From the NCBI RefSeq assembly GCF_900112105.1, contig NZ_FOKV01000001.1, positions 1,054,001 through 1,118,000 on the forward strand: 64,000 nt of DNA. Reading direction: 5' to 3'. Both the position numbers and the translations under genes were made by a program. The notes beneath the pieces were generated by a model. The model saw nothing but the letters and a program-made list of their open reading frames with translations, made no database searches and was not told the origin of the DNA. Shown here piece after piece: positions 1 to 64,000 of the stretch. Each line of letters opens with the position of its first letter. Position 1 is the first letter of the stretch. Source of the stretch: Zunongwangia mangrovi (lineage in GTDB: Bacteria > Bacteroidota > Bacteroidia > Flavobacteriales > Flavobacteriaceae).

Positions 1-178
1 GGCAGGTGGCGTAGACCTAAAGGAAATCGATTTTAAAACCTTCCGCAGTAAAAAATATGAAAATCTATATTTAGCAGGAGAAGTCTTGAATATTGATGCG
101 ATTACCGGAGGTTTTAATTTTCAGAATGCCTGGACGGGTGGATTTATAGCGGCAAAAGCGATTGCTGGGATTAGTTAA
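1..178 (+). CDS. C-terminal fragment of an NAD(P)/FAD-dependent oxidoreductase (BaiN/HI0933 family)
   Basis: Only the last 58 codons are inside the window, read from position 2 and ending in TAA at 176-178. The visible part ends with the segments [20 protein letters not shown] and [13 protein letters not shown]. This is the FAD-binding C-terminus typical of the HI0933/YhiN/BaiN flavoproteins, where an AGE-D--G-GG-N pattern contacts the flavin. The family is cytosolic and its physiological substrate is mostly unknown. The stop codon lies inside the 3' end of the converging tspO gene, an 8-base tail-to-tail overlap. The family call is fairly safe; the precise reaction cannot be told from this fragment. 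Confidence 0.8.
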
Positions 179-647
179 TTCGCCAAAACTCGAAGGTAAA
201 AGCAATAAGATAAAGCACCCAAACCGCATAAGGAATAAGAAGATAGGCTGAAATTACATTTACGATCTTAAACCATTTAATGGTAATAAGAAGAAAGATA
301 AACACAGCGCTTATCGCTATTAGTGCGATCATTGGTTCGTGAAGTCCAAAGAAAAATAGAAACCAAAACGCGTTGAGCAGTAAAATGAAGCCAAAATGGT
401 AAAGGGCTGTTTTAACCCATTTGTGATAAAAGCCTTTACTCCAAACCATACCTGCTGATATCCCGATAAGGATATACATGATCGTCCACACCGGGCCAAA
501 TAAAAATTCTGGCGGTGTAAACCATGGTTTTTGCAACGTAGCATACCAGGAGTCGAGTCCGTTTTGAAGGGCGATGATTCCCAAAAATCCAAAAACAAGA
601 CAAACCGCGGTTGCTGTTACGCTGCGAATGAGCAGCTTAGAGTTCAT
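171..647 (-). CDS. tspO: TspO/MBR family membrane protein
   Basis: A 158-residue protein with five predicted membrane helices, the usual size for bacterial TspO. The signature is near residues 41-60: KPWFTPPEF followed by [13 protein letters not shown], the conserved W-PP--FGPVWT-(M/L)Y block of helices 1-2. Aromatic-rich [11 protein letters not shown] near residue 90 matches the helix-3 ligand-pocket region (usually LN--W---FF). TspO proteins bind porphyrins and sterol-like ligands and are linked to tetrapyrrole and oxidative-stress control; the role here is inferred from family only. It converges on the flavoprotein gene and diverges from mvaD, so it is probably a single-gene unit. Confidence 0.92.
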
Positions 648-724
648 AAATTAGGCTAGGTTTGAACCTAAAAATAGCAAAAAAAATGAATTTTAAGTCC
701 TTTATCCGGAAAAATTTAAAAGCA

Positions 725-732
725 TATATTTG
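725..732 (+). promoter_or_regulatory. Bacteroidota -7 promoter box of the mevalonate block
   Basis: TATATTTG is an exact match to the Bacteroidota sigma-A -7 consensus TAnnTTTG. A weak -33-like TTTA lies at 701-704, leaving a 20-base spacer. Transcription would start about 738, just upstream of the ATG at 751. The box overlaps the TTG at 730 that would give a longer reading frame, so that TTG cannot be the start if this is the promoter. Confidence 0.55.
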
Positions 733-750
733 CTGAAAATTTATAAAAAA

Positions 751-1842
751 ATGCCTGATAAGGAGTTTGTTGCAGCAGATTTGAAAACTACTGCAGAAAG
801 TGGATCGGTAAGCTGGGAAGCCCCAAGTAATATAGCATTAGTGAAATACTGGGGAAAAAAAGATAATCAAATTCCGGCGAATCCTTCAGTAAGTTTTACG
901 CTAAAAAACTGCAAAACCACCACTACATTGAACTATGTTAAAGTTTCTGAGGATAATCAAAATTCCGAAGAAATCGAGTTCGATGTGATCTTCGAAGGCG
1001 TTAAGAAAGAAAGTTTTAAACCCAAGATTGCAGCTTTTTTTAAACGAATTTTACCTTATTGTGCTTATTTGAAGCAATTTAAGTTTGAAGTGGTTTCAGA
1101 GAATTCATTTCCGCACAGTAGTGGGATCGCTTCTTCGGCTAGTGGTATGAGTGCCTTGGCACTTTGTGTAATGAGCCTCGAAAAGGAGTTGTTTCCTAAG
1201 ATTACTGAAGATTATTTTTACAAAAAAGCATCATTTTTAGCAAGATTAGGTAGCGGTAGCGCTTGTAGAAGTGTAAAAGGCGATCTTGTGGTTTGGGGGA
1301 AGCATAAAGAAATTCTTTTAAGCAGCGATGAATACGGTATAGAATATCCGTTTAAAATTGCCGATGTTTTTAAAGATTTTCAGGATACTATTTTACTGGT
1401 AGATAAAGGCAAAAAGAAAGTAAGTAGTACAGTAGGTCATAATTTAATGCATGGTCACCCTTTTGCTGAAGCTAGGTTTAAGCAAGCGCATGATCACCTA
1501 AATGCATTGATTCCTATTTTCGAGAAGGGCGATTTAGAGCAATTTATTAAGATCGTAGAACGTGAAGCACTCACGCTGCATGGAATGATGATGAGTAGCG
1601 ACCCGTATTTTTTGTTAATGAAACCCAATACCCTGGCAATTATCAATAAAATTTGGGAAAAGCGTGAAGAAAGCAATATTCCGGTTTGTTTCACTTTAGA
1701 TGCCGGTGCAAATGTGCATATGTTATATCCTTCTAAAAATAAGGAAGAGATTTTGGAATTTGTTAAGAACGAGTTAGTTGTCTATTGTGAAAATGGACAC
1801 TATATTTGCGATGAGATTGGACAGGGATCAAAAAAGTTGTAG
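751..1842 (+). CDS. mvaD: Diphosphomevalonate decarboxylase
   Basis: Catalyses ATP-dependent decarboxylation of mevalonate 5-diphosphate to isopentenyl diphosphate, the last step of the mevalonate pathway. The N-terminal ALVKYWGKKDNQIPANPSVS segment is diagnostic of the family. The GHMP ATP-binding loop follows as FPHSSGIASSASGMSALAL, then GSGSACRS and, near the C-terminus, FTLDAGANVHMLYP with the conserved catalytic Asp. At about 363 residues it has the normal length. I start at ATG 751 rather than the in-frame TTG at 730, because that TTG lies inside an exact -7 promoter box and the extra seven residues are not conserved in type. It is followed by mevalonate kinase after 60 bases. Confidence 0.93.
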   Translation: MPDKEFVAADLKTTAESGSVSWEAPSNIALVKYWGKKDNQIPANPSVSFTLKNCKTTTTLNYVKVSEDNQNSEEIEFDVIFEGVKKESFKPKIAAFFKRILPYCAYLKQFKFEVVSENSFPHSSGIASSASGMSALALCVMSLEKELFPKITEDYFYKKASFLARLGSGSACRSVKGDLVVWGKHKEILLSSDEYGIEYPFKIADVFKDFQDTILLVDKGKKKVSSTVGHNLMHGHPFAEARFKQAHDHLNALIPIFEKGDLEQFIKIVEREALTLHGMMMSSDPYFLLMKPNTLAIINKIWEKREESNIPVCFTLDAGANVHMLYPSKNKEEILEFVKNELVVYCENGHYICDEIGQGSKKL

Positions 1843-1902
1843 ATTTACGTAAACGGCTGTGATTCAGATTTTCAATTTCTGAATGCTAAAAGGCTAATTT
1901 AT

Positions 1903-2841
1903 ATGAAGGGACCTTTATTTTATTCTAAAATTTTATTGTTTGGGGAATACGGAATCATAAAAGATTCCAAAGGATTATCGATCCCTTACAATTTTTACAA
2001 CGGTGCTTTAAAGGTTTCAGAAGAGCCTACAGCAAAGGCAAAAGAGTCTAACGAGCACTTAAGACGATTTGCGAATTACTTGAATACACTTCAAAAAGAA
2101 CATCCAGAGCTGGTACAATTCGATATTGCAAGTTTAGAAGCAGATATTGAAAAGGGAATGTATTTTGATTCTAGCATCCCGCAGGGATATGGTGTTGGTA
2201 GTAGCGGTGCTTTAGTAGCAGCGATCTACGACAAATATGCAACCGATAAGATTACGGTGCTGGAAAATCTTACCAGGGATAAATTATTGAAATTGAAGAA
2301 GATATTCGGTAAAATGGAGAGCTTTTTTCATGGAGAATCTTCTGGTTTAGATCCTTTAAATAGCTATTTAAGCATTCCTATCTTAATCAACTCTAAAGAT
2401 AATATCGAGCCGGCAGGAATCCCTTCACAAACCGAAAATGGTACCGGTGCGGTATTTTTATTAGATAGTGGTTCTACGGGAGAAACAGCGCCTATGATCT
2501 CTATATTTATGGAGAATATGAAACAGGAGCCGTTTAGAAAAATGCTTAAAAATCAATTTGTAAAACATACCGATGCCTGTGTAGACGATTTTCTAAAAGG
2601 AGATGTAAAGTCGCTTTTTAAGAACGTAAAAAGTCTTTCTCACGTAGTTTTAGATAACTTTAAGCCAATGATCCCGGCCAAGTTCCATAAGCTTTGGAAA
2701 AATGGTATCGAAACTAACGATTATTACCTTAAGCTTTGTGGTTCTGGTGGCGGTGGCTACATTCTTGGTTTTACTGAGGATATCGAGAAGGCCAGAAAGT
2801 CCTTAAAAGATTACAATCTGGAAGTAGTTTACAACTTCTAA
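1903..2841 (+). CDS. mvk: Mevalonate kinase (GHMP kinase)
   Basis: Phosphorylates mevalonate to 5-phosphomevalonate with ATP. The 312-residue protein opens with KILLFGEYGIIKDSKGLSIP, the GEY(G/A) substrate and start motif of mevalonate kinases. It has the GHMP motif 2 PQGYGVGSSGALVAAIYDKY near residues 93-112, FHGESSGLDPLNS with the catalytic Asp, and the C-terminal glycine-rich motif LCGSGGGGYILGF. It sits 60 bases after mvaD and 23 bases before the UbiA gene, so these three are probably co-transcribed. Phosphomevalonate kinase is expected elsewhere, since only one kinase is present here. Family assignment is strong; mevalonate rather than phosphomevalonate as substrate is inferred from the GEYG and SGLDPLNS signatures and from flavobacterial synteny. 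Confidence 0.88.
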   Translation: MKGPLFYSKILLFGEYGIIKDSKGLSIPYNFYNGALKVSEEPTAKAKESNEHLRRFANYLNTLQKEHPELVQFDIASLEADIEKGMYFDSSIPQGYGVGSSGALVAAIYDKYATDKITVLENLTRDKLLKLKKIFGKMESFFHGESSGLDPLNSYLSIPILINSKDNIEPAGIPSQTENGTGAVFLLDSGSTGETAPMISIFMENMKQEPFRKMLKNQFVKHTDACVDDFLKGDVKSLFKNVKSLSHVVLDNFKPMIPAKFHKLWKNGIETNDYYLKLCGSGGGGYILGFTEDIEKARKSLKDYNLEVVYNF

Positions 2842-2864
2842 GTTTACCTGAAAATTTACAGCCT

Positions 2865-3770
2865 ATGGCTTCGCTAATGAATAAGCGTTTCTTGCTTAAG
2901 ATGCTAAGCCTCTTTTCTGTGGTGCGCGGTTATAATATTCTTATGATCGTTATCGCGCAATATCTGGCATCAGCTTTTATTTTGGCTCCAGATCTTCCGC
3001 TACGAGAAGTGTTTTTTGATGATAATCTCTTTTTTTTAATTCTTAGCACAGCAACCGTAATTGCTTCAGGATATATTATAAATAACTTTTATGATAGTGA
3101 AAAAGATCTGATCAATAGGCCTAAAAAAACGATGTTAGACAGGATTGTGGGGCAAAGAACAAAACTTTCAGTATACTTTATTCTGAATATGTTTGCGGTA
3201 TTTTTTGCCAGCTATGTTTCTTTTAAAACCGTTGTCTTTTTCTCGCTGTATATTTTTGCTATTTGGTTTTATTCGCACCGACTGAAGAAAATATTGTTCG
3301 TAGGAAATTTGGTGGCATCGATCATAGCGATCGTTCCTTTTTTTGCGGTATTTGTATATTATCGTAATACCGAAACCGTGATTTTTATCCATGCTGCCTT
3401 CCTGTTTTTAATGATCGCGATGCGAGAACTGGTAAAAGATCTGGAAAATATTAAAGGTGATCTTGCTTTAAATTATCACACCATTCCGGTGGTTTATGGC
3501 GAGAAGTGGAGTAAGCTTTTTTTAGGGATACTATTTATAATATCGATACTTCCAAACCTGCTGCTTACGCAAAAATTTGATGTTGGTTATATGGATTATT
3601 ACTTCTATGCCAGCTTTTTACTGCTAATTTTATTTATGCTGATACTATATTTTAGCAAGGCAAAATGGCAATATCTGATACTACACAATATCCTGAAGTT
3701 TATCATTGTAGCTGGGGTTTTTAGTATCTTACTTATCGATCCAGACACGCTTTTAAATAGAGTGTTCTAA
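2865..3770 (+). CDS. UbiA-family membrane prenyltransferase (geranylgeranylglycerol-phosphate geranylgeranyltransferase-like)
   Basis: A 301-residue polytopic membrane protein with about eight hydrophobic helices. The first Asp-rich motif is present as NNFYDSEKDLINRPKK near residues 68-83, matching the UbiA N(D)xxDxxxDxxNRP pattern. The second Asp motif is reduced to RELVKDLENIKGDLA near residues 188-202, which matches the DxEDxxGD region. The family transfers polyprenyl groups to an acceptor in the membrane. Flavobacterial homologues beside mevalonate genes are usually annotated as the second ether-lipid prenyltransferase by analogy with archaea, but the acceptor could be a quinone precursor or another lipid. 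Start ATG 2865 is used; ATG 2877 is possible. The neighbours support co-supply of isoprenoid precursor. Confidence 0.82.
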   Translation: MASLMNKRFLLKMLSLFSVVRGYNILMIVIAQYLASAFILAPDLPLREVFFDDNLFFLILSTATVIASGYIINNFYDSEKDLINRPKKTMLDRIVGQRTKLSVYFILNMFAVFFASYVSFKTVVFFSLYIFAIWFYSHRLKKILFVGNLVASIIAIVPFFAVFVYYRNTETVIFIHAAFLFLMIAMRELVKDLENIKGDLALNYHTIPVVYGEKWSKLFLGILFIISILPNLLLTQKFDVGYMDYYFYASFLLLILFMLILYFSKAKWQYLILHNILKFIIVAGVFSILLIDPDTLLNRVF

Positions 3771-3855
3771 AAGCAAACTACTAGATTTTAGTAAGTTGAC
3801 TTCAAAATAAATCAAAATCTTTTAATAATCATTTTTTAACACCGATACGAACCAG

Positions 3856-3863
3856 TATCTTTG
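3856..3863 (+). promoter_or_regulatory. Bacteroidota -7 promoter box before the pseudouridine synthase
   Basis: TATCTTTG is an exact TAnnTTTG box. A T-rich -33 region (TTTT at 3832-3835) leaves 20 bases of spacer. The predicted transcript start near 3869 is about 10 bases upstream of ATG 3879. The box covers the in-frame TTG at 3861, which supports ATG 3879 as the true start of the gene. Confidence 0.55.
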
Positions 3864-3878
3864 CAAAAAATTAGCGAT

Positions 3879-4715
3879 ATGAGCAGAAGGGATAATTCTT
3901 CAGGAAAAAAGTTTAGTGGAAGACAGGGCGGCAGTGGTCGTAAGAAATCGTATGCTCGAGGCAACGCGCCTATAAAACCTAAGAACACGGCTTTAGAAAA
4001 GCGTGAAGACGGGATGCGTTTAAATAAATACATTGCTAATGCTGGTATTTGCTCGCGTAGAGATGCCGATATTTATATTGCTTCTGGTAATGTTTCTGTA
4101 AACGGTGAAGTTGTTACAGAGATGGGATATAAAGTACAGTTAACAGATGAGGTGAAATTTGATGGTCGTAGCATCACTCCAGATAAGCCAGAATATTTTG
4201 TGCTGAATAAATCTAAAGGTGTTTTTGTGACCGGAAGTGTACATAAAGGTGGTTTAACCGTAATGGATATTATGGCAAAAGCATCTAAGTCTAAATTAGA
4301 TCCTATCGGGAAATTAGATACTCAAACCACAGGATTGCTTGTTTTTACGAATGATGGCGCATTAGCTAAAAAACTGGCTAATCCTAAAAACGGAATTCGC
4401 CAGATTTATCATATAAAATTAGATCACGCATTATCACAAGGTGATCTGGAAAAGATTAGAGAAGGAGTTTTTATCGAAGGTAAAAAAGTTAATACCACAG
4501 ATATTAGCTATGTGAAAGATCGCCCTAAATCTGAAGTTGGTATGGAAATTACCAGTACAAGATCTCATATTGTACAAAAGATATTTAAGAGTTTAGGATA
4601 CGAAATATTGAATCTGGATCGTGTGGTTTATGGAGGCTTAACCAAGAAAGACCTGCCACGAGGAAGGTTTAGAACACTTACCAAACAAGAGGTGATTAAC
4701 CTTGGAAATTTGTAG
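3879..4715 (+). CDS. rRNA pseudouridine synthase, RsuA/RluB/RluE family
   Basis: Isomerises a specific uridine in ribosomal RNA to pseudouridine. After a basic, Gly/Ser/Lys-rich N-terminal tail of about 45 residues comes an S4 RNA-binding domain (MRLNKYIANAGICSRRDAD and VSVNGEVV). The catalytic domain follows, with the nucleophilic Asp in PIGKLDTQTTGLLVFTNDG (Asp147 counted from ATG 3879). The low-complexity N-terminal extension is common in Bacteroidota members. The exact target (RluB-like 23S U2605 or another) cannot be decided. An upstream TTG at 3861 is rejected because it lies within an exact -7 box. The gene is separated by 108 bases from ubiA and is followed by a 316-base gap. Confidence 0.88.
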   Translation: MSRRDNSSGKKFSGRQGGSGRKKSYARGNAPIKPKNTALEKREDGMRLNKYIANAGICSRRDADIYIASGNVSVNGEVVTEMGYKVQLTDEVKFDGRSITPDKPEYFVLNKSKGVFVTGSVHKGGLTVMDIMAKASKSKLDPIGKLDTQTTGLLVFTNDGALAKKLANPKNGIRQIYHIKLDHALSQGDLEKIREGVFIEGKKVNTTDISYVKDRPKSEVGMEITSTRSHIVQKIFKSLGYEILNLDRVVYGGLTKKDLPRGRFRTLTKQEVINLGNL

Positions 4716-5031
4716 TCGATTTTTTTGAAATTTTCAATTACTTTTTTATTTACATTTACCACCTGTTTCGTTACGGGTGGTAGCAATTTTGCAATGGCCA
4801 TTCGGCGATAAAAATTTTGATTAATTGCTTTATTTTTTAGTGTTTTTAGATTGAAAAACATTTATTTCTTCAGTTTGCCGCTAAGTCAGTCGGTTGTTGG
4901 GTTTAGAAGTTATTCTAGCCTATTTGTAATTTATTCGAATTATTTTCTTAACAATATTTTATCAATCTGAATTTTCAGACCGTTGATTTAATGTCTAATT
5001 TTTAATTTTTAACCAATCTACTTTTATAAAA
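4716..5031 (+). other. Intergenic region before speA, with a hairpin
   Basis: 316 AT-rich bases with no convincing gene. At 4758-4781 a 9-bp stem (ACCACCTGT / ACGGGTGGT, one G-T wobble, loop TTCGTT) follows the pseudouridine synthase. It lacks a long T-run immediately after it, so it is a weak terminator candidate. Further on, AATGGCCATT at 4793-4802 is a 10-base palindrome. No exact TAnnTTTG box was found upstream of speA. Confidence 0.4.
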
Positions 5032-6426
5032 TTGAATACCAAGTACAGGGATTTAATCGATCAGACTTACTACTTTCCTCAGGAAGAATTTAAATTAGAG
5101 GGTAGTGAGCTTCAATTTCATGATATAGATTTAATGGAGCTGGTAAAAAAATACGGTGCACCATTAAAATTTACATATCTGCCAAAAATTTCAGAAAACA
5201 TTAATCGCGCCAAGGGCTGGTTTAACACGGCCATGAAAAACCTCGATTACAAAGGAACTTACAATTATTGTTATTGTACTAAAAGTTCGCATTTTCAGTA
5301 TGTGATGAACGAGGCGCTTAAAAATGATATTCATATCGAGACTTCTTCAGCTTTCGATATCAATATTGTAGAAAAGCTAAAGGCTTCTGGCAAACTAAAG
5401 GACGATGCGTATGTGATCTGTAATGGTTTTAAACGCGATCAATATGTTGCGAATATTGGCCGATTGATCAATAACGGGCATAAGAACTGTATCCCGATCA
5501 TTGATAATTATGAAGAATTAAGTTTACTCGAAGATCGAATAAATGATGATTTTGAAGTTGGGATTAGAATTGCTTCAGAAGAGGAACCAAAATTCGAGTT
5601 TTATACTTCAAGATTAGGTATTGGGTATAAAAATATTGTTCCGTTTTATAATCAGTCAATAAAAGATAATGATAAAGTGAATCTTAAAATGCTTCACTTT
5701 TTTATCAATACCGGGATTCGTGATACGGCTTATTACTGGAACGAATTAAACAAATGTCTTAAGGTTTATATTAATCTGAAGCGAATTTGCCCAACGCTGG
5801 ATAGTTTGAACATTGGTGGAGGATTTCCTATAAAGAACTCCTTGGCCTTTGATTATGATTATCAATATATGGTTGAAGAAATAATCAATCAGATCAAACT
5901 AGCCTGTGAAGAGGCCGATGTTGATGTTCCTAATATCTTTACTGAATTTGGAAGCTTTACAGTTGGAGAAAGCGGTGGAGCGATCTATGAGATCCTGTAT
6001 CAAAAACAGCAAAACGATCGTGAGAAATGGAATATGATCAATTCCTCTTTCATAACCACTTTGCCAGATACCTGGGCGATCAGTAAGAAATTTGTGATGT
6101 TGGCGATAAACCGTTGGAATGATGAATACGAGCGTGTTCTTTTAGGAGGATTAACTTGTGATAGCGACGATTATTACAATAGTGAACAGCATACCAATGC
6201 TATTTATTTGCCTAAGTTTAAAAAAGATAAACCTTTATATATCGGCTTCTTTAATACAGGAGCTTATCAACAAACCATAGGAGGTTTTGGAGGATTACAA
6301 CATTGTTTAATTCCGCAGCCAAAACATTTGCTTATCGATAAAGATGAGAATGGTAAAATTGTAACCAAATTATTTAAAGAGCAGCAAAAGGCAGAGGATA
6401 TGTTGGATATTTTAGGTTATGACTAA
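5032..6426 (+). CDS. speA: Biosynthetic arginine decarboxylase (PLP, alanine racemase-like fold)
   Basis: Decarboxylates L-arginine to agmatine, the first step of polyamine synthesis from arginine. The 464-residue protein is the short Bacteroidota form rather than the roughly 640-residue E. coli SpeA. The N-terminal strand and PLP site are around YNYCYCTKSSHF, with Lys84 the probable Schiff-base lysine. The family glycine motif LNIGGGFPIKN near residue 260 and the C-terminal GAYQQTIGGFGGLQHCLIP are present. The start is a TTG at 5032, read as MNTKYRDLIDQTYYFP. This matches the conserved N-terminus of flavobacterial homologues, and no in-frame ATG fits as well. Agmatinase and a deoxyhypusine-synthase-like gene follow, defining the pathway. 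Confidence 0.9.
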   Translation: MNTKYRDLIDQTYYFPQEEFKLEGSELQFHDIDLMELVKKYGAPLKFTYLPKISENINRAKGWFNTAMKNLDYKGTYNYCYCTKSSHFQYVMNEALKNDIHIETSSAFDINIVEKLKASGKLKDDAYVICNGFKRDQYVANIGRLINNGHKNCIPIIDNYEELSLLEDRINDDFEVGIRIASEEEPKFEFYTSRLGIGYKNIVPFYNQSIKDNDKVNLKMLHFFINTGIRDTAYYWNELNKCLKVYINLKRICPTLDSLNIGGGFPIKNSLAFDYDYQYMVEEIINQIKLACEEADVDVPNIFTEFGSFTVGESGGAIYEILYQKQQNDREKWNMINSSFITTLPDTWAISKKFVMLAINRWNDEYERVLLGGLTCDSDDYYNSEQHTNAIYLPKFKKDKPLYIGFFNTGAYQQTIGGFGGLQHCLIPQPKHLLIDKDENGKIVTKLFKEQQKAEDMLDILGYD

Positions 6427-6492
6427 TTATGATCATTAAAATTTTTATCTTTAATACAATCAACTATTTCTTATTAAACCAATTAGATTAAA

Positions 6493-7368
6493 ATGAGTAA
6501 AAAGAATTATGCCGGGATACCAGATAAATATGCTCGTATCGACGAGGCAAAAGTGGTATTAATTCCCGTTCCTTATGATGGGACGAGTACCTGGCAAAAG
6601 GGAGCAGATAAAGGACCAGATGCATTTTTAGAAGCTTCAGAAAATATGGAGCTTTATGATATCGAAACCAGATCTGAAGTTTATAAAAAAGGCGTGTATT
6701 TAGCACCAGCTGTTACCGAAGATTCTTCACCAGAAAAAATGGTAGAAGCGGTCTATAAAACGACCAAAAACTATATCGCACAGGATAAATTTGTGACCTT
6801 GTTTGGAGGGGAGCATAGCATTTCTATTGGTAGTATTAAAGCTTTTAGCGAAAGCTTTGCCGATTTAACGGTGGTTCAGCTTGATGCACATGCTGATTTA
6901 CGACCAGAATATGAAGGTTCTAAATGTAATCATGCCTGTGCAATGCACGAAGCAAGTAAAAAGACCAACCTAATTCAGGTAGGAATCCGCTCTATGGATA
7001 TTTCTGAAACAGAGCATATGGACGAAAATCAGGTGTATTTTGGTCACGATCTTTACGAAGACTGGATGGACGATGCCATTGGCCAGATGACGCCTAACGT
7101 ATTTATTACGATCGATTTGGATGCTTTTGATCCTTCCATTTTACCATCTACTGGAACTCCAGAGCCTGGAGGCTTGTTTTGGTACGAAACCTTAGAGTTT
7201 CTAAAATTAATGTTCAAGAAAAAGAATGTAGTAGGTTTTGATATTGTAGAGCTTTGCCCAAAAGAAGATGAGAAATCTTCAGACTTTTTGGCAGCAAAAC
7301 TTTATTACAAAATGCTAAGCTACAAGTTCAAATATCAAAATTATAACGAAGAAGACGACGATGAATAA
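6493..7368 (+). CDS. speB: Agmatinase (ureohydrolase family)
   Basis: Hydrolyses agmatine to putrescine and urea. All three metal-binding signatures of the arginase/agmatinase fold are visible: GGEHSISIG, VVQLDAHADLR and TIDLDAFDPSILPSTGTPEPGG. Together they supply the His and Asp ligands of the binuclear manganese centre. The 291-residue length is normal. The acidic C-terminal tail (YNEEDDDE) overlaps the next gene by eight bases, which suggests translational coupling. It lies 66 bases after speA; a near-consensus -7 box (TATCTTTA, 6446-6453) in that gap may add an internal promoter. Neighbouring speA makes agmatine the likely substrate rather than arginine or formiminoglutamate. Confidence 0.92.
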   Translation: MSKKNYAGIPDKYARIDEAKVVLIPVPYDGTSTWQKGADKGPDAFLEASENMELYDIETRSEVYKKGVYLAPAVTEDSSPEKMVEAVYKTTKNYIAQDKFVTLFGGEHSISIGSIKAFSESFADLTVVQLDAHADLRPEYEGSKCNHACAMHEASKKTNLIQVGIRSMDISETEHMDENQVYFGHDLYEDWMDDAIGQMTPNVFITIDLDAFDPSILPSTGTPEPGGLFWYETLEFLKLMFKKKNVVGFDIVELCPKEDEKSSDFLAAKLYYKMLSYKFKYQNYNEEDDDE

Positions 7369-8332
7369 AGGAGCGATTTCGCAATTCATAGAAAAATATT
7401 ATTTACACTTTAACTCCGCAGCGCTTGTAGATGCTGCTAAAGATTACGAAAAGCAGTTAGAAGGCGGCAGCAAAATGTTAGTTTCTCTTGCCGGAGCAAT
7501 GAGTACTGCCGAGCTTGGAAAAATCTTTGCCGAAATGATTCGCCAGGATAAAGTACAGATCATTTCCTGTACCGGTGCAAACCTGGAAGAAGACGTGATG
7601 AACCTTGTGGCGCATTCACATTACAAGCGTGTTCCTAATTATCGTGATCTTACGCCTAAAGAAGAATGGGAGCTTTTAGAAGGTGGTTTAAACCGGGTAA
7701 CAGATACCTGTATTCCAGAAGAAGAAGCTTTTAGAAGAATTCAGGAGCATATTTATAAAATCTGGAAAGATGCAGATGATAAGGGAGAACGTTACCTTCC
7801 GCATGAATATTTGTATAAATTGTTACTTTCAGGAGTATTAGAAGAATATTACGAGATCGATCTTAAAGATTCGTGGATGTATGCTGCGGCAGAGAAAAAC
7901 TTACCTATCGTAGTGCCAGGATGGGAAGACTCTACGCTTGGAAATATTTTTGCTTCTTATGTGATTAAAGGCGAATTAAAAGCAACCACAATGAAATCTG
8001 GAATCGAGTATATGACCTTCCTTGCAGATTGGTATACCGAAAATTCTAAAAACGGAATTGGTTTCTTCCAGATAGGTGGTGGTATTGCCGGCGATTTCCC
8101 AATTTGTGTGGTGCCTATGTTGTATCAGGATCTTGAAAGAACTGATACGCCGTTTTGGAGTTATTTTTGCCAGATTTCAGATTCTACCACAAGTTACGGG
8201 TCGTATTCTGGTGCGGTGCCTAATGAAAAGATTACCTGGGGAAAATTAGATATCGATACACCTAAACATATAATCGAAAGTGATGCGACTATTGTAGCGC
8301 CACTTATTTTTGCCTATTTGTTAGATATGTAA
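7361..8332 (+). CDS. Deoxyhypusine synthase-like aminobutyl/aminopropyl transferase
   Basis: A 323-residue homologue of deoxyhypusine synthase. The C-terminal active-site block is intact: SYGSYSGAVPNEKITWGKL carries the equivalent of the catalytic lysine (Lys295), and FFQIGGGIAGDFPICVVP matches the NAD-binding stretch. Eukaryotic and archaeal enzymes transfer an aminobutyl group from spermidine to eIF5A. Bacteria have no eIF5A, and bacterial homologues have been tied to homospermidine-type chemistry. Its start overlaps agmatinase by eight bases and the operon supplies agmatine and putrescine. I infer it builds a longer polyamine by NAD-dependent transfer to a small amine. The exact product is unresolved. 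Confidence 0.85.
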   Translation: MNKGAISQFIEKYYLHFNSAALVDAAKDYEKQLEGGSKMLVSLAGAMSTAELGKIFAEMIRQDKVQIISCTGANLEEDVMNLVAHSHYKRVPNYRDLTPKEEWELLEGGLNRVTDTCIPEEEAFRRIQEHIYKIWKDADDKGERYLPHEYLYKLLLSGVLEEYYEIDLKDSWMYAAAEKNLPIVVPGWEDSTLGNIFASYVIKGELKATTMKSGIEYMTFLADWYTENSKNGIGFFQIGGGIAGDFPICVVPMLYQDLERTDTPFWSYFCQISDSTTSYGSYSGAVPNEKITWGKLDIDTPKHIIESDATIVAPLIFAYLLDM

Positions 8333-8381
8333 GCTGTTTAGTTTTGTAGACAAAAGTATTAACAAAGATTTACAAAAGAGT

Positions 8382-8430
8382 AAAGCTGTCCTCTAGTCGA
8401 TTTTGGCGTATTTTGGACAGCTTTTTTATT
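8382..8430 (+). terminator. Rho-independent terminator of the polyamine operon
   Basis: AAAGCTGTCC (8382-8391) pairs perfectly with GGACAGCTTT (8415-8424), a 10-bp stem with a 23-base loop. The 3' arm runs into a T-rich tract (TTTTTTATTTT). It lies 50 bases after the deoxyhypusine-synthase-like stop codon and just before the next gene at 8444. Confidence 0.85.
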
Positions 8431-8443
8431 TTAATCCTGAAGT

Positions 8444-9079
8444 ATGAATATGTGGGTAGTTTATGGTATTGGATTTTTAGCGCAGTTATGCTTCTCTGCT
8501 CGCCTTATAAATCAATGGATACTTTCAGAGAAAAAAAATAAAGTACAAACTCCAACCCTATTCTGGCAATTAAGTTTACTGGGTGCCATACTGTTCTTTG
8601 TTTACGGTTATTTACGGAAAGATCTATCGATAATGATCGGCCAGGCGCTTATTTATTATATCTATTTTCGAAATTTACAGCTACAGGGAAAATGGAAACC
8701 TTCAAAAATTATATTTAAGCTTGCGGTTATTTTATCGCCAATAGTTATAGCAGCTTATTTAGTGTTTTTCAGCGATCTCGATTGGGGAAGGCTGTTTACC
8801 GGAGATAATATTGCGATATGGTTGGTGATACTGGGGACTGTTGGACAAATTATTTATACCGGTAGATTTGTCTATCAATGGTGGTATTCAGAGCAGCATG
8901 ATAAAAGCAGTTTGCCATGGGGGTTCTGGATCATGAGCTTAACCGGGTCTGCAATTATATTTACATATGCCTGTTTTAGAACAGATCCCGTGTTATTATC
9001 GGCACATTTTTTTGGCGGAATCGTATATGTTAGAAACTTGTTTTTGATTCAAAAATCAAGAAAGCAGGCTAAAGCTTAA
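8444..9079 (+). CDS. Tandem LAB_N (lipid A biosynthesis N-terminal-like) membrane protein
   Basis: A 211-residue membrane protein made of two homologous halves. Each half carries the LAB_N pattern: GFLAQLCFSARLINQWILSE with LFWQLSLLGAILFFVYGYLR in the first, and GTVGQIIYTGRFVYQWWYSE with GFWIMSLTGSAIIFTYACFR in the second. Each ends with an aromatic-rich helix (YIYFRNLQLQ, GIVYVRNLFLIQ). LAB_N domains are fused to LpxB in some bacteria and otherwise stand alone; their role is not settled, though lipid A or lipid-linked sugar handling is likely. Its 3' end overlaps the converging GT-C gene by 24 bases. A terminator immediately upstream separates it from the polyamine operon. Confidence 0.82.
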   Translation: MNMWVVYGIGFLAQLCFSARLINQWILSEKKNKVQTPTLFWQLSLLGAILFFVYGYLRKDLSIMIGQALIYYIYFRNLQLQGKWKPSKIIFKLAVILSPIVIAAYLVFFSDLDWGRLFTGDNIAIWLVILGTVGQIIYTGRFVYQWWYSEQHDKSSLPWGFWIMSLTGSAIIFTYACFRTDPVLLSAHFFGGIVYVRNLFLIQKSRKQAKA

Positions 9080-10486
9080 TTTCTTCGGAAAGAAAACTTC
9101 AGTGATCGCAAAGCTAATTACGACTATATATTCTAAAGCCACCAGCCATAAATTTTCATGAAATTCTGCATTTCCGTAGGCACTATAGCTCAAAATTGCC
9201 ATAAAAGACCAAATGATAGGAAATCGATATTTCGTAAATACTGAAAGTAAAAGCGGAGTTACGATATACCATGGATGCACGGTTGTGGAAAGCAAAAAGT
9301 AAAAAGCAAGTGCAAAAACACAACCCGAAATTAGCGATTTTAAGCTATTATTTTTTCTGAAAATACTAATCGTAAGGATAATGATAAAAGTTACAACAGG
9401 AAGAACTTTACCTGCATCTGCAATAATGTTGTAACCTTTAATTTGGAAGCCAATCCAGCGAACGATGTAGTAAATACTGGCATTGAACTCAAATTTCTGA
9501 AACCAAAGTCCGACACTTTCAGAAAAGTTACTCAGAAAAGCCGAATTGTAAAATGGAAGAAAGCTTAAAACTACAGTAAGCAATACAATAGCATAAAAAC
9601 CAATGAGTTTTGCCCATTTTATCGATTTTAGATCGGTTATTTTTTCTGAAAACTGAGTGGTTGAATGTCGATTTTCGATATTTTCTGAATCATTTTTTTT
9701 ACTGCTGAAAAACTTCAGGAAAAGCGGCAAGAACATAAGCGGAAGCAACTTTACTGAAATCGATATTCCTAAAATTATAGCTGAAATTATCCATTTTCGT
9801 TTCCATAGAAAATAAAAACTCAGCAGAATAAAAAAGCCCATCACACTTTCAAAATGTAGATTCCCGAAGCATTCGATAATCACAAAAGGATTCAGTATAA
9901 ACCAGAAAATATAGTGTTCGGGTAAATTAAGTTTCTTTAAAAGTTTTCTTCCGAAGAAAAGAATTCCGATTTCAGCTAAAAGAATAAAAACTCTGAAAAT
10001 GGTCACCGAAAATAGTATACTGTTTTCTGAAAGCTTACCTGCAACAGCAAAGATCAGCTGATTTATAGGCGGATAATTTGTGTAATTAGAAGCACTTAAA
10101 GCACCCATGCCGTTTACTAATTCCTGAGCCTGAGAAATATTGCCAAAATGTGCTGATTTCATTAAAAGATCCGGAGTCGATAGATATGGATTAATTCCGT
10201 TGGCTAATAATCTACCGTCCCATATAAAGCGATAAAAATCCTGAGAAAGATCGGGCAAAGCAATTAAAAAGATAAGCCTGAAAATCAATGCTGCACCTGC
10301 CAAAAGCCAAAATCGTGTTTTTAAAAGCTGAATGATTTTAAAGCTTAGAAAAAACAAACCCGCATATAGCATAAGCATTTTCGGGAAATCAGCACGATCT
10401 AAATCGTAAACAAAACTCCAGTAAAAAACAGCCGCCGTTAAAAATAAAAGCAACGGAATTTTATGGAATTTCAGGAATTGGAGCAA
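9056..10486 (-). CDS. GT-C fold membrane glycosyltransferase (GT87/mannosyltransferase-like)
   Basis: A 476-residue polytopic protein with about eleven hydrophobic segments. The first external loop has DLSQDFYRFIWDGRLLANGINPY, with the acidic pair and WDGRL-ANG-NPY motif typical of lipid-phosphate-sugar-dependent GT-C transferases of the GT87/DUF2029 group. Later segments include FGNLHFESVMGFF and the C-terminal YFLLSTTVHPWYIVTPLLL, the usual H-PWY active-loop signature. Such enzymes transfer mannose or another hexose from a polyprenyl-phosphate sugar in the periplasmic leaflet. The GT2 enzyme at 13385-14083 could make the donor, but it is in a separate unit. Acceptor unknown. Confidence 0.72.
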   Translation of the reverse strand: MLQFLKFHKIPLLLFLTAAVFYWSFVYDLDRADFPKMLMLYAGLFFLSFKIIQLLKTRFWLLAGAALIFRLIFLIALPDLSQDFYRFIWDGRLLANGINPYLSTPDLLMKSAHFGNISQAQELVNGMGALSASNYTNYPPINQLIFAVAGKLSENSILFSVTIFRVFILLAEIGILFFGRKLLKKLNLPEHYIFWFILNPFVIIECFGNLHFESVMGFFILLSFYFLWKRKWIISAIILGISISVKLLPLMFLPLFLKFFSSKKNDSENIENRHSTTQFSEKITDLKSIKWAKLIGFYAIVLLTVVLSFLPFYNSAFLSNFSESVGLWFQKFEFNASIYYIVRWIGFQIKGYNIIADAGKVLPVVTFIIILTISIFRKNNSLKSLISGCVFALAFYFLLSTTVHPWYIVTPLLLSVFTKYRFPIIWSFMAILSYSAYGNAEFHENLWLVALEYIVVISFAITEVFFPKKLSFSLLS

Positions 10487-10645
10487 AACAGCCGGAGATT
10501 TTAAGTGAGATTACGAAAATAGAGAAAATTATAGTAGACTATCCGTACAAATGAAATGGATAGAGATATCTTTTTTCGGAATTATGAGATAACATAATAA
10601 TAAATTATAATTTTATATTTTTAAAAATTCTCAAACTCTCTGACC

Positions 10646-11629
10646 TTGATAAAAAATCCTCAAAAATTTAGGTTGCATTATTTTTGGAGTATATTTTTAG
10701 TGATGTTGCCAATTGTATTATTTGGCCAGGCCATCAATTCTAATGGCGTTATCCACGATTTCGAAGGCAAGCGTTATTTCAGGCTAAATTATGACAATGA
10801 TTTTTTCATGTACTCCGATGATGATTATACTCAGGGTTTAAGTTTTGAGTTTTTCAATCCGTGGCTAAAAAAGAATCCAATAAATCATCTTTTCTTAAAA
10901 ACTGAAGATACAGAAGATAAATTTGGATTGGTTGTAGAACATTCGGCTTTTACTCCAGATGTCATAAGTGATGAAGAGATAAGATACGGAGATAGGCCAT
11001 ATGCATCTGCATTGGCTTTGAAGTCGATGAAGGTTAGCGATTGGAAGAGTAAAGGTTTACGACTTAAATCTTCATTCTGGTTAGGAATTATTGGGCCTTC
11101 ATCGCTGGGAGGTGCTGGACAAATCTGGATACATGAAGCTACCGGAAATTGGAGGCCACGAGGTTGGGATAATCAAATAAAAGATGATGTAATATTAAAT
11201 TATAGTATTGGTGTTGAAAAATTACTTATTAAGCTTAGTAATTATTTTTCTTTTTATGGTGAATCAAGGGTGAGGTTAGGTACAATGTTTACAGACTTTA
11301 ATGTGGGAGCTAGTGCAACTTTGGGCTTGGTGAATTCGCCACTAATACGAAATTCTCGTAGCAGTAATTTTCAGGTTTATTTATTTGCTCGTGGGATAAC
11401 CAATCTTGTTGGATATAATTCATTGTTGCAAGGAGGTGTATTTAATAGAAACAGCCCTTACACTATTTCAGCAAATGATGTAGATCGTTTTACAGCTCAA
11501 TATTATTATGGCTTGGTAATTAAATCTGGTTTCTTCTATTTGGAATATTATCAAACTTCCATGACTCGTGAGTTCAAATCGGGTAATCCTGAAGATTGGG
11601 GTGGTTTAAAAATAGGGGTAAGAATATAA
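10646..11629 (+). CDS. LpxR-like lipid A 3-O-deacylase (DUF2219 outer-membrane barrel)
   Basis: A 327-residue secreted protein with a signal peptide (basic start, hydrophobic core, cleavage near LFGQA). The mature part starts with LNYDNDFFMYSDDDYTQGLS, which matches the LpxR Asn-Asp and Ser/Thr catalytic region. Further on, IWIHEATGNWRPRGWDNQ holds the probable catalytic His163. The C-terminus is beta-strand rich and ends in an aromatic-hydrophobic pattern (GGLKIGVRI), as in outer-membrane barrels. LpxR removes the 3'-acyloxyacyl chain of lipid A. The start is TTG 10646, because the next ATG would cut the signal peptide. In Bacteroidota the lipid A substrate differs from that of enterics, so exact specificity is open. 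Confidence 0.8.
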   Translation: MIKNPQKFRLHYFWSIFLVMLPIVLFGQAINSNGVIHDFEGKRYFRLNYDNDFFMYSDDDYTQGLSFEFFNPWLKKNPINHLFLKTEDTEDKFGLVVEHSAFTPDVISDEEIRYGDRPYASALALKSMKVSDWKSKGLRLKSSFWLGIIGPSSLGGAGQIWIHEATGNWRPRGWDNQIKDDVILNYSIGVEKLLIKLSNYFSFYGESRVRLGTMFTDFNVGASATLGLVNSPLIRNSRSSNFQVYLFARGITNLVGYNSLLQGGVFNRNSPYTISANDVDRFTAQYYYGLVIKSGFFYLEYYQTSMTREFKSGNPEDWGGLKIGVRI

Positions 11630-11703
11630 TTTCAGCTTTTCTCTGTAGATGTAGTTATAGAAAAGCTAATAAGTCTGTCCTTAATATATTCTCAAGAGAA
11701 GTG

Positions 11704-11804
11704 GTCACACTGAACCTGCCCTTCCTGCATTCAGGCTCAGGGTTTTATTACAATGTTATGTTTTTTCAGTAAAAGATGAGATTCCGGATCAAGTCCGGAA
11801 TGAC
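11704..11804 (-). repeat. Composite inverted-repeat element, copy 1
   Basis: About 100 bases that reappear at 39222-39320 in opposite orientation. One module is a 7-bp hairpin (TTCCGGA, TCAAG loop, TCCGGAA at 11782-11800) bounded by GAG and TGAC. The other, at 11710-11741, is a hairpin with arms CTGAACCTG and CAGGCTCAG. The two modules and their order are shared with the second copy, while the spacer between them is not conserved. It follows the LpxR-like gene in a non-coding gap and looks like a REP or MITE-like family. Confidence 0.6.
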
Positions 11805-11839
11805 AAAAAAAACGAATTGAGATAAACTTCCCGATGTAT

Positions 11840-11905
11840 TTAGATTCTACCAGTCTCTAGTCTATATTCTAATATCTCGCAGCGCAGCGGTCTAAAATCT
11901 AACCC
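11840..11905 (-). repeat. Intergenic repeat family B, copy 1
   Basis: Read on the minus strand, this segment begins GTTAGATTTTAGACCGCTGC and continues with TTAGAATATAGA and CTAGAGA. The same series, with a few substitutions, occurs on the plus strand at about 34231-34300. It overlaps the last few codons of the GT2 gene ending at 11899. The TTAGATTTTAGA and CGCTxCGCTG pattern resembles degenerate intergenic repeats I associate with Flavobacteriaceae. Confidence 0.45.
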
Positions 11906-13371
11906 TTCGAAAACATGCTCTTAAAAGCCACAAAACCAAATCCGCCAAAAAGCATAAGGTGGAAAACAATTAATCCGAAGTCATTTAGCGCAAAAGCGCT
12001 GTACAATGCAAAGGCAAAGTAGAGGCAAAGCAAAGCTTCGATAAGTATGTTCGCAGAAAATTTGTTGGATAAATATTTATTGCCTTTCCAGGAGTCTTTA
12101 AGTGTATTCACGTTGAATTTTGGCGTGCGAATAAACTCCGATTTTCTTCCAAAATGGCCTTCTAAAACCGCTAAAGAATTATGTACAGAAAACCCCATTG
12201 CCACCGCAAAAAAAGTGATGAACATTCCGATAAAACTAAAAAAAGATTTGATCCCTTTTCCGTAGATTTTGCTGTAGGGAATATAATAACAGAAAAAGAA
12301 AATGATCGTGCTAATTCCAAACCCGGCAAGCACATTAAAATACCAGCTAAATGCAGGATTGTTATTTTTAATGTATAAAACGGGAACACTTAAAATTCCC
12401 AGTAACAACACGATCAAAAACATACTGGAATTTAGCAAATGGAAAAATCCGTGAAATTTTGTGCCCAAAGAAACATTAGGATCTTTAACCAATCTTAGAT
12501 AATTTTTCCTGAAATTTTCAGCTGCACCTTTGTTCCATCGAAATTGCTGCGAACGCGCTGCACTGATCACTACAGGAAGTTCAGCCGGAGTTTCAACATC
12601 TTCCAAATATTTGAATTTCCATTTTTTAAGCTGAGCGCGATAACTTAGATCTAAATCTTCGGTAAGTGTGTCGCCGCTCCAATTGCCGGCATCCAGAATA
12701 CATTCCTTGCGCCAAATCCCGGCCGTTCCATTAAAATTAATGAAGTGCCTACCAAAATTTCTGCCGGTCTGTTCTAATATAAAATGAAAATCTAAAGCAA
12801 AAGCCTGAATTTTTGTTAGCAGCGAATAATCCCGATTTAGATGCGCCCAACGCGTTTGCACCACGCCAATTTCAGAATCCTTAAAATAAGGAACCGTGTG
12901 TTGCAACCAATCTGGATTCGGCATAAAATCGGAATCAAAAATGGCGATAAATTCTCCTTTGGCGATTTTTAATCCTTCTTTTAGTGCGCCAGCTTTAAAT
13001 CCGCTTCGGTTTTCACGTTGGATATGCTGAATGTCAATTCCGTTTTGCCGAATTTCAGCAATAATTTCAGTGGTTTTTAAAACCGATTCGTCGGTAGAAT
13101 CGTCCAAAACCTGGATTTCAAGTTTGTCTTTAGGGTAATCGATCTTCGCGATATTCCACAGCAATCGTTCTACCACATACATTTCGTTGTACAGCGGTAA
13201 TTGTATGGTTACTTTGGGGATTTCAGCAGGATTATTTAGATCGAACTTTTCAGCATTATCGACACTTTTCTTCGCTTTTAAGTAATTCAGCAATAATTGT
13301 AATTCTGAAATACTGTAAAAGAAGATCACCAGCAACGCCAGTGTGTATATTATGATAATCGCTAAATCCAA
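11899..13371 (-). CDS. Processive-type GT2 glycosyltransferase (cellulose synthase-like)
   Basis: A 490-residue membrane glycosyltransferase. There is one N-terminal helix, then a cytosolic GT-A domain with VTIQLPLYNE, QVLDDSTDES, IFDSDFMPNPDW (DxD-type metal motif), TLTEDLDLSYRA (catalytic base Asp) and QQFRWNKGA. This is the D, DxD, D, Q(Q/R)xRW series of processive or beta-glycosyl GT2 enzymes. About four C-terminal helices follow. It starts 13 bases after the DPM-type GT2 gene, so the two are co-transcribed. It may make a beta-linked glycan or a glycolipid; no BcsB, BcsC or PilZ partner is nearby, which argues against cellulose export. Substrate unknown. Confidence 0.82.
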   Translation of the reverse strand: MDLAIIIIYTLALLVIFFYSISELQLLLNYLKAKKSVDNAEKFDLNNPAEIPKVTIQLPLYNEMYVVERLLWNIAKIDYPKDKLEIQVLDDSTDESVLKTTEIIAEIRQNGIDIQHIQRENRSGFKAGALKEGLKIAKGEFIAIFDSDFMPNPDWLQHTVPYFKDSEIGVVQTRWAHLNRDYSLLTKIQAFALDFHFILEQTGRNFGRHFINFNGTAGIWRKECILDAGNWSGDTLTEDLDLSYRAQLKKWKFKYLEDVETPAELPVVISAARSQQFRWNKGAAENFRKNYLRLVKDPNVSLGTKFHGFFHLLNSSMFLIVLLLGILSVPVLYIKNNNPAFSWYFNVLAGFGISTIIFFFCYYIPYSKIYGKGIKSFFSFIGMFITFFAVAMGFSVHNSLAVLEGHFGRKSEFIRTPKFNVNTLKDSWKGNKYLSNKFSANILIEALLCLYFAFALYSAFALNDFGLIVFHLMLFGGFGFVAFKSMFSKG

Positions 13372-13384
13372 TCTATTTTCTAAT

Positions 13385-14083
13385 CTATTTAAAGCTATAC
13401 TTAAAAATCCACCCCAAAATCTTTACGCCTGCAAAGATAGCGCCTTTTAGCGTTCCAGAAACTTTAGAGACACCAATCCTGTTTTTGTAATGCACGGGCA
13501 CTTCTACATACGTAAAATCCTGTTTTATGGCTTTAAGTTGCATTTCTACCGTCCAGCCATAAGTTTTATCTTGCATATTTAGCTGAAGCAGTTTCTCGTA
13601 TTTTATCGCTCTAAAAGGACCAAGATCGGTAAATTTTGCGCCGAAAAATAAACGCATTAAAGTGGTGGCAAGCCAGTTTCCAAAGATCTGCGGAAGCGTC
13701 ATCGAGCCATCTTCTCGCCATTTTTTAACCCGGGCACCAATCACCATATCGATATTTTTTTGCTGAATGGGCGCAATGATATTCGTTAATTCTGAAGGAT
13801 AATCGCTGTAATCGCCATCCAGAAATACAATGATTTCAGGTTTTTGAGGTTGATTAGCGATATGATTCATTCCTTTTAAACAGGCATACCCATAACCTTT
13901 GCGTTTTTCCTGAAGAACGGTCGCCCCGGCAGTTGAAGCATTTTTCTCGGTATCATCAGTCGAATTGTTGCTTACCACAATAACTTCATCAACGATATTG
14001 GGGATTTCAGCAATAACTTTTGCAATCGAATTTGCTTCGTTATAGGCAGGGATAATAACTTTTATGATTGAATTTTTCTCCAA
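13385..14083 (-). CDS. GT2 glycosyltransferase, dolichyl/polyprenyl-phosphate mannose synthase-like
   Basis: A 232-residue soluble GT-A domain. Motifs are VIIPAYNEANSIAKVIAEIP, VVSNNSTDDT, KGYGYACLKGM and the metal-binding VFLDGDYSDYPSE, followed by GPFRAIKYEKLLQLNM and TYGWTVEMQLKAI. This matches DPM1-like enzymes that move a sugar from a nucleotide donor to polyprenyl phosphate. It lacks the C-terminal membrane helices of GtrB and ArnC and so would act peripherally on the membrane. It sits between the polyferredoxin gene (71-base gap with a perfect hairpin) and the processive GT2. A plausible partner is the GT-C enzyme at 9056-10486, which would need a lipid-phosphate sugar donor. Confidence 0.82.
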   Translation of the reverse strand: MEKNSIIKVIIPAYNEANSIAKVIAEIPNIVDEVIVVSNNSTDDTEKNASTAGATVLQEKRKGYGYACLKGMNHIANQPQKPEIIVFLDGDYSDYPSELTNIIAPIQQKNIDMVIGARVKKWREDGSMTLPQIFGNWLATTLMRLFFGAKFTDLGPFRAIKYEKLLQLNMQDKTYGWTVEMQLKAIKQDFTYVEVPVHYKNRIGVSKVSGTLKGAIFAGVKILGWIFKYSFK

Positions 14084-14110
14084 ATTCTTTAGGCTTTTTA
14101 ATCAATTTCG

Positions 14111-14143
14111 AAACCTCACAGGTTTTTAAAACCTGTGAGGTTT
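14111..14143. repeat. Perfect 15-bp hairpin between minus-strand genes
   Basis: AAACCTCACAGGTTT (14111-14125) and AAACCTGTGAGGTTT (14129-14143) form a perfect 15-bp stem with a 3-base loop. It lies in the 71-base gap between the polyferredoxin and GT2 genes. It could stop or process the minus-strand transcript, but no T-run follows on either strand, so I favour a dispersed palindromic repeat. Confidence 0.6.
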
Positions 14144-14154
14144 ATCACGTCTTT

Positions 14155-15738
14155 TTATTGAGATTTCTGATTTAAAAGATCCAAAAGATCTACATCGTTC
14201 CCAAGTAAAACCTCATTTTCATTAATTCTGCCTTTGGTGCTGCCATTTTCCAATTTTAAAACCCCACGAGGACAAACCGCTGAACAGATTCCGCAGCCCA
14301 CACAACTAGAGCGTACAATATTTTGTCCTTTTTGAGCGTAGGCTCTTACATCGATTCCCATTTCACAGTAAGCCGAGCAATTTCCGCAGCTAATGCATTG
14401 TCCGCCATTTGTCGTAATTCTAAATTTTGAAAACAATTTTTGTTGCATCCCAAGAATTGCCGCCATTGGGCAACCATAACGGCACCACACGCGACTTCCA
14501 AAAATCGGGTAAAAGCCAACACCAATTACTCCAGAGAACGCTGCGCCAATCAAGAAACCATACCATTCCCGAAGCTTGTAGGCAGGGAAGAAAAAGATAT
14601 TCCAGTTTCCGCTAAAATAATTAATGCCAATAATCGCTAATATCACCACCAAATATCCAATCGCTCCATATTTCGCATCCTTTTGGATCTGGTCGCGTTT
14701 AAAGATCATGATCAGGGCAAAAATCAGCGTAAGAAATCCTGCGCTTCCCCAAAGAAAAACATCTTTCGTTAACCAAAATCGATCTGAATTTTCACCAAGA
14801 TAGGAATAGACTACGGCGATGGTCATTACGGTAACAAAAACCAATACACTGTGAATTACCCAACGTTCGATCTTCCAGGCTTTTTGAGATTTATCTGAAA
14901 GTTGTCTAAAAGGATCACCGGCAGTTTCGGCGAGACCACCACAACCACAAACCCAGCTGCAATACCATCTTTTTCCGTATTTGTAAGTAAGGATAGGAGT
15001 GATCACAAAGATCGAAATGATACCAAAAATAAGCATGGCCACACCTAAATTCCCGGTAGATAAAAATGAATCTAATCGATAGCCGGCAAAAAGATCGTAG
15101 TTGAGAGGCCAAATTGTTGCCGGTGCAAAATAAGGTTTGTTGAGTCGGGCAAGAATTTCAGGAATTAAAAACGCAAAACCTAACTGAAAAAACATCACTG
15201 AACAGGTTCTAATGATCTCGTAGCGATTATGGCGATATTTCAGGATAAATTTGAATCCGAATATACAGATCGCAACCGTATACAAAGTTCCGTAAACGAA
15301 CCATTGGCTGGCGGGACCGCCATTAATAAATTTACTTAAAGGATCGAATAAGGCGATAATTCCTCTATTCGTACCTTCGCTGTTTAATCCCAAATACTGC
15401 GGAAACCAATATAAAACTACATAAAATAAGGTTAGACTAATCCCAAGAATCCAGGCCCAAAAACCTTTGCCACTTAGGGATTTAAACCAAACGCCATCGT
15501 TTTTGATTCCTGCATGCTTTCCCCAATAGGCGTCGATAGAAAAAATTACCGTTCCCAGTGTAATCAGTCCTAGCGATAAACTTAGAAATAAACTTTTATT
15601 CGGAAAGTTGAAATTTGCGATGGCAAGCACCAAAATCAATAGACCGGTAAGGCCGACAGCGCTTGCTATTTTTTGAGTAGTGGAAATACTTTTTGGAGCA
15701 TCCCCGGTGATAGACATATTATGTTCGATGTTACTCAT
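14155..15738 (-). CDS. Membrane-bound polyferredoxin (NapH/NosR/RdxA-like 4Fe-4S protein)
   Basis: A 527-residue protein with about ten membrane helices and cytosolic Cys clusters. Two classic 4Fe-4S motifs lie near the C-terminus: CISCGNCSAYCEMGID and CVGCGICSAVCPRGV. Two further Cys motifs of the NapH/NosR type lie between helices: YCSWVCGCGGLAE near residue 258 and RVWCRYGCPMAAILG near residue 430. Such proteins pass electrons between the quinone pool or cytosolic donors and periplasmic or membrane acceptors. The FAD/NAD oxidoreductase gene ends five bases upstream, so the two probably form an electron-transfer pair. No nitrate, nitrous oxide or cytochrome oxidase genes are nearby, so the terminal acceptor is unknown. 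Confidence 0.82.
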   Translation of the reverse strand: MSNIEHNMSITGDAPKSISTTQKIASAVGLTGLLILVLAIANFNFPNKSLFLSLSLGLITLGTVIFSIDAYWGKHAGIKNDGVWFKSLSGKGFWAWILGISLTLFYVVLYWFPQYLGLNSEGTNRGIIALFDPLSKFINGGPASQWFVYGTLYTVAICIFGFKFILKYRHNRYEIIRTCSVMFFQLGFAFLIPEILARLNKPYFAPATIWPLNYDLFAGYRLDSFLSTGNLGVAMLIFGIISIFVITPILTYKYGKRWYCSWVCGCGGLAETAGDPFRQLSDKSQKAWKIERWVIHSVLVFVTVMTIAVVYSYLGENSDRFWLTKDVFLWGSAGFLTLIFALIMIFKRDQIQKDAKYGAIGYLVVILAIIGINYFSGNWNIFFFPAYKLREWYGFLIGAAFSGVIGVGFYPIFGSRVWCRYGCPMAAILGMQQKLFSKFRITTNGGQCISCGNCSAYCEMGIDVRAYAQKGQNIVRSSCVGCGICSAVCPRGVLKLENGSTKGRINENEVLLGNDVDLLDLLNQKSQ

Positions 15739-15743
15739 GTAGT

Positions 15744-17030
15744 TTATGCGTTTTGGAGATTTTTCTTAAAGCCTTCAAATATTGCTGCCTCATGCCGAGT
15801 ATAAAATTCAGGATCAAAATTAGCTTGTTTTAGATTAGCAAATACGTAAGTTATCTCTCGATTTTCGGTAAGCCAACGATCTAAAACTTCGTGTCGCATT
15901 CTGATTCCGAAGCTATTTATTCCTAAGAAAAGCTTCGTGTTTTTGTCGAAACTTATCGTTATGGCTTTGGTACCTTCTTCATGCTGCCAGTGAAAATGCT
16001 GCTCATTTTCTTTAGGGACAGGCCAAACCCAACCATAGGTTTGATATTCGATATCAAAGAATTTAGCCGAATTAAACCAATTCCCCGGGTTATATCGAGA
16101 TCGTTCTCCGGTAAGCGTTAGTGCTAGAGTTTCGCCCATCATGCGGCCGGTATACCAAACGGCTTCTACGGGTTTTCGTTGGCCAATTACCTTCTTTTGC
16201 TCAGCACAATCGCCAATAGCATAAACATCTGGAATATTGGTTTCTAGGTAGTGATTTACTAAAATTCCTCTATTTATCGCTAATTCAGATGTTCTTAAAA
16301 ATTCAATATTTGGGTGTACACCGGCACAAAGTCCGACGAGCTGGCAATCAATTTGTTCACCAGTTTTGGTGATTATAGAACTGACTTTCCCGTTTTCATC
16401 CGGAATTATTTTATCGAGTTCAGTTGCTGTTCGTAAGTCAACGCCATGAGATTTAATATGTTCAGAAATCATATTCGCATCATCAAAAGGCAGTACTGAA
16501 TGCCAGAAAGCTTTTTCTCGAACCAGCATCGTTACCTCGATATTCCTGGTGCGAAGCATTTCGGCAAGTTCTACGCCAATTAATCCGCCACCAATAATGA
16601 CTGCTTTTTTACAGTTTTTCGTGTTTTTTTCGAGTAATTCTAAATCCTGTTTTGATACCAATCCCTGCACTCCGTCTAAATCTTCACCTTCCCACCCGAA
16701 TTTATTGGGGGTCGATCCTGTAGCCAATACCAGTTTGTCGTAATTAAGTCTGTCGCCATTTTTAAAATGAAGCGTTTTTTCGCTAAAATCGATTTGCTGT
16801 ACCCAGCCGGTTTTTAGATTGATTCGGTTTTTCTCCCAAAACCAGTCTTCATAAGGTTTCAGGTGATCCCACTTCATGTGGCCCATGTAAACATACATCA
16901 GCGCAGTACGAGAAAAAAAGTAATCACTTTCCGCAGAAATTACCGTGATCTTTTTATCCGATCGCTTGCGGATATGCCGTGCAGCGGTAATTCCAGAAAT
17001 TCCGTTACCAAGAATAACGATGTGCTCCAT
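15744..17030 (-). CDS. NAD(P)/FAD-dependent oxidoreductase (pyridine nucleotide-disulphide type)
   Basis: A 428-residue flavoprotein. FAD binds at IVILGNGISGITAARHIRK near the N-terminus. The NAD(P) domain follows with KKAVIIGGGLIGVELAEML near residue 140, and the second FAD motif is PDVYAIGDCAEQ near residue 270. There is no redox-active CxxC of the thioredoxin-reductase type, so it resembles rubredoxin or ferredoxin reductases and NirB N-terminal domains. It is the first gene of a minus-strand unit that continues into the polyferredoxin gene five bases later. I infer it feeds electrons from NAD(P)H into that membrane protein. Substrate specificity is not visible. Confidence 0.85.
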   Translation of the reverse strand: MEHIVILGNGISGITAARHIRKRSDKKITVISAESDYFFSRTALMYVYMGHMKWDHLKPYEDWFWEKNRINLKTGWVQQIDFSEKTLHFKNGDRLNYDKLVLATGSTPNKFGWEGEDLDGVQGLVSKQDLELLEKNTKNCKKAVIIGGGLIGVELAEMLRTRNIEVTMLVREKAFWHSVLPFDDANMISEHIKSHGVDLRTATELDKIIPDENGKVSSIITKTGEQIDCQLVGLCAGVHPNIEFLRTSELAINRGILVNHYLETNIPDVYAIGDCAEQKKVIGQRKPVEAVWYTGRMMGETLALTLTGERSRYNPGNWFNSAKFFDIEYQTYGWVWPVPKENEQHFHWQHEEGTKAITISFDKNTKLFLGINSFGIRMRHEVLDRWLTENREITYVFANLKQANFDPEFYTRHEAAIFEGFKKNLQNA

Positions 17031-17211
17031 ACTTTTGCAGATATTGCTTTATGATTTCAATTCGAAGTGCAATTTAAAAGTTAGTCGAAAATAAAGAAGT
17101 ATCTTAACTTATAATGTCGAAAAGCAATTTTAAAATTGAGTATGTTTATTTAATTTTTTAGACAGATGCTGATTTTCTTTAATTTAGGCTCAAAAAAACA
17201 GGTTGGATTCA

Positions 17212-18246
17212 ATGAAATTTAATTTTTGGTTAATTATCGCGGTTACTCTTTTTCATTACAGCTGCCAGCCAGATTTCCCTAAACTAAAATATAACGGATC
17301 AAGTTTAGTTGCTTCCCGAGATTCGTTAAAAATCGAGCATATTCTTCCGCTTAAAAACGTAAATGCGAATACCGTGGCCTTAATGCCTTTTGCATTTCTT
17401 CAGGATTTAAATAGTCCCGAGTTGCATTTTAATCACGAGCGGCAATGGTGGGGAGAACGTGTAGATGGTGTTCAGCAAAATATCCAGGTACTTCAGGAAA
17501 ATGGAATAAAAATCATGCTAAAACCTCAAATTTGGATCTGGCATGGCGAATTTACCGGGGATCTTAATATGACTTCAGAAGAACACTGGCAAACTTTCGA
17601 AAATAGCTATCTGGAATATATTTTATTGTATGCTGAACTGGCCGAAAAAGAGCAAATTTCACTTTTTTGCATAGGAACCGAGCTTTATAATTTTACTGAA
17701 AAAAGACCTGAATTTTGGCAAAAGATGATCGCAGAAGTGCGCAAAGTTTATTCCGGAAAAATCACTTATGCTGAAAACTGGGATAAAGTAGATCAGTTTG
17801 AACTTTGGGACGAACTCGATTTTATTGGCGTAGATGCTTATTTCCCGGTAAGTGAATCAAAAGATCCAACAGAAGCCGAATTGATCGCCGGTTGGAAATC
17901 ACATAAAAAAATGCTTCAGCAATTATCTTCAACATATAAAAAGCAGATATTATTTACTGAATATGGTTATAGAAATGTCGATTTTGCCACAAAAGAACCC
18001 TGGCAGGCTTCTACAAGGAGAAGAGGTGATCAGCTTCCTGAAAATCTAAATGAAGAATTGCAAGCAAAGGCTTTACAGGTAATTTATGATGAATTTTGGC
18101 AAGAGAATTGGTTTGCCGGCGGATTTCTTTGGAAATGGCATCACGATCACGAGCGTGCCGGCGGAAAACAAAATGACCGTTTCACTCCACAAAATAAACT
18201 GGCCGAAAAAACCGTAAAAGTGAATTACGGCAAGTATGTGAATTAA
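17212..18246 (+). CDS. GH113-like glycoside hydrolase, lipoprotein
   Basis: A 344-residue protein with a lipobox near FHYSC, so it should be anchored to a membrane after export. The TIM-barrel features match GH113 beta-mannanase or mannosidase-like proteins: VALMPFAF near strand 1, IKIMLKPQIWIWHGEFTGD, the probable acid/base in FCIGTELYNF (Glu157), LDFIGVDAYFPV, the probable nucleophile in ILFTEYGYRN (Glu250), and a terminal GGFLWKWHHD. I start at ATG 17212; the in-frame TTG at 17203 adds three residues only. It converges on the DUF547 gene with a 13-base gap. Beta-mannan or a mannose-containing cell-surface glycan is the likely substrate. It is not physically in the large PUL. Confidence 0.78.
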   Translation: MKFNFWLIIAVTLFHYSCQPDFPKLKYNGSSLVASRDSLKIEHILPLKNVNANTVALMPFAFLQDLNSPELHFNHERQWWGERVDGVQQNIQVLQENGIKIMLKPQIWIWHGEFTGDLNMTSEEHWQTFENSYLEYILLYAELAEKEQISLFCIGTELYNFTEKRPEFWQKMIAEVRKVYSGKITYAENWDKVDQFELWDELDFIGVDAYFPVSESKDPTEAELIAGWKSHKKMLQQLSSTYKKQILFTEYGYRNVDFATKEPWQASTRRRGDQLPENLNEELQAKALQVIYDEFWQENWFAGGFLWKWHHDHERAGGKQNDRFTPQNKLAEKTVKVNYGKYVN

Positions 18247-18259
18247 CGATATTCGTTGG

Positions 18260-19078
18260 TTAGGATTGCTTGTTTAAGTTCCAGTTGTAATCTCTAAAAG
18301 AAATATTATTCCAATTCTTCATTTTTACCTCGCTATAGCGATTTATGTATTCACCAATAGTGATACTACCGTTGGTAAAATCGCCACTATACCAGTCAAA
18401 AATTCTAGAAAGATGGGCTGATTCTGGTTTTATAAGATTCTTAGATGAATTTATAAAAGATCGGGTTGCAAATTCTAATTGCTCATTGATAGCTCCGGCG
18501 GTGTAGGCTTCGTTTAATAATCTTGGGCTGGAAATTGCCGCTTTACAAATTGCAAAATTAACTCGGGGTTCGTTCATTCTTCTTAAAATACTGTTTTCTA
18601 AAGCGCCCAAAGAAATTTGCTTTGTACCCATGCTAACAAATTCTTTTGTGGTTGCACCATCGACATTCTGAATGGTTTTTAAAGGATAATTATCCAGAAC
18701 GATCTTTACAGTATTGGCATTGTAAGTATTAATGTAATAAGCTAATTGTTCCTGAACAGACCAGGATTGATCTGGTTTGTTTTCTGAAAGCATTTTGATG
18801 TACTTATCGAATGCTTTTCGGTCTTTTTTCAGGCCTTCATAGTTTACCAGTCCTCTTTCATCTACATATTTTTGAAGCAAATTATGCCAGGTAGAATGAT
18901 CAATATTGGTAGAAGTATTAGAAATCGTTGAAATTAACTCGCCTTTTACCCGTGTATGGGGTAAACCCTTACTGGAAAATCCAGCCGCTGAAAATAACGC
19001 GCAGCTGCTTAAACCAATAGGGAAAATGGCCATTATCAATATTCGTTTAAGTAGGTTGAAATTTTTCATGCTGCGCAT
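18260..19078 (-). CDS. DUF547 lipoprotein at the end of the arsenosugar operon
   Basis: A 272-residue lipoprotein (lipobox LSSC near residue 26) with a DUF547 domain. Recognisable segments are WHNLLQKYVDERGLVNYEGL, EQLAYYINTYNANTVKIVL, LGALENSILR and VNFAICKAAISSPRLL. The usual family phrase is H-A-(V/L)-NC(A)S-SCP; here the second Cys region is ICKAAISS, so some conserved Cys residues are missing. The function of DUF547 is unknown, with suggestions of papain-like or transferase activity. It follows arsM by 21 bases on the same strand, which suggests it is the last member of the arsenosugar operon and acts in the periplasm or outer membrane. That role is inference from position. Confidence 0.8.
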   Translation of the reverse strand: MRSMKNFNLLKRILIMAIFPIGLSSCALFSAAGFSSKGLPHTRVKGELISTISNTSTNIDHSTWHNLLQKYVDERGLVNYEGLKKDRKAFDKYIKMLSENKPDQSWSVQEQLAYYINTYNANTVKIVLDNYPLKTIQNVDGATTKEFVSMGTKQISLGALENSILRRMNEPRVNFAICKAAISSPRLLNEAYTAGAINEQLEFATRSFINSSKNLIKPESAHLSRIFDWYSGDFTNGSITIGEYINRYSEVKMKNWNNISFRDYNWNLNKQS

Positions 19079-19099
19079 TTTTCAGTTTAAATTTGGTGT

Positions 19100-20071
19100 T
19101 TAGCAACAACCGCCACCATCATAATGGAAGGTAGATTCGCTAATAAAAATATCGTCTCGGCCTAGATCTTTTAAAGCTTTTGCGGTCTTATCGCAAATCG
19201 CTAAAGGCTGATTTTTTAGAAGAATATGACCTTCTTTATCATCAAAATGATCGTCTTCTCCATAATAGATTGCTGCTTTTCCTGTAAAGATACAAGGTCC
19301 ATCTTCTGGCATGGGATCTTTAATGGCGGCAACTTCTATAGATTCAATATAAATCAATTCGTTGGTTGGATAATGTTTTGGATCCAGAATACGGTATGGT
19401 TTTCTGGCTCTAATTTCTATGGTTCCAAAGCCAACATCGGTTAAAGCTTTTACGTAATCTTTAATTGGTAAACTTCCGCTAAGGCATAATGCTCTTAATC
19501 GCTCGTCATTTCTAAGCTCGTTATTCATTTCCTGCTCGCAGGTAGGATCGCTCATCACCAGTTTGCCATGTGGTTTTAAAACACGGTACATTTCTTCGAT
19601 CGCTTTTTTAAGATCTTCAGCTTTAAAAATATTGAACAGGCAATTTTGAGCAGCAACATCAACCGAATTATCTTCTACCGGAAGATGAAGCGCATCGCCA
19701 TTTTTCAAATCCACAAAATCTGAGTTGAACCACTCGTTTTGTTCTTCAGCAATTTTGAAGTTTTTTCTTGAGGCTTCCAACATTTCATCTACGGTATCGA
19801 TCCCAATTACGCCATTTTTTTGTCTTGAGAAATAAGCGAATTGTAATAATTCCATTCCGCCGCCAACACCAACATATAAAATACGCGGATTGTTAGAAAG
19901 ATCACGTGCATGAACAGTGCTTCCACAGCCATAATTCATTTCCTGCATGATCTTTGGGATCTTTAATCCCGGCAGTTCCCAAATAGGATTTGTTGTGCAG
20001 CAAAGCCCAACATCTGGAGTAAGTGCTGCATCTTTATAAACGTTTTTTGTGGTTTCTAAATAACTGCTCAT
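19100..20071 (-). CDS. arsM: Arsenosugar biosynthesis arsenite methyltransferase ArsM
   Basis: A 323-residue SAM-dependent methyltransferase. The Rossmann motif I is ILYVGVGGGMELLQFAYF near residue 65, followed by GVIGIDTVDEMLEASRKNF, NGDALHLPVEDNSVDVAAQN and LKPHGKLVMSDPTCEQEM. Cys-rich positions that could bind As(III) include Cys24-Cys25 (DVGLCCTTNP), AQNCLFNIF and the C-terminal GGGCC. The length and the C-terminal domain match the ArsM form found with ArsS rather than generic detoxifying ArsM. It would methylate arsenite to dimethylarsenic species, the substrate of ArsS. The gene begins five bases after the nucleoside phosphorylase gene. Confidence 0.87.
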   Translation of the reverse strand: MSSYLETTKNVYKDAALTPDVGLCCTTNPIWELPGLKIPKIMQEMNYGCGSTVHARDLSNNPRILYVGVGGGMELLQFAYFSRQKNGVIGIDTVDEMLEASRKNFKIAEEQNEWFNSDFVDLKNGDALHLPVEDNSVDVAAQNCLFNIFKAEDLKKAIEEMYRVLKPHGKLVMSDPTCEQEMNNELRNDERLRALCLSGSLPIKDYVKALTDVGFGTIEIRARKPYRILDPKHYPTNELIYIESIEVAAIKDPMPEDGPCIFTGKAAIYYGEDDHFDDKEGHILLKNQPLAICDKTAKALKDLGRDDIFISESTFHYDGGGCC

Positions 20072-20076
20072 TTGTA

Positions 20077-20895
20077 CTAAAGCGTTTTGATAAGTTCTCT
20101 AAAAAGAACGATCATTTGAGGTTCGGCTTTTTCAGCCATGGCAATGATTTCACTAATATCTACCGGTTTCAAATCGTCTGGATTTCCTTCATCGGTAATT
20201 ACTGAAACTGCCGAAACCGGAATGTTTAAGTGATTCGCTACAATAATTTCTGGAACCGTACTCATTCCCACAGCATCTGCTCCGGCGATCTTAAGAAAGC
20301 GATATTCAGCTCTGGTTTCTAATTGTGGCCCTAAAACTGAAGCGTATACTCCTTTATGTAGGTTGATATTGTTTGTTTTTGCGATCTTTTCTAATTCGGC
20401 ATTCATGTCTGGATCGTAAGGTTGCGCCATATCCACAAATCGTTCCCCAAGTTGCGCTACGCCTTTAAAAGCTAATGGCGATCCTCCCTGAAAATTAAGA
20501 TGATCGTCGATTAACATTAACTCTCCTTTTTTGTAATCCAGATTTATAGATCCTGCCGCGTTAGAAACCAATAATCTGTTTATTCCCAGTCTTTTCATTA
20601 CTCTCACCGGGTAAGTGACGTCCTGTAATGTATAACCTTCGTAAAGATGAAAACGTCCCTGCATCACCACTACCTTTTTGCCTTCAAGGCTTCCGAAGAT
20701 CAATTTTCCTTTATGAAACTCTACCGTAGCGGTTGGAAAATATGGAATGTGATTATAACTGGCTTCGTGTTCGATATCTATTTCGTCTACAAGTTTTCCT
20801 AGTCCGGTTCCTAAAATAATTCCGATTTCTGGAGCCTCAAATCCTTTAGATTTTAGATAATCGGTTGATTCCTGAATTGCGTCTGTCATGGTCAT
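20077..20895 (-). CDS. Purine-nucleoside phosphorylase (trimeric PNP/MTAP fold) in the arsenosugar operon
   Basis: Phosphorolyses purine nucleosides to base and (deoxy)ribose 1-phosphate. The 272-residue protein shows IILGTGLGKLVDEI (phosphate loop), YFPTATVEFHKGKL, LLVSNAAGSIN and VLGPQLETRAEYRF with the base-binding Glu193, then VGMSTVPEIIVANHL. The residue matching human PNP Asn243 is Asp235 in VSVITDEG. In the human enzyme this change is known to favour 6-aminopurines. The start codon overlaps the upstream glycosyltransferase stop by four bases (ATGA), so translation is coupled. In this operon it probably removes adenine from an adenosine-derived arsenical made by ArsS; ordinary purine salvage remains possible. 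Confidence 0.87.
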   Translation of the reverse strand: MTMTDAIQESTDYLKSKGFEAPEIGIILGTGLGKLVDEIDIEHEASYNHIPYFPTATVEFHKGKLIFGSLEGKKVVVMQGRFHLYEGYTLQDVTYPVRVMKRLGINRLLVSNAAGSINLDYKKGELMLIDDHLNFQGGSPLAFKGVAQLGERFVDMAQPYDPDMNAELEKIAKTNNINLHKGVYASVLGPQLETRAEYRFLKIAGADAVGMSTVPEIIVANHLNIPVSAVSVITDEGNPDDLKPVDISEIIAMAEKAEPQMIVLFRELIKTL

Positions 20896-21518
20896 GGTCG
20901 TTCTGTAAAAAATGGAATAAAAGCAGGATGATCTTTAATGTCTGAATACAGATCTACATCATTCCGCTTTTCTAATAATTTATAATTTGATTTTGTAAGA
21001 TTGTTTAATGTATCCTGAAGTACCGTTGAGGTTCCCCAGTTTTTATTTTGAAAGAGATTTTCCTGAAGTTGGGTTATTCCCAATAAATAATAGCCGCCAT
21101 CTTCAGCCGGGCCAATCACTACTTCATTTTCGTTCAGCATTTTAAAAGCCTGCTCTAAATCTTCGGTTTTAATATCATAAAGATCAGATCCTATAATGAC
21201 GATTTTCGAGTAACCCGCTTTAAAACCTTCAGCAAAAGCATTTTTCATTCGCTCGCCCAGATCTTCTCCTTTTTGTTTTTTCTTCTTAAAAATAGCATTA
21301 TCCCATAGATCATTTTCTTTTATTTCTTCGGAATAATATACCGTTTTATCAGTGTTTAGCGGAGCGCAAATCTTTGCCGTATGCGCCAGCAAAAATTTAT
21401 AAATATCTAGTGCAGCCTGATCTCCAACATCTTTGGCAAGTCTGGTTTTTACTTTGCCAAATTTGGGATTACGAGTAAAAATTAAAAGTAAGTTTTTTGA
21501 AGTATTTGTCTCTCTCAA
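20892..21518 (-). CDS. Arsenosugar biosynthesis glycosyltransferase, TIGR04282/CofC-like (DUF2064)
   Basis: A 208-residue nucleotidyltransferase-fold protein. The N-terminus LLLIFTRNPKFGKVKTRLAK is the CofC-like nucleotide loop, followed by KKQKGEDLGERMKNAFAEGF, VVIGPAEDGGYYLLGI with the conserved acidic-glycine motif, and NKNWGTSTVLQDTL. Proteins of this family are co-located with ArsS and ArsM and are annotated as glycosyltransferases of arsenosugar synthesis; the assignment rests on gene context more than biochemistry. The operon position, with an ATGA overlap into the phosphorylase gene, supports the role. The reaction may be transfer of a glyceryl or sugar group to the arsenoriboside. 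Confidence 0.84.
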   Translation of the reverse strand: MRETNTSKNLLLIFTRNPKFGKVKTRLAKDVGDQAALDIYKFLLAHTAKICAPLNTDKTVYYSEEIKENDLWDNAIFKKKKQKGEDLGERMKNAFAEGFKAGYSKIVIIGSDLYDIKTEDLEQAFKMLNENEVVIGPAEDGGYYLLGITQLQENLFQNKNWGTSTVLQDTLNNLTKSNYKLLEKRNDVDLYSDIKDHPAFIPFFTERP

Positions 21519-21790
21519 AAAATCATATTTTGTATCTGAAAAGCTGATTTTTAATGCTTTTTACAAAGCCTTCAGATGTATTGCATTCCTAGCAATATAC
21601 TATGATTATATGAAAATCTCGACTAATTTTTTGTGAAATTTATAAAGGCCGAGATTGTATATATTCAGCTTAATTTTTAGAAATTGAACTTGCTCGTTTT
21701 GCCAAGAAAAAGAAGCCGATTTTATACAATTTCAGGATTAAATTACATCAGAGAAATTCAGGAGATATTTCTTTAATTAATTCAAAAAAA

Positions 21791-22846
21791 TTAGATCGTG
21801 GATCCCTGGCAACTACTTCCCGCACCGGCGGTACAACCGTAACAATGCTGCGAAATAATGATATTTCGATCATTTAGCAAATCTTCGTTGTACTCGCTAA
21901 TGTGTTTTACTTTAGAATTCACCTTTAGATCTAACATTTGGTTAAAATCACAATCATAAAGCCATCCATCCCAGCTAATCGAAATCGTATTGGTACACAT
22001 TACATTTTCGACTGCAGCGGGATTGTAAGCATCTACCAAAGAATACATATAATCTTCGTAATTTTCTGAAGCAATTAGATATTCCAAAAATCGGCTTATC
22101 GGAAGATTCGTAATCGCAAAAAGGCTATTAAAATCGATATTGAAATCTTCTTTTAGCGCTTTCTTGAAATCATTTTCCATCGCTGCCTGGTTGGTAGGTA
22201 AAAATGCACCTGATGGATTATAAACCAGATCTAATTTGAGATCGCTGCCCGGTTGTGCATAACCCACTTCATTTAAAAGCTGAAGCGCTTTTATCGATTT
22301 ATCGAAAACTCCGTTTCCGCGTTGTTTGTCTGTTTTCTCCCGCTTGTAAAAAGGAAGAGAAGAAACCACATGAACATTATGTTTCTTGAAGAAATCGGGT
22401 AAATCGTGATATTTTTTATTCGCTAAAATGATGGTAAGATTAGATCTTGCGATAAAATCTTTGATCCCTGCTTTAGAAGCTTCTTCTACAAACCATCTAA
22501 AATTGGGATTCATTTCTGGCGCACCGCCGGTAAGATCTAAAGTATGCGCTCCGGTATTTTTAATGACTTCCAGGCATTGCTGCATGGTTTCTTTCGTCAT
22601 TACTTCTTTACGATCTGGCCCGGCATCTACATGGCAATGCGAACAAACCTGGTTACACATATAACCAAGGTTTAGTTGCAATATTTCCAGTTTTTTGGGT
22701 TTAAGCGGAAAATGACCACTTTCTGCAATTTTATCTTTAAAAGTTGGAAGCTCTCCTTCTTCAAAAATTCCTTCACTTAATAGTTCCAGTTGTCGTTGCG
22801 GGCTGGATAGATCGTCTTCTCTTGCTTTTAGGGATTTTAGAGACAT
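21791..22846 (-). CDS. arsS: Arsenosugar biosynthesis radical SAM protein ArsS
   Basis: A 351-residue radical SAM enzyme. The cluster motif CNQVCSHC (CxxxCxxC) follows LEILQLNLGY near residue 60, then LDLTGGAPEMN for SAM binding. The C-terminal domain contains CTNTISISWDGWLYDCDFNQML and ends in a Cys-rich tail, HCYGCTAGAGSSCQGSTI. This is typical of the ArsS family, where the tail Cys may be selenocysteine in some members; here all are Cys. ArsS is proposed to join a 5'-deoxyadenosyl group to dimethylarsenite. It is separated from the glycosyltransferase gene by 272 bases with no recognised gene, so an internal promoter there is possible. Family call is strong. Confidence 0.9.
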   Translation of the reverse strand: MSLKSLKAREDDLSSPQRQLELLSEGIFEEGELPTFKDKIAESGHFPLKPKKLEILQLNLGYMCNQVCSHCHVDAGPDRKEVMTKETMQQCLEVIKNTGAHTLDLTGGAPEMNPNFRWFVEEASKAGIKDFIARSNLTIILANKKYHDLPDFFKKHNVHVVSSLPFYKREKTDKQRGNGVFDKSIKALQLLNEVGYAQPGSDLKLDLVYNPSGAFLPTNQAAMENDFKKALKEDFNIDFNSLFAITNLPISRFLEYLIASENYEDYMYSLVDAYNPAAVENVMCTNTISISWDGWLYDCDFNQMLDLKVNSKVKHISEYNEDLLNDRNIIISQHCYGCTAGAGSSCQGSTI

Positions 22847-22891
22847 ATAAAAATGTTGTACGCTGGTTTAGACGAAAAGATTAGCTTTGGT

Positions 22892-23227
22892 TTACATGCT
22901 AAGCTTTTTGTATTTATTCATCATTTGTACACCATGCACAAGAGTCGCGCCACTTTCTATGGCAGCACCGGCATGAACGGCTTCCATCATTTCTTCTTTT
23001 GTAATGCCGCGTTGTAAGCCATCTTTGGTATAGGCATCGATGCAATAGGGGCATTTTACCACATGCGAAACAGCCAAAGCGATAAGTGATTTTTCACGGG
23101 CAGAAAGTGCTCCTTCTTCAAAAACTTTTCCGTAGTAATCAAAAAACTTTTTCCCAAGCTCTTCGCTCCATTCTGTAATTTCACCAAATTTCCTTAAGTC
23201 GGCCGGATCATAATAAGATTTAGACAT
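22892..23227 (-). CDS. Arsenosugar-associated AhpD-like carboxymuconolactone decarboxylase family protein
   Basis: A 111-residue alpha-helical AhpD-like protein. The redox motif is VKCPYCIDAYTKDGLQRGIT (CxxC plus downstream acidic and aromatic residues) in the usual order after REKSLIALAVSHV. The small single-domain size fits the peroxidase-like subgroup found beside ArsS. It may use its disulphide to handle thiol or peroxide chemistry on an arsenical intermediate, but this is not shown. It is the first gene of the minus-strand operon that continues through ArsS, the glycosyltransferase, the phosphorylase, ArsM and the DUF547 protein. A near-consensus promoter box (TATCTTTA on the minus strand, 23346-23339) lies about 110 bases upstream. 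Confidence 0.86.
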   Translation of the reverse strand: MSKSYYDPADLRKFGEITEWSEELGKKFFDYYGKVFEEGALSAREKSLIALAVSHVVKCPYCIDAYTKDGLQRGITKEEMMEAVHAGAAIESGATLVHGVQMMNKYKKLSM

Positions 23228-23821
23228 AAAATAGTTTTTATTGGCACCGCCAAAGGGTTTAATGCCCCAAGGCCTGCCTCGAAATTAAAAATTTGTTTCC
23301 AACGAGTGCGTCGAGGGCTTGCCTCGAGCTAGTTTGCGTAAAGATACAATTTATGCATTCTCATCATTAAAAAGAGCAACTCGATATCAAGATTAACAGT
23401 AAAGTGCAATGGGAAATTATAAAACACAGGTCTTGAAAATTTATTCAGAATTCAATAAAATTTGATGCTTTGATAAGCAGAAATATGGTAAACCGTTAAG
23501 TAAAAGTTAATGAAAGCTGCACTAAAACTGTTAATGTTGGATTAATTTTAACTATATTAGAGCGGAGACAAGAATACAAATCGAACATCATTAGAATAGA
23601 TTTCGTCAAGATGACGGCTTATGTGCCGGTATTATTGACATATGGCGATGAATAACGTTTTTCACATAACTAATAGTTGATAACACACAACTTTAACAAA
23701 CGCTAAGAATAATTGTCTTCAAATATTAATTTTACCTGTTGTAACGCTTATTTAAGCGTTTACAAATAGAAAACTAACCATCAAAACACGGGCTGCTTGT
23801 TTTTAAAAGAGCTGCAGATTT
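23228..23821. other. 594-base regulatory gap between arsenosugar operon and AraC gene
   Basis: No gene of credible length. At 23311-23327 the inverted repeat TCGAGG-GCTTG-CCTCGA sits in a local GC-rich patch; the phrase TGCCTCGA also occurs just before it, near 23275, suggesting a repeat remnant. A tiny open frame at 23611-23655 (14 codons, ATG to TAA) is noted but unsupported. A perfect operator-like palindrome lies at 23743-23760. Confidence 0.4.
23743..23760. promoter_or_regulatory. Perfect 18-base palindrome upstream of the AraC gene
   Basis: AACGCTTA-TT-TAAGCGTT is perfectly self-complementary and lies 61 bases before the AraC start codon. A half-match (AAACGCTAAG) lies about 45 bases upstream, near 23698. 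This looks like an operator, possibly for autoregulation, although AraC proteins usually prefer direct repeats. Confidence 0.45.
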
Positions 23822-24847
23822 ATGAGAATAGACGTTAATACTTTACCGGTTAATGACATAATAGGCGATATTTCAAAATGTATAGATGCACCTGTAAAAA
23901 ATGGAGCAGGTGAACTTATGCTCGAAATTCCGTCAGAATTGGGAGAAGGTTATATTAGAGGATGCAGTTTTGATTCTGGGATTGGTATTATTACTTATAA
24001 TTGTAAGTTCTACGAGGATATTAATATTCATTTTACCTTAAATAGTGTTCATCCTTTAAAGTTTATTTTTTGTTCTCAGGGAAGTGTAGATCATTGTTTT
24101 GAAAATTCAGAGAATGTAGTCAAGATAGATAGTTTTCAAAATATCATTGTGTCCAGTAGTGGTTACAGGGGGCATGTGCTTAGTTTTAAAAAAAATGTAG
24201 CAACCCATGTCTCTAGTTTAGAGATTATACGCTCTATTTTTTCGCATCGAGATAATTATCAGTTTCAGGATATAGAGCCAGAGCTAAAAGAGATCTTTAA
24301 AGATCAGGTTTCTGAAAAAGAATTTTTCTATCAGGGAAATTACAGTATCAAATCGGCTGATCTTATGGATGAGATCGCCACTAAAGAATTTACCGGATTT
24401 TTACGTTCTATCTTTCTTGAAGGAAAAGCTTTTGAAATGTTGGTGGTGCAAATTGCCCAATATCAGGATGATGAAGCTGAAGATAAATTACCACAGATCC
24501 TTAGAAAATCTGATATCGAAAAAGTAAATTATGTAGCAAGACGAATTGAAGGGGATCTGGCTTCTAATCTTACCGTTGAAGCTTTAGCGAAAGAAGCCGG
24601 TACCAACGTAAATAAATTACAGGAAGGTTTTAAGCATGTTTACGATCTTACGGTAAATAAATATATTCAGCATAGAAAACTAGAAGCAGCTAAGCAAATG
24701 TTGATGAGCACCGATAAGAATATTTCTGAAATCGTGGTGGCCATAGGCTTAAATAACCGAAGCTATTTTTCTAAGATCTTTAAAGAGAAATATGGGGTAA
24801 GTCCCAAGTACTTTTTAAAGTCGGGTTCTAAACAAGATCTAGATTAA
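23822..24847 (+). CDS. AraC-family transcriptional regulator
   Basis: A 341-residue cytosolic regulator. The C-terminal 100 residues form the double helix-turn-helix of AraC proteins: LTVEALAKEAGTNVNKLQEGF, then MSTDKNISEIVVAIGLNNRS and YFSKIFKEKYGVSPKYFLK. The N-terminal 230 residues match no ligand-binding fold I can name with confidence; they may form a cupin-like sensor. Homologous Bacteroidota proteins are common beside metabolic loci. The gene converges on the LytTR regulator with a 4-base stop overlap (24844-24847). A perfect palindrome lies 61 bases upstream. Whether it controls the PUL, the arsenosugar operon or neither is not visible. Confidence 0.87.
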   Translation: MRIDVNTLPVNDIIGDISKCIDAPVKNGAGELMLEIPSELGEGYIRGCSFDSGIGIITYNCKFYEDINIHFTLNSVHPLKFIFCSQGSVDHCFENSENVVKIDSFQNIIVSSSGYRGHVLSFKKNVATHVSSLEIIRSIFSHRDNYQFQDIEPELKEIFKDQVSEKEFFYQGNYSIKSADLMDEIATKEFTGFLRSIFLEGKAFEMLVVQIAQYQDDEAEDKLPQILRKSDIEKVNYVARRIEGDLASNLTVEALAKEAGTNVNKLQEGFKHVYDLTVNKYIQHRKLEAAKQMLMSTDKNISEIVVAIGLNNRSYFSKIFKEKYGVSPKYFLKSGSKQDLD

Positions 24848-25563
24848 TCCCGATCTCCATTTTTTAAGATCGCCTCTTTGGCTTCATTAATGTAACTTCT
24901 ACCAATCGTATAGCGACTTCCGCCAATTTCTAAACTGTTTCCTTCTATAGCTTCAACTTTTGGAATTGCTATCGTGTACGAACGGTGTATTCTTATAAAT
25001 CGATCCTGTGGTAAACTTTCAGTAAAACTGCTTAAGGTTTGATGAACGATATGTTTATCTGTAGCGGTGATGATCTTTATATAGTCTTTTAAACTTTCGA
25101 TCACTAGAATATCCTTTAGGTAGATCTTATGCATGCGTTTTTTATCGACCTTTACAAAAATATGTTCTAGCGTTTCAGTATTCGATTTTGTTAAATTTTG
25201 ACTCTCGTTTTTCAGTTTTAAAGCTTTATTTACTGCTTTTAAAAATCGAGGGAATGGGATGGGTTTTATTAAAAAATCCAGTATTTCTAATTCATAGCCT
25301 TTTACAGCATACTCTGCATGTGCTGTTGTGATAATTACATTTGGCTTGTGTGGCAGGCTTTCCAAAAAGCTATATCCATCCAAAAGCGGCATATTTACAT
25401 CTAGAAAAAGTAAATCTACTTCGTTCTCTTTTATAAAATTCATGCTGTCTACAGCATTTGTAAATGTAGCTTGTAGGGAAAGCTCTTTGATCTGTTTCAC
25501 ATAGTTTTTTATCACCTTTATTGCTAAAGGTTCATCATCAATTATGATACAGGAAAGACTCAT
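24844..25563 (-). CDS. LytTR-type response regulator
   Basis: A 239-residue response regulator. The receiver has the acidic pocket IIIDDEPLA and the phosphoacceptor Asp55 in LLFLDVNMPLLDG, with TTAHAEYAVKGYE and the conserved Lys in LDFLIKPIPF. The C-terminal LytTR DNA-binding domain follows from about residue 135: IYLKDILVIESLKDYIKI, RFIRIHRSYTIAI and LEIGGSRYTIGRSY. Its start codon overlaps the histidine kinase stop by four bases (ATGA), so the two are translationally coupled. This pair lies just upstream of, and divergent from, the GH92 gene of the large PUL and could sense cell-envelope or sugar status. Confidence 0.93.
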   Translation of the reverse strand: MSLSCIIIDDEPLAIKVIKNYVKQIKELSLQATFTNAVDSMNFIKENEVDLLFLDVNMPLLDGYSFLESLPHKPNVIITTAHAEYAVKGYELEILDFLIKPIPFPRFLKAVNKALKLKNESQNLTKSNTETLEHIFVKVDKKRMHKIYLKDILVIESLKDYIKIITATDKHIVHQTLSSFTESLPQDRFIRIHRSYTIAIPKVEAIEGNSLEIGGSRYTIGRSYINEAKEAILKNGDRD

Positions 25564-26651
25564 TTTAGTTTCAGTTTTAATTGAATTAAAAATTGACCGT
25601 TATTTTGACCAATTTCAAGCTTGTATTCTTCCTTGGTGTACCCAAGTTCCAAACGCTTCTTCACGTTTGCTATGCCTATTCCTCCGCTAGGTTTAAGTTG
25701 TTTTGGGAGTTTCTTCTTCCTTTTTTGAGAAATAGTGTTCGCGACTTCAAAATAAAGAAAATCCTCTTCGATTTTCAGTATGATCTTAATAAAAACATTA
25801 CCAATATTTTCATTAACCCCATGTTTAAATGCATTTTCTACAAAAGGAATCAATAACATGGGAGAAAGTTCTTTACCCTGAATGTCTCCAGAGATTTCCA
25901 TTTTTACATCAAGATTATCTCCGTACCTAATGCGTTCCAGGTCTAGATAGTTCTGGATACACAAAATTTCTTTTTCTAGGCTTTGTCTTTTATTTTTTGT
26001 TTCATAAAGCAGGTAGCGCATAAGCTCTGAGAGTTTGAGAACCACATCTGGAGCTTTATTCGATTTTTCCAGAGTTAACGCATAAATGTTATTTAAAGTA
26101 TTAAAAAAGAAATGCGGAGAGATCTGGGATCGTAAGAATCGAAGTTCGGTTTCTAATTTAGACTGCTCTAGTTTTGCTGCTTTTTGGTTAGTAGAAATAT
26201 AATCGATAGTGATCTTTATGGCAGTCACAAAAGAAATAACATACAGCTCTCCCAGCATCATTTGGATTACATAATTGGCCGTGAGCGAATGTGTTTCTGG
26301 CCCTTCTGGCCATACGTTATTGCTAATTAAAAAGTAGGTAAGCTCAAATTTGATGATTACCATACAAAAAATTGTAGCTATTAGCGTGATAGTAAAAAGT
26401 ATGAACTTGCGTTTATAAATGAACGTGGGAATTAAGAAATAGATGGTGAAATAACACAAAAACATATGGATAGGGAATCCTAGTAGATTTCCTTTTATAG
26501 AAAGCGCATAATCTTCGTAGTAGCTTCCCCATCTTAAAGTGTTGAACATAAAGTAGGTACTCCAAAATATGAGATGATGTACGCTCTTTATTTCATAATC
26601 AGAAAATTTAGAAAGCCTAAACAGGTTTTTTATGGATTTTGTGTCAGCCAA
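25560..26651 (-). CDS. LytS-type sensor histidine kinase (His_kinase family)
   Basis: A 363-residue membrane histidine kinase of the YehU/LytS class. Four hydrophobic segments in the first 155 residues form the membrane sensor; no periplasmic ligand domain is obvious. The phosphoacceptor is His180 in RFLRSQISPHFFFNTLNNIY, the standard His_kinase motif. The ATP-binding part has LIPFVENAFKHGVNENIG and SGGIGIANVKKRLELGY. It is first in a two-gene operon with the LytTR regulator. The upstream gap of 143 bases is shared with the divergent GH92 gene and so should hold both promoters. Confidence 0.92.
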   Translation of the reverse strand: MADTKSIKNLFRLSKFSDYEIKSVHHLIFWSTYFMFNTLRWGSYYEDYALSIKGNLLGFPIHMFLCYFTIYFLIPTFIYKRKFILFTITLIATIFCMVIIKFELTYFLISNNVWPEGPETHSLTANYVIQMMLGELYVISFVTAIKITIDYISTNQKAAKLEQSKLETELRFLRSQISPHFFFNTLNNIYALTLEKSNKAPDVVLKLSELMRYLLYETKNKRQSLEKEILCIQNYLDLERIRYGDNLDVKMEISGDIQGKELSPMLLIPFVENAFKHGVNENIGNVFIKIILKIEEDFLYFEVANTISQKRKKKLPKQLKPSGGIGIANVKKRLELGYTKEEYKLEIGQNNGQFLIQLKLKLK

Positions 26652-26794
26652 TTTTTATATTTTTCTTAACTATTTCGTTGTTTGTCCGTTCAGATATGTC
26701 ATTGGTCTAATATCTTTTTAATAATTGATGAATATATAAATATTTAGCTTAGAAGTTGGGGTAACTCAACGATTAATCCGAAAAAACTAAAGTT

Positions 26795-29047
26795 GTGATA
26801 AAACGATTTTGCACACTAACCGCCTCTTTTCTACTCTTAATTTCCTGTAAAAATGAGGCAGAAGAAAATCTAAAAAAAACGTCAAAAAATGAAAATTTAG
26901 TTGGTATTGTAAATCCATTTATAGGCACCGGAGGACATGGTCACACATTTCCGGGAGCCAGCCGGCCATTTGGGATGGTACAGGTAAGTCCAGATAACGG
27001 AACAAGTGGATGGGATTGGTGCTCTGGCTATCATTATTCAGATTCTTTAGTCGCAGGTTTTAGTCATTTACATTTATCGGGAACAGGGATTGGAGATCTT
27101 GCCGATCTTCTTTTTATGCCGGTAAATAAAAAGATCGACCTTACAACAACGGTAAAAGAACGAAACGATATTCCTTATCTTTCTAAATATTCTCACGATA
27201 ACGAAACTTCTAAACCTGGTTACTACCAGTTGTTTTTAGAAGATTTCGATATTAATGTAGAACTTATTTCATCGTTAAGAACTGGATACCATAATTATAC
27301 TTATGGAGAAGGAGAAGAACAATCTGTAGTGATCGATCTTGGGTTTGCAATTAACTGGGACGAGCCAACAGAGACTTCAATAAAAATTGAAGACGAAACT
27401 ACCATTACTGGATATCGTCACAGCACAGGTTGGGCAAAAAATCAAAAAGTATTTTTCGTAGCTAAATTTTCTAAGCCGATAATTAATTCTGAAATGTATG
27501 CTGAAGCTAAACTTTCTGAAGCATCTGAAGTTGAAGGAAAGAAAACTTCAGCGCAACTATTCTTCGATACAGCAGATAAAAATCTTCAGGTTGCAGTAGC
27601 TTTATCTTCAGTAAGCTTAGAAAATGCTAAAGAGAACCTTGATAGCGATGCTAATTTCGATTTTGAAGAGATTAAAGCCGAATCTAAAGAAACCTGGAAC
27701 GCAGCACTTTCAGATATTATCGTAGAGACTCCGGTAGATTCTTTAAAGGAAATGTTCTACACTGCACTTTATCACACCAAATTATCGCCGGTAACATTTA
27801 GTGACAAAAATGGCGAATTTCGATTACAGAACGATAGTATTTCCAGTGCTGAAGGAACAACTTATTCTACACTTTCACTTTGGGATACCTTTAGAGCAGA
27901 AAATCCTTTACTAACGATTACTGAGCCAGAAAAAGTTTCAGATATCATCAACTCTATGTTGGCGTATTATGATGAAAGCGGAACTTTACCGGTTTGGACG
28001 CTTTATGGAAACGAGACTAATACCATGACCGGTTACCACTCGGTTCCCGTTATTGTTGAAGCTTATTTTAAAGGAATCGAAGGTTTCGATCCAGAGCGTG
28101 CTTTTGAAGCTCTAAAATCTACAATGATGCAAGATCAACGCGGACTTAAAGAACTAAAAGAGCATGGTTATATTCCGTTCGATCTAGGAAACGAATCTGT
28201 GACCAGCACTTTAGAATATGCTTATAACGACTGGTGTGTGGCGCAAATGGCCAAAGCTTTAGATAAGCAGGAAGATTATGAGTATTTCTCTGAAAGAGCA
28301 GAATCTTATAAAAAACTTTTTGATCCTGAAACCGGATTTATGCGAGGAAAGTCTGCTAAAGGAGAATGGCATTTACCATTTGATCCTAAGCATTCGCAGC
28401 ACCGTGTAAATACAGATTATACTGAAGGTAATGCCTGGCAGCACAGCTGGTTCGTACTTCACGATCCAGAAGGTTTAATTGAACTTCATGGTGGAGCCGA
28501 GCCATTTACTGAAAAATTAGAGCAGCTTTTTAACGAAAGTTCAGAAATTACGGGAGAGCATACTTCCGCGGATATTTCAGGATTAATTGGGCAATATGCT
28601 CATGGTAACGAGCCAAGTCATCATATCGCTTATTTATTCAATAAAGCAGGTAAACCGTGGAGAACTCAATATTATGTTCACGAGATCTTAAATACACAAT
28701 ACAATACCACTCCAAACGGACTTTCAGGTAACGAAGATGCCGGGCAAATGTCTGCATGGTACGTTTTAAGTTCTATGGGATTATATCCTTTTAGTCCAGC
28801 TAGTGCGGTCTACGAAATTGGAACACCAATTTTCGAAAGATCAACGATCAATCTTAAAGATGGTGGCACGTTTGTGATCACAGCTAAAAATGTTTCTCCA
28901 GAAAATTTTTATATCCAATCGGCTAAACTTAACGGAGAAGAATTTAATACTACCACAATTTCTCACGAGCAGATCCTTGCTGGTGGAACTTTAGAATTTG
29001 TAATGGGAAGCGAACCGAATAAAAACTGGGGTGTAGCCAAAAAATAA
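26795..29047 (+). CDS. GH92 alpha-mannosidase, lipoprotein (first of three)
   Basis: A calcium-dependent exo-alpha-mannosidase, 750 residues, the usual GH92 size. The start is GTG 26795, giving a lipoprotein signal ending LLLISC. The mature part begins NPFIGTGGHGHTFPGASRPF and GFSHLHLSGTGIGDL. The substrate and catalytic motifs are NETNTMTGYHSVPVIVEAYF, AHGNEPSHHIAYLF (probable catalytic acid Glu606) and GNEDAGQMSAWYVLSSMG (acidic residues near 647-648). These are all canonical, so an active alpha-mannosidase on N-glycan or mannan side chains is likely. Linkage specificity cannot be set from sequence alone. It is the first gene of the long plus-strand PUL and is followed nine bases later by the symporter. 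Confidence 0.93.
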   Translation: MIKRFCTLTASFLLLISCKNEAEENLKKTSKNENLVGIVNPFIGTGGHGHTFPGASRPFGMVQVSPDNGTSGWDWCSGYHYSDSLVAGFSHLHLSGTGIGDLADLLFMPVNKKIDLTTTVKERNDIPYLSKYSHDNETSKPGYYQLFLEDFDINVELISSLRTGYHNYTYGEGEEQSVVIDLGFAINWDEPTETSIKIEDETTITGYRHSTGWAKNQKVFFVAKFSKPIINSEMYAEAKLSEASEVEGKKTSAQLFFDTADKNLQVAVALSSVSLENAKENLDSDANFDFEEIKAESKETWNAALSDIIVETPVDSLKEMFYTALYHTKLSPVTFSDKNGEFRLQNDSISSAEGTTYSTLSLWDTFRAENPLLTITEPEKVSDIINSMLAYYDESGTLPVWTLYGNETNTMTGYHSVPVIVEAYFKGIEGFDPERAFEALKSTMMQDQRGLKELKEHGYIPFDLGNESVTSTLEYAYNDWCVAQMAKALDKQEDYEYFSERAESYKKLFDPETGFMRGKSAKGEWHLPFDPKHSQHRVNTDYTEGNAWQHSWFVLHDPEGLIELHGGAEPFTEKLEQLFNESSEITGEHTSADISGLIGQYAHGNEPSHHIAYLFNKAGKPWRTQYYVHEILNTQYNTTPNGLSGNEDAGQMSAWYVLSSMGLYPFSPASAVYEIGTPIFERSTINLKDGGTFVITAKNVSPENFYIQSAKLNGEEFNTTTISHEQILAGGTLEFVMGSEPNKNWGVAKK

Positions 29048-29056
29048 ACAGAATTA

Positions 29057-30943
29057 ATGCATATAGTAGATGTAATTATAATTGTCCTTTATATCCTGCT
29101 AACATTGGGAGTAGGTGTTTGGGTCTCTAAAAAAGCCAGCAAAGGTTTAGATTCTTACTTTTTAGGAGGAAAAACTATAAAATGGTATTATCTGGGATTA
29201 AGTAATGGTTCTGGGATGTTCGATGTTTCCGGTACCGCCTGGATGGTAGGAATCCTGTTCTTATACGGGGTGAAAAGTTTCATGTTTATGTGGATGTGGC
29301 CTATCTGGAACCAGGTTTTTGTAATGATGTTCCTGGCGGTTTGGATTAGGCGATCTAAAGTAATGACGGGATCTGAGTGGATTTTAACCCGATTTGGTGA
29401 CGATAAAGCAGGAAGAGCTTCGCATTTGATCGTAGCCATTTTTGCTGTAGTCGCTTCGATAGGTTTTATTGCCTATTTTTTTGAAGGTGCCGGGAAATTT
29501 ATGACCGTGATCCTTCCTTGGGATATGAGTCTCTCTATTGCTGAAACTACCTTGCTAACTTCAGAACAAACTTATGCGTTATTGATCATCTTTTTTACAA
29601 CGATCTATACCATAAAAGGAGGAATGTTCTCTGTAGTTACTACTGAAGTTTTGCAATATCTAATTATGGTTGTTGCCGGAATTTTAGTTGCCGGGTATAC
29701 GTTTTATGCATTTACAGATACAGAGGTGAATCAATTGATTCCTGATGAGTGGAAAAATGTTTTCTTCGGAAATGAACTTACCGGGTTTTGGTCTGGGGAT
29801 TACGAAGAATTTAACCGACTTATAGATACACAGGGTTATAAAATGTTTGGTGCTTTTATTGGGATGACGCTTTTTAAAGGTTTCTTTTCGAGTGTAGCAG
29901 GGCCAACACCGGGTTACGATATGCAGCGAATTCTTTCTACCAGAAATGTAAAAGATGCAGCATATATGAGTGGTTTTACAAACCTGGTTTTATTTATTCC
30001 GCGTTATCTTTTAATAGGTGGTATCGTTTTGATCGGGCTGGTATTTATCGCGCCACAAATGGTAGGAACTGGAGCAGTAACCGGTAACGACCTGGAAGTT
30101 GTTTTACCAAAAGTGATCAATAATCATGTTCCGGTTGGGATCAAAGGATTGTTGCTTGCAGGATTATTAGCGGCGTTCATGTCTACATTCTCTGCTTTTG
30201 TTAACGCAGGGCCAGCATATATAGTAAATGATATTTATAAGAAATACTTTAAACCGGTAGCTTCAGACAGGCATTATGTAAAAGCGAGTCATATTGCATC
30301 TTTTGGTGTAGTTACCCTAGGAGTTATTATGGGCTTTTTTGCAGATTCTATAAACTCGATTACGCTTTGGATCACCAGTGCACTTTATGGTGGTTACGTT
30401 GCCGCAAACTTTTTAAAATGGGTTTGGTGGCGTTTTAATGGCTGGGGATATTTTTGGGGAATGTTAGCAGGTTTGATTATCGCAACGCTTCAGTTTTTCT
30501 TAGATCAAAATAAAGCGAACTTAGAAGCAGGAACTTTACTGCATGACCTTTCAGAAATTCCAGCGATCTATTTATTTCCAATAATTCTTGGCTTCTCGCT
30601 ATTAGGTTCTTTGTTAGGAACTTTCTTAACTAAGCCTACAGATATGGCGACCTTAAATTCATTTTATACTAATGTACATCCCTGGGGTTGGTGGAAGCCG
30701 GTTAGAGATCACTATTCCGAAGAAAAAATAGAGAAAAACAACGAATTTTGGCTGGATATGTTCAATTGTATAATTGGGATCATCTGGCAATCGAGTATGA
30801 TCTTATTGCCAATATTTTTGGTGGTGAGAGATTATAGTAAAACCTGGATGGCTGTAGCCGTTTTTGTATTAACCAGTTTAATACTGAAGTTTACCTGGCT
30901 GGATAAAGTGAAAAATCTGGAGACCAGCGAAGAAGAAATTTAA
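29057..30943 (+). CDS. SSS-family sodium:solute symporter
   Basis: A 628-residue inner-membrane transporter with about fourteen helices. The SSS signatures are SKKASKGLDSYFLGGKTIKW at the N-terminus, GLSNGSGMFDVSGTAWMVG in TM2, GTGAVTGNDLEVVLPKVI and LLLAGLLAAFMSTFSAFVNAGPAYIVNDIY, the conserved helix-8 sodium-site region (A-MST--S--N). The C-terminal extension with several extra helices is usual for the Bacteroidota PUL subgroup. It lies nine bases after a GH92 gene and 78 before GH130, so the likely substrate is mannose or a mannosyl disaccharide. Substrate identity is inferred from neighbours. Confidence 0.9.
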   Translation: MHIVDVIIIVLYILLTLGVGVWVSKKASKGLDSYFLGGKTIKWYYLGLSNGSGMFDVSGTAWMVGILFLYGVKSFMFMWMWPIWNQVFVMMFLAVWIRRSKVMTGSEWILTRFGDDKAGRASHLIVAIFAVVASIGFIAYFFEGAGKFMTVILPWDMSLSIAETTLLTSEQTYALLIIFFTTIYTIKGGMFSVVTTEVLQYLIMVVAGILVAGYTFYAFTDTEVNQLIPDEWKNVFFGNELTGFWSGDYEEFNRLIDTQGYKMFGAFIGMTLFKGFFSSVAGPTPGYDMQRILSTRNVKDAAYMSGFTNLVLFIPRYLLIGGIVLIGLVFIAPQMVGTGAVTGNDLEVVLPKVINNHVPVGIKGLLLAGLLAAFMSTFSAFVNAGPAYIVNDIYKKYFKPVASDRHYVKASHIASFGVVTLGVIMGFFADSINSITLWITSALYGGYVAANFLKWVWWRFNGWGYFWGMLAGLIIATLQFFLDQNKANLEAGTLLHDLSEIPAIYLFPIILGFSLLGSLLGTFLTKPTDMATLNSFYTNVHPWGWWKPVRDHYSEEKIEKNNEFWLDMFNCIIGIIWQSSMILLPIFLVVRDYSKTWMAVAVFVLTSLILKFTWLDKVKNLETSEEEI

Positions 30944-31021
30944 TTAAGAAGTAAAAGTATCCTGATAAGACATCAGGAAGAAAATAATAGAAATCTCGAA
31001 GATTCGAGCAAAATAAAGCAG

Positions 31022-31990
31022 ATGATGAAGAATATACCTTGGCAGGATAAACCTGAGAATTGTAACGATGTACTTTGGAGACATAGCGAAAACCCTATTA
31101 TCGATCGATATGCTATCCCTACTTCAAATAGTATTTTTAATAGTGCTGTTGTGCCTTTTGAAGATGGATTTGCCGGGGTTTTTAGATGTGATAACAAAGC
31201 TGTGCAAATGAATATTTTTGCAGGCTTTAGTAAAGATGGTATCAATTGGGATATTAACCACGAGCCTATCGAAATGCAGGCAGGAAATACCCAAATGATC
31301 GATTCAGATTATAAATACGATCCTCGTGTTACCTTTATCGAAGATCGTTATTGGATTACTTGGTGTAATGGTTACCACGGCCCTACAATTGGTATCGCTT
31401 ACACTTTCGATTTTAAAGAATTTTTTCAGTGTGAAAACGCTTTTTTGCCCTTTAACAGAAACGGAGTTTTGTTCCCTACAAAGATCAACGGTAAATATGC
31501 AATGTTAAGCCGCCCTAGTGATAATGGACATACGCCATTTGGTGATATTTACATTAGCTACAGCCCAGATATGAAATACTGGGGCGAACATCGTTGTGTT
31601 ATGAAAGTTGCTCCGTTTGAACAAAGTGCATGGCAATGCACAAAGATCGGCGCTGGCCCGGTGCCGATCTTAACAGATGAAGGTTGGTTGTTATTCTATC
31701 ACGGTGTTATCGCTACCTGTAACGGATTTAGATATTCGGTTGGTGCAGCCATTTTAGATGAAAACGAACCAAATAAAGTAAAATACCGTTCGCAGCCTTA
31801 TTTATTAGCTCCAGCTGAACTTTACGAAATGACAGGGGATGTGCCAAATGTAGTTTTTCCTTGCGCTACCTTGCATTCTCATGAAGAGGATAAGTTAGCT
31901 TTGTATTACGGGGCAGCAGATACCTGCACAGGCGTTGCTTATGGTAAAATTAGCGAAGTAGTAGACTTTGTAAAAAATAACAGCTTATAA
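31022..31990 (+). CDS. GH130 mannoside phosphorylase (mannosyl-beta-1,4-GlcNAc or related)
   Basis: A 322-residue five-bladed beta-propeller of GH130. The catalytic Asp100 is in [18 protein letters not shown], the DPRV motif of the family. Other conserved parts are [59 protein letters not shown] and [14 protein letters not shown]. It has no signal peptide, so it should be cytosolic. Length and sequence style fit the GH130 group that phosphorolyses mannosyl-beta-1,4-GlcNAc or mannosyl-chitobiose left after alpha-mannosidases trim an N-glycan. Position between the symporter and CBM9-like genes agrees. Mannosyl-glucose phosphorylase activity is an alternative. Confidence 0.88.
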
Positions 31991-31991
31991 A

Positions 31992-33047
31992 ATGAAATCG
32001 ATTTTAGCCATTTTTGGATCTCTTTTTTGTATAAATGCTTTTGCGCAAGAGCCGCCACGTTCTTACGTGTCCTATAAAACTTCAGAAGAAATTGTTATAG
32101 ACGGTAAAGCAGATGAAGCAAGCTGGAAAGAGGCTAAATGGACAGCCGATTTTATAGATATTGAAGGTGATAAGGTCCCAAAGTATAAAACCAATGCAAA
32201 AATGCTTTGGGACGACCAGTATTTTTATATCTACGCCAAATTAGAAGAGCCACATATTTGGGGAACTTTAAAGCAGCGTGATACGGTGATTTTCTATAAT
32301 AACGATTTTGAAGTTTTTATAGATCCTGATGGTGATACCCAAAAATACATGGAGTTTGAAGTAAATGCTTTAAATACTGTTTGGGATTTAATGCTTATCG
32401 AGGCATATCGCGAAGGCGGGCCGGCGATCGATCATTGGGATATTAACAGAATTAAATCTGCCGTAAATATTGAAGGTACTTTAAACGATGCTTCAGATAA
32501 AGATCAATATTGGGAAGTAGAAATTGCCATGCCCTGGGATGCTTTAACCGAAGCGAGTGCAAATGGTAAAATTCCGAAGAATGACTTTTGGCGTGTTAAT
32601 TTTTCTCGTGTAAACTGGGATCACGATCTTAGAGATGGTCGCTATTCAAGAAAGAAAGGTGAAAATGGCCAATATCTGCCAGAATATAACTGGGTTTGGT
32701 CACCACAGGGTGTAATTAATATGCACGAGCCAGAGCATTGGGGATATGTGTTTTTTAGCGACAAAAAAGCTTCAGAAAATATCGAATTCCAGATCCCTGA
32801 AGACGAGCATATTCGCTGGGCGATGTATTCGTTGTACAGAGCACAAAAAAATTATTACTCAAAACATCAAAAATGGGCAAATACTGTAGGTAAACTTCAG
32901 GATTCGCCTGTTTCAGTTTTAAATAAAGAATTAAATCCGAAAATAGAAGTCCATTCTTCAGGATATAATATTAGTGTAGAAAGTCCTTTTTCAGGAGAAA
33001 AATACCTAATTAAAGAAGATGGATCCTTTATTCAATTAACCAAATAA
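31992..33047 (+). CDS. Secreted carbohydrate-binding family 9-like protein
   Basis: A 351-residue exported protein with signal peptide MKSILAIFGSLFCINAFAQ. The beta-sandwich is of CBM9/DOMON type: EEIVIDGKADEASWKEAKWT, MLWDDQYFYIYAKLEEPHI, DFEVFIDPDGDTQKYMEFEV, WEVEIAMPWDAL and FWRVNFSRVNW. Such proteins occur in many Bacteroidota PULs and may bind a glycan or present it to enzymes. It starts one base after the GH130 stop codon, so it is translationally coupled to it. No catalytic domain is visible. Binding target unknown. Confidence 0.82.
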   Translation: MKSILAIFGSLFCINAFAQEPPRSYVSYKTSEEIVIDGKADEASWKEAKWTADFIDIEGDKVPKYKTNAKMLWDDQYFYIYAKLEEPHIWGTLKQRDTVIFYNNDFEVFIDPDGDTQKYMEFEVNALNTVWDLMLIEAYREGGPAIDHWDINRIKSAVNIEGTLNDASDKDQYWEVEIAMPWDALTEASANGKIPKNDFWRVNFSRVNWDHDLRDGRYSRKKGENGQYLPEYNWVWSPQGVINMHEPEHWGYVFFSDKKASENIEFQIPEDEHIRWAMYSLYRAQKNYYSKHQKWANTVGKLQDSPVSVLNKELNPKIEVHSSGYNISVESPFSGEKYLIKEDGSFIQLTK

Positions 33048-33087
33048 TTACCGCTCAGATTGGGCGATTTCAACAAACCTTAATCCT

Positions 33088-34218
33088 ATGAAATTTAGAT
33101 TTTTATTGTTTTCGATATTGGTCGCTTTCTCGACCATTTCGTGTTTAGATAATATGCAAAAGGCGAAAGCAAATACTGCGGAAGCTAACGCGGAAACTGC
33201 AGAAACAACTACTGAAGATTCAGATTTTAAATACTGGACATGGATCACCGCAGATGCCAGCAGAACAGATGAATCTTATACTGAAGAATTCAAAAAATAT
33301 AAAGAGAATGGATTGGATGCAGTTTTAATTAATACTGATACAGATCCAGAATTACTTTCTCGTTTAACGCCACTTGCCAAAGCTGAAGGTTTAGAAGTTC
33401 ATGCCTGGATCATGGCAGTAAATCGCCCGGGGGACGAAGTTGCTTTACAACATCCAGATTGGTACCAGGTAAGCCGTAATGGTGAATCTTGTTATGATAA
33501 TCGCCCTTATGTAGATTATTACCAGTGGTTATGCCCAACCAAAGAAGAATCACGAAACCATATTTTAAGTTTGGTAGAAGGACTGGCAAAAGTAGAAGAT
33601 GTAGAAACGGTACATTTAGATTATATAAGGTTCCCGGATATCTTCCTTCCGATTGCTTTGCTACCTAAGTATGATTTGGATCAAACTACGGAAATGCCAG
33701 AATATGATTTCTGTTATTGTGATGTTTGTATAGCTAAGTTTAAAGAGATGCATCACAAAGATCCTAGAGATACAGACGATCCTCAGATCGATATGGAGTG
33801 GAAACAATTCCGTTTAAACAGAATAAGAGATCTGGTAAACGATGCTTATAAAATCGTTCACGAAAATAACAAAGAGCTTAGCGCGGCAGTATTCCCTTAT
33901 CCAGAAATGGCAGATCATATGGTTCGCCAGCGTTGGGATAAATGGGATATCGACTATGTGCTGCCAATGATCTACAACAATTTCTATAACGAAGAAATAG
34001 ATTGGATTGGTTTTGCTACAAAACAAGGTGTACAGGATCTGGAAGCTAAGAATACCGAATTACATACCGGAATCTATATTCCTGAAATGTCTCCTGAGGA
34101 AGTGACCGAAGCCATCAACCAGGCAAAAGCAAACGGAGCAAAAGGTGTTTCTTTCTTTGACGGAAATGCATTTACTCCAGAAAAACTGGCAGCGGTTAAA
34201 GCAGCAAGTGAAGAATAA
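33088..34218 (+). CDS. Putative GHL10-like glycoside hydrolase, lipoprotein
   Basis: A 376-residue lipoprotein (lipobox near FSTISC). The TIM-barrel of the glycosyl-hydrolase-like 10 family is visible: KYKENGLDAVLINTD, LEVHAWIMAVNRPGD, WYQVSRNGESCYDNRPYVDY, LCPTKEESRNHILSLVEGL, VHLDYIRFPD, FRLNRIRDLVNDAYKIVHEN, and WDIDYVLPMIYNNFYNEEID. The Asp of HLDYIRFPD is a candidate catalytic acid. No activity has been firmly assigned to most GHL10 proteins, so I do not propose a bond. It follows the CBM9-like gene by 40 bases. It may cleave a peptidoglycan or glycoprotein-associated linkage, but this is inference from context only. Confidence 0.75.
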   Translation: MKFRFLLFSILVAFSTISCLDNMQKAKANTAEANAETAETTTEDSDFKYWTWITADASRTDESYTEEFKKYKENGLDAVLINTDTDPELLSRLTPLAKAEGLEVHAWIMAVNRPGDEVALQHPDWYQVSRNGESCYDNRPYVDYYQWLCPTKEESRNHILSLVEGLAKVEDVETVHLDYIRFPDIFLPIALLPKYDLDQTTEMPEYDFCYCDVCIAKFKEMHHKDPRDTDDPQIDMEWKQFRLNRIRDLVNDAYKIVHENNKELSAAVFPYPEMADHMVRQRWDKWDIDYVLPMIYNNFYNEEIDWIGFATKQGVQDLEAKNTELHTGIYIPEMSPEEVTEAINQAKANGAKGVSFFDGNAFTPEKLAAVKAASEE

Positions 34219-34519
34219 TTAGAATTGAGAAGTTAGATTTTAGATCGCTTCGCTGTTATATGTTAGAATTTAGATTATAGAAACTAGACTAGAGAAGAGA
34301 TAGGAAGCAAGAACCAGGACTTATCATTTTAAGTTTTGAATGCTGAATTTTGAATTTTAGCTACTTGCTTTTATTAAACAAATTAATAAGCTATAAGCTG
34401 AGGTTTCTCGGTTTGTAGCTTTACACTTTCAGAAAACTTACTTAAGTAAGGGAAATTAGAAGCTGATGGCTAAAAGCTGTCAGCTTACTGCTTAAAATAT
34501 AGGCTAATCGCTTAAAAAA
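34219..34519 (+). repeat. Intergenic repeat-rich gap (family B copy 2 and other AT-rich repeats)
   Basis: No gene. From 34231 the plus strand reads GTTAGATTTTAGATCGCTTC and then TTAGAATTTAGA, matching the minus-strand copy at 11840-11905. From 34390 a different low-complexity series occurs (AAGCTGATGGCTAAAAGCTG, with nested AGCT-containing inverted repeats). The gap ends with a 24-base stretch at 34492-34515 that recurs near 49270, ending four bases before the GH92 start. Confidence 0.5.
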
Positions 34520-36766
34520 ATGAAATTAAAATTCTTAGGAATCGCTGTTTTAATGACGATTTTTTCCTGTAAAACAGAGGAAACTAAAGTCGGTAAAACA
34601 TCAGAAGAGCCACTTACGCAATTTGTAAATCCGTTTATCGGGACAGATGGGCCGGGAAATACTTATCCCGGTGCGACCACTCCATACGGAATGGTGCAGT
34701 TAAGTCCGGATATTGGTGTTGGCGGCTGGGATCGTATCGCCGGATATTTTTATCAGGATTCGATCATTACCGGTTTTTCACATATGCACTTAACAGGTAC
34801 GGGTGCCGGCGATCTTTATGATATTTTGGTGATGCCAACCAATAGTAAGTTTTCAGAACGTATTCCGGAAAATAATCATAAGCCATTTTCAAAGTTTAAT
34901 CACGAACAGGAAGAAGCCTCACCGGGATATTATTCGGTGCAACTTTTAGATTACGACATTAAAGCTGAACTTACCGCTACACCAAGAACCGGGATTCAGC
35001 GATTTACTTTTCCAGAGGATTCTTTATCACAAATTCATGTCGACCTTGGTTATGCTTTAAACTGGGATCGCGCTACAGAAACTCATCTTAAAGTAGTAAA
35101 TGATTCGGTTATCGAAGGTTATCGAAAATCCACAGGATGGGCAAAAGATCAGCGTGTATATTTTGTGATGAAGTTTTCTAAAGCCTTTCAGAATTTTGAA
35201 ATTTTAGAAAACGGAGCGAAAATTTCAGCAAAAGAAATCACTGCTGAAAATACCAAAATCATCCTGAATTACGAGACCACTTCAGAAGAGCAAATAGTGG
35301 TTAAAACCGGAGTTTCTTCAGCAAATATTGAAGGCGCTTACGCAAGTTTAGAGAAGGAAGCACTCGACTTTAACTTTGACAATTACCGTCAAGAGGCCAA
35401 TGAAACCTGGGAAAAAGAACTTCAGAAGATAAAAATAGAAACATCAAATAACGATCAAAAATCAATATTCTATACGATGATGTATCAATCAATGTTGGCG
35501 CCAACTTTATTAAGTGATCCTAACGGAAATTACAAAGGCGCGAATGATAGCATCGAAAATGCAAAGGGTTTTAATCGTTACGATACCTTTTCGCTTTGGG
35601 ATACCTTTAGAGCGGCGCATCCGCTTTATACGATCATTCAGCAGGAAAGAGTGCCAGATTTTATAAAATCGATGTTGGCGCATTACCAGGAAACCGGTTT
35701 GCTGCCGGTGTGGTCGATGCAGGGGAACGAAACTAATATGATGCTGGGCTATCACTCGGTTCCCGTGATCGTAGATGCTTATTTTAAAGGTTTTGATTTT
35801 GATGCTGAACTAGCTTACGAAGCCTGTAAAGCCAGTGCCATGACCAGCACACGTAAAATCGATGTTTTTGCTGAAAAAGGCTATGTGCCGGCTGAAGAAA
35901 AGGAAGGCGATTGGAGCGTTTCTAAAACTTTAGAATATGCTTACGACGATTGGTGTATAGCTATGTTTGCTAAAGATCTTGGGAAAGAAGACGATTATCA
36001 ATATTTCTTAGAACGCTCTGGCTACTGGAAAAATACCTATGATTCTAAAACCAGTTTCTTTAGAGCAAAAGACGAAAATGGTGAATTTATCGCTGGATTT
36101 AATAGCAAGGAATACTCCGATTATTTTAGTGAAAGCAATGCGTGGCAATATTACTGGTTTGTGCCGCAGGATATTCCGGGTTTAATAAAAACTACCGGAG
36201 GCGAAGAGCGTTTTACGCAAAAATTGGATTCGATGTTTAGTTTTAATCCGGCTGCAGACGATAAATTGCCAATTTTTAGTACGGGAATGATCGGGCAATA
36301 TGCGCATGGAAATGAGCCAAGTCATCACGTGGCGTATTTGTACGATTACCTGGGAAAACCTTCTGAAACACAAAAACTGGTTCGGCAAATTCTAACCGAG
36401 CAATATAAAAATGAACCAAACGGACACTGCGGAAATGAAGATTGTGGACAAATGTCTTCCTGGTATATTTTTAGTTCGATGGGATTTTACCCTGTAAATG
36501 CGGCGCAGGGAACTTATATGTTGGGCGCTCCTTTATTTGAATCTGCTGAAATTAATCTGCCGGGCGGTAAAAAATTCAGTATAAAAACATCGAATTTCGC
36601 TGAAGAAAATCAGTTTGTTGCAAAGGTGAAATTGAACGGAAAAGAGCTGGATCGTGCGTACATCACTCATAAAGAAATTGTTGATGGAGGCGAATTGTTA
36701 TTCGAAATGAGCAGCGAACCTGTAGACAGTGTTTTAGAAACTCCGCAGCCTAATAAGATATATTGA
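34520..36766 (+). CDS. GH92 alpha-mannosidase, lipoprotein (second of three)
   Basis: A 748-residue exo-alpha-mannosidase with lipobox MTIFSC. All core motifs are canonical: NPFIGTDGPGNTYPGATTPY, GFSHMHLTGTGAGDL, NETNMMLGYHSVPVIVDAYF, AHGNEPSHHVAYLYDYLG (probable catalytic acid Glu599) and GNEDCGQMSSWYIFSSMG (acidic residues 640-641). The start at ATG 34520 gives a good signal peptide. It is clearly different from the first GH92 in the same locus, so the pair probably cover different mannose linkages. It precedes the GH20 gene by 104 bases. Linkage is not predicted. Confidence 0.93.
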   Translation: MKLKFLGIAVLMTIFSCKTEETKVGKTSEEPLTQFVNPFIGTDGPGNTYPGATTPYGMVQLSPDIGVGGWDRIAGYFYQDSIITGFSHMHLTGTGAGDLYDILVMPTNSKFSERIPENNHKPFSKFNHEQEEASPGYYSVQLLDYDIKAELTATPRTGIQRFTFPEDSLSQIHVDLGYALNWDRATETHLKVVNDSVIEGYRKSTGWAKDQRVYFVMKFSKAFQNFEILENGAKISAKEITAENTKIILNYETTSEEQIVVKTGVSSANIEGAYASLEKEALDFNFDNYRQEANETWEKELQKIKIETSNNDQKSIFYTMMYQSMLAPTLLSDPNGNYKGANDSIENAKGFNRYDTFSLWDTFRAAHPLYTIIQQERVPDFIKSMLAHYQETGLLPVWSMQGNETNMMLGYHSVPVIVDAYFKGFDFDAELAYEACKASAMTSTRKIDVFAEKGYVPAEEKEGDWSVSKTLEYAYDDWCIAMFAKDLGKEDDYQYFLERSGYWKNTYDSKTSFFRAKDENGEFIAGFNSKEYSDYFSESNAWQYYWFVPQDIPGLIKTTGGEERFTQKLDSMFSFNPAADDKLPIFSTGMIGQYAHGNEPSHHVAYLYDYLGKPSETQKLVRQILTEQYKNEPNGHCGNEDCGQMSSWYIFSSMGFYPVNAAQGTYMLGAPLFESAEINLPGGKKFSIKTSNFAEENQFVAKVKLNGKELDRAYITHKEIVDGGELLFEMSSEPVDSVLETPQPNKIY

Positions 36767-36870
36767 TTTCAAAACAAAAAGTAAATGTCACTCTGAATCA
36801 AGCATGACTGACGGAAAGTTTGGTTTAGTACGATCATTTATAAATAAAATATACTTTAAATCAAGATGAT

Positions 36871-39198
36871 ATGAAATTGGTTAAAATTTTACTTCTTTTT
36901 ATAGCGCTGGCCACAATTGGTTGTGCACAGAAAGAAAATCCTTCATATGCTAAAGATGACTTAGTGCTAATTCCTCAGCCAAAGTCACTAAAACTTAATA
37001 ACGGAAGCTTCGAAGTGACCAAAAGCACCAAAATTGTCATTCCGCAGGATAGTTTAGCCTCAGTTTCTTCAATTTTGAACGATCTTTTTAAAAAAGCTGC
37101 CGGATTTGAGTTGGAAACTTCAGCAGAAGCAACTTCAGAAAATAGTATTCAGCTAAAAATCAATTCAGAAATCGCTAAAGAGGCTTACCAACTTAAAGTA
37201 ACTTCAGAAAACGTGATTTTAGAGGCAAATTCTAAACTGGGATTTGTATATGGATTAGAAACGATTCGTCAATTACTTCCGAAGGAAATAGAAAGTGGCT
37301 CGAAAGTATCGAATATCGACTGGTATATCCCTAATGTTGAAATTAGCGATGCGCCGCAATATTCTTATCGCGGGAATATGCTGGATGTTTCACGTCATTT
37401 CTTCGGAAAAGATTACATCAAGAAACATATCGATAGACTAGCGTTTTTAAAACTGAATACGTTTCATTTTCATTTAGTGGACGATCAGGGCTGGAGAATT
37501 GAGATCAAAAAATATCCAAAATTAACTGAAGTCGGCGGATTTAGAGTCGACCAGGAAGATAGCCACTGGAACGCGAGAACCAAAAATGATCCTGATGCCG
37601 AAGCAACTTTTGGCGGATTTTATACTCAGGAAGATATTAAAGAAATTGTGGCTTACGCTCAGGAAAAAGGAATACGCGTAATCCCAGAGATCGAAATGCC
37701 CGCGCATGTGATGAGTGCGATCGCGGCTTATCCATGGTTATCATGCACGGGAGAACCAATTGCGGTTCCTTCAGGCGGAGTTTGGCCAATTACAGATATT
37801 TATTGTGCCGGGAAAGAATCGACTTTCGAGTTTTTAGAAGAAGTGCTTACCGAGGTGATGGAATTGTTTCCGGGAGAATATATTCATGTTGGTGGTGACG
37901 AAGCAACTAAAACCAATTGGAAAACCTGTCCCGACTGCCAACGCCGAATTAAAGAAGAAGGTCTTGCAGATGCAGATGAGCTACAAAGCTATTTTATGAA
38001 GCGTATCGAGAAATTTTTAAATGAAAACAACAGAACGCTGATTGGTTGGGACGAGATCTTAGAAGGTGGTTTACCAGAAGAAGCAACGGTAATGAGCTGG
38101 CGTGGTTTTGAAGGAGGATGGGAAGCATCAAAAGAAGGTCACGATGTGATCATGACGCCAACCAGTCATTTGTATTTCGATTATTACCAGGGAAGCCCAG
38201 ATCACGAGCCGGTGGCTTTTAACGCATTCACTCCGCTAGAGCGAGTTTATGAATTTAGACCAGTTTTAGATTCGATGAGTGCCGAGCAGAAAAAACATGT
38301 GCTTGGTGGGCAGGCCAATCTTTGGGCAGAATATGTGCCTACAGAAGAACATTCTGAATATATGTTATTTCCAAGATTAGCGGCTTTGGCTGAAGTGGTT
38401 TGGAGTCCTGAAGAACAACTAGACTGGGAAGGTTTTTCAGTAAGAATACGCAGAATGATGGAGCGTTTTGAGGTGATGGGTATTAATTATGCGAAAAGTG
38501 CTTATGCAATTCAGCCAGAATCTGATATTGATCTGGGAACCGGAGAAATTACAATCAAATTAAAATCTGAGTTTCCAAATACTGAAATTAGGTATGCCCT
38601 AAACGAAGAAGAACTTACTGCCGAATCCAGTCTTTACGAAAGCGAAATAAAAGTAGATACCGATACTAAAATTAAAGCTGCTGTTTTTAGTAATTCTAAA
38701 GTTATGGGGCCGGTAATGGATAAAACTTTTCAATTTCACAAAGCTGTTGGAAAACCGGTGACTTACAAATATCCTTTTAATAAAAGTTATGCTTCTACAG
38801 GCGAAACAGCGCTTGTAAATGTTTTAAAAGGGAGTAAGTATTTTAAAGATGGCCGCTGGCAGGGATGGATAGGAAATCCTGCGATTGTAACTATCGATTT
38901 GGAAGAAACAACGACGGTAAATGAAGTGGTTGTAGGAAGTTTAGAGGAACAGGGAACCGGGATTTATTTTCCGCAGCACTTAAAAGTGGAAGTTTCTAAA
39001 GATGGAAAAACCTTTGAAGAAGTAGCTTCCTTAGAAAGAGACTATCAAACCAATCCCGGGGCGAAAATCGAGAATTTTGAGTTGAAATTTGAGACTCAGG
39101 AAAATATTCAGTTTGTAAGAGTAAGTATAGAACCATTAGCAAAAACTCCTAATGGAGGCGGTGCGTGGTTGTTTTTAGATGAAATTCAGGTAAAATAA
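36871..39198 (+). CDS. GH20 beta-N-acetylhexosaminidase, lipoprotein
   Basis: A 775-residue exo-hexosaminidase that removes terminal beta-GlcNAc or GalNAc. The lipobox is TIGC near residue 18. Domain order is a GH20b N-terminal alpha/beta domain (to about 155), then the TIM-barrel starting YRGNMLDVSRHFFGKDYIKK. The catalytic pair Asp343-Glu344 is in IHVGGDEATKTNW, with LYFDYYQG and ANLWAEYVPTEEHSEYMLFP later. The C-terminal region holds a small Ig-like domain and an F5/8-type discoidin domain (NEVVVGSLEEQGTGIYFP to the end) that may bind sugar. In an N-glycan locus it would remove antennary GlcNAc before the mannosidases act. Confidence 0.93.
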   Translation: MKLVKILLLFIALATIGCAQKENPSYAKDDLVLIPQPKSLKLNNGSFEVTKSTKIVIPQDSLASVSSILNDLFKKAAGFELETSAEATSENSIQLKINSEIAKEAYQLKVTSENVILEANSKLGFVYGLETIRQLLPKEIESGSKVSNIDWYIPNVEISDAPQYSYRGNMLDVSRHFFGKDYIKKHIDRLAFLKLNTFHFHLVDDQGWRIEIKKYPKLTEVGGFRVDQEDSHWNARTKNDPDAEATFGGFYTQEDIKEIVAYAQEKGIRVIPEIEMPAHVMSAIAAYPWLSCTGEPIAVPSGGVWPITDIYCAGKESTFEFLEEVLTEVMELFPGEYIHVGGDEATKTNWKTCPDCQRRIKEEGLADADELQSYFMKRIEKFLNENNRTLIGWDEILEGGLPEEATVMSWRGFEGGWEASKEGHDVIMTPTSHLYFDYYQGSPDHEPVAFNAFTPLERVYEFRPVLDSMSAEQKKHVLGGQANLWAEYVPTEEHSEYMLFPRLAALAEVVWSPEEQLDWEGFSVRIRRMMERFEVMGINYAKSAYAIQPESDIDLGTGEITIKLKSEFPNTEIRYALNEEELTAESSLYESEIKVDTDTKIKAAVFSNSKVMGPVMDKTFQFHKAVGKPVTYKYPFNKSYASTGETALVNVLKGSKYFKDGRWQGWIGNPAIVTIDLEETTTVNEVVVGSLEEQGTGIYFPQHLKVEVSKDGKTFEEVASLERDYQTNPGAKIENFELKFETQENIQFVRVSIEPLAKTPNGGGAWLFLDEIQVK

Positions 39199-39221
39199 TA
39201 TAGTTTTCTTTGCGACTCTAC

Positions 39222-39320
39222 GTCATTCCGGACCTGATCCGGAATCTCACAGAAATTGTAGTTGAAGTTTCTATGTGAGACCCTGAACCCGCCCGTTGGA
39301 CGGGCAGGTTCAGGGTGACA
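39222..39320 (+). repeat. Composite inverted-repeat element, copy 2
   Basis: First module GTCATTCCGGACCTGATCCG (39222-39241), forming TTCCGGA / TCCGGAA arms, then a TCTCACAGAAA/TTTCTATGTGAGA arm pair, then a 15-bp hairpin CCCTGAACC-C-GCCCG / CGGGC-A-GGTTCAGGG (39281-39315) with loop TTGGA and one C-A mismatch. The first and last modules match copy 1 at 11704-11804 on the opposite strand. It lies between GH20 and the third GH92, and could act as an RNA-processing or terminator structure. Confidence 0.6.
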
Positions 39321-39364
39321 AAAGAAATGAGCAGTGAAATACTTTTTTTAAAATATAAAATTCG

Positions 39365-41602
39365 ATGTTTTTAGTAAGAAATATTCTTTCAGTAGTAGTT
39401 GTATTAATTGGTGTTCAGATAGCTTCGGCACAAACAGGATTCGATCCGCTTCCTTATGTGAATCCTTTTATAGGAACTTCAAATTATGGGGCTACAAATC
39501 CCGGTGCAATTGCGCCAAGAGGTATGGCAAGTGTATCGCCGTTCAACGTTGCCGGGAGAATAGATCTAAATCCGTTAGAGAAAGATAGTCAGTGGTTATC
39601 GAATCCATACGTTCACGAAAATCAGTTTTTAACCGGTTTTAGTCATGTAAATATGAGTGGTGTTGGTTGCCCGGAACTTGGCGTGATCATTACCATGCCA
39701 ACTACGGGAGAATTAGAAACAGATCATATAGAGTACGGAACAACTTATTCTGAAGAAACCGCTGAAGCAGGATATTATTCGGCACAGCTAGATAAATACA
39801 ATGTAAAAGCTGAGGCCACAGCAAGCACGAGAGCAGGAGTAAGCAGGTATTCGTTTCCGGCAGGAAAATCGAATGTATTACTGAATTTAGGTTTAGGCTT
39901 AACCAACGAGCAGGGTGCTATGGTGCATGTGGTTGGGCCAGATGAGATCGAAGGAATGCGAATGGTAGGAAGTTTTTGTTACAATAATGCAGAAGCTGCT
40001 TATCCAGTATATTTTGTGGCAAAATTCTCTAAACCAGCCGATGATTTTGGCGTTTGGAAAACACCTTATAAATACGAAGGTTTAGAATCCCAGTGGATGG
40101 GATATAATGGGAAAACCCGAATTAAAAAAGGATTTACCAGAGAGGTTGTTGGCGATAGCATTGGTGCGTATATGACATACGATTTTAAAGAACCACAAGA
40201 AGTAGAAGTTCAAATTGGGGTGTCTTATGTAAGTATTGAAAATGCTCGTGAAAATTTAGCAAAAGAAGTTGGAGATTCCACTTTTGAAGAAGTGTTGGCG
40301 GAAACAAAAAATGCCTGGAAAAAGAAATTGCAGGTTGCTGAAGTTGAAGGTGGAACAAACGATGAGAAAACGATTTTTTATACCGCTTTGTATCATACAC
40401 AAATACATCCAAATACTTTAAACGATATCAACGGTGAATATCCGGAAATCGCTACAGGGAAAATTGGAAAGACTGAAGGAACTCGTTACACCACTTTTTC
40501 ATTATGGGATACCTATCGTAATTATCATCAGCTAATGAGTTTGTTGTTTCCAGAAGAGCAGCTGAATATGGTGAGATCGATGTTAGAGATGTATGACGAA
40601 AATGGATGGTTGCCAAAGTGGGAGCTAAATTCAACCGAGACTTTTACGATGGTTGGAGATCCTGCGGCGGTAGTTTTAGCCGATACCTATTTACGTGGTT
40701 TAACCGATTTTGATGTTGAAAAAGCCTATGAAGCGATGCTGAAAAGTGCATTAGATACCACCGATAATCCGTTGCGACCAGGTTTAAAAGAATATATCGA
40801 TAATGGTTATCTAGGAGTAGATGGTGAGGTTGAAGGGCCTGTGTCTACCACTCAGGAATATAATATTGCAGATTATGCGATTGCGCAGTTAGCCAAAGAG
40901 TTGGGTAAAAAGAAAGATTATAAGCAGTTTTTAAAACGCTCGATGTCGTATAAGAAATTGTATAATCCAGAGACCAAATTTATTCAGCCAAAAAATAGTG
41001 ATGGAAGTTGGTTCGCTGAATTTGATCCATTAGCCGGAGCTAATTTTGCCCATAATCCTGGTTATATCGAAGGGAATGCATGGCAATACTTGTTTATGGT
41101 GCCACATGACGTAGACGGGTTAAAAAAATTAATGGGTGGAAATAACCAATTTGAAGCTCGGTTAGATGAACTTTTTGAAAAAGATCAGTTCGACATGGCT
41201 AACGAGCCAGATTTCGCCTACGGCTATCTTTATAATTTTATTCCGGGGAAAGAATACAAGGCTTCAGAAAAAATTCATGAATTGATTAAAACTTATTATA
41301 AAAATTCTCCAGACGGAATCCCAGGAAATGATGATACAGGAACTATGAGTGCCTGGATTATATATTCGATGATGGGAATTTACCCAATAACTCCCGCTGA
41401 ACCCGTTTACACCTTCGTAACTCCAACTTTCGATAAAATTACGCTACACCTTAATAAAGATTTTTATGAGAATGGGGAGCTGATAATTGAAAATAATACT
41501 GCTTCAGGAGAGATAGAGGTTCAAATCGACGGTTCGTCTATAAAAAGGCTTTTGTTAAATTTAACAAAAGATAACTTTCCTAAAAAAATAAAGTTTCTTT
41601 AA
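39365..41602 (+). CDS. Divergent GH92-family protein (third of three)
   Basis: A 745-residue exported protein (signal peptide to IASAQ) that belongs to GH92 by its N-terminal YVNPFIGTSNYGATNPGAIA and by FSLWDTYRNYHQL. It departs from the canonical enzymes at the active site. HGNEPSHH becomes MANEPDFA (Glu614 kept, both flanking His lost). GNED-GQMS becomes GNDDTGTMS (Asp656-Asp657). NETxxMxGYHSVPV becomes NSTETFTMVGDPAAVVLAD. The acid is still present, so it may be active on a different aglycone, such as a phosphodiester or another linkage, or it may be non-mannosidic. It is immediately upstream of the first SusC gene's leader. Family is sure; activity is not. Confidence 0.88.
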   Translation: MFLVRNILSVVVVLIGVQIASAQTGFDPLPYVNPFIGTSNYGATNPGAIAPRGMASVSPFNVAGRIDLNPLEKDSQWLSNPYVHENQFLTGFSHVNMSGVGCPELGVIITMPTTGELETDHIEYGTTYSEETAEAGYYSAQLDKYNVKAEATASTRAGVSRYSFPAGKSNVLLNLGLGLTNEQGAMVHVVGPDEIEGMRMVGSFCYNNAEAAYPVYFVAKFSKPADDFGVWKTPYKYEGLESQWMGYNGKTRIKKGFTREVVGDSIGAYMTYDFKEPQEVEVQIGVSYVSIENARENLAKEVGDSTFEEVLAETKNAWKKKLQVAEVEGGTNDEKTIFYTALYHTQIHPNTLNDINGEYPEIATGKIGKTEGTRYTTFSLWDTYRNYHQLMSLLFPEEQLNMVRSMLEMYDENGWLPKWELNSTETFTMVGDPAAVVLADTYLRGLTDFDVEKAYEAMLKSALDTTDNPLRPGLKEYIDNGYLGVDGEVEGPVSTTQEYNIADYAIAQLAKELGKKKDYKQFLKRSMSYKKLYNPETKFIQPKNSDGSWFAEFDPLAGANFAHNPGYIEGNAWQYLFMVPHDVDGLKKLMGGNNQFEARLDELFEKDQFDMANEPDFAYGYLYNFIPGKEYKASEKIHELIKTYYKNSPDGIPGNDDTGTMSAWIIYSMMGIYPITPAEPVYTFVTPTFDKITLHLNKDFYENGELIIENNTASGEIEVQIDGSSIKRLLLNLTKDNFPKKIKFL

Positions 41603-41679
41603 TAAATAATGTTATTTTTTTATTTATTGTTTTAAATTAGTTGCAAATTATATTTTTAACTCTAATCGAAAACGATATT

Positions 41680-41687
41680 TAGGTTTG
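41680..41687 (+). promoter_or_regulatory. -7 box upstream of the first susC
   Basis: TAGGTTTG matches TAnnTTTG. A T-rich -33-like stretch (TTTTT, 41653-41657) lies about 22 bases upstream. Transcription from here would give a leader of about 120 bases before the susC start, containing the hairpin at 41767-41785. Confidence 0.5.
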
Positions 41688-41766
41688 AATAATGTAATTT
41701 CAAATAAATAAATATTGTTTGTTATCTATTTCGTTAAAAATTTTAATTAATCTATTAACTTAAAAT

Positions 41767-41785
41767 TAGCAATATATCATTGCTA
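41767..41785 (+). promoter_or_regulatory. Leader hairpin of first susC (conserved with the second)
   Basis: TAGCAAT (41767-41773) and ATTGCTA (41779-41785) form a perfect 7-bp stem with loop ATATC. The 3' arm begins exactly 38 bases before the susC ATG at 41817. The equivalent hairpin before the second susC has the same stem and loop lengths and the same distance to ATG, with two paired substitutions. The next stretch, ACTAAxTAAAATTAAxTACA, is nearly identical in both. Confidence 0.6.
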
Positions 41786-41816
41786 GATTATGCACTAATT
41801 AAAATTAATTACAAGT

Positions 41817-44800
41817 ATGATTAAAAAAATTATTTTTTCGTTTTTGCTTGTTTTGGGGCTCACTCAAATGGCTTTTGCGCAATCGCAAACAGTTAGCGGA
41901 ACCATTACAGAAGCAGAAACAGGAATGCCTTTACCGGGGGTTACTGTTATGGAAAAAGGAACATCAAATGGAACTTCTACAGATTTTGATGGTAATTTTT
42001 CTTTAAATGTGGGCGATGATGCTACACTAATCCTTTCTATGATTGGATATGTTACTCAGGAGATCCCTGTTACTAGTGGGGAAGTCAATGCAGAAATGGC
42101 AACAGATACTGAAGCTTTAGAAGAAGTTGTTGTAACTGCATTAGGTATTAAAAGAGAAAAGAAAGCGATAACCTATTCAGCCCAGAATGTCGAGGTAGAT
42201 GAACTTTCAGAAGCACGTTCGCTTAACGTTTCAAACTCGTTATCTGGTAAAGTTGCCGGGCTTAACTTCTCTACAACCTCAAATGGTGTAGGTAGTTCTT
42301 CTAGAATTACGTTAAGAGGGAATAGATCTTTAACTGGTAATAACCAACCTTTGTACGTAGTAGATGGTGTGCCTATTAGTAATGGTTCTGGTAATCGTAA
42401 TTCAGACATTGATACTGGTGGAACAACACAGCCTGACGGTATATCAAATATTAATCCCGATGATATTGCAAACATTAGTGTTTTAAAAGGTCCATCTGCT
42501 GCGGCACTTTACGGAACACGAGCGAGTAATGGTGTAATTGTAATTACTACTAAATCAGGAAATGGAGCGCAGGGTACCAGTATTACTGTTTCTTCGAACT
42601 TCATGGCTTCATCGGCTTATAATTTATTAAATCTACAAAATGAATATGGGCAGGGTACTAATGGCGAATATGTTCCTAACTCAAGTTCAAGCTGGGGTGG
42701 AAGGTTAGATGGAAGTCAGGTAGAAGCTTGGCAACTGGTAAGAAATCCGGATTATGAAGGACCCGCAACCTATGCATACGCACCGCAGCCGGATAATGTA
42801 ATTGACTTTTTTCAAACAGGCTATAATCTAGCAAATACTTTGTCTATTACTACAGGAGCGAATAAAACACAAGCATACTTTTCTTATACAAATACCACTG
42901 CAGAAGGTATCGTAGAGGGTAACAAACTTGATAGACATAATGCTAATTTGCGTTTAAATAGTCAGTTAACAGATAGGTTGTCTGTGGATGTTAAAACAAA
43001 TTATATTGTTCAAGACATCGATAACCTATTAAGAACAGGTGAAGAATCTATAGGTACTTCAGCCTATCTACTGCCGCGAAGTATTGCGCACAGCCAATAT
43101 GAAGATTTTGAATATCTCGACGCTGAAGGACAATTACAAACTAATTATTTTAGAGATGAAGTTGGTGCTCCGGGTGGTAACCCTTATTGGTCAGCTTTAA
43201 GGAATGATGATAGAACAGATAGAAGAAATCGTTTTATTGGTATGGCATCTTTAAAGTATCAATTCACAGATCATTTGAGTTTACAAGTGCGAACTGGTAT
43301 TGATGATATGAGTAATAAAACTTTTAGAAATAGATATGCAACTAATGCATTTAACAATGATCTTGGGGCATATAATGAATATTATGAGACCGTACGAGAG
43401 CTTAACAGTGATGCACTTCTATCATATGATAATACTTTTGGTGACTTCAGCTTAAATATGAATTTAGGAGCCAATATGCTTAAGCAAAGCAATACTTCTT
43501 TAAATTCAGGAGGTGTACTTAGTTTACGTAACTTCTTTGCTTTAGCCAACGTAGAGACAATAAGTTCTACTTCTACAAAAAGAGAAAAGCAAATTAACTC
43601 GGTTTACGGTTTTGCACAACTAGGATATCAAAGTAAGTTATTCTTAGATGTTACAGCAAGAAACGACTGGTCTTCAACATTACCAGAAGCAAATCGTTCA
43701 TTCTTTTATCCTTCAATAGGTATTTCTGGTATTGTCTCAGAAATGGTAGAATTGCCAGAATTCTTTACTTATGCAAAAGTTAGGGCTTCTTACGCAGAGG
43801 TAGGTAATGATACAGATCCTTACCAATTAAGTCCACAGCTTTCATATATTGGAGGTAACGGTGGTATGCTTTATGCGCAAACTACAGCAGCTAATCCTAA
43901 CCTAAAGCCAGAGATCTCAAATTCAGTTGAATTTGGTGCAGATGTACGTTTCCTTAGCAATAGATTAGGCGTAGACTTTACATATTTTAAAACCAATACC
44001 AAGAATCAAATATTCAGCATTAATACTCCAGAATCTTCAGGATATTCAAATGCAATCGTAAATGGAGGAGAAGTACAAAATAGTGGTATAGAACTTTCTC
44101 TTACTGCAACTCCTGTTGAAACTGAAAATTTCTCTTGGGATATTTTAGCAAACTATGCTTCTTATGATTCAGAGATTGTTTCAATTTTTGAAGGAAGAGA
44201 GGAGCTTGTTCTTGGTCAGGGACGTTTAGTTAGGAGTAAAGTTGTTGTAGGTGGTCAATATGGGGACTTATATGTACAAGGATTCCAAAGAAATGACGAA
44301 GGAGAGGTAATTGTTAATGAAGCAGGTATTCCTTTAGCAACTAACAGTTTTGATGTTTACGGTGGAAACTTTAATCCAGACTGGACCGGTGGTCTTAAAA
44401 ATGATTTTAGATATAAAGATTTCTCTTTAAGCTTCTTGATTGATATGCGTATAGGCGGTGATGTTATTTCGTATACTCAGGCAAGACAAGCAGGTTTAGG
44501 GGTAAATGAAATGACTCTTGCAGGTCGTGAAAATGGTTTTGTAGTTGATGGTGTTGTAGATAATGGCGATGGTACATTCTCACAAAACACAACTAATATT
44601 ACTGCAGAACAATATTGGACAGCAATCGGGCAGCGTACTCCAGTGGCGGAGCCGTTTATTTTTGATGCGACAAACATTCGTTTAAGAGAATTGGTTTTAG
44701 GTTATGCAATGCCAAAACGTTTACTGGAGAATTCTCCTTTTAAAAGTGTGAACTTTTCTTTAGTAGGGCGTAATCTATTCTTTATTCTTAATGAAGCAGA

Positions 44801-44909
44801 GTATTTTGATCCTGAGCAAGGAGCAGGAACTGGTAACCTTCAAGGGATAGAGTCTTTTAACATCCCTTCGACAAGAGATTACGGAGTTAGTGTGAAATTT
44901 GGATTTTAA
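41817..44909 (+). CDS. SusC/RagA TonB-dependent outer-membrane transporter 1
   Basis: A 1030-residue TonB-dependent transporter that imports oligosaccharide with its SusD partner. After the signal peptide (to FAQS), a CarboxypepD_reg-like domain spans roughly residues 25-95 (VSGTITEAETGMPLPGVTVM). Then comes the TonB-box region EALEEVVVTALGIKRE and the plug, with LYVVDGVPIS and ISVLKGPSAAALYGTRASNG. The beta-barrel follows, ending in YGVSVKFGF with a terminal Phe. It is followed at once by susD, in the expected order. The first 110 residues are almost identical to those of the second SusC here, also at silent sites, while the rest has diverged. A leader hairpin lies upstream. Confidence 0.96.
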   Translation: MIKKIIFSFLLVLGLTQMAFAQSQTVSGTITEAETGMPLPGVTVMEKGTSNGTSTDFDGNFSLNVGDDATLILSMIGYVTQEIPVTSGEVNAEMATDTEALEEVVVTALGIKREKKAITYSAQNVEVDELSEARSLNVSNSLSGKVAGLNFSTTSNGVGSSSRITLRGNRSLTGNNQPLYVVDGVPISNGSGNRNSDIDTGGTTQPDGISNINPDDIANISVLKGPSAAALYGTRASNGVIVITTKSGNGAQGTSITVSSNFMASSAYNLLNLQNEYGQGTNGEYVPNSSSSWGGRLDGSQVEAWQLVRNPDYEGPATYAYAPQPDNVIDFFQTGYNLANTLSITTGANKTQAYFSYTNTTAEGIVEGNKLDRHNANLRLNSQLTDRLSVDVKTNYIVQDIDNLLRTGEESIGTSAYLLPRSIAHSQYEDFEYLDAEGQLQTNYFRDEVGAPGGNPYWSALRNDDRTDRRNRFIGMASLKYQFTDHLSLQVRTGIDDMSNKTFRNRYATNAFNNDLGAYNEYYETVRELNSDALLSYDNTFGDFSLNMNLGANMLKQSNTSLNSGGVLSLRNFFALANVETISSTSTKREKQINSVYGFAQLGYQSKLFLDVTARNDWSSTLPEANRSFFYPSIGISGIVSEMVELPEFFTYAKVRASYAEVGNDTDPYQLSPQLSYIGGNGGMLYAQTTAANPNLKPEISNSVEFGADVRFLSNRLGVDFTYFKTNTKNQIFSINTPESSGYSNAIVNGGEVQNSGIELSLTATPVETENFSWDILANYASYDSEIVSIFEGREELVLGQGRLVRSKVVVGGQYGDLYVQGFQRNDEGEVIVNEAGIPLATNSFDVYGGNFNPDWTGGLKNDFRYKDFSLSFLIDMRIGGDVISYTQARQAGLGVNEMTLAGRENGFVVDGVVDNGDGTFSQNTTNITAEQYWTAIGQRTPVAEPFIFDATNIRLRELVLGYAMPKRLLENSPFKSVNFSLVGRNLFFILNEAEYFDPEQGAGTGNLQGIESFNIPSTRDYGVSVKFGF

Positions 44910-44922
44910 AAAAAAAAGTAAA

Positions 44923-46491
44923 ATGAAAAAATACTTAAATATTAAAACAGCAGCTGTATCGCTTTTAGTTGGATTGGCTATTGGATGTACAGATGATTTT
45001 GATGAGATCAATACAAACGATAATACACTTACAACAGATCAGCTTGATGCAAGTCTTGCGGGACCTGCATTTGCTTCGGCACAGTATGCAGGGATTCACA
45101 ATGGATCTTATTCTTCTCCTGGTGTAGATGACCAGGGAACTTGGGGGATTGCAACAGGAATCATTTCCTCAACATTTGTACAGTATATGAATACTGGTTT
45201 TAGTACCGAGAGAAATGCTTTTGGTGGATACGAGTCGCGAGGATGGTTAAGATTTTATACTGTTGCAGTACCAGCACTGCAAAATGCTATGGAAGCAGCA
45301 GAAGGGGATGATGAAGCTCAAGCTATACTTAAGATTTGGAAAGTTTTTATGTACAATCAAATGACAGATCATTACGGTCCTATCCCTTATTCAGAAGCAG
45401 GGTCTGGAGCAGAAAGTGTAGCCTATGATCCTCAAAGTGCGATTTATGATGATTTTTTTGTGTTACTTGATGAGGCAGACGCTGTGTTGAGTTCAACTTC
45501 CGAGTCTACAGCCGGACTTTTTCAAACTTCAGACCGTATCTATAATGGAGATATCGAGAACTGGAGAATTTTTGGAAATAGCTTGCGCTTAAGACTTGCA
45601 CTAAGAATATCTGATGTAGATCCCCAAAGAGCACAAACACAAGCAGAGTTAGCAGTAGCAAATGGAGTTATGGAAAGTAATGATGAGAGTGCATTCTTTG
45701 CGGTAAGTGATATAACTCCTAATAATCTAAATATGATTGTTAATAGTTGGGGGTATTTTATGACGGCTTCTATGGAAAGTATCTTAAAAGGATACGACGA
45801 TCCGAGAATGGAAGTTTGGTTTGAGCCAACTGAAGATGGAGAGTTTAGAGGTCAACCTGCAGGAGGCTTAAATGACCAGTTTGGGACTACTGAATTTTCA
45901 GCATTTAATGATGATGTTTTAGGTAACGATTACAGAGAAACTAAACCTATCGAAATTTTAATGGCTGCTGAATGTTACTTGAACAGAGCAGAGGGAGCAT
46001 TGAACGGCTGGAACATGAATGGAGATGCAGAGAGCTTTTACGAGAACGGAATCCGTTTATCAATGAACCAGTGGGATGTTACTGATTCTGCAGCAATAGA
46101 CTCTTACATCGCAGGAAATTCAACTCCAGTTGTACCTGTAATCACAGAGTTGTATCCTGATTTAGATTTGTATGATACACCTGTAGATCTACCGGTAAGC
46201 TGGTCTGCAAATGAAGCAGAGCAGCGCACGCAAATTGCAGTACAAAAATATCTTGCTTTATTCCCTGAATCTTGGGAAACCTGGGCAGATTTGAGAAGAA
46301 CAGATGAGCAAGTCATCTATCCACTTCTATATACCGATAATCCAGATACCGGAGTAGGAACATCGTTAATGAAACGTGTGATTTATGTAACTAACGAAAT
46401 CTCCTCTAACGGAGAAGCAGTTAATGAAGCGATCAATCTACTTGGAGGTCCTGATACCGGTGGTACCAGACTTTGGTGGGATGTAGAATAA
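44923..46491 (+). CDS. SusD/RagB outer-membrane glycan-binding lipoprotein 1
   Basis: A 522-residue surface lipoprotein that caps the SusC barrel and binds glycan. The lipobox is LAIGC, followed by TDDFDEINTNDN, an acidic lipoprotein export signal typical of surface SusD proteins. SusD-like TPR segments include VFMYNQMTDHYGPIPYSEAG, GNSLRLRLALRISDVDP and EILMAAECYLNRAEGALNGW, and the protein ends GGPDTGGTRLWWD. I start at ATG 44923; the upstream in-frame TTG at 44899 lies inside susC and would misplace the signal peptide. The gap from the susC stop is 13 bases. The substrate is not predictable from sequence alone. Confidence 0.94.
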   Translation: MKKYLNIKTAAVSLLVGLAIGCTDDFDEINTNDNTLTTDQLDASLAGPAFASAQYAGIHNGSYSSPGVDDQGTWGIATGIISSTFVQYMNTGFSTERNAFGGYESRGWLRFYTVAVPALQNAMEAAEGDDEAQAILKIWKVFMYNQMTDHYGPIPYSEAGSGAESVAYDPQSAIYDDFFVLLDEADAVLSSTSESTAGLFQTSDRIYNGDIENWRIFGNSLRLRLALRISDVDPQRAQTQAELAVANGVMESNDESAFFAVSDITPNNLNMIVNSWGYFMTASMESILKGYDDPRMEVWFEPTEDGEFRGQPAGGLNDQFGTTEFSAFNDDVLGNDYRETKPIEILMAAECYLNRAEGALNGWNMNGDAESFYENGIRLSMNQWDVTDSAAIDSYIAGNSTPVVPVITELYPDLDLYDTPVDLPVSWSANEAEQRTQIAVQKYLALFPESWETWADLRRTDEQVIYPLLYTDNPDTGVGTSLMKRVIYVTNEISSNGEAVNEAINLLGGPDTGGTRLWWDVE

Positions 46492-46533
46492 TAAAAAATT
46501 AAAACTTTAATCACCTCTTTTTCAATTTACACA

Positions 46534-49125
46534 ATGACATTTTTTAGAATATTATTTATTGCCTGCTTAGTTATAACAACTACTAAAGTTTCTGCCCAAC
46601 AAAGGGAAGGAAATATTGTTGAATATTTTGGTAAAGAGAAAGTAAACGATGTAAGTGAAGGAGAGGTGATTCATTTATTTAAAGAAGGATTAATTTTAAA
46701 AACTACAGGAGTTCCTTTTAGTAATGCTTCTGTAGAATATGATCCTGTTTTTGCAGATTTTTTAAATAATGCTTCTAACTCCGGAATTTCAGAAGGTAAA
46801 GAGGTTTATGATAGCTTTCAGGAAAAATCTGTTAAATGGGAAAAAATAACTATTGCTGAGAATGGTGAATTTAATGATCCTTTTTTGAGACGTAATGGTT
46901 ATTTGTACCTGGAATATACTTCAGAAGAAGAAAAAACGGTTCTTTTTGAAGCTTCTGGGCATACTAAAGCTTTGATAAATGGATTGCCGCACGAAGGCGA
47001 TCATTACGATTTTGGTTGGAATTTGATTCCTATAACCTTAAAGAATGGCAAAAATACATTTTTACTTTCAGGAGGAAGATTTCCAAGGATAAGAGCTCGA
47101 TTATTAGAGACGTTTAAACCAGTAGAATTTACCATAAGAGATCTTACCTTGCCAGATTTAATAGCTGAAGGTAGTGAATCACTTTGGGGTGCAATACGAA
47201 TTATTAATACTGAAGATGAATTTTTTAGGAATGCTTCTATTGAAGTTAAATTGAATGGAAATTCCGAAGTCATCAAAATACCGGCTGTAGCTCCAAAATA
47301 TGTACGAAAAGTACCTTTTCTTATTCCGAATCCTAAAGATTTAAAAGAAGGAGAATCTGTAACTGCCACACTTTATTTAAAAGCTAAGAATAATAGAATA
47401 ATTGATACAGCGAGAATTAGTCTAGATGTAAAGTCGGTTTATAAACATCATAAAAATACTTTTTTAAGTGATATAGATCATAGTGTTCAATATTACAGTA
47501 TAGCACCATCACTAACTAAAAATAAAGAAGATCAAGCTTTATTTTTGTCTGTTCACGGAGCTTCTGTAGAAGCCGTAAACCAGGCCAATGCATATAAACA
47601 AAAAGACTGGGGACATGTAGTTGCGCCAACAAACAGAAGGCCATTTGGTTTTGCCTGGGAAGATTGGGGCAGATTAGATGCATTAGAAGTCTTAAAACAT
47701 GCTTCAGATTTATACAAAACCAATGCACAGCATACTTATTTAACAGGTCATTCTATGGGAGGTCATGGAACCTGGTATTTGGGAGCAACTTATCCAGATA
47801 AGTTTGCAGCGATAGCACCAGCTGCTGGTTATCCAGATCTTTTGGAATATAGACATAGTTTTACCAGAAATCTTGATGATGAAATGACACAAACAAGATT
47901 TGGTATGAGTTTAGCCGATTTTGAGCAAAAATTAAATCCAATATTAGGTAGCGGCAATAAGGTGCAAATGGATGCTATGATTAGACGTGCCGGAAACACT
48001 AGCAGAACTTTAAAATTAAAAGAAAATTACCTGCATTATGGTGTCTATATCCTTCATGGAGATTCAGATAATGTAGTTCCTACCTTTTTAGCGCAAGATA
48101 TGCGTGAGCGATTAGGTAAATTTCATAATGATTTTGCTTATTATGAGTATCCAGGAGGAGAGCACTGGTTTGGAGATGAAAGTGTAGACTGGCCTCCTAT
48201 CTTTTATTTCTTTAATAGACGAAAAATAAAAAAGGATCACGAAATCAACAATATTAACTTTACAACAGCTTCACCAGGAGTATCTAAAGGTTCTCATTTT
48301 GTTAGTATTCTTCAGCAAGAACAACCATTTGAGATTAGTAATTTCCAATTTGATAGAAATGAAAATGGCTTTGAAATAACAACTACAAACGTCAAGATAT
48401 TATTAGTAGATCTAGAAGCGATGGCACATGAGAATCTAACCAAAGTTTCTATAGACAAGCAGCCGCTTGAATTAGTTTCTTCTGATAAAATATTCCTTTC
48501 AAAAGCTGAAGGGAAATGGCAAATTATTGATCAACCGGCAGCTTCAGAAAAAAGTCCGCTTAGATATGGTGGTTTTAAAGACGCTTTTAGAAATAATATG
48601 GTTCTTGTTTTTGCCAGTAAAGGAAGCGATGAAGAAAATGAGTGGTATTATAACCGCGCCAAGTTTGATGCTGAAAAATTTTGGTATCGAGCAAATGGGA
48701 ATATAGAATTAGTAAAAGATATCAACTTCAAATTGGATGATTTTGAAGGCAAAAATATTATTCTCTATGGAAACAGCTCTAATAACGCGGCTTGGAAGAA
48801 GTTACTTAAAGATTCACCAATACAGGTATCTAATGGTAGGATAGAAATTGGGGACGAAAATTTGAAAGGGTCTCAATATGGTACTTATTTTATTTATCCA
48901 AATAAAGATAATGCTGCAACAAATATAGGAGTAGTTAGTGCTACGGGTATGGAAGGTATGCATGCTGCTTATGCTAATGATTATCTTGAAAATGGAACTT
49001 TTTTTCCGGATGTAATGGTATTTGATGAAACGATGTCTAAAGAAGGTTTGGAAGGTGTAAAATTTAGTGGATTTTTTGGTAATGACTGGTCGATAAAGAA
49101 TGGAGAGTTCGTTTGGAATAGATAA
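46534..49125 (+). CDS. Large secreted alpha/beta hydrolase (prolyl-oligopeptidase/esterase-like) in PUL
   Basis: An 863-residue exported protein (signal peptide to KVSAQ). About 300 N-terminal residues are beta-rich and include KALINGLPHEGDHYDFGW, which resembles a carbohydrate-binding module. The hydrolase core has the nucleophile Ser407 in TGHSMGGHGTWYLGATYPDK, the acid Asp512 in HGDSDNVVP and His544 in GGEHWFGDES. A further 280 residues at the C-terminus form an uncharacterised domain. The fold fits S9 peptidases and PHB-depolymerase-like esterases alike. It sits 42 bases after susD1 and before the second susC, so it may remove an ester or process a glycopeptide. I do not recognise a named family for the whole protein. 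Confidence 0.82.
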   Translation: MTFFRILFIACLVITTTKVSAQQREGNIVEYFGKEKVNDVSEGEVIHLFKEGLILKTTGVPFSNASVEYDPVFADFLNNASNSGISEGKEVYDSFQEKSVKWEKITIAENGEFNDPFLRRNGYLYLEYTSEEEKTVLFEASGHTKALINGLPHEGDHYDFGWNLIPITLKNGKNTFLLSGGRFPRIRARLLETFKPVEFTIRDLTLPDLIAEGSESLWGAIRIINTEDEFFRNASIEVKLNGNSEVIKIPAVAPKYVRKVPFLIPNPKDLKEGESVTATLYLKAKNNRIIDTARISLDVKSVYKHHKNTFLSDIDHSVQYYSIAPSLTKNKEDQALFLSVHGASVEAVNQANAYKQKDWGHVVAPTNRRPFGFAWEDWGRLDALEVLKHASDLYKTNAQHTYLTGHSMGGHGTWYLGATYPDKFAAIAPAAGYPDLLEYRHSFTRNLDDEMTQTRFGMSLADFEQKLNPILGSGNKVQMDAMIRRAGNTSRTLKLKENYLHYGVYILHGDSDNVVPTFLAQDMRERLGKFHNDFAYYEYPGGEHWFGDESVDWPPIFYFFNRRKIKKDHEINNINFTTASPGVSKGSHFVSILQQEQPFEISNFQFDRNENGFEITTTNVKILLVDLEAMAHENLTKVSIDKQPLELVSSDKIFLSKAEGKWQIIDQPAASEKSPLRYGGFKDAFRNNMVLVFASKGSDEENEWYYNRAKFDAEKFWYRANGNIELVKDINFKLDDFEGKNIILYGNSSNNAAWKKLLKDSPIQVSNGRIEIGDENLKGSQYGTYFIYPNKDNAATNIGVVSATGMEGMHAAYANDYLENGTFFPDVMVFDETMSKEGLEGVKFSGFFGNDWSIKNGEFVWNR

Positions 49126-49167
49126 TACTTGTTAGTTAAATAAATTCGATTTGTTTTAGTTGTAAAG

Positions 49168-49196
49168 CCAGAATGTAATGACGCATTCTGGTTTTT
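49168..49196 (+). terminator. Rho-independent terminator after the alpha/beta hydrolase
   Basis: CCAGAATG (49168-49175) pairs perfectly with CATTCTGG (49184-49191) around an 8-base loop, and the 3' arm runs directly into TTTTTTATTTCTT. This ends the first susCD unit 43 bases after the hydrolase stop codon. Confidence 0.85.
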
Positions 49197-49269
49197 TATT
49201 TCTTAAAAAATTAACGATTTCCAGAGTATTATTGCTCTCAATCGTTTTCTTTAAATCGATAGCATATAT

Positions 49270-49293
49270 TTAAAATATAGGTTAATCGATTAA
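49270..49293. promoter_or_regulatory. Palindromic operator candidate upstream of second susC
   Basis: The segment ends in the perfect palindrome TTAATCGATTAA (49282-49293). Its whole 24 bases recur at 34492-34515 with two substitutions. A central CG flanked by TAA/TTA arms resembles LacI-type operators, but no LacI-family gene is in the window. Confidence 0.35.
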
Positions 49294-49475
49294 GTAATAC
49301 GTAAAATTCAATAAAAAAATAAAAATGTTCAATTAGTGTTTAAACTTTATTTAAAATTATATATAAACTTTATTTAAAACTTAAATTTATTATTAAGTTG
49401 TTGGTCTATTCATAGTAGTTGTCCGTCGATTTTATTTTAGAAAACTTAACTTATTTATAACATTTAAGATAAAAT

Positions 49476-49494
49476 TAGTAGTCGCACACTACTG
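49476..49494 (+). promoter_or_regulatory. Leader hairpin of second susC (conserved with the first)
   Basis: TAGTAGT (49476-49482) pairs with ACTACTG (49488-49494), seven base pairs with one terminal U-G, loop CGCAC. The 3' arm begins 38 bases before ATG 49526, as in the first susC. Compared with the first hairpin, a C-G pair has become U-A and an A-U pair has become G-C. The downstream ACTAAxTAAAATTAAxTACA is conserved. Confidence 0.6.
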
Positions 49495-49525
49495 ATTACG
49501 GTACTAACTAAAATTAAATACAAGT

Positions 49526-52500
49526 ATGTTTAAAAAAATTATTTTTTCGTTTCTGCTTGTGATGGGGCTTAATCAAATTGCTGTTGCGCAATCGCAAACA
49601 GTAAGTGGGACCATTACAGAGGCAGAAACAGGAATGCCTTTACCAGGGGTTACTGTTATGGAAAAAGGAACATCAAATGGTACTTCTACAGATTTTGATG
49701 GTAATTTTTCTTTAGATGTGGGCGATGATGCTACATTGGTCTTGTCTATGATTGGATACGTTACGCAGGAAATTCCTGTAACCGGCGGAGATATTAACGT
49801 GGAAATGGCAACAGATACTGAAGCTTTAGATGAAGTTGTTGTAACTGCGCTAGGTATTAAAAGAGAATCGAAGGCACTTACCTATGCTGCGCAAACCCTA
49901 GGCTCTGATGAAGTTACTCAGGGTAAGAACGTTAATTTTGCTCAGGGACTAAATGGTAAAGTTGCTGGGGTTGAAATTAGGCAGGGTACTGCAGGTGCTG
50001 GTAGTTCGACTAAAATTCAGCTAAGAGGTGCATCAAACATTACTTCATCAAATCAGCCGTTATTTGTTATCGATGGTATACCTATGGCCAACTACCAAAC
50101 TTCAGATGCCAGTGGTTTTTATGGAGGTCGCGATAGTGGTGATGGATTGTCTAATATTAATCCAGAAGATATCGAAAGTATTACAGTTCTTAGAGGTGCT
50201 AACGCTGCTGCACTATACGGTAGCCAGGGAGCAAATGGTGTAATTCTAATCAATACTAAACAGGGAGAAGAGGGTAAAACAAGAATCAATATTAGTTCTA
50301 CAACTAAGTTTGAAAGCGTTTATGACTATCCAGATCTTCAATTTAGATATGGAGCAACAGATGAGCCTGGTGCAGATTCAAGCTGGGGAGCCCCAGGAGA
50401 CTACGAAAATCATGTGGACGACTTTTTCGATACCGGGATTACGCTTCAAAATGCAATATCTTTAAGTGGAGGAAATAACAGGACAACGACATATTTTTCT
50501 TATGCAAATACCTATGCTACCGGAACGATGCCAACAAACGAGTTTAATAAAAATAACCTAACTTTTAAACAGACTTCGAAATTTTTCGATGATAAGCTTA
50601 AAGTTACCTCTAATGTGTTGTTGACAGATCAAAAGGTTGATAATAAAATGTTGAATGGATATTATTTTAATCCATTATTAGGGCTTTATACTTTTCCTAG
50701 AGGTTTGGATTTTGATGAATATGCTAATAACTATCAGGTATTGGATCCTCAAAGAAATATTATGACGCAAAACTGGCCAATCTTAGGTAACAGTGAAGCA
50801 AATATGAATCCCTATTGGATATTAAACAATACGCCTAACGTTGAAAGAACAAAACGTTTTATTGGAAATGCTTCTATAGAATATACTATTTCTGATGCAT
50901 TGACTTTAAGTGGTCGTGGTAGTTATGACTTTACTCGTCAAATTTACGAGCAAAAAGCGATGGCAGGAAGTAGTCCTGTGGTAATAAGCGATAATGGTCG
51001 TTATGTTTATGAAAATGTGGAAAGCTGGCAAGCATATGCCGACATGATCTTAACTTACGATCAGCAATTTGGTGAAGATTGGGATTTTCATGGTGTCTTA
51101 GGTGGGGCTTACCAAAAACGAATTATAGGAGAAGGGATTTCAGTAGATAGTCAAACTTTCGGATTGTATGCTCCTAATATCTTTAATATTCAAAATATTA
51201 CTGGATTGCAAGCATTTTCAGGTGCTCAGCGAGTAAATTCAAGATTGATTAAGCAATCTGCTTTCGCTAATGCATCTTTGGGGTATAAAGATATGTTATT
51301 CTTAGACCTGTCTGCTAGAAACGATTGGGCTTCAACGTTATCATTTACAGAAAATTCTTCGTATTTATATCCTTCAGCAGGACTAACATTTCTGCCAAGT
51401 GAAGCATTCGAATTACCGGAGTTTATATCATTTGCGAAATTAAGAGCTTCTTTTGCTCAGGTTGCCAACGAAGTTCCTGCATTTAGAACAAACCCTATCA
51501 ATACTGCAGCTTATTCCCAAGTGGGTATAAATATGGAATTGCCATTTACCGAGTTGAATCCTGAAATGCAAGACAGTTGGGAGTTCGGTGCAGATTTTAG
51601 GTTTTTAGATAGTCGAATTAATTTTAGTGCGACTTACTACCAAATAGACACAAGAGATCAATTTTTACCTATGGATGCTATTCTAGGTACACCATATCAG
51701 GTTTATTATGTAAATGCTGGACACGTTCGAAATTATGGAGTAGAAATTACCCTTGGAGCAGATGTGTTCGAAACTGAAGATTTTACATGGAATACAAACT
51801 TTAATTTCACACATAATGACAATGAGATTATAGACCTGAATGAAACCTATAATGGCCAGAGAAATAGAATTGTTGGAGGTGGTGGTGAAGGTTACGAGAC
51901 ATTTATTGTCCAAGGAGGTTCATTGGGTGATATTTATGTAAACGCTTACTTAAGAGACGATAGTGGTAATATTATAGTTTCGGAAGATGGTGTTCCTGTT
52001 AACGCAACTAGTACTGATGGAATGAAATTAGTTGGTAACGCTAACCCAGATTTTATGCTCGGTTGGAATAATTCTATAAGCTTTAAAAAGATTAATTTGA
52101 GCTTTTTAATTGATTCTCGATTTGGAGGAAAGTTTGTCTCACAAACAGAAGCTTACTTAGATGCATTGGGCGCTACAGAAACAACGGCTGCTGCCAGAGA
52201 CGCAGGAGGTGTTCAAGTTGACGGAGTTTTAAATGACGGTACGCCATTTAGTGGTGTCGTTGATGCAAGAGACTACTTTAGTGGTGTAGGAGGTAGAAAT
52301 GGTATAAAAGAGCGTTATGTATACGATGCTACGAATATTAGACTTAGACAATTTACATTAGGTTATAATTTCGGTTTTGAAGAAGATAGCTTTGTTAAAA
52401 ACCTAAATGTTAGTTTAGTAGGAAATAATCTATTCTTCTTTTACAACGAAGCGCCAACAGATCCAGACTTTGCGATTAGTACAGGTAATGGAACTCAAGC

Positions 52501-52564
52501 GGTGACAAACTTTGGTCCACCGATTACGAGAAACTTTGGTTTAAATCTATCTGCTAACTTCTAA
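49526..52564 (+). CDS. SusC/RagA TonB-dependent outer-membrane transporter 2
   Basis: A 1012-residue TonB-dependent transporter. The signal peptide ends near AVAQS, followed by the CarboxypepD_reg-like domain (VSGTITEAETGMPLPGVTVM), the TonB-box region EALDEVVVTALGIKRE, the plug motifs LFVIDGIPMAN and ITVLRGANAAALYGSQGANG, and a barrel ending RNFGLNLSANF. The first 110 residues are nearly identical to SusC 1 but the plug and barrel differ strongly, so the two pairs probably take different glycans or fragments. The leader hairpin and palindrome upstream suggest separate control from the first pair. It is followed by its susD after 13 bases. Confidence 0.96.
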   Translation: MFKKIIFSFLLVMGLNQIAVAQSQTVSGTITEAETGMPLPGVTVMEKGTSNGTSTDFDGNFSLDVGDDATLVLSMIGYVTQEIPVTGGDINVEMATDTEALDEVVVTALGIKRESKALTYAAQTLGSDEVTQGKNVNFAQGLNGKVAGVEIRQGTAGAGSSTKIQLRGASNITSSNQPLFVIDGIPMANYQTSDASGFYGGRDSGDGLSNINPEDIESITVLRGANAAALYGSQGANGVILINTKQGEEGKTRINISSTTKFESVYDYPDLQFRYGATDEPGADSSWGAPGDYENHVDDFFDTGITLQNAISLSGGNNRTTTYFSYANTYATGTMPTNEFNKNNLTFKQTSKFFDDKLKVTSNVLLTDQKVDNKMLNGYYFNPLLGLYTFPRGLDFDEYANNYQVLDPQRNIMTQNWPILGNSEANMNPYWILNNTPNVERTKRFIGNASIEYTISDALTLSGRGSYDFTRQIYEQKAMAGSSPVVISDNGRYVYENVESWQAYADMILTYDQQFGEDWDFHGVLGGAYQKRIIGEGISVDSQTFGLYAPNIFNIQNITGLQAFSGAQRVNSRLIKQSAFANASLGYKDMLFLDLSARNDWASTLSFTENSSYLYPSAGLTFLPSEAFELPEFISFAKLRASFAQVANEVPAFRTNPINTAAYSQVGINMELPFTELNPEMQDSWEFGADFRFLDSRINFSATYYQIDTRDQFLPMDAILGTPYQVYYVNAGHVRNYGVEITLGADVFETEDFTWNTNFNFTHNDNEIIDLNETYNGQRNRIVGGGGEGYETFIVQGGSLGDIYVNAYLRDDSGNIIVSEDGVPVNATSTDGMKLVGNANPDFMLGWNNSISFKKINLSFLIDSRFGGKFVSQTEAYLDALGATETTAAARDAGGVQVDGVLNDGTPFSGVVDARDYFSGVGGRNGIKERYVYDATNIRLRQFTLGYNFGFEEDSFVKNLNVSLVGNNLFFFYNEAPTDPDFAISTGNGTQAVTNFGPPITRNFGLNLSANF

Positions 52565-52577
52565 TTAAAGAAAAAAG

Positions 52578-54146
52578 ATGAAAAGAATTTTAAATACAAT
52601 ATTAGTCGCAACAACTTCTCTTGTGCTAACGAACTGTACTGATGACTTTGATGAATTCAATACAGATCCTTATGGGATTACAGACGAATCTTTAGAACAG
52701 GATGGGAATAACATAGGTGGTTTTGTTAATTCAATGCAACCATACATAAGAACAATTGATGCCGGGCTTCAAGTAGAAGAAAACTTGACGGGAGATGCTT
52801 TCTCTCAGTTCTTGGTTCCACCTACACCTTTCGTATCAAACAGGAATAATGTTACTTACAACTTTACCTGGTATGATAGGCAGATGAGTCTTAAATATAA
52901 CAACATTATGGCCTACATGGGTAGGTTCGAAATAAATAATGTAGACGAAAATTATCCAGATTTTTATGCCTGGGGACTTATTCATAAAGTATTTGCAATG
53001 CATAAAGTCACCGATAATTATGGTCCTATAATGTACAGTCAATACGGTTCTTCTACTAATTTCGTTCCTTATGATAGCCAGGAGCAGGTTTATACTCAAT
53101 TTTTTGCTGAATTAGATCAAGCAGTATCAACATTAGCTGACTATGCAGATAGTGAAGATTTTGTACAATTTGATAATTCAAGTTTTGGCGGTAATGTATC
53201 TCAGTGGATTAGAGCTGCTAATTCATTAAGATTGCGATTGGCCATGAGGATTGTAAAAGTTGATCCTAGTCTTGCACAACAAGAGGCAGAAAAGGCAATC
53301 GCTAATCCTTATGGAGTAATGGAGAGTAATGAAGACAATTTAAGAATGTCTCTTTTAGGAAATATGCACCCTCTATGGATGTTCAGCAATAGTTGGCAAG
53401 ATACAAGAATGTCTGCTACTATGGAGTCTATTTTAGGAGGCTATGAAGATCCCCGTTTACCTGTATATTTTCAACCAGCGACAGATGAAGATGTAGCCGG
53501 AGAGTTTAAGGGAATTAGACAGGGTATTGAGATTTCATCTAAGAATACCTATGTAAATTTTTCAGCTATCGGAACTATGTTTAGTTCAGCTACAGATGTT
53601 AAGATCATGACCGCCTCAGAAGTTGCTTTCTTAAGAGCAGAAGGAGCTTTAAGAGGCTGGAATATGGGAGGTTCAGCTGAAGATTTCTATGCTCAGGGTG
53701 TGCAACTTAGTTTCGATGAATTTAATACTGCTGGCGCTAGTGATTATCTAGCTGATGCTACCAGTACTTTTGCAGATTATACAGATCCTAAAAATCCTGA
53801 AAACAGTTTTTCTGGGTCCAGTGATGTAACTATCGCCTGGGATGATGCTGCTTCTAACGAGCTTAAATTGGAAAAAATTATCACCCAAAAATGGATTTCT
53901 TTGTTCCCTAACGGTCAGGAAGCCTGGTCTGAATTTAGAAGAACAGGATATCCAAGGTTAATACCTGTTGTGGTGAACTATAGTGGTGGTTTGATTGATA
54001 CCGAAGAATTTGTTAGAAGAACACCTTTCCCTTCGGAAGAATACAATATACACAATGAAGGAGTACAAACCGGTGTTGAACTTCTTGGTGGTCCAGATAA
54101 TGGAGGTACCAGAGTTTGGTGGGATACCGGAGCGAGCAACTTCTAA
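52578..54146 (+). CDS. SusD/RagB outer-membrane glycan-binding lipoprotein 2
   Basis: A 522-residue lipoprotein with lipobox VLTNC and the acidic export signal TDDFDEFNTDPYG. SusD segments are visible: HKVFAMHKVTDNYGPIMYSQ, ANSLRLRLAMRIVKVDP, MTASEVAFLRAEGALRGWNM and a terminal GGPDNGGTRVWWD. It is a diverged homologue of SusD 1; both end with the same GGPDxGGTRxWWD. The start is ATG 52578, 13 bases after the second susC. A strong terminator (54187-54224) follows, which probably sets SusC/D expression above that of the downstream hydrolases. Confidence 0.94.
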   Translation: MKRILNTILVATTSLVLTNCTDDFDEFNTDPYGITDESLEQDGNNIGGFVNSMQPYIRTIDAGLQVEENLTGDAFSQFLVPPTPFVSNRNNVTYNFTWYDRQMSLKYNNIMAYMGRFEINNVDENYPDFYAWGLIHKVFAMHKVTDNYGPIMYSQYGSSTNFVPYDSQEQVYTQFFAELDQAVSTLADYADSEDFVQFDNSSFGGNVSQWIRAANSLRLRLAMRIVKVDPSLAQQEAEKAIANPYGVMESNEDNLRMSLLGNMHPLWMFSNSWQDTRMSATMESILGGYEDPRLPVYFQPATDEDVAGEFKGIRQGIEISSKNTYVNFSAIGTMFSSATDVKIMTASEVAFLRAEGALRGWNMGGSAEDFYAQGVQLSFDEFNTAGASDYLADATSTFADYTDPKNPENSFSGSSDVTIAWDDAASNELKLEKIITQKWISLFPNGQEAWSEFRRTGYPRLIPVVVNYSGGLIDTEEFVRRTPFPSEEYNIHNEGVQTGVELLGGPDNGGTRVWWDTGASNF

Positions 54147-54186
54147 AAATAAAACAACCGTTTCGATTGTTTCTGTTTAGTTAGGT

Positions 54187-54224
54187 GAAAACTGGTTGGT
54201 GAATAACCAACCAGTTTTCCTTTT
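54187..54224 (+). terminator. Strong hairpin terminator between susD2 and GH3
   Basis: GAAAACTGGTTGGT (54187-54200) and ACCAACCAGTTTTC (54206-54219) form a perfect 14-bp stem with loop GAATA, followed by CTTTT. It lies 15 bases before the GH3 start, so any read-through must pass it. This fits attenuation of the enzyme genes relative to susCD. Confidence 0.85.
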
Positions 54225-54238
54225 AAAATTTAAAATTG

Positions 54239-56629
54239 ATGAAAAAGATTTGCCTTTGTTTTTTACTAATTTCAAGTTTCCTGAATGCTCAGGATTTTAA
54301 AAACGCTCCTTACAAAAATAGTGAGTTAAGTGTGGATGAGAGAGTAGAGAACTTAATTTCTTTAATGAACCTCGATGAAAAGATAGGACAGCTTACCACA
54401 CCGCTTGGTTGGAAGATGTATACTAAAGAGGCAGGAAGTAAGGCAAGCTTAAGCGAACTTTACAAAGAAGAAATAAGAAATAGACATATTGGTGGTTTAT
54501 GGGGAGTTTTAAGAGCAGACCCATGGACTCAAAAAACTTTAGAAACTGGCTTACACCCTAAAGAAGCAGCAAAGATTACCAATGCAATACAAAAATATGC
54601 TATTGAAAATAGTCGTTTAGGAATTCCATTATTACTTGAAGAAGAAGCTATGCACGGGCATATGGCAGTAGGGACTACAGTATTCCCAACTGCGATAGGT
54701 CAGGCTAGTACCTGGAATCCTGATCTGATCAAAAAAATGGCTGAAGTTATTGCTGAAGAAATTAGAGCGCAGGGAGCGAACACCGCTTATGGTCCTATTA
54801 TAGATATCGCCAGAGAGCCAAGGTGGTCTCGAGTAGAAGAAACCTTTGGTGAAGATTCTTACCTTATCGCTCAGATGGGAAAATCTATTGTAAAGGGTTT
54901 TCAGGGAGATAACGAAAGTGATTTAAAAACAAAAAAACATGTTGCTGCCACATTAAAGCATTTTGCTGCTTACGGAGTATCAGAAGGCGGGCATAATGGT
55001 GCTGCAGTTCATATTGGAGAACGCGATCTATTTCAAAATTATATGTATCCGGTTAAAGAAGCAGTAGATAGTGGTATTTTATCGGTGATGACTGCTTATA
55101 GTTCTATTGATGGAGTACCCAGTACAGCGCATAAAAGTCTATTAACAAATACACTTCGTGAAAAGTGGGGCTTTTATGGTTTTGTGATCTCAGACTTAGC
55201 AAGTATCGAAGGTCTTTTGGGAGATCATCATATTGTAGATACTGAAGAAGATGCTGCTGCTATAGCCATGAATGCCGGTGTAGATGTAGATTTAGGAGGA
55301 AATGGCTTCGATGATGCTTTATTAGATGCCGTAAAAGCAGGTAAAGTTTCTGAAGAAAGAATCGATGAAGCTGTAAAAAGAATTCTTGCTGTAAAGTTCA
55401 AATTAGGGCTTTTTGAAGATCCTTTTACCAGCGAAAAAGAAGCTGAAAAGCTAGTAAGGAATACAGAACATATTGAATTAGCCAGAGAAGTTGCTCGCCA
55501 ATCTGTAACGATGCTTAAAAACGAAGATAATCTTCTTCCACTAAGTAAAGATTTAAAGCGTATCGCTGTAATTGGTTCGAATGCAGATATGCAATACAAT
55601 CAGTTAGGAGATTACACTGGCCCGCAATCTGAAGATAATATCGTTACCGCTTTAGAAGGCATTCAGAATAAATTACCAAACGCAACAATAGATTATGTAA
55701 AAGGAACAGCTGTTCGTGATACTACGCAAACCGATATTCCGGCTGCTGTAGAAGCTGCAAAAACTGCTGAAGTTGCCATCGTTGTGTTAGGTGGTTCCAG
55801 TGCCAGAGATTTTAAAACTGAATATCTTGAAACCGGTGCTGCTACTGTTTCCTCAAAAGAAGATGAAATTTTGGGAGATATGGAAAGTGGCGAAGGATTC
55901 GATCGTTCTACCCTTAATTTAATGGGGAAACAGATGGAACTACTTCAAGCCGTTGTGGCCACAGGAACACCAACTGTTTTGGTGTTAATTAAAGGTCGCC
56001 CATTATTGCTAAACTGGCCTTCAGAAAATGTACCAGCTATTTTAGATGCCTGGTATCCCGGGCAAGAAGGTGGTAACGCGATCGCCGATGTTCTTTTTGG
56101 AGATTTTAATCCTGCGGGTAGATTACCGGTTTCTGTACCAAAATCCTTAGGGCAAATTCCGGTATATTATAATTACTGGTTCCCGGTTAGGAGAGATTAT
56201 GTAGAAAGTGATGCAAAACCATTATTTCCATTTGGTTATGGTTTAAGTTATTCTGAATTTGAATATTCAGATTTACAATTGAACACTTCAGGAAAAGGTC
56301 AAAACACTAAAATAAATATTAGCTTAAAAGTATCTAACATTAGCGATATAGATGGTGATGAAGTTGTTCAGCTTTATATTCGCGACATGGTGAGCAGCGT
56401 GCTTAGCCCTATAAAACAACTACGCGGTTTTGAGCGTGTTTCTTTAAAAGCAGGAGAAACCAAAAGTATTCAATTTGAATTGCTTCCGAAGGAATTATCA
56501 CTTTTTGATGCTGAAATGATCCAAAAAGTAGAAGCCGGTGAATTTAAATTAATGATTGGTGCTTCTTCTGAAGATATTAAACTGGAAACAACATTCGAAA
56601 TTTCTAAAACAATTACACTAAACAAATAA
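54239..56629 (+). CDS. GH3 beta-glycosidase (glucosidase/xylosidase type), secreted
   Basis: A 796-residue exported exo-beta-glycosidase (signal peptide to LNAQD). Domains are the GH3 TIM barrel, with LEEEAMHGHMAVGTTVFPTA, LKHFAAYGVSEGGHNGAAVH and the nucleophile Asp319 in FVISDLASIEGL, then the alpha/beta sandwich (RQSVTMLKNEDNLLPL, VLVLIKGRPLLLNWP) and a C-terminal Fn3-like domain (NISDIDGDEVVQLYIRD). The KHFAAYG motif excludes NagZ-type hexosaminidases. Beta-glucosidase or beta-xylosidase activity fits. In plant-type N-glycan loci a GH3 removes core beta-1,2-xylose, which makes that a candidate role. It starts at ATG 54239; the TTG at 54236 only adds one residue. Confidence 0.9.
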   Translation: MKKICLCFLLISSFLNAQDFKNAPYKNSELSVDERVENLISLMNLDEKIGQLTTPLGWKMYTKEAGSKASLSELYKEEIRNRHIGGLWGVLRADPWTQKTLETGLHPKEAAKITNAIQKYAIENSRLGIPLLLEEEAMHGHMAVGTTVFPTAIGQASTWNPDLIKKMAEVIAEEIRAQGANTAYGPIIDIAREPRWSRVEETFGEDSYLIAQMGKSIVKGFQGDNESDLKTKKHVAATLKHFAAYGVSEGGHNGAAVHIGERDLFQNYMYPVKEAVDSGILSVMTAYSSIDGVPSTAHKSLLTNTLREKWGFYGFVISDLASIEGLLGDHHIVDTEEDAAAIAMNAGVDVDLGGNGFDDALLDAVKAGKVSEERIDEAVKRILAVKFKLGLFEDPFTSEKEAEKLVRNTEHIELAREVARQSVTMLKNEDNLLPLSKDLKRIAVIGSNADMQYNQLGDYTGPQSEDNIVTALEGIQNKLPNATIDYVKGTAVRDTTQTDIPAAVEAAKTAEVAIVVLGGSSARDFKTEYLETGAATVSSKEDEILGDMESGEGFDRSTLNLMGKQMELLQAVVATGTPTVLVLIKGRPLLLNWPSENVPAILDAWYPGQEGGNAIADVLFGDFNPAGRLPVSVPKSLGQIPVYYNYWFPVRRDYVESDAKPLFPFGYGLSYSEFEYSDLQLNTSGKGQNTKINISLKVSNISDIDGDEVVQLYIRDMVSSVLSPIKQLRGFERVSLKAGETKSIQFELLPKELSLFDAEMIQKVEAGEFKLMIGASSEDIKLETTFEISKTITLNK

Positions 56630-56639
56630 ACTAGCTAAA

Positions 56640-58094
56640 ATGTTTAAAATGAATAAAATAAAATCCCTACTGTTGGTAGCCTTAGTGTGTGCGGCAAACA
56701 CATTCCAGGCCCAAACGCAAGAAGAAGATGAACACGGCGTGCATGGCCGTTCTGAAACCTATGAAGCACCAACCGATCCTCAGGTTATAGAAAAGCTAGA
56801 TGAATGGGGAGATCTTAAATTCGGTATGCTTATTCATTGGGGGCTTTATTCAGTGCCGGGTATCATGGAAAGCTGGAATTTGGTTTCAGAAGATTGGATC
56901 GAAAGAGATAGCACGATCGCCTATAATGACTATAAAAAATGGTACTGGAATTTAGATAAAATCTTTAATCCGGTAAATTTTGATCCAGATAGCTGGGCAG
57001 ATGCAGCTGAATCTGCAGGGATGAAGTATGTTGTATTTACCACAAAGCATCACGATGGTTTTAATATGTTCGATACAAAACAAACAGATTATAAGATCAC
57101 AAGTGGTCCTTTCCAAAATAATCCAAAAGCAGATGTTACAAAGCATATTTTTGATGCTTTTAGAAAAAAAGATTTTATGATCGGTGCTTATTATTCTAAG
57201 CCCGATTGGCATTCTCAATATTTCTGGTGGGATAAATATGCGACTCCAGATAGAAACGTGAACTACGATATCGAAAAGTACGATTGGAGATGGAATAAAT
57301 TTAAAGAATTTGCTTACAACCAGATCGAAGAATTAATGACCGGTTATGGTGAGATCGATATTCTTTGGTTAGATGGAGGTTGGGTTAGACCAAGAGAAAC
57401 CGTTACCGACGAGGTAAGATCCTGGGGAGCACCAATTCCAGATTTTAGTCAGGAGATCGATATGCCTAAGATTGCTGAAATGGCAAGGGAAAAACAACCA
57501 GGGATAATTTTTGCAGATCGTACAGTACATGGTCCTTACGAGAATTACCAAACGCCAGAGCGTAGAGTGCCAGAAACCAAATTAGATAATCCATGGGAGA
57601 GTAATTTACCTTTAGGAAATAACTGGGGATATGTGCCAAATGATCCTTATAAATCGACAACCAAAGTACTTAATACACTTGTGGATATTGTTTCTAAAGG
57701 AGGGAATATGCTTTTAGGAATAGGACCAAAACCAGATGGAACTTTACCATTAGATGTTATCGATCAATTAGCTGAAATAGGTGATTGGTTAGAGAAAAAT
57801 GGTGAAGCGATCTATGATACTCATGCTATCGACGATTACCAGGACGGAAATGTTTACTTTACAGAAAATGAAGACAAATTATTTGCAATAGCAATGTTCG
57901 AAGATGGTGAAGAATTACCAAAAAAGATAAGCTTCAGCAAAAATTTACCTTCAGAAAACGCTAAGATCAAGTTACTGGAAACCGGTAAAAAAGTAGATTT
58001 TAAAATTAAAGATGGTAAAGTAGAGATTAGCCTTCCAAAGGAAATCCGTTCAAAAAAGAATATTTCAGGAATAGCATTTTCAATAGAAAATTAA
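56640..58094 (+). CDS. GH29 alpha-L-fucosidase, GH29-A-like, secreted
   Basis: A 484-residue exported alpha-L-fucosidase (signal peptide to TFQAQ). The catalytic barrel has KFGMLIHWGLYSVPGIMESW, KYVVFTTKHHDGFNMFDTK and the nucleophile Asp245 in IDILWLDGGWVRP. The FG--IHWG-YSVP signature is that of GH29-A (broad specificity, including alpha-1,2/1,3/1,6 fucose) rather than GH29-B. A short C-terminal beta-sandwich follows. It lies 10 bases after GH3 and 8 bases before the second fucosidase, clearly one transcript. The acid/base residue is not obvious from sequence, as usual for this family. Confidence 0.92.
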   Translation: MFKMNKIKSLLLVALVCAANTFQAQTQEEDEHGVHGRSETYEAPTDPQVIEKLDEWGDLKFGMLIHWGLYSVPGIMESWNLVSEDWIERDSTIAYNDYKKWYWNLDKIFNPVNFDPDSWADAAESAGMKYVVFTTKHHDGFNMFDTKQTDYKITSGPFQNNPKADVTKHIFDAFRKKDFMIGAYYSKPDWHSQYFWWDKYATPDRNVNYDIEKYDWRWNKFKEFAYNQIEELMTGYGEIDILWLDGGWVRPRETVTDEVRSWGAPIPDFSQEIDMPKIAEMAREKQPGIIFADRTVHGPYENYQTPERRVPETKLDNPWESNLPLGNNWGYVPNDPYKSTTKVLNTLVDIVSKGGNMLLGIGPKPDGTLPLDVIDQLAEIGDWLEKNGEAIYDTHAIDDYQDGNVYFTENEDKLFAIAMFEDGEELPKKISFSKNLPSENAKIKLLETGKKVDFKIKDGKVEISLPKEIRSKKNISGIAFSIEN

Positions 58095-58102
58095 ATACAT
58101 AA

Positions 58103-59563
58103 ATGATCCGAAATTTAAACAAAACCATTGCCGGGATTGGTATTGCCAGCCTCTTATTTGCCTGTAACGAAAAGCAGGAAGTTAAAGCACCACAGGCTGT
58201 AGGACCAACGCCAACAAAAGAGCAACTTGCCTGGCATGATATGGAGATGAATGCGTTCATTCATTTTACCACTAATACATTTACAGGTAAAGAATGGGGA
58301 TTTGGTGACGAATCGCCAGAAATTTTTAATCCAACAGCTATTGATGTAGATCAATGGATGGAAACTTTGCAAAAAGCAGGTTTTAAAGGAGTGATTTTAA
58401 CGGCAAAACATCATGATGGTTTTGCACTTTTCCCTTCAGATTATACCGAGCATGATATTGCAAATTCTCCCTACAAAGATGGAAAAGGAGATTTGGTGAA
58501 AGAAGTAGCAGAATCTGCCAGAGCACACGGATTAAAATTTGGGATTTATCTTTCTCCGTGGGATCGTAATCGTGAAGATTATGGAGAGGCATCTTATGTA
58601 GAATATTACCGAAATCAGTTAAAAGAAGTTTTTACTAATTACGGAGATATTTTCGAGATGTGGTTTGATGGAGCTAATGGTGGTGACGGTTACTACGGCG
58701 GCGCTAACGAAGAGCGAAGAATCGATAAACAAAACTATTATGATTGGCCAACAACTTTGGCGATGGTCGAAGAAATGCAACCTGCGGTGCTGTTTTTTAG
58801 TGATGCCGGTCCAGACTTGCGTTGGGTAGGAAACGAAGACGGTGTTGGTGGATCAACAAACTGGAACACAATTACACCAGATACGCTTTATGCCGGGAAA
58901 CCAGGTATTGGCGATGTTTTACAAACAGGATCTAAAGATGGTACAGATTGGATCCCGGCTGAGGTAAATACATCTATTCGCCCGGGTTGGTTTTACCATA
59001 AAGAAGAGGATTCTTTAGTGATGTCTCCAGAAGAATTATTTACAACTTATATGCAATCTGTGGGTAGAGGATCTACTTTGTTGCTTAATGTTCCGCCAGA
59101 TCAAAGAGGGCAGTTTCATGAAAATGATGTAGCTTCTTTACTTGGAATGCGAAAAATTATCGATAGTGTTTTTGCTGAAAATTTAGCTGAAAATGTTCAA
59201 ATCTCGGCTAGTAATTTTAGAGGAGAGTCTGAAGACTATGCTGCGGCGAATTTAATTGATGGAAATGCTGATTCGTTTTGGGTAACCGATGAAGGAGTTA
59301 TTGAATCTTCTATCGAATTAGAATTTGATTCTGCTAAAACGGTTAATTTTGTATTACTACAGGAAAATATAGCATTAGGACAACGTGTAGAAAAGTTTCA
59401 TATTGCAGCAATGATTGATGGTGAATGGGAAGAAATTGCTGAAGGCACTACGATTGGATACAAAAGAATACTTGAAGTTCCTTCTGTAGAAACCACAGCT
59501 CTAAAAGTAGAGTTCAAGGCGGCAAAAGCCAGCCCGGTAATTACTAATCTTGAAATTTATTAA
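58103..59563 (+). CDS. GH29 alpha-L-fucosidase, GH29-B-like, with C-terminal discoidin-like domain
   Basis: A 486-residue lipoprotein (lipobox LLFAC). The barrel has MEMNAFIHFTTNTFTGKEWG, GVILTAKHHDGFALFPSDY and nucleophile Asp189 in IFEMWFDGANGG. The FIHF--NTFT--EWG pattern fits GH29-B enzymes, which prefer alpha-1,3/1,4-fucose in Lewis-type branches. From about residue 365 an F5/8-type domain follows (NFRGESEDYAAANLIDG, SFWVTDEGVIESSIELEF). Together with the GH29-A upstream it would cover core and Lewis-type fucose of a complex N-glycan. It lies eight bases after GH29-A and five bases before GH35. Confidence 0.9.
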   Translation: MIRNLNKTIAGIGIASLLFACNEKQEVKAPQAVGPTPTKEQLAWHDMEMNAFIHFTTNTFTGKEWGFGDESPEIFNPTAIDVDQWMETLQKAGFKGVILTAKHHDGFALFPSDYTEHDIANSPYKDGKGDLVKEVAESARAHGLKFGIYLSPWDRNREDYGEASYVEYYRNQLKEVFTNYGDIFEMWFDGANGGDGYYGGANEERRIDKQNYYDWPTTLAMVEEMQPAVLFFSDAGPDLRWVGNEDGVGGSTNWNTITPDTLYAGKPGIGDVLQTGSKDGTDWIPAEVNTSIRPGWFYHKEEDSLVMSPEELFTTYMQSVGRGSTLLLNVPPDQRGQFHENDVASLLGMRKIIDSVFAENLAENVQISASNFRGESEDYAAANLIDGNADSFWVTDEGVIESSIELEFDSAKTVNFVLLQENIALGQRVEKFHIAAMIDGEWEEIAEGTTIGYKRILEVPSVETTALKVEFKAAKASPVITNLEIY

Positions 59564-59568
59564 GATCG

Positions 59569-61419
59569 ATGCGTATTTTATCAAAACTCGTTCTTCTTGT
59601 ATGTCTTTTCAGCTTTACTGTGCAGGCGCAAGATGAGGTTTTTAAGATTGAAGATGGCGATTTTAAATATAAAGGAGAGTCAATTCATATTTATGCAGGA
59701 GAGATGCATTATGCCAGGATCCCAAAAGAATACTGGCGCCATCGCTTACAAATGATGAAAGCTTTAGGTTTAAATGCTGTAAACACTTATGTTTTCTGGA
59801 ACTATCATAATACCGCTCCGGGAAAATGGGATTGGAAATCAGATAATAAAAACCTAACAGAATTTATAAAACTGGCTGAAGAAGAAGGACTTTTTGTAAT
59901 TCTTCGTCCGGGGCCTTACGCGTGTGCCGAGTGGGAATTTGGAGGTTACCCGTGGTGGCTTCAAAAGAATCCAGATCTTAAGATTCGTCAAAATAACGAA
60001 GCGTTTTTAGATTCTTGTCGCTCGTATATCAACGAGCTTGCAGCGCAGGTAAAACCGCTTCAAGCAAGTAAAGGTGGGAATTTAATTATGGTTCAGGCTG
60101 AAAATGAATTTGGTTCTTTTGTTTCGCAACGAGAGGATATTTCAGCAGAAGACCACAAAGCCTACAAACAAAAGATCTTTGAAATGCTGAAGGATTCTGG
60201 TTTAGACGGGCCGTTTTTCACTTCAGATGGAACATGGTTGTTTAACGGTGGTGCTGTAGAAGGTGCATTGCCCACCGCGAATGGCGAAAATAATATTGCC
60301 AATCTTAAAAAAGCAGTAAACGAATATCATAATGGGGAAGGCCCTTATATGGTAGCCGAATTTTATCCCGGGTGGTTAGACCATTGGGCAGAGCCTTTTA
60401 CAAGAATTAGTGCAGATGCGATTGCTAAACAAACTGAAGTATATCTTAAGAACGATGTAGATTTTAATATTTATATGGTTCACGGCGGTACTAATTTTGG
60501 CTTTACCAGTGGTGCAAACTATAACGACGATCACGATATCCAACCGGATATCACAAGTTATGATTATGATGCACCAATTTCTGAAGCTGGATGGGCAACG
60601 CCAAAATATATGGCGATAAGAAAATTAATGAAGGAATATGTAGAATATGATATTCCTGAAATTCCGGCTCAAATTCCGGTAATAGCTATCCCAGAAATTA
60701 CGTTGGATAAAAAGCAAAACGTGCTCAAATATATTAAATCATCTAAGCCCGTTATAGCCGATGCTCCTATGAGTTTTGAGGAACTAGACCAGGGATTTGG
60801 ATATGTTTTATATCGTAAAAAGTTTACGCAGCCTATAAACGGAAAATTACAAATACCAGGTTTGCGTGATTATGCTACCGTATATGTAAATGGTAAGTAC
60901 GTAGGAAAGCTAAATCGTATTTACAACCAATACGAGATGGATATTAAAATTCCGTTTAATGGGACTTTAGAGATTCTTGTAGAGAATATGGGACGTATAA
61001 ATTACGGAGCTAAAATTACCGAAAATACTAAAGGAATTATTAGTGCGGTAAGCATTAACGATTACGAAATATCTGGTGGTTGGGAAATGTATAAAGCACC
61101 TTTTGATGCTGCACCTAATCTAGAGGAATCAACCGAAGTTAAAGAAGGTTTACCAGTATTGTATTCTGGGGAATTTGATCTGGATACTATAGGAGATACA
61201 TTTCTTGATATGCAAAAATGGGGCAAAGGAATCGTTTTTGTAAATGGCCACAATCTTGGTCGTTACTGGAAAGTTGGTCCACAGCAAACCCTCTATTTAC
61301 CGGGGAGCTGGTTAAAAGAAAAAGGAAATACGATTACAATTTTAGAGCAGCTGAATGAAGACCCAAAATCAAGAATTTCAGGTTTGGAAAGGCCGATTTT
61401 GGACAGCTTGTCTCAATAA
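59569..61419 (+). CDS. GH35 beta-galactosidase, secreted
   Basis: A 616-residue exported beta-galactosidase (signal peptide to TVQAQ). The catalytic TIM barrel starts IYAGEMHYARIPKEYWRHRL and contains LRPGPYACAEWEFGGYPWWL, the acid/base Glu180 in VQAENEFGSF and the nucleophile Glu264 in VAEFYPGW, then MVHGGTNFGFTSGANY. Two beta-galactosidase jelly-roll domains follow (LQIPGLRDYATVYVNG, GIVFVNGHNLGRYWKVGPQQ). GH35 enzymes often cut beta-1,3 or beta-1,4 galactose. In this locus, beta-1,3-galactose of a Lewis a-type plant antenna would be a fitting substrate. It ends the GH3-GH29-GH29-GH35 unit and is followed by two terminators. Confidence 0.93.
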   Translation: MRILSKLVLLVCLFSFTVQAQDEVFKIEDGDFKYKGESIHIYAGEMHYARIPKEYWRHRLQMMKALGLNAVNTYVFWNYHNTAPGKWDWKSDNKNLTEFIKLAEEEGLFVILRPGPYACAEWEFGGYPWWLQKNPDLKIRQNNEAFLDSCRSYINELAAQVKPLQASKGGNLIMVQAENEFGSFVSQREDISAEDHKAYKQKIFEMLKDSGLDGPFFTSDGTWLFNGGAVEGALPTANGENNIANLKKAVNEYHNGEGPYMVAEFYPGWLDHWAEPFTRISADAIAKQTEVYLKNDVDFNIYMVHGGTNFGFTSGANYNDDHDIQPDITSYDYDAPISEAGWATPKYMAIRKLMKEYVEYDIPEIPAQIPVIAIPEITLDKKQNVLKYIKSSKPVIADAPMSFEELDQGFGYVLYRKKFTQPINGKLQIPGLRDYATVYVNGKYVGKLNRIYNQYEMDIKIPFNGTLEILVENMGRINYGAKITENTKGIISAVSINDYEISGGWEMYKAPFDAAPNLEESTEVKEGLPVLYSGEFDLDTIGDTFLDMQKWGKGIVFVNGHNLGRYWKVGPQQTLYLPGSWLKEKGNTITILEQLNEDPKSRISGLERPILDSLSQ

Positions 61420-61465
61420 GTCTTCATGTTATGTTCACATAAAAGTGAATAGTTTGTTTGACAAC

Positions 61466-61496
61466 GGAAGGAGGACCGCCATCCTCCTTCCTTTTT
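61466..61496 (+). terminator. Rho-independent terminator 1 after GH35
   Basis: GGAAGGAGGA (61466-61475) and TCCTCCTTCC (61482-61491) form a perfect 10-bp stem with loop CCGCCA and a TTTTT tail. It ends the GH3-GH35 unit 46 bases after its last stop codon. Confidence 0.88.
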
Positions 61497-61586
61497 AAAA
61501 AAGTTAGTTCAATACTCCTAATAGTTTTATGGGAAGTATTAAATATAGAATTTCAAGTAAGTGTAAGTTTGTTTCATACATTGCGA

Positions 61587-61620
61587 GGGGAGAGGAGTAG
61601 TTTACCTCTTCCCTTTTTTT
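61587..61620 (+). terminator. Rho-independent terminator 2, before the BNR gene
   Basis: GGGGAGAGG (61587-61595) and CCTCTTCCC (61605-61613) form a 9-bp stem with one G-U and loop AGTAGTTTA, with seven Ts after it. It lies 90 bases downstream of the first terminator. An exact -7 box, TAAGTTTG, lies at 61564-61571 between them, so the interval could carry a very short RNA. Confidence 0.8.
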
Positions 61621-61732
61621 ACTCGATAATCGAGATTAAATTAATTTTCGTCCTTCTATTGTAGTGCTTCTTGTTAACACATGATTTACCAATAATCTTC
61701 ATTTCATTGGAGAATTAAAATTTTCAGAACAT

Positions 61733-62770
61733 ATGAAAGCCAAATTCGTTGTTTTAGCCGTATTTTTTAGTTTGAAATTAATTGCTCAGCAAAAGGTGAA
61801 ATTTGAAGTTTTAGACTCTGGATTTATTTATGCTGAAGCTAATTTTCCCAATGCGCATGCTTCTACGATCGAAGAATTAGATAATGGCGATCTAATTGCC
61901 GCCTGGTTTGGTGGTACGCACGAAAGACATCCAGATGTTAGCATTTATACTAGTAAAAAAAACAAGAATGGTTGGTCTTCTCCTAAGAAAGTTGCCACCG
62001 GTTTTCAAAATGATACGCTAAGTTACCCAACATGGAATCCTGTACTGTTTAATACTGAAAATAAACTCTTTTTATTTTACAAAATTGGACCTTCACCTTC
62101 AACCTGGTGGGGCGCTTATAAAACTTCAACAAATAATGGCGAAACCTGGAGCGATAAAAAATTATTGCCAGAAGGTATTTTAGGACCAATAAAAAACAAG
62201 CCAATTCAGTTAGAAAATGGCCGAATTGTAAGTCCGTCTAGTGTAGAACTTCAGGATGGTGAAATTTGGCATGCTCACATAGAAATTTCAGACGATCTTG
62301 GTAGAACCTGGCGCAAAGTTAAGGTGAATCAGGATTCAGAATATAAAGTAATTCAGCCTACAATTGTTCAGCTTACAAATGGCGATTTAAAAGCTTTTTT
62401 CAGAAGTGATCAAGATGTTGTTTTAGAAAGTTTCAGCAAAGATCATGGAGAAACCTGGAGTGATTTTAGTGCTTCAGAACTTGCAAACCCAAATTCAGGA
62501 ATCGATGCTGTACGTCTAAAAAACGGCGGATTTCTAATGGTTTATAATCCTATGGCTAGTGGAGACGACTGGTGGGATGGTAGAAGTAAACTGAATTTAG
62601 CATATTCTGAAGATGCCGAGCATTGGCAAGACGTTTTAAAACTCGAAAATGAGGAAGAAGGCGAGTTTAGCTACCCGGCAATAATTCAGGCTGAAAACGG
62701 CGAAATTCATATCACCTATACCTACGATCGAAAAAAGATAAAATATTTTAGGTTGAAACGATCTAATTGA
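61733..62770 (+). CDS. Sialidase-fold BNR-repeat protein, secreted (not assigned as a true sialidase)
   Basis: A 345-residue exported protein (signal peptide to LIAQQ) with a six-bladed propeller of the BNR_2/sialidase superfamily. Three Asp-boxes are visible: STNNGETWSD, SDDLGRTWRKV and SKDHGETWSD. The N-terminal pattern PNAHASTIEELDNGDLIAAW and FGGTHERHPDVSIY is that of the plant- and Bacteroidota-type neuraminidase-like family. The FRIP arginine motif of GH33 sialidases is absent, so sialic acid cleavage is not supported. It may act on another sugar or lactone. It is separated from the GH35 unit by two terminators and ends immediately against the opposing transporter gene. Confidence 0.82.
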   Translation: MKAKFVVLAVFFSLKLIAQQKVKFEVLDSGFIYAEANFPNAHASTIEELDNGDLIAAWFGGTHERHPDVSIYTSKKNKNGWSSPKKVATGFQNDTLSYPTWNPVLFNTENKLFLFYKIGPSPSTWWGAYKTSTNNGETWSDKKLLPEGILGPIKNKPIQLENGRIVSPSSVELQDGEIWHAHIEISDDLGRTWRKVKVNQDSEYKVIQPTIVQLTNGDLKAFFRSDQDVVLESFSKDHGETWSDFSASELANPNSGIDAVRLKNGGFLMVYNPMASGDDWWDGRSKLNLAYSEDAEHWQDVLKLENEEEGEFSYPAIIQAENGEIHITYTYDRKKIKYFRLKRSN

Positions 62771-64000
62771 TCACTTAAATATCTTTGGAACGCTGAAAGG
62801 ATCGAAGTCCCAAAGCATAGGCAAAACAAAATAAATAACCAGGCTAATGACTATAATCGATAGTAAATTTAGCCAAAAGCCGGTTTTCATCATATCTGCG
62901 ATCTTTAGATAGCCAGATCCAAACACCACGGCATTTGGAGGTGTCGCAACCGGAAGCATAAATGCACAGCTGGCGGCTAATGTTGCGCTTACCATGAGCA
63001 AGTAAGGATGCAGATTTAAAGCCAGCGCCATAGGAGCCAATATTGGTAATAACATGGCCGTGGTTGCCAGGTTAGAAGTAACTTCCGTTAAAAAGTTTAC
63101 AGAGGCAACTAAGATCAAAATCAATAAAAATAGTGGTAAATTTTCCAGATTCACTAACTGTTCACCAATCCAGTTAGCTAAACCGGTATCGTTAAAAGCT
63201 TTTGCCAAGGCCATACCACCACCAAAAAGTAATATAATTCCCCAGGGAATCTTCACCGCTTCTTCCCAGCTTAATAGGCGTTTTTGTTTCTCTTTGTTTT
63301 TTCCAGAAGGAATCAAGAATAAAGAGATTCCTGCCGTCATCGCAATAATGGTGTCATCGATATTGGGTAAGAATTCCTGCAGAAAGAAGGAACGAGTGAT
63401 CCAGCAAAGTGCGGTTAATACAAATACGATCAATACTCGTTTTTCCTGAATACTTATTTTTCCTAGTTCGTCCAGTAATCTTTTAATTTCTGTTTTTCCG
63501 CCGGGAAATTCAGTCTGTTTAAAACTGAAAGCAAAACTTGTAATATACTTCCAGCAGAAGATCAACATTAAAATTGAAATTGGCATTCCTAAAAGTGCCC
63601 ATTTCAAGAAGCTAATTTCAATTCCGTATAATTCTTCAACAATTCCGGCAAAAACAAGGTTAGGCGGTGTACCAATTAAAGTGCCTATTCCGCCAATAGA
63701 AGCGCTGTACGCAATTGCCAACATTAATGCTTTTCCGAAGACTTTATTTTCATCTTCGCTAGTTTTAGGATTGTCTTTTAGCTGCAAGATAATGGCCGTC
63801 CCAATAGGAAGCATCATTACCGATGTTGCGGTGTTAGAGATCCACATCGATAAAAATGCGGTGGCTACCATAAAGCCCAAAATGATCAATTTAATATTGG
63901 TGCCGATTAAATTGATAATATTAAGTGCGATACGACGGTGTAAATTCCATTTTTCGATAGCTACAGCGATAATAAATCCTCCCATATAAAGAAAAACATA
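62771..64000 (-). CDS. SLC13/DASS-family anion:sodium symporter, 5'-truncated by the window edge
   Basis: The visible part is the C-terminal 409 codons of an inner-membrane transporter with about ten helices; the reading frame continues past position 64000 (first visible residues YVFLYMGGFI). The SLC13 features are FLSMWISNTATSVMMLPIG with the SNT sodium/substrate motif, GTLIGTPPNLVFAG, LTEVTSNLATTAMLLPILAP with the second SNT-like motif, and FMLPVATPPNAVVFGSG. Members carry dicarboxylates, citrate or sulfate with sodium; substrate is not decided here. Its stop codon abuts the BNR gene's stop codon directly (62770/62771), with no intergenic base. Confidence 0.9.
   Translation of the reverse strand, partial: YVFLYMGGFIIAVAIEKWNLHRRIALNIINLIGTNIKLIILGFMVATAFLSMWISNTATSVMMLPIGTAIILQLKDNPKTSEDENKVFGKALMLAIAYSASIGGIGTLIGTPPNLVFAGIVEELYGIEISFLKWALLGMPISILMLIFCWKYITSFAFSFKQTEFPGGKTEIKRLLDELGKISIQEKRVLIVFVLTALCWITRSFFLQEFLPNIDDTIIAMTAGISLFLIPSGKNKEKQKRLLSWEEAVKIPWGIILLFGGGMALAKAFNDTGLANWIGEQLVNLENLPLFLLILILVASVNFLTEVTSNLATTAMLLPILAPMALALNLHPYLLMVSATLAASCAFMLPVATPPNAVVFGSGYLKIADMMKTGFWLNLLSIIVISLVIYFVLPMLWDFDPFSVPKIFK

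Follow-up and report, generated by a model that had tools for sequence, protein, structure and literature searches.

The window analysed here, a 64,000-nucleotide stretch of the Zunongwangia mangrovi genome, contains a locus very probably equipped to trim N-glycans, and the question it raises is how such glycans would be released from protein. Eighteen consecutive open reading frames, all on the + strand, occupy positions 26795-62770 with intergenic gaps of -11 to 400 bases (the value of -11 depends on a mechanical TTG start chosen for SusD1). The sequence-only reading had described a one-strand PUL with three GH92, GH130, GH20, GH3, two GH29, GH35 and two SusC/SusD pairs, and Pfam found every one of these families, the GH20 protein carrying an F5/8C domain as well. 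The gene list was nevertheless incomplete: an SSF symporter, a CBM9-like protein, a GHL10 protein, an alpha/beta hydrolase and a BNR_2 protein were absent from it, and the view of a single PUL missed both the CBM9-GHL10 pair and the joining of two separable modules. The locus unites SusC/SusD, GH92, GH20 and a GH130 of the Man-GlcNAc-processing type, the combination by which we recognise an N-glycan PUL.

The first module begins with the alpha-mannosidase GH92a (26795-29047; PF07971, E 7e-179; TIGR01180; lipobox-like start). Upstream and divergent lie a histidine kinase gene (25560-26651, - strand; PF06580) and a putative response regulator named by its position beside the kinase (24844-25563, - strand). 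GH92a is followed by an SSF sodium:solute symporter (29057-30943; PF00474), probably of the inner membrane, and by a UhgbMP-like GH130 protein (31022-31990) in which no signal peptide was seen. The nearest solved enzyme to the latter, UHGB_MP (4udg, E 1.5e-153), places it with the Man-beta-1,4-GlcNAc phosphorylase type; the beta-1,4-mannooligosaccharide phosphorylase 5ayd (E 3e-140) and 1vkd (3e-121) come next, and enzymes for beta-1,2-mannosides and Man-Glc match at 1e-37 or weaker. A CBM9-like protein with a signal-peptide-like start (31992-33047; PF06452, E 1.5e-10) and a GHL10 TIM-barrel lipoprotein (33088-34218) precede the alpha-mannosidase GH92b (34520-36766; PF07971, E 1.5e-176), the GH20 beta-hexosaminidase (36871-39198; PF00728, E 8e-124; lipobox-like start) and a third alpha-mannosidase, GH92c (39365-41602; PF07971, E 3e-153). 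The SusC1/SusD1 pair (41817-46491; PF13715, PF07715, PF00593; PF12741) stands after GH92c.

No PNGase, GH18 or GH85 was found within the locus by Pfam, as the sequence-only reading had stated, and the puzzle of release extends to the whole genome. Searches by family for PNGase F, GH85 and GH163 found none of them, and the only GH18 of the genome reads DGIDLVLEYP, with one motif aspartate lost; a recognised releasing enzyme (PNGase F, GH18 ENGase, GH85 or GH163) was found in neither locus nor genome. Positive controls were PF09113, present in 43 of 199 family genomes, GH85, detected in one control genome, and PF16126 for GH163, detected in one control genome below its cut-off. The genome does encode a protein with an RR signal that is similar to solved glycosylasparaginases and has an Asp-Thr autoproteolysis site (HDT motif); its best PDB matches, 3ljq and 1p4k (E 4e-111), we take to be the Elizabethkingia meningoseptica enzyme. 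Because the gene lies 880 kb from the locus and its clade is found in 127 of the 199 family genomes (E below 1e-80), its presence is not specific. A second gene of this genome (L097) was excluded because it resembles an isoaspartyl peptidase (350 bits in NCBIfam against a cut-off of 567).

The same arrangement, HK/RR-GH92-SSF-GH130-CBM9-GHL10-GH20-GH92, recurs across Flavobacteriaceae. We compared loci of GHL10 relatives with flanks of at most 10 kb; these were the best 80 of 213 and so biased to close relatives. Genes in them were labelled by top BLAST match to window proteins, some of only 28-35% identity, and clustered, the family scan being performed on cluster representatives. GH130 was present in 69 of these best 80 and absent from 11, one of which sits on a 5 kb contig. 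Within the 69, also drawn from the best 80 of 213, we found CBM9 in 69, SSF in 67, the kinase in 66, GH92a and GH20 in 65 each, the response regulator in 64, GH92c in 56 and an upstream NagB-type gene in 35. Glycosylasparaginase-type (AGA) genes, named via Pfam Asparaginase_2 and similarity, were present in 50 of the same 69 loci, PNGase in 4, and either in 54; against NCBIfam, these AGA genes and that of Z. mangrovi match beta-aspartyl-peptidase below threshold only. One cassette locus (L034) carries a PNGase F with both Pfam domains, PNGase C-domain positions lie within the cassette in six others (L100-L105), and of the ten short PNGase loci (L085-L094) seven contain a GH92c homologue. Another possible source of release enzymes was GH18, whose genes were seen in 10 relative loci and in five of them between CBM9 and GHL10; nine carry a DWE-type motif, which we take to be chitinase-like, while the tenth did not match the pattern.

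The linkage was also seen at the level of genomes. Among the 199 family genomes, scored through hand-made lists with cut-offs set after the results were known and with relatedness uncorrected, cassette-type AGA (at least 60% identity; 23 genomes) occurred in 18 of 29 GHL10 genomes and 5 of 170 others (p 5e-14), and PNGase (E below 1e-40; 16 of 43 matching genomes) in 9 of 29 and 7 of 170 (p 5e-5). A GHL10 genome was defined by E below 1e-140, which retained 29 of 46 genomes with any match. Ten of the 29, including that of Z. mangrovi, have neither a strong PNGase nor a cassette-type AGA, and one genome carries the GH130 cassette (L120) without a strong AGA (best E 4e-13). The related cassette is thus linked to N-glycan-releasing genes in relatives, and an N-glycan of glycoproteins, the substrate proposed in the sequence-only reading, is well supported by these comparisons, since in other genera PNGase F, a glycosylasparaginase-type gene or both belong to the same cassette. 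A single N-glycan cassette seems to be common to marine and soil Flavobacteriaceae; a literature search of titles and abstract openings found no publication on it.

We consider it probable (roughly 0.6) that the locus consists of two joined modules serving N-glycan utilisation by the following pathway as a whole. Glycopeptides would enter via SusC/D, and the second module (GH29-B, GH35, GH3 and GH29-A) would strip fucose and galactose from the antennae and xylose and fucose from the core. GH20 would remove antennary GlcNAc and the three GH92 enzymes alpha-mannose. Neither PNGase nor a classical endoglycosidase would be needed for release: after proteolysis, the Tat-exported glycosylasparaginase, whose gene lies outside the locus, would free the Man-GlcNAc-GlcNAc(-Asn) core from asparagine. 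The CBM9-GHL10 pair would split or handle the HexNAc-beta-1,4-HexNAc core, the SSF symporter would import the short product, and cytoplasmic GH130 would phosphorolyse Man-beta-1,4-GlcNAc. Lysosomal N-glycan breakdown uses glycosylasparaginase plus chitobiase, and the proposed order of fucosidase, Asn release, core split and exoglycosidases resembles it; here, however, the route would be bacterial, phosphorolysis would replace beta-mannosidase, and GHL10 rather than GH18 would act. This suggests that bacteria may release N-glycans at the glycosyl-asparagine step rather than by PNGase.

Nothing in the cassette is more constant than the CBM9-GHL10 pair. Pfam scores the second protein above the gathering score for PF02638 (37.5 bits, cut-off 27.9) and also for PF13200 (DUF4015; 36.4 against 27), and the fold search agrees with a TIM barrel. 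The model had a pLDDT of 48.6 from one sequence and of 78.9 with an alignment of 49/81 GHL10 sequences. Sequence searches of the PDB with GHL10 yielded no meaningful match, whether a single sequence or a profile was used; by fold, Cwp19 was the top match at 14% identity, with PgaB at rank 38. A canonical GHL10 member matches Cwp19, and E. coli DigH is presumably a member too. One report describes Cwp19 as a lytic transglycosylase (PMC6016235); another proposes its Asp196 as catalytic, marking the roles as conjecture (PMC5765458). Asp196, the second residue of the DD motif, aligns to Tyr179 of our protein, so that DY replaces DD at the proposed active site. Tyrosine occupies this position in 15 distant relatives as well and aspartate in 5 canonical members; of this motif only the adjacent Asp is conserved, and the conserved acids of the protein are Asp178, Asp184 and Glu237. 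Pairing with a CBM9-like gene is a further difference from Cwp19 and from DigH (PMC12288456).

The CBM9-GHL10 pair is also present in five loci that contain MurQ together with a canonical GHL10. These pairs are nested within the cassette clade in a FastTree tree that has local support values and whose root is a single distant sequence, because the distant ones did not form one group. The chemistry common to cassette and MurQ loci would be a HexNAc-HexNAc bond. Other pairs, of about 40% identity, lie in trp operons, which indicates a different ancestral role. The pair is a candidate for cleavage of the chitobiose core. We suggest, tentatively, that it could be a new N-glycan core enzyme, a TIM-barrel lipoprotein that cleaves the chitobiose core, stands outside GH18, GH85 and GH163 and is related to peptidoglycan-type GHL10. 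Flavobacteriaceae would use it alongside glycosylasparaginase in a route resembling the lysosomal one, from which it would have been recruited into a muropeptide-salvage locus. An uncharacterised gene pair is in this way tied to a defined substrate and a role of GHL10 outside peptidoglycan becomes directly testable; if the suggestion is true, the core-cleaving enzyme would be useful for glycoprotein analysis.

The data could also be explained by an ordinary N-glycan system, in which an unrecognised PNGase or endoglycosidase, or other organisms, perform the release and CBM9-GHL10 is a non-releasing accessory. A search by family would miss release enzymes of unknown families, the canonical catalytic Asp is not conserved in this GHL10, and GHL10 and PNGase coexist in 9 of 29 genomes, so GHL10 is not simply a PNGase substitute. 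We nevertheless find this explanation rather doubtful, because in the best 80 of 213 loci CBM9 (80/80, or 69 + 11) and GH130 (69/80) are more constant than AGA (51/80) and PNGase (4/80, flank-limited); GHL10 is in all 80 by construction, CBM9 and GH130 are not.

The second module starts with SusC2/SusD2 (49526-54146; Pfam). The GH3 protein that follows (54236-56629; PF00933/PF01915) has the beta-xylosidase 7zb3 as its nearest solved match (E 2.9e-170). Of the two alpha-L-fucosidases (PF01120), whose subfamily labels were assigned by us, the GH29-A type (56640-58094) is nearest to 6gn6, named alpha-L-fucosidase, and the GH29-B (alpha-1,3/4) type with an F5/8C domain (58103-59563) matches 8ayr (E 6e-147) and also 3mo4 and 3ues, both named alpha-1,3/4-fucosidase. 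A GH35 beta-galactosidase (59569-61419; PF01301, E 1.4e-100) and a BNR_2 sialidase-like propeller protein (61733-62770; PF13088, E 1e-89) complete the module; sialidases in the PDB match the latter at E 7e-12 only, and its gene is retained in loci L160 and L161. As judged from these families, the set fits removal of Lewis a, core fucose and core xylose, as in plant/algal-type N-glycans. Insect and mollusc N-glycans have parts of this set in common.

This half of the locus is a separable module: it stands alone in Sinomicrobium (L131, L132) and on a separate contig in another genome (L160). Together with the two SusC/D pairs, this could mean that two unrelated PULs are adjacent, an N-glycan/high-mannose cassette (26795-41602) and one for a fucosylated, xylosylated or galactosylated polysaccharide (49526-62770). 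This is unlikely given that S. salinarum (L130) joins the cassette to SusCD, GH3, GH29A and GH29B, that in Salegentibacter oa5 (L134) SusCD-GH3-GH29A ends with an AGA-like gene (48%), and that the module is accompanied by a GH20-like gene in L161 and has NagB at its end in L160. Furthermore, GH3 orthologues (E 1e-200 or better) were found in 5 of 199 genomes, every one GHL10-positive (p 5e-5, with at most five candidates scored per genome and two of the five genomes from one genus). An alpha-mannan (fungal) or beta-mannan PUL is very improbable: GH92 enzymes serve alpha-mannan too, the second-best GH130 match is a mannooligosaccharide phosphorylase and a marine Salegentibacter alpha-mannan operon is mentioned in a review (PMC10154615), but Pfam found no GH76, GH99, GH125 or endo-mannanase family in the locus, and GH20, plus the PNGase/AGA neighbours in relatives, indicate N-glycan.

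The N-glycan system proposed here can be compared with the plant N-glycan loci of Bacteroides massiliensis, B. vulgatus and B. helcogenes, as described in PMC9522356. There too GH92, GH3, GH29, GH130 and SusC/D are associated, a parallel that fits the plant/algal detail, and PNGase adjoins GH92, as in Flavobacteriaceae relatives of the cassette. In contrast, in our locus no PNGase was found, GH35 takes the place of GH2 for the galactose step, CBM9-GHL10 and SSF belong to the core, the histidine kinase is of PF06580 type, and relatives of the cassette carry glycosylasparaginase-type genes. PNGase F and glycosylasparaginase of E. meningoseptica, to which 3ljq/1p4k link the Z. mangrovi gene, were studied singly according to PMC6960285, whereas here relatives hold the gene in a mannosidase cassette.

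Between the SusC/SusD pairs lies an S9/esterase-like alpha/beta hydrolase of 863 aa (46534-49125; PF00326, PF00756 weak), which we considered as a candidate release peptidase. It is present in 12 of 199 Flavobacteriaceae genomes, 9 of the 29 with GHL10 and 3 of the 170 without, an association for which genome size may account; it lies near SusCD, GH20 or GH92 in 3 of 10 stretches (L150, L155, L159), and mostly not in the others. The order of gene types is the same in Zunongwangia atlantica and Z. pacifica, so the locus is no assembly accident. In these species the SusC/D pair that stands in the place of SusC1/SusD1 shares no more than 25-40% identity with it, the remaining genes being 82-99% identical; SusC2/SusD2 are 85-88% identical in loci L128 and L129, and another congener (L163) has a single SusC/D pair.

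All 18 genes of the locus (26795-62770) lie on the plus strand with intergenic gaps of no more than 400 bases, in a genome of 4.13 Mb (32 contigs, 99.99% complete). Pfam analysis gave the order GH92, SSF symporter, GH130, CBM9-like, GHL10, GH92, GH20 with F5/8C, GH92, SusC, SusD, followed by alpha/beta hydrolase, SusC, SusD, GH3, GH29, GH29 with F5/8C, GH35 and BNR_2. A histidine kinase gene and an adjoining gene taken as the response regulator are divergent upstream. Every enzyme and transporter family named by the sequence-only reading was recovered, but five genes had been left out of its list. A GH113 family protein is encoded upstream at 17203-18246, outside the locus, and elsewhere in the genome there are three more GH92 genes (L002 7993-12693 and L003 10681-12615, two in tandem) whose products are 27-40% identical to those of the window.

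The GHL10 protein (33088-34218) is 97% identical to that of Zunongwangia atlantica and 93% to that of Z. pacifica, which makes a Zunongwangia the probable host. A scan of genome contigs found 213 relatives, and the neighbourhoods of the best 80 were analyzed, with genes labelled by similarity to window proteins plus Pfam and NCBIfam checks on representatives. GH130 was present in 69 of these 80 loci. Flanks were at most 10 kb, so that a gene missing from a count is not proof of absence; the 69 loci contained CBM9 (69), SSF (67), histidine kinase (66), the first GH92 (65), GH20 (65), response regulator (64), the third GH92 (GH92c, 56), an Asparaginase_2-type gene (AGA, 50), GH29A-like (48), NagB-type (35), GH35 (26), the second GH92 (25), GH3-like (24), GH2 (16), GH18 (5) and PNGase (4) genes. 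AGA or PNGase occurred in 54 of the 69, and 44 of 51 AGA genes in the retained 80 loci carry an RR signal motif. A set of 20 GHL10 stretches, from 20 of the 29 GHL10-positive sampled genomes, contained GH130 in 14.

The PNGase C-terminal domain was matched in 43 of 199 family genomes, strongly in 16, and 20 kb was fetched around nine strong places. In six (L100-L105) PNGase is located among cassette genes, always with GH92c plus further GH92, GH20, AGA, GH130 or GHL10 genes; GH92c is present in L099 as well. The cassette was not found within the 20 kb of L106 and L107, which both contain a GH20 homologue, with GH92 in L107. At cut-offs chosen after the results were seen, and with kinship handled only by sampling about one genome per genus, PNGase was found in 9 of 29 genomes with GHL10 and 7 of 170 without (p 5e-5); for cassette-type AGA the corresponding counts were 18 of 29 and 5 of 170 (p 5e-14). 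Overall, we put the probability that the substrate of the locus is N-glycan at about 85%. N-glycan loci are already a known kind; as far as our literature search goes, which found no account of either, what is new is a cassette of the Flavobacteriaceae in which CBM9-GHL10 is constant, together with the link of this cassette to glycosylasparaginase.

The best solved match of GH130 is UhgbMP (4udg, E 1.5e-153), which reportedly acts on Man-GlcNAc, followed by beta-1,4-mannooligosaccharide phosphorylase 5ayd (E 3e-140); beta-1,2-mannoside and mannosyl-glucose enzymes are distant (1e-37 or weaker). A passage in PMC10154615 counts GH130 among enzymes for Man-beta-1,4-GlcNAc. GH3 is closest to beta-xylosidase 7zb3, with beta-glucosidases close behind; one GH29 is of alpha-1,3/4 type by its closest solved enzymes and the other is nearest to 6gn6. 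An excerpt of PMC9522356 describes a Bacteroides enzyme set for plant N-glycans that matches the second module, except that there GH2 performs the galactose step. A glycan bearing xylose, fucose and Lewis a is slightly favoured by these family assignments. The BNR_2 sialidase-like protein (61733-62770), only weakly similar to sialidases, accompanies the GH3-GH29-GH35 module, although plant glycans are not known to contain sialic acid.

GH3 orthologues (E 1e-200 or better) were found in five of 199 genomes, two of them Zunongwangia-like and all GHL10-positive (p 5e-5). Salegentibacter salinarum (L130) carries GH3-GH29A-GH29B, in this order, behind the cassette. In Sinomicrobium (L131, L132) the trio forms a locus of its own, and two other genera have it together with GH35 and BNR, in L160 alongside NagB and a sugar permease and in L161 alongside a GH20-like gene. 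In Salegentibacter oa5 (L134) an AGA-like gene (48%) comes after SusCD-GH3-GH29A. Judged from these arrangements, the second half of the locus is a transferable unit which repeatedly meets N-glycan genes.

Z. atlantica and Z. pacifica keep the gene types of the locus in the same order, up to an SLC13-type gene (62771 in the window). The second SusC/D pair (49526-54146) is 85-88% identical in these two species. The first pair (41817-46491) shows only 25-40% identity to its positional counterpart in them and in congener G100, which has a single pair (L163), while most flanking genes exceed 80%; from this divergence it seems to have been exchanged between species or to have diverged fast. The 863-aa alpha/beta hydrolase (46534-49125) occurs in 12 of 199 family genomes, and its homologue in G144 (L150) also sits behind a SusCD pair.

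What releases the glycan was searched for in the whole genome. The search covered PNGase F, GH163 and GH85, whose profiles PF09113, PF16126 and PF03644 had no match there. The sole GH18 found (L004 9228-10418, minus strand) carries the sequence DGIDLVLEYP at the site of DG-D-DWE in nine of ten relatives of another GH18 group; by this comparison an aspartate has been lost from its catalytic motif. The genome does encode a glycosylasparaginase (contig C25, 198898-199872) with an RR signal and an HDT site, falling in a clade found in most of the family and outside the cassette clade. Glycosylasparaginases, as PMC6960285 states, act only on asparagine-oligosaccharides bearing one amino acid, so that in the route proposed for this species proteolysis would have to come first, after which this enzyme would free the glycan. 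Against this route, strong PNGase and cassette-type AGA are both missing from ten of the 29 GHL10 genomes. Among these is G155, which has the GH130 cassette but lacks a strong AGA of either clade, so that the only release candidate there is GHL10 or an unknown enzyme.

A role for GHL10 as an N-glycan core enzyme is judged less likely than not. A lipobox pattern is present in 75 of the best 80 of its 213 relatives. In a fold search with the predicted model, Cwp19 was the best match (E 3.5e-13, TM 0.56) and PgaB ranked 38th; scores in the same range came from other TIM barrels, beta-amylases and GH164 among them, with 715 matches at E <0.001, so fold alone does not fix the function. Sequence comparison ties a canonical GHL10 protein to Cwp19 (E 9e-75), which is reported in PMC6016235 to be a lytic transglycosylase. 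Five Christiangramia/Gramella loci (L014, L021, L022, L025, L030) look like peptidoglycan-salvage PULs. Beside the CBM9-GHL10 pair they have MurQ and a canonical GHL10, identified by scans of representatives in L025, as well as SusCD and GH18; some also have a NagP-like permease, a ROK kinase and an epimerase-like gene. In the tree, the GHL10 members of their CBM9-GHL10 pairs fall within the N-glycan cassette clade, grouped with cassette sequences from Salegentibacter (support 0.994). The likely target would be the HexNAc-beta-1,4-HexNAc bond, because it is common to N-glycan core and peptidoglycan. Counting against a core-enzyme role, Asp196 of Cwp19, conjectured in PMC5765458 to be catalytic, aligns with Tyr179 of the window GHL10.

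Also counting against a core-enzyme role, several Flavobacteriaceae genera have a CBM9-GHL10 two-gene unit with trpB on one side and trpA on the other, at about 40% identity to the GHL10 of the window. This location points to a different role, perhaps in the envelope, that is either older or exists alongside. These loci are L135 and L137, checked with NCBIfam, and L136, L138 and L142, assigned by the appearance of the neighbours.
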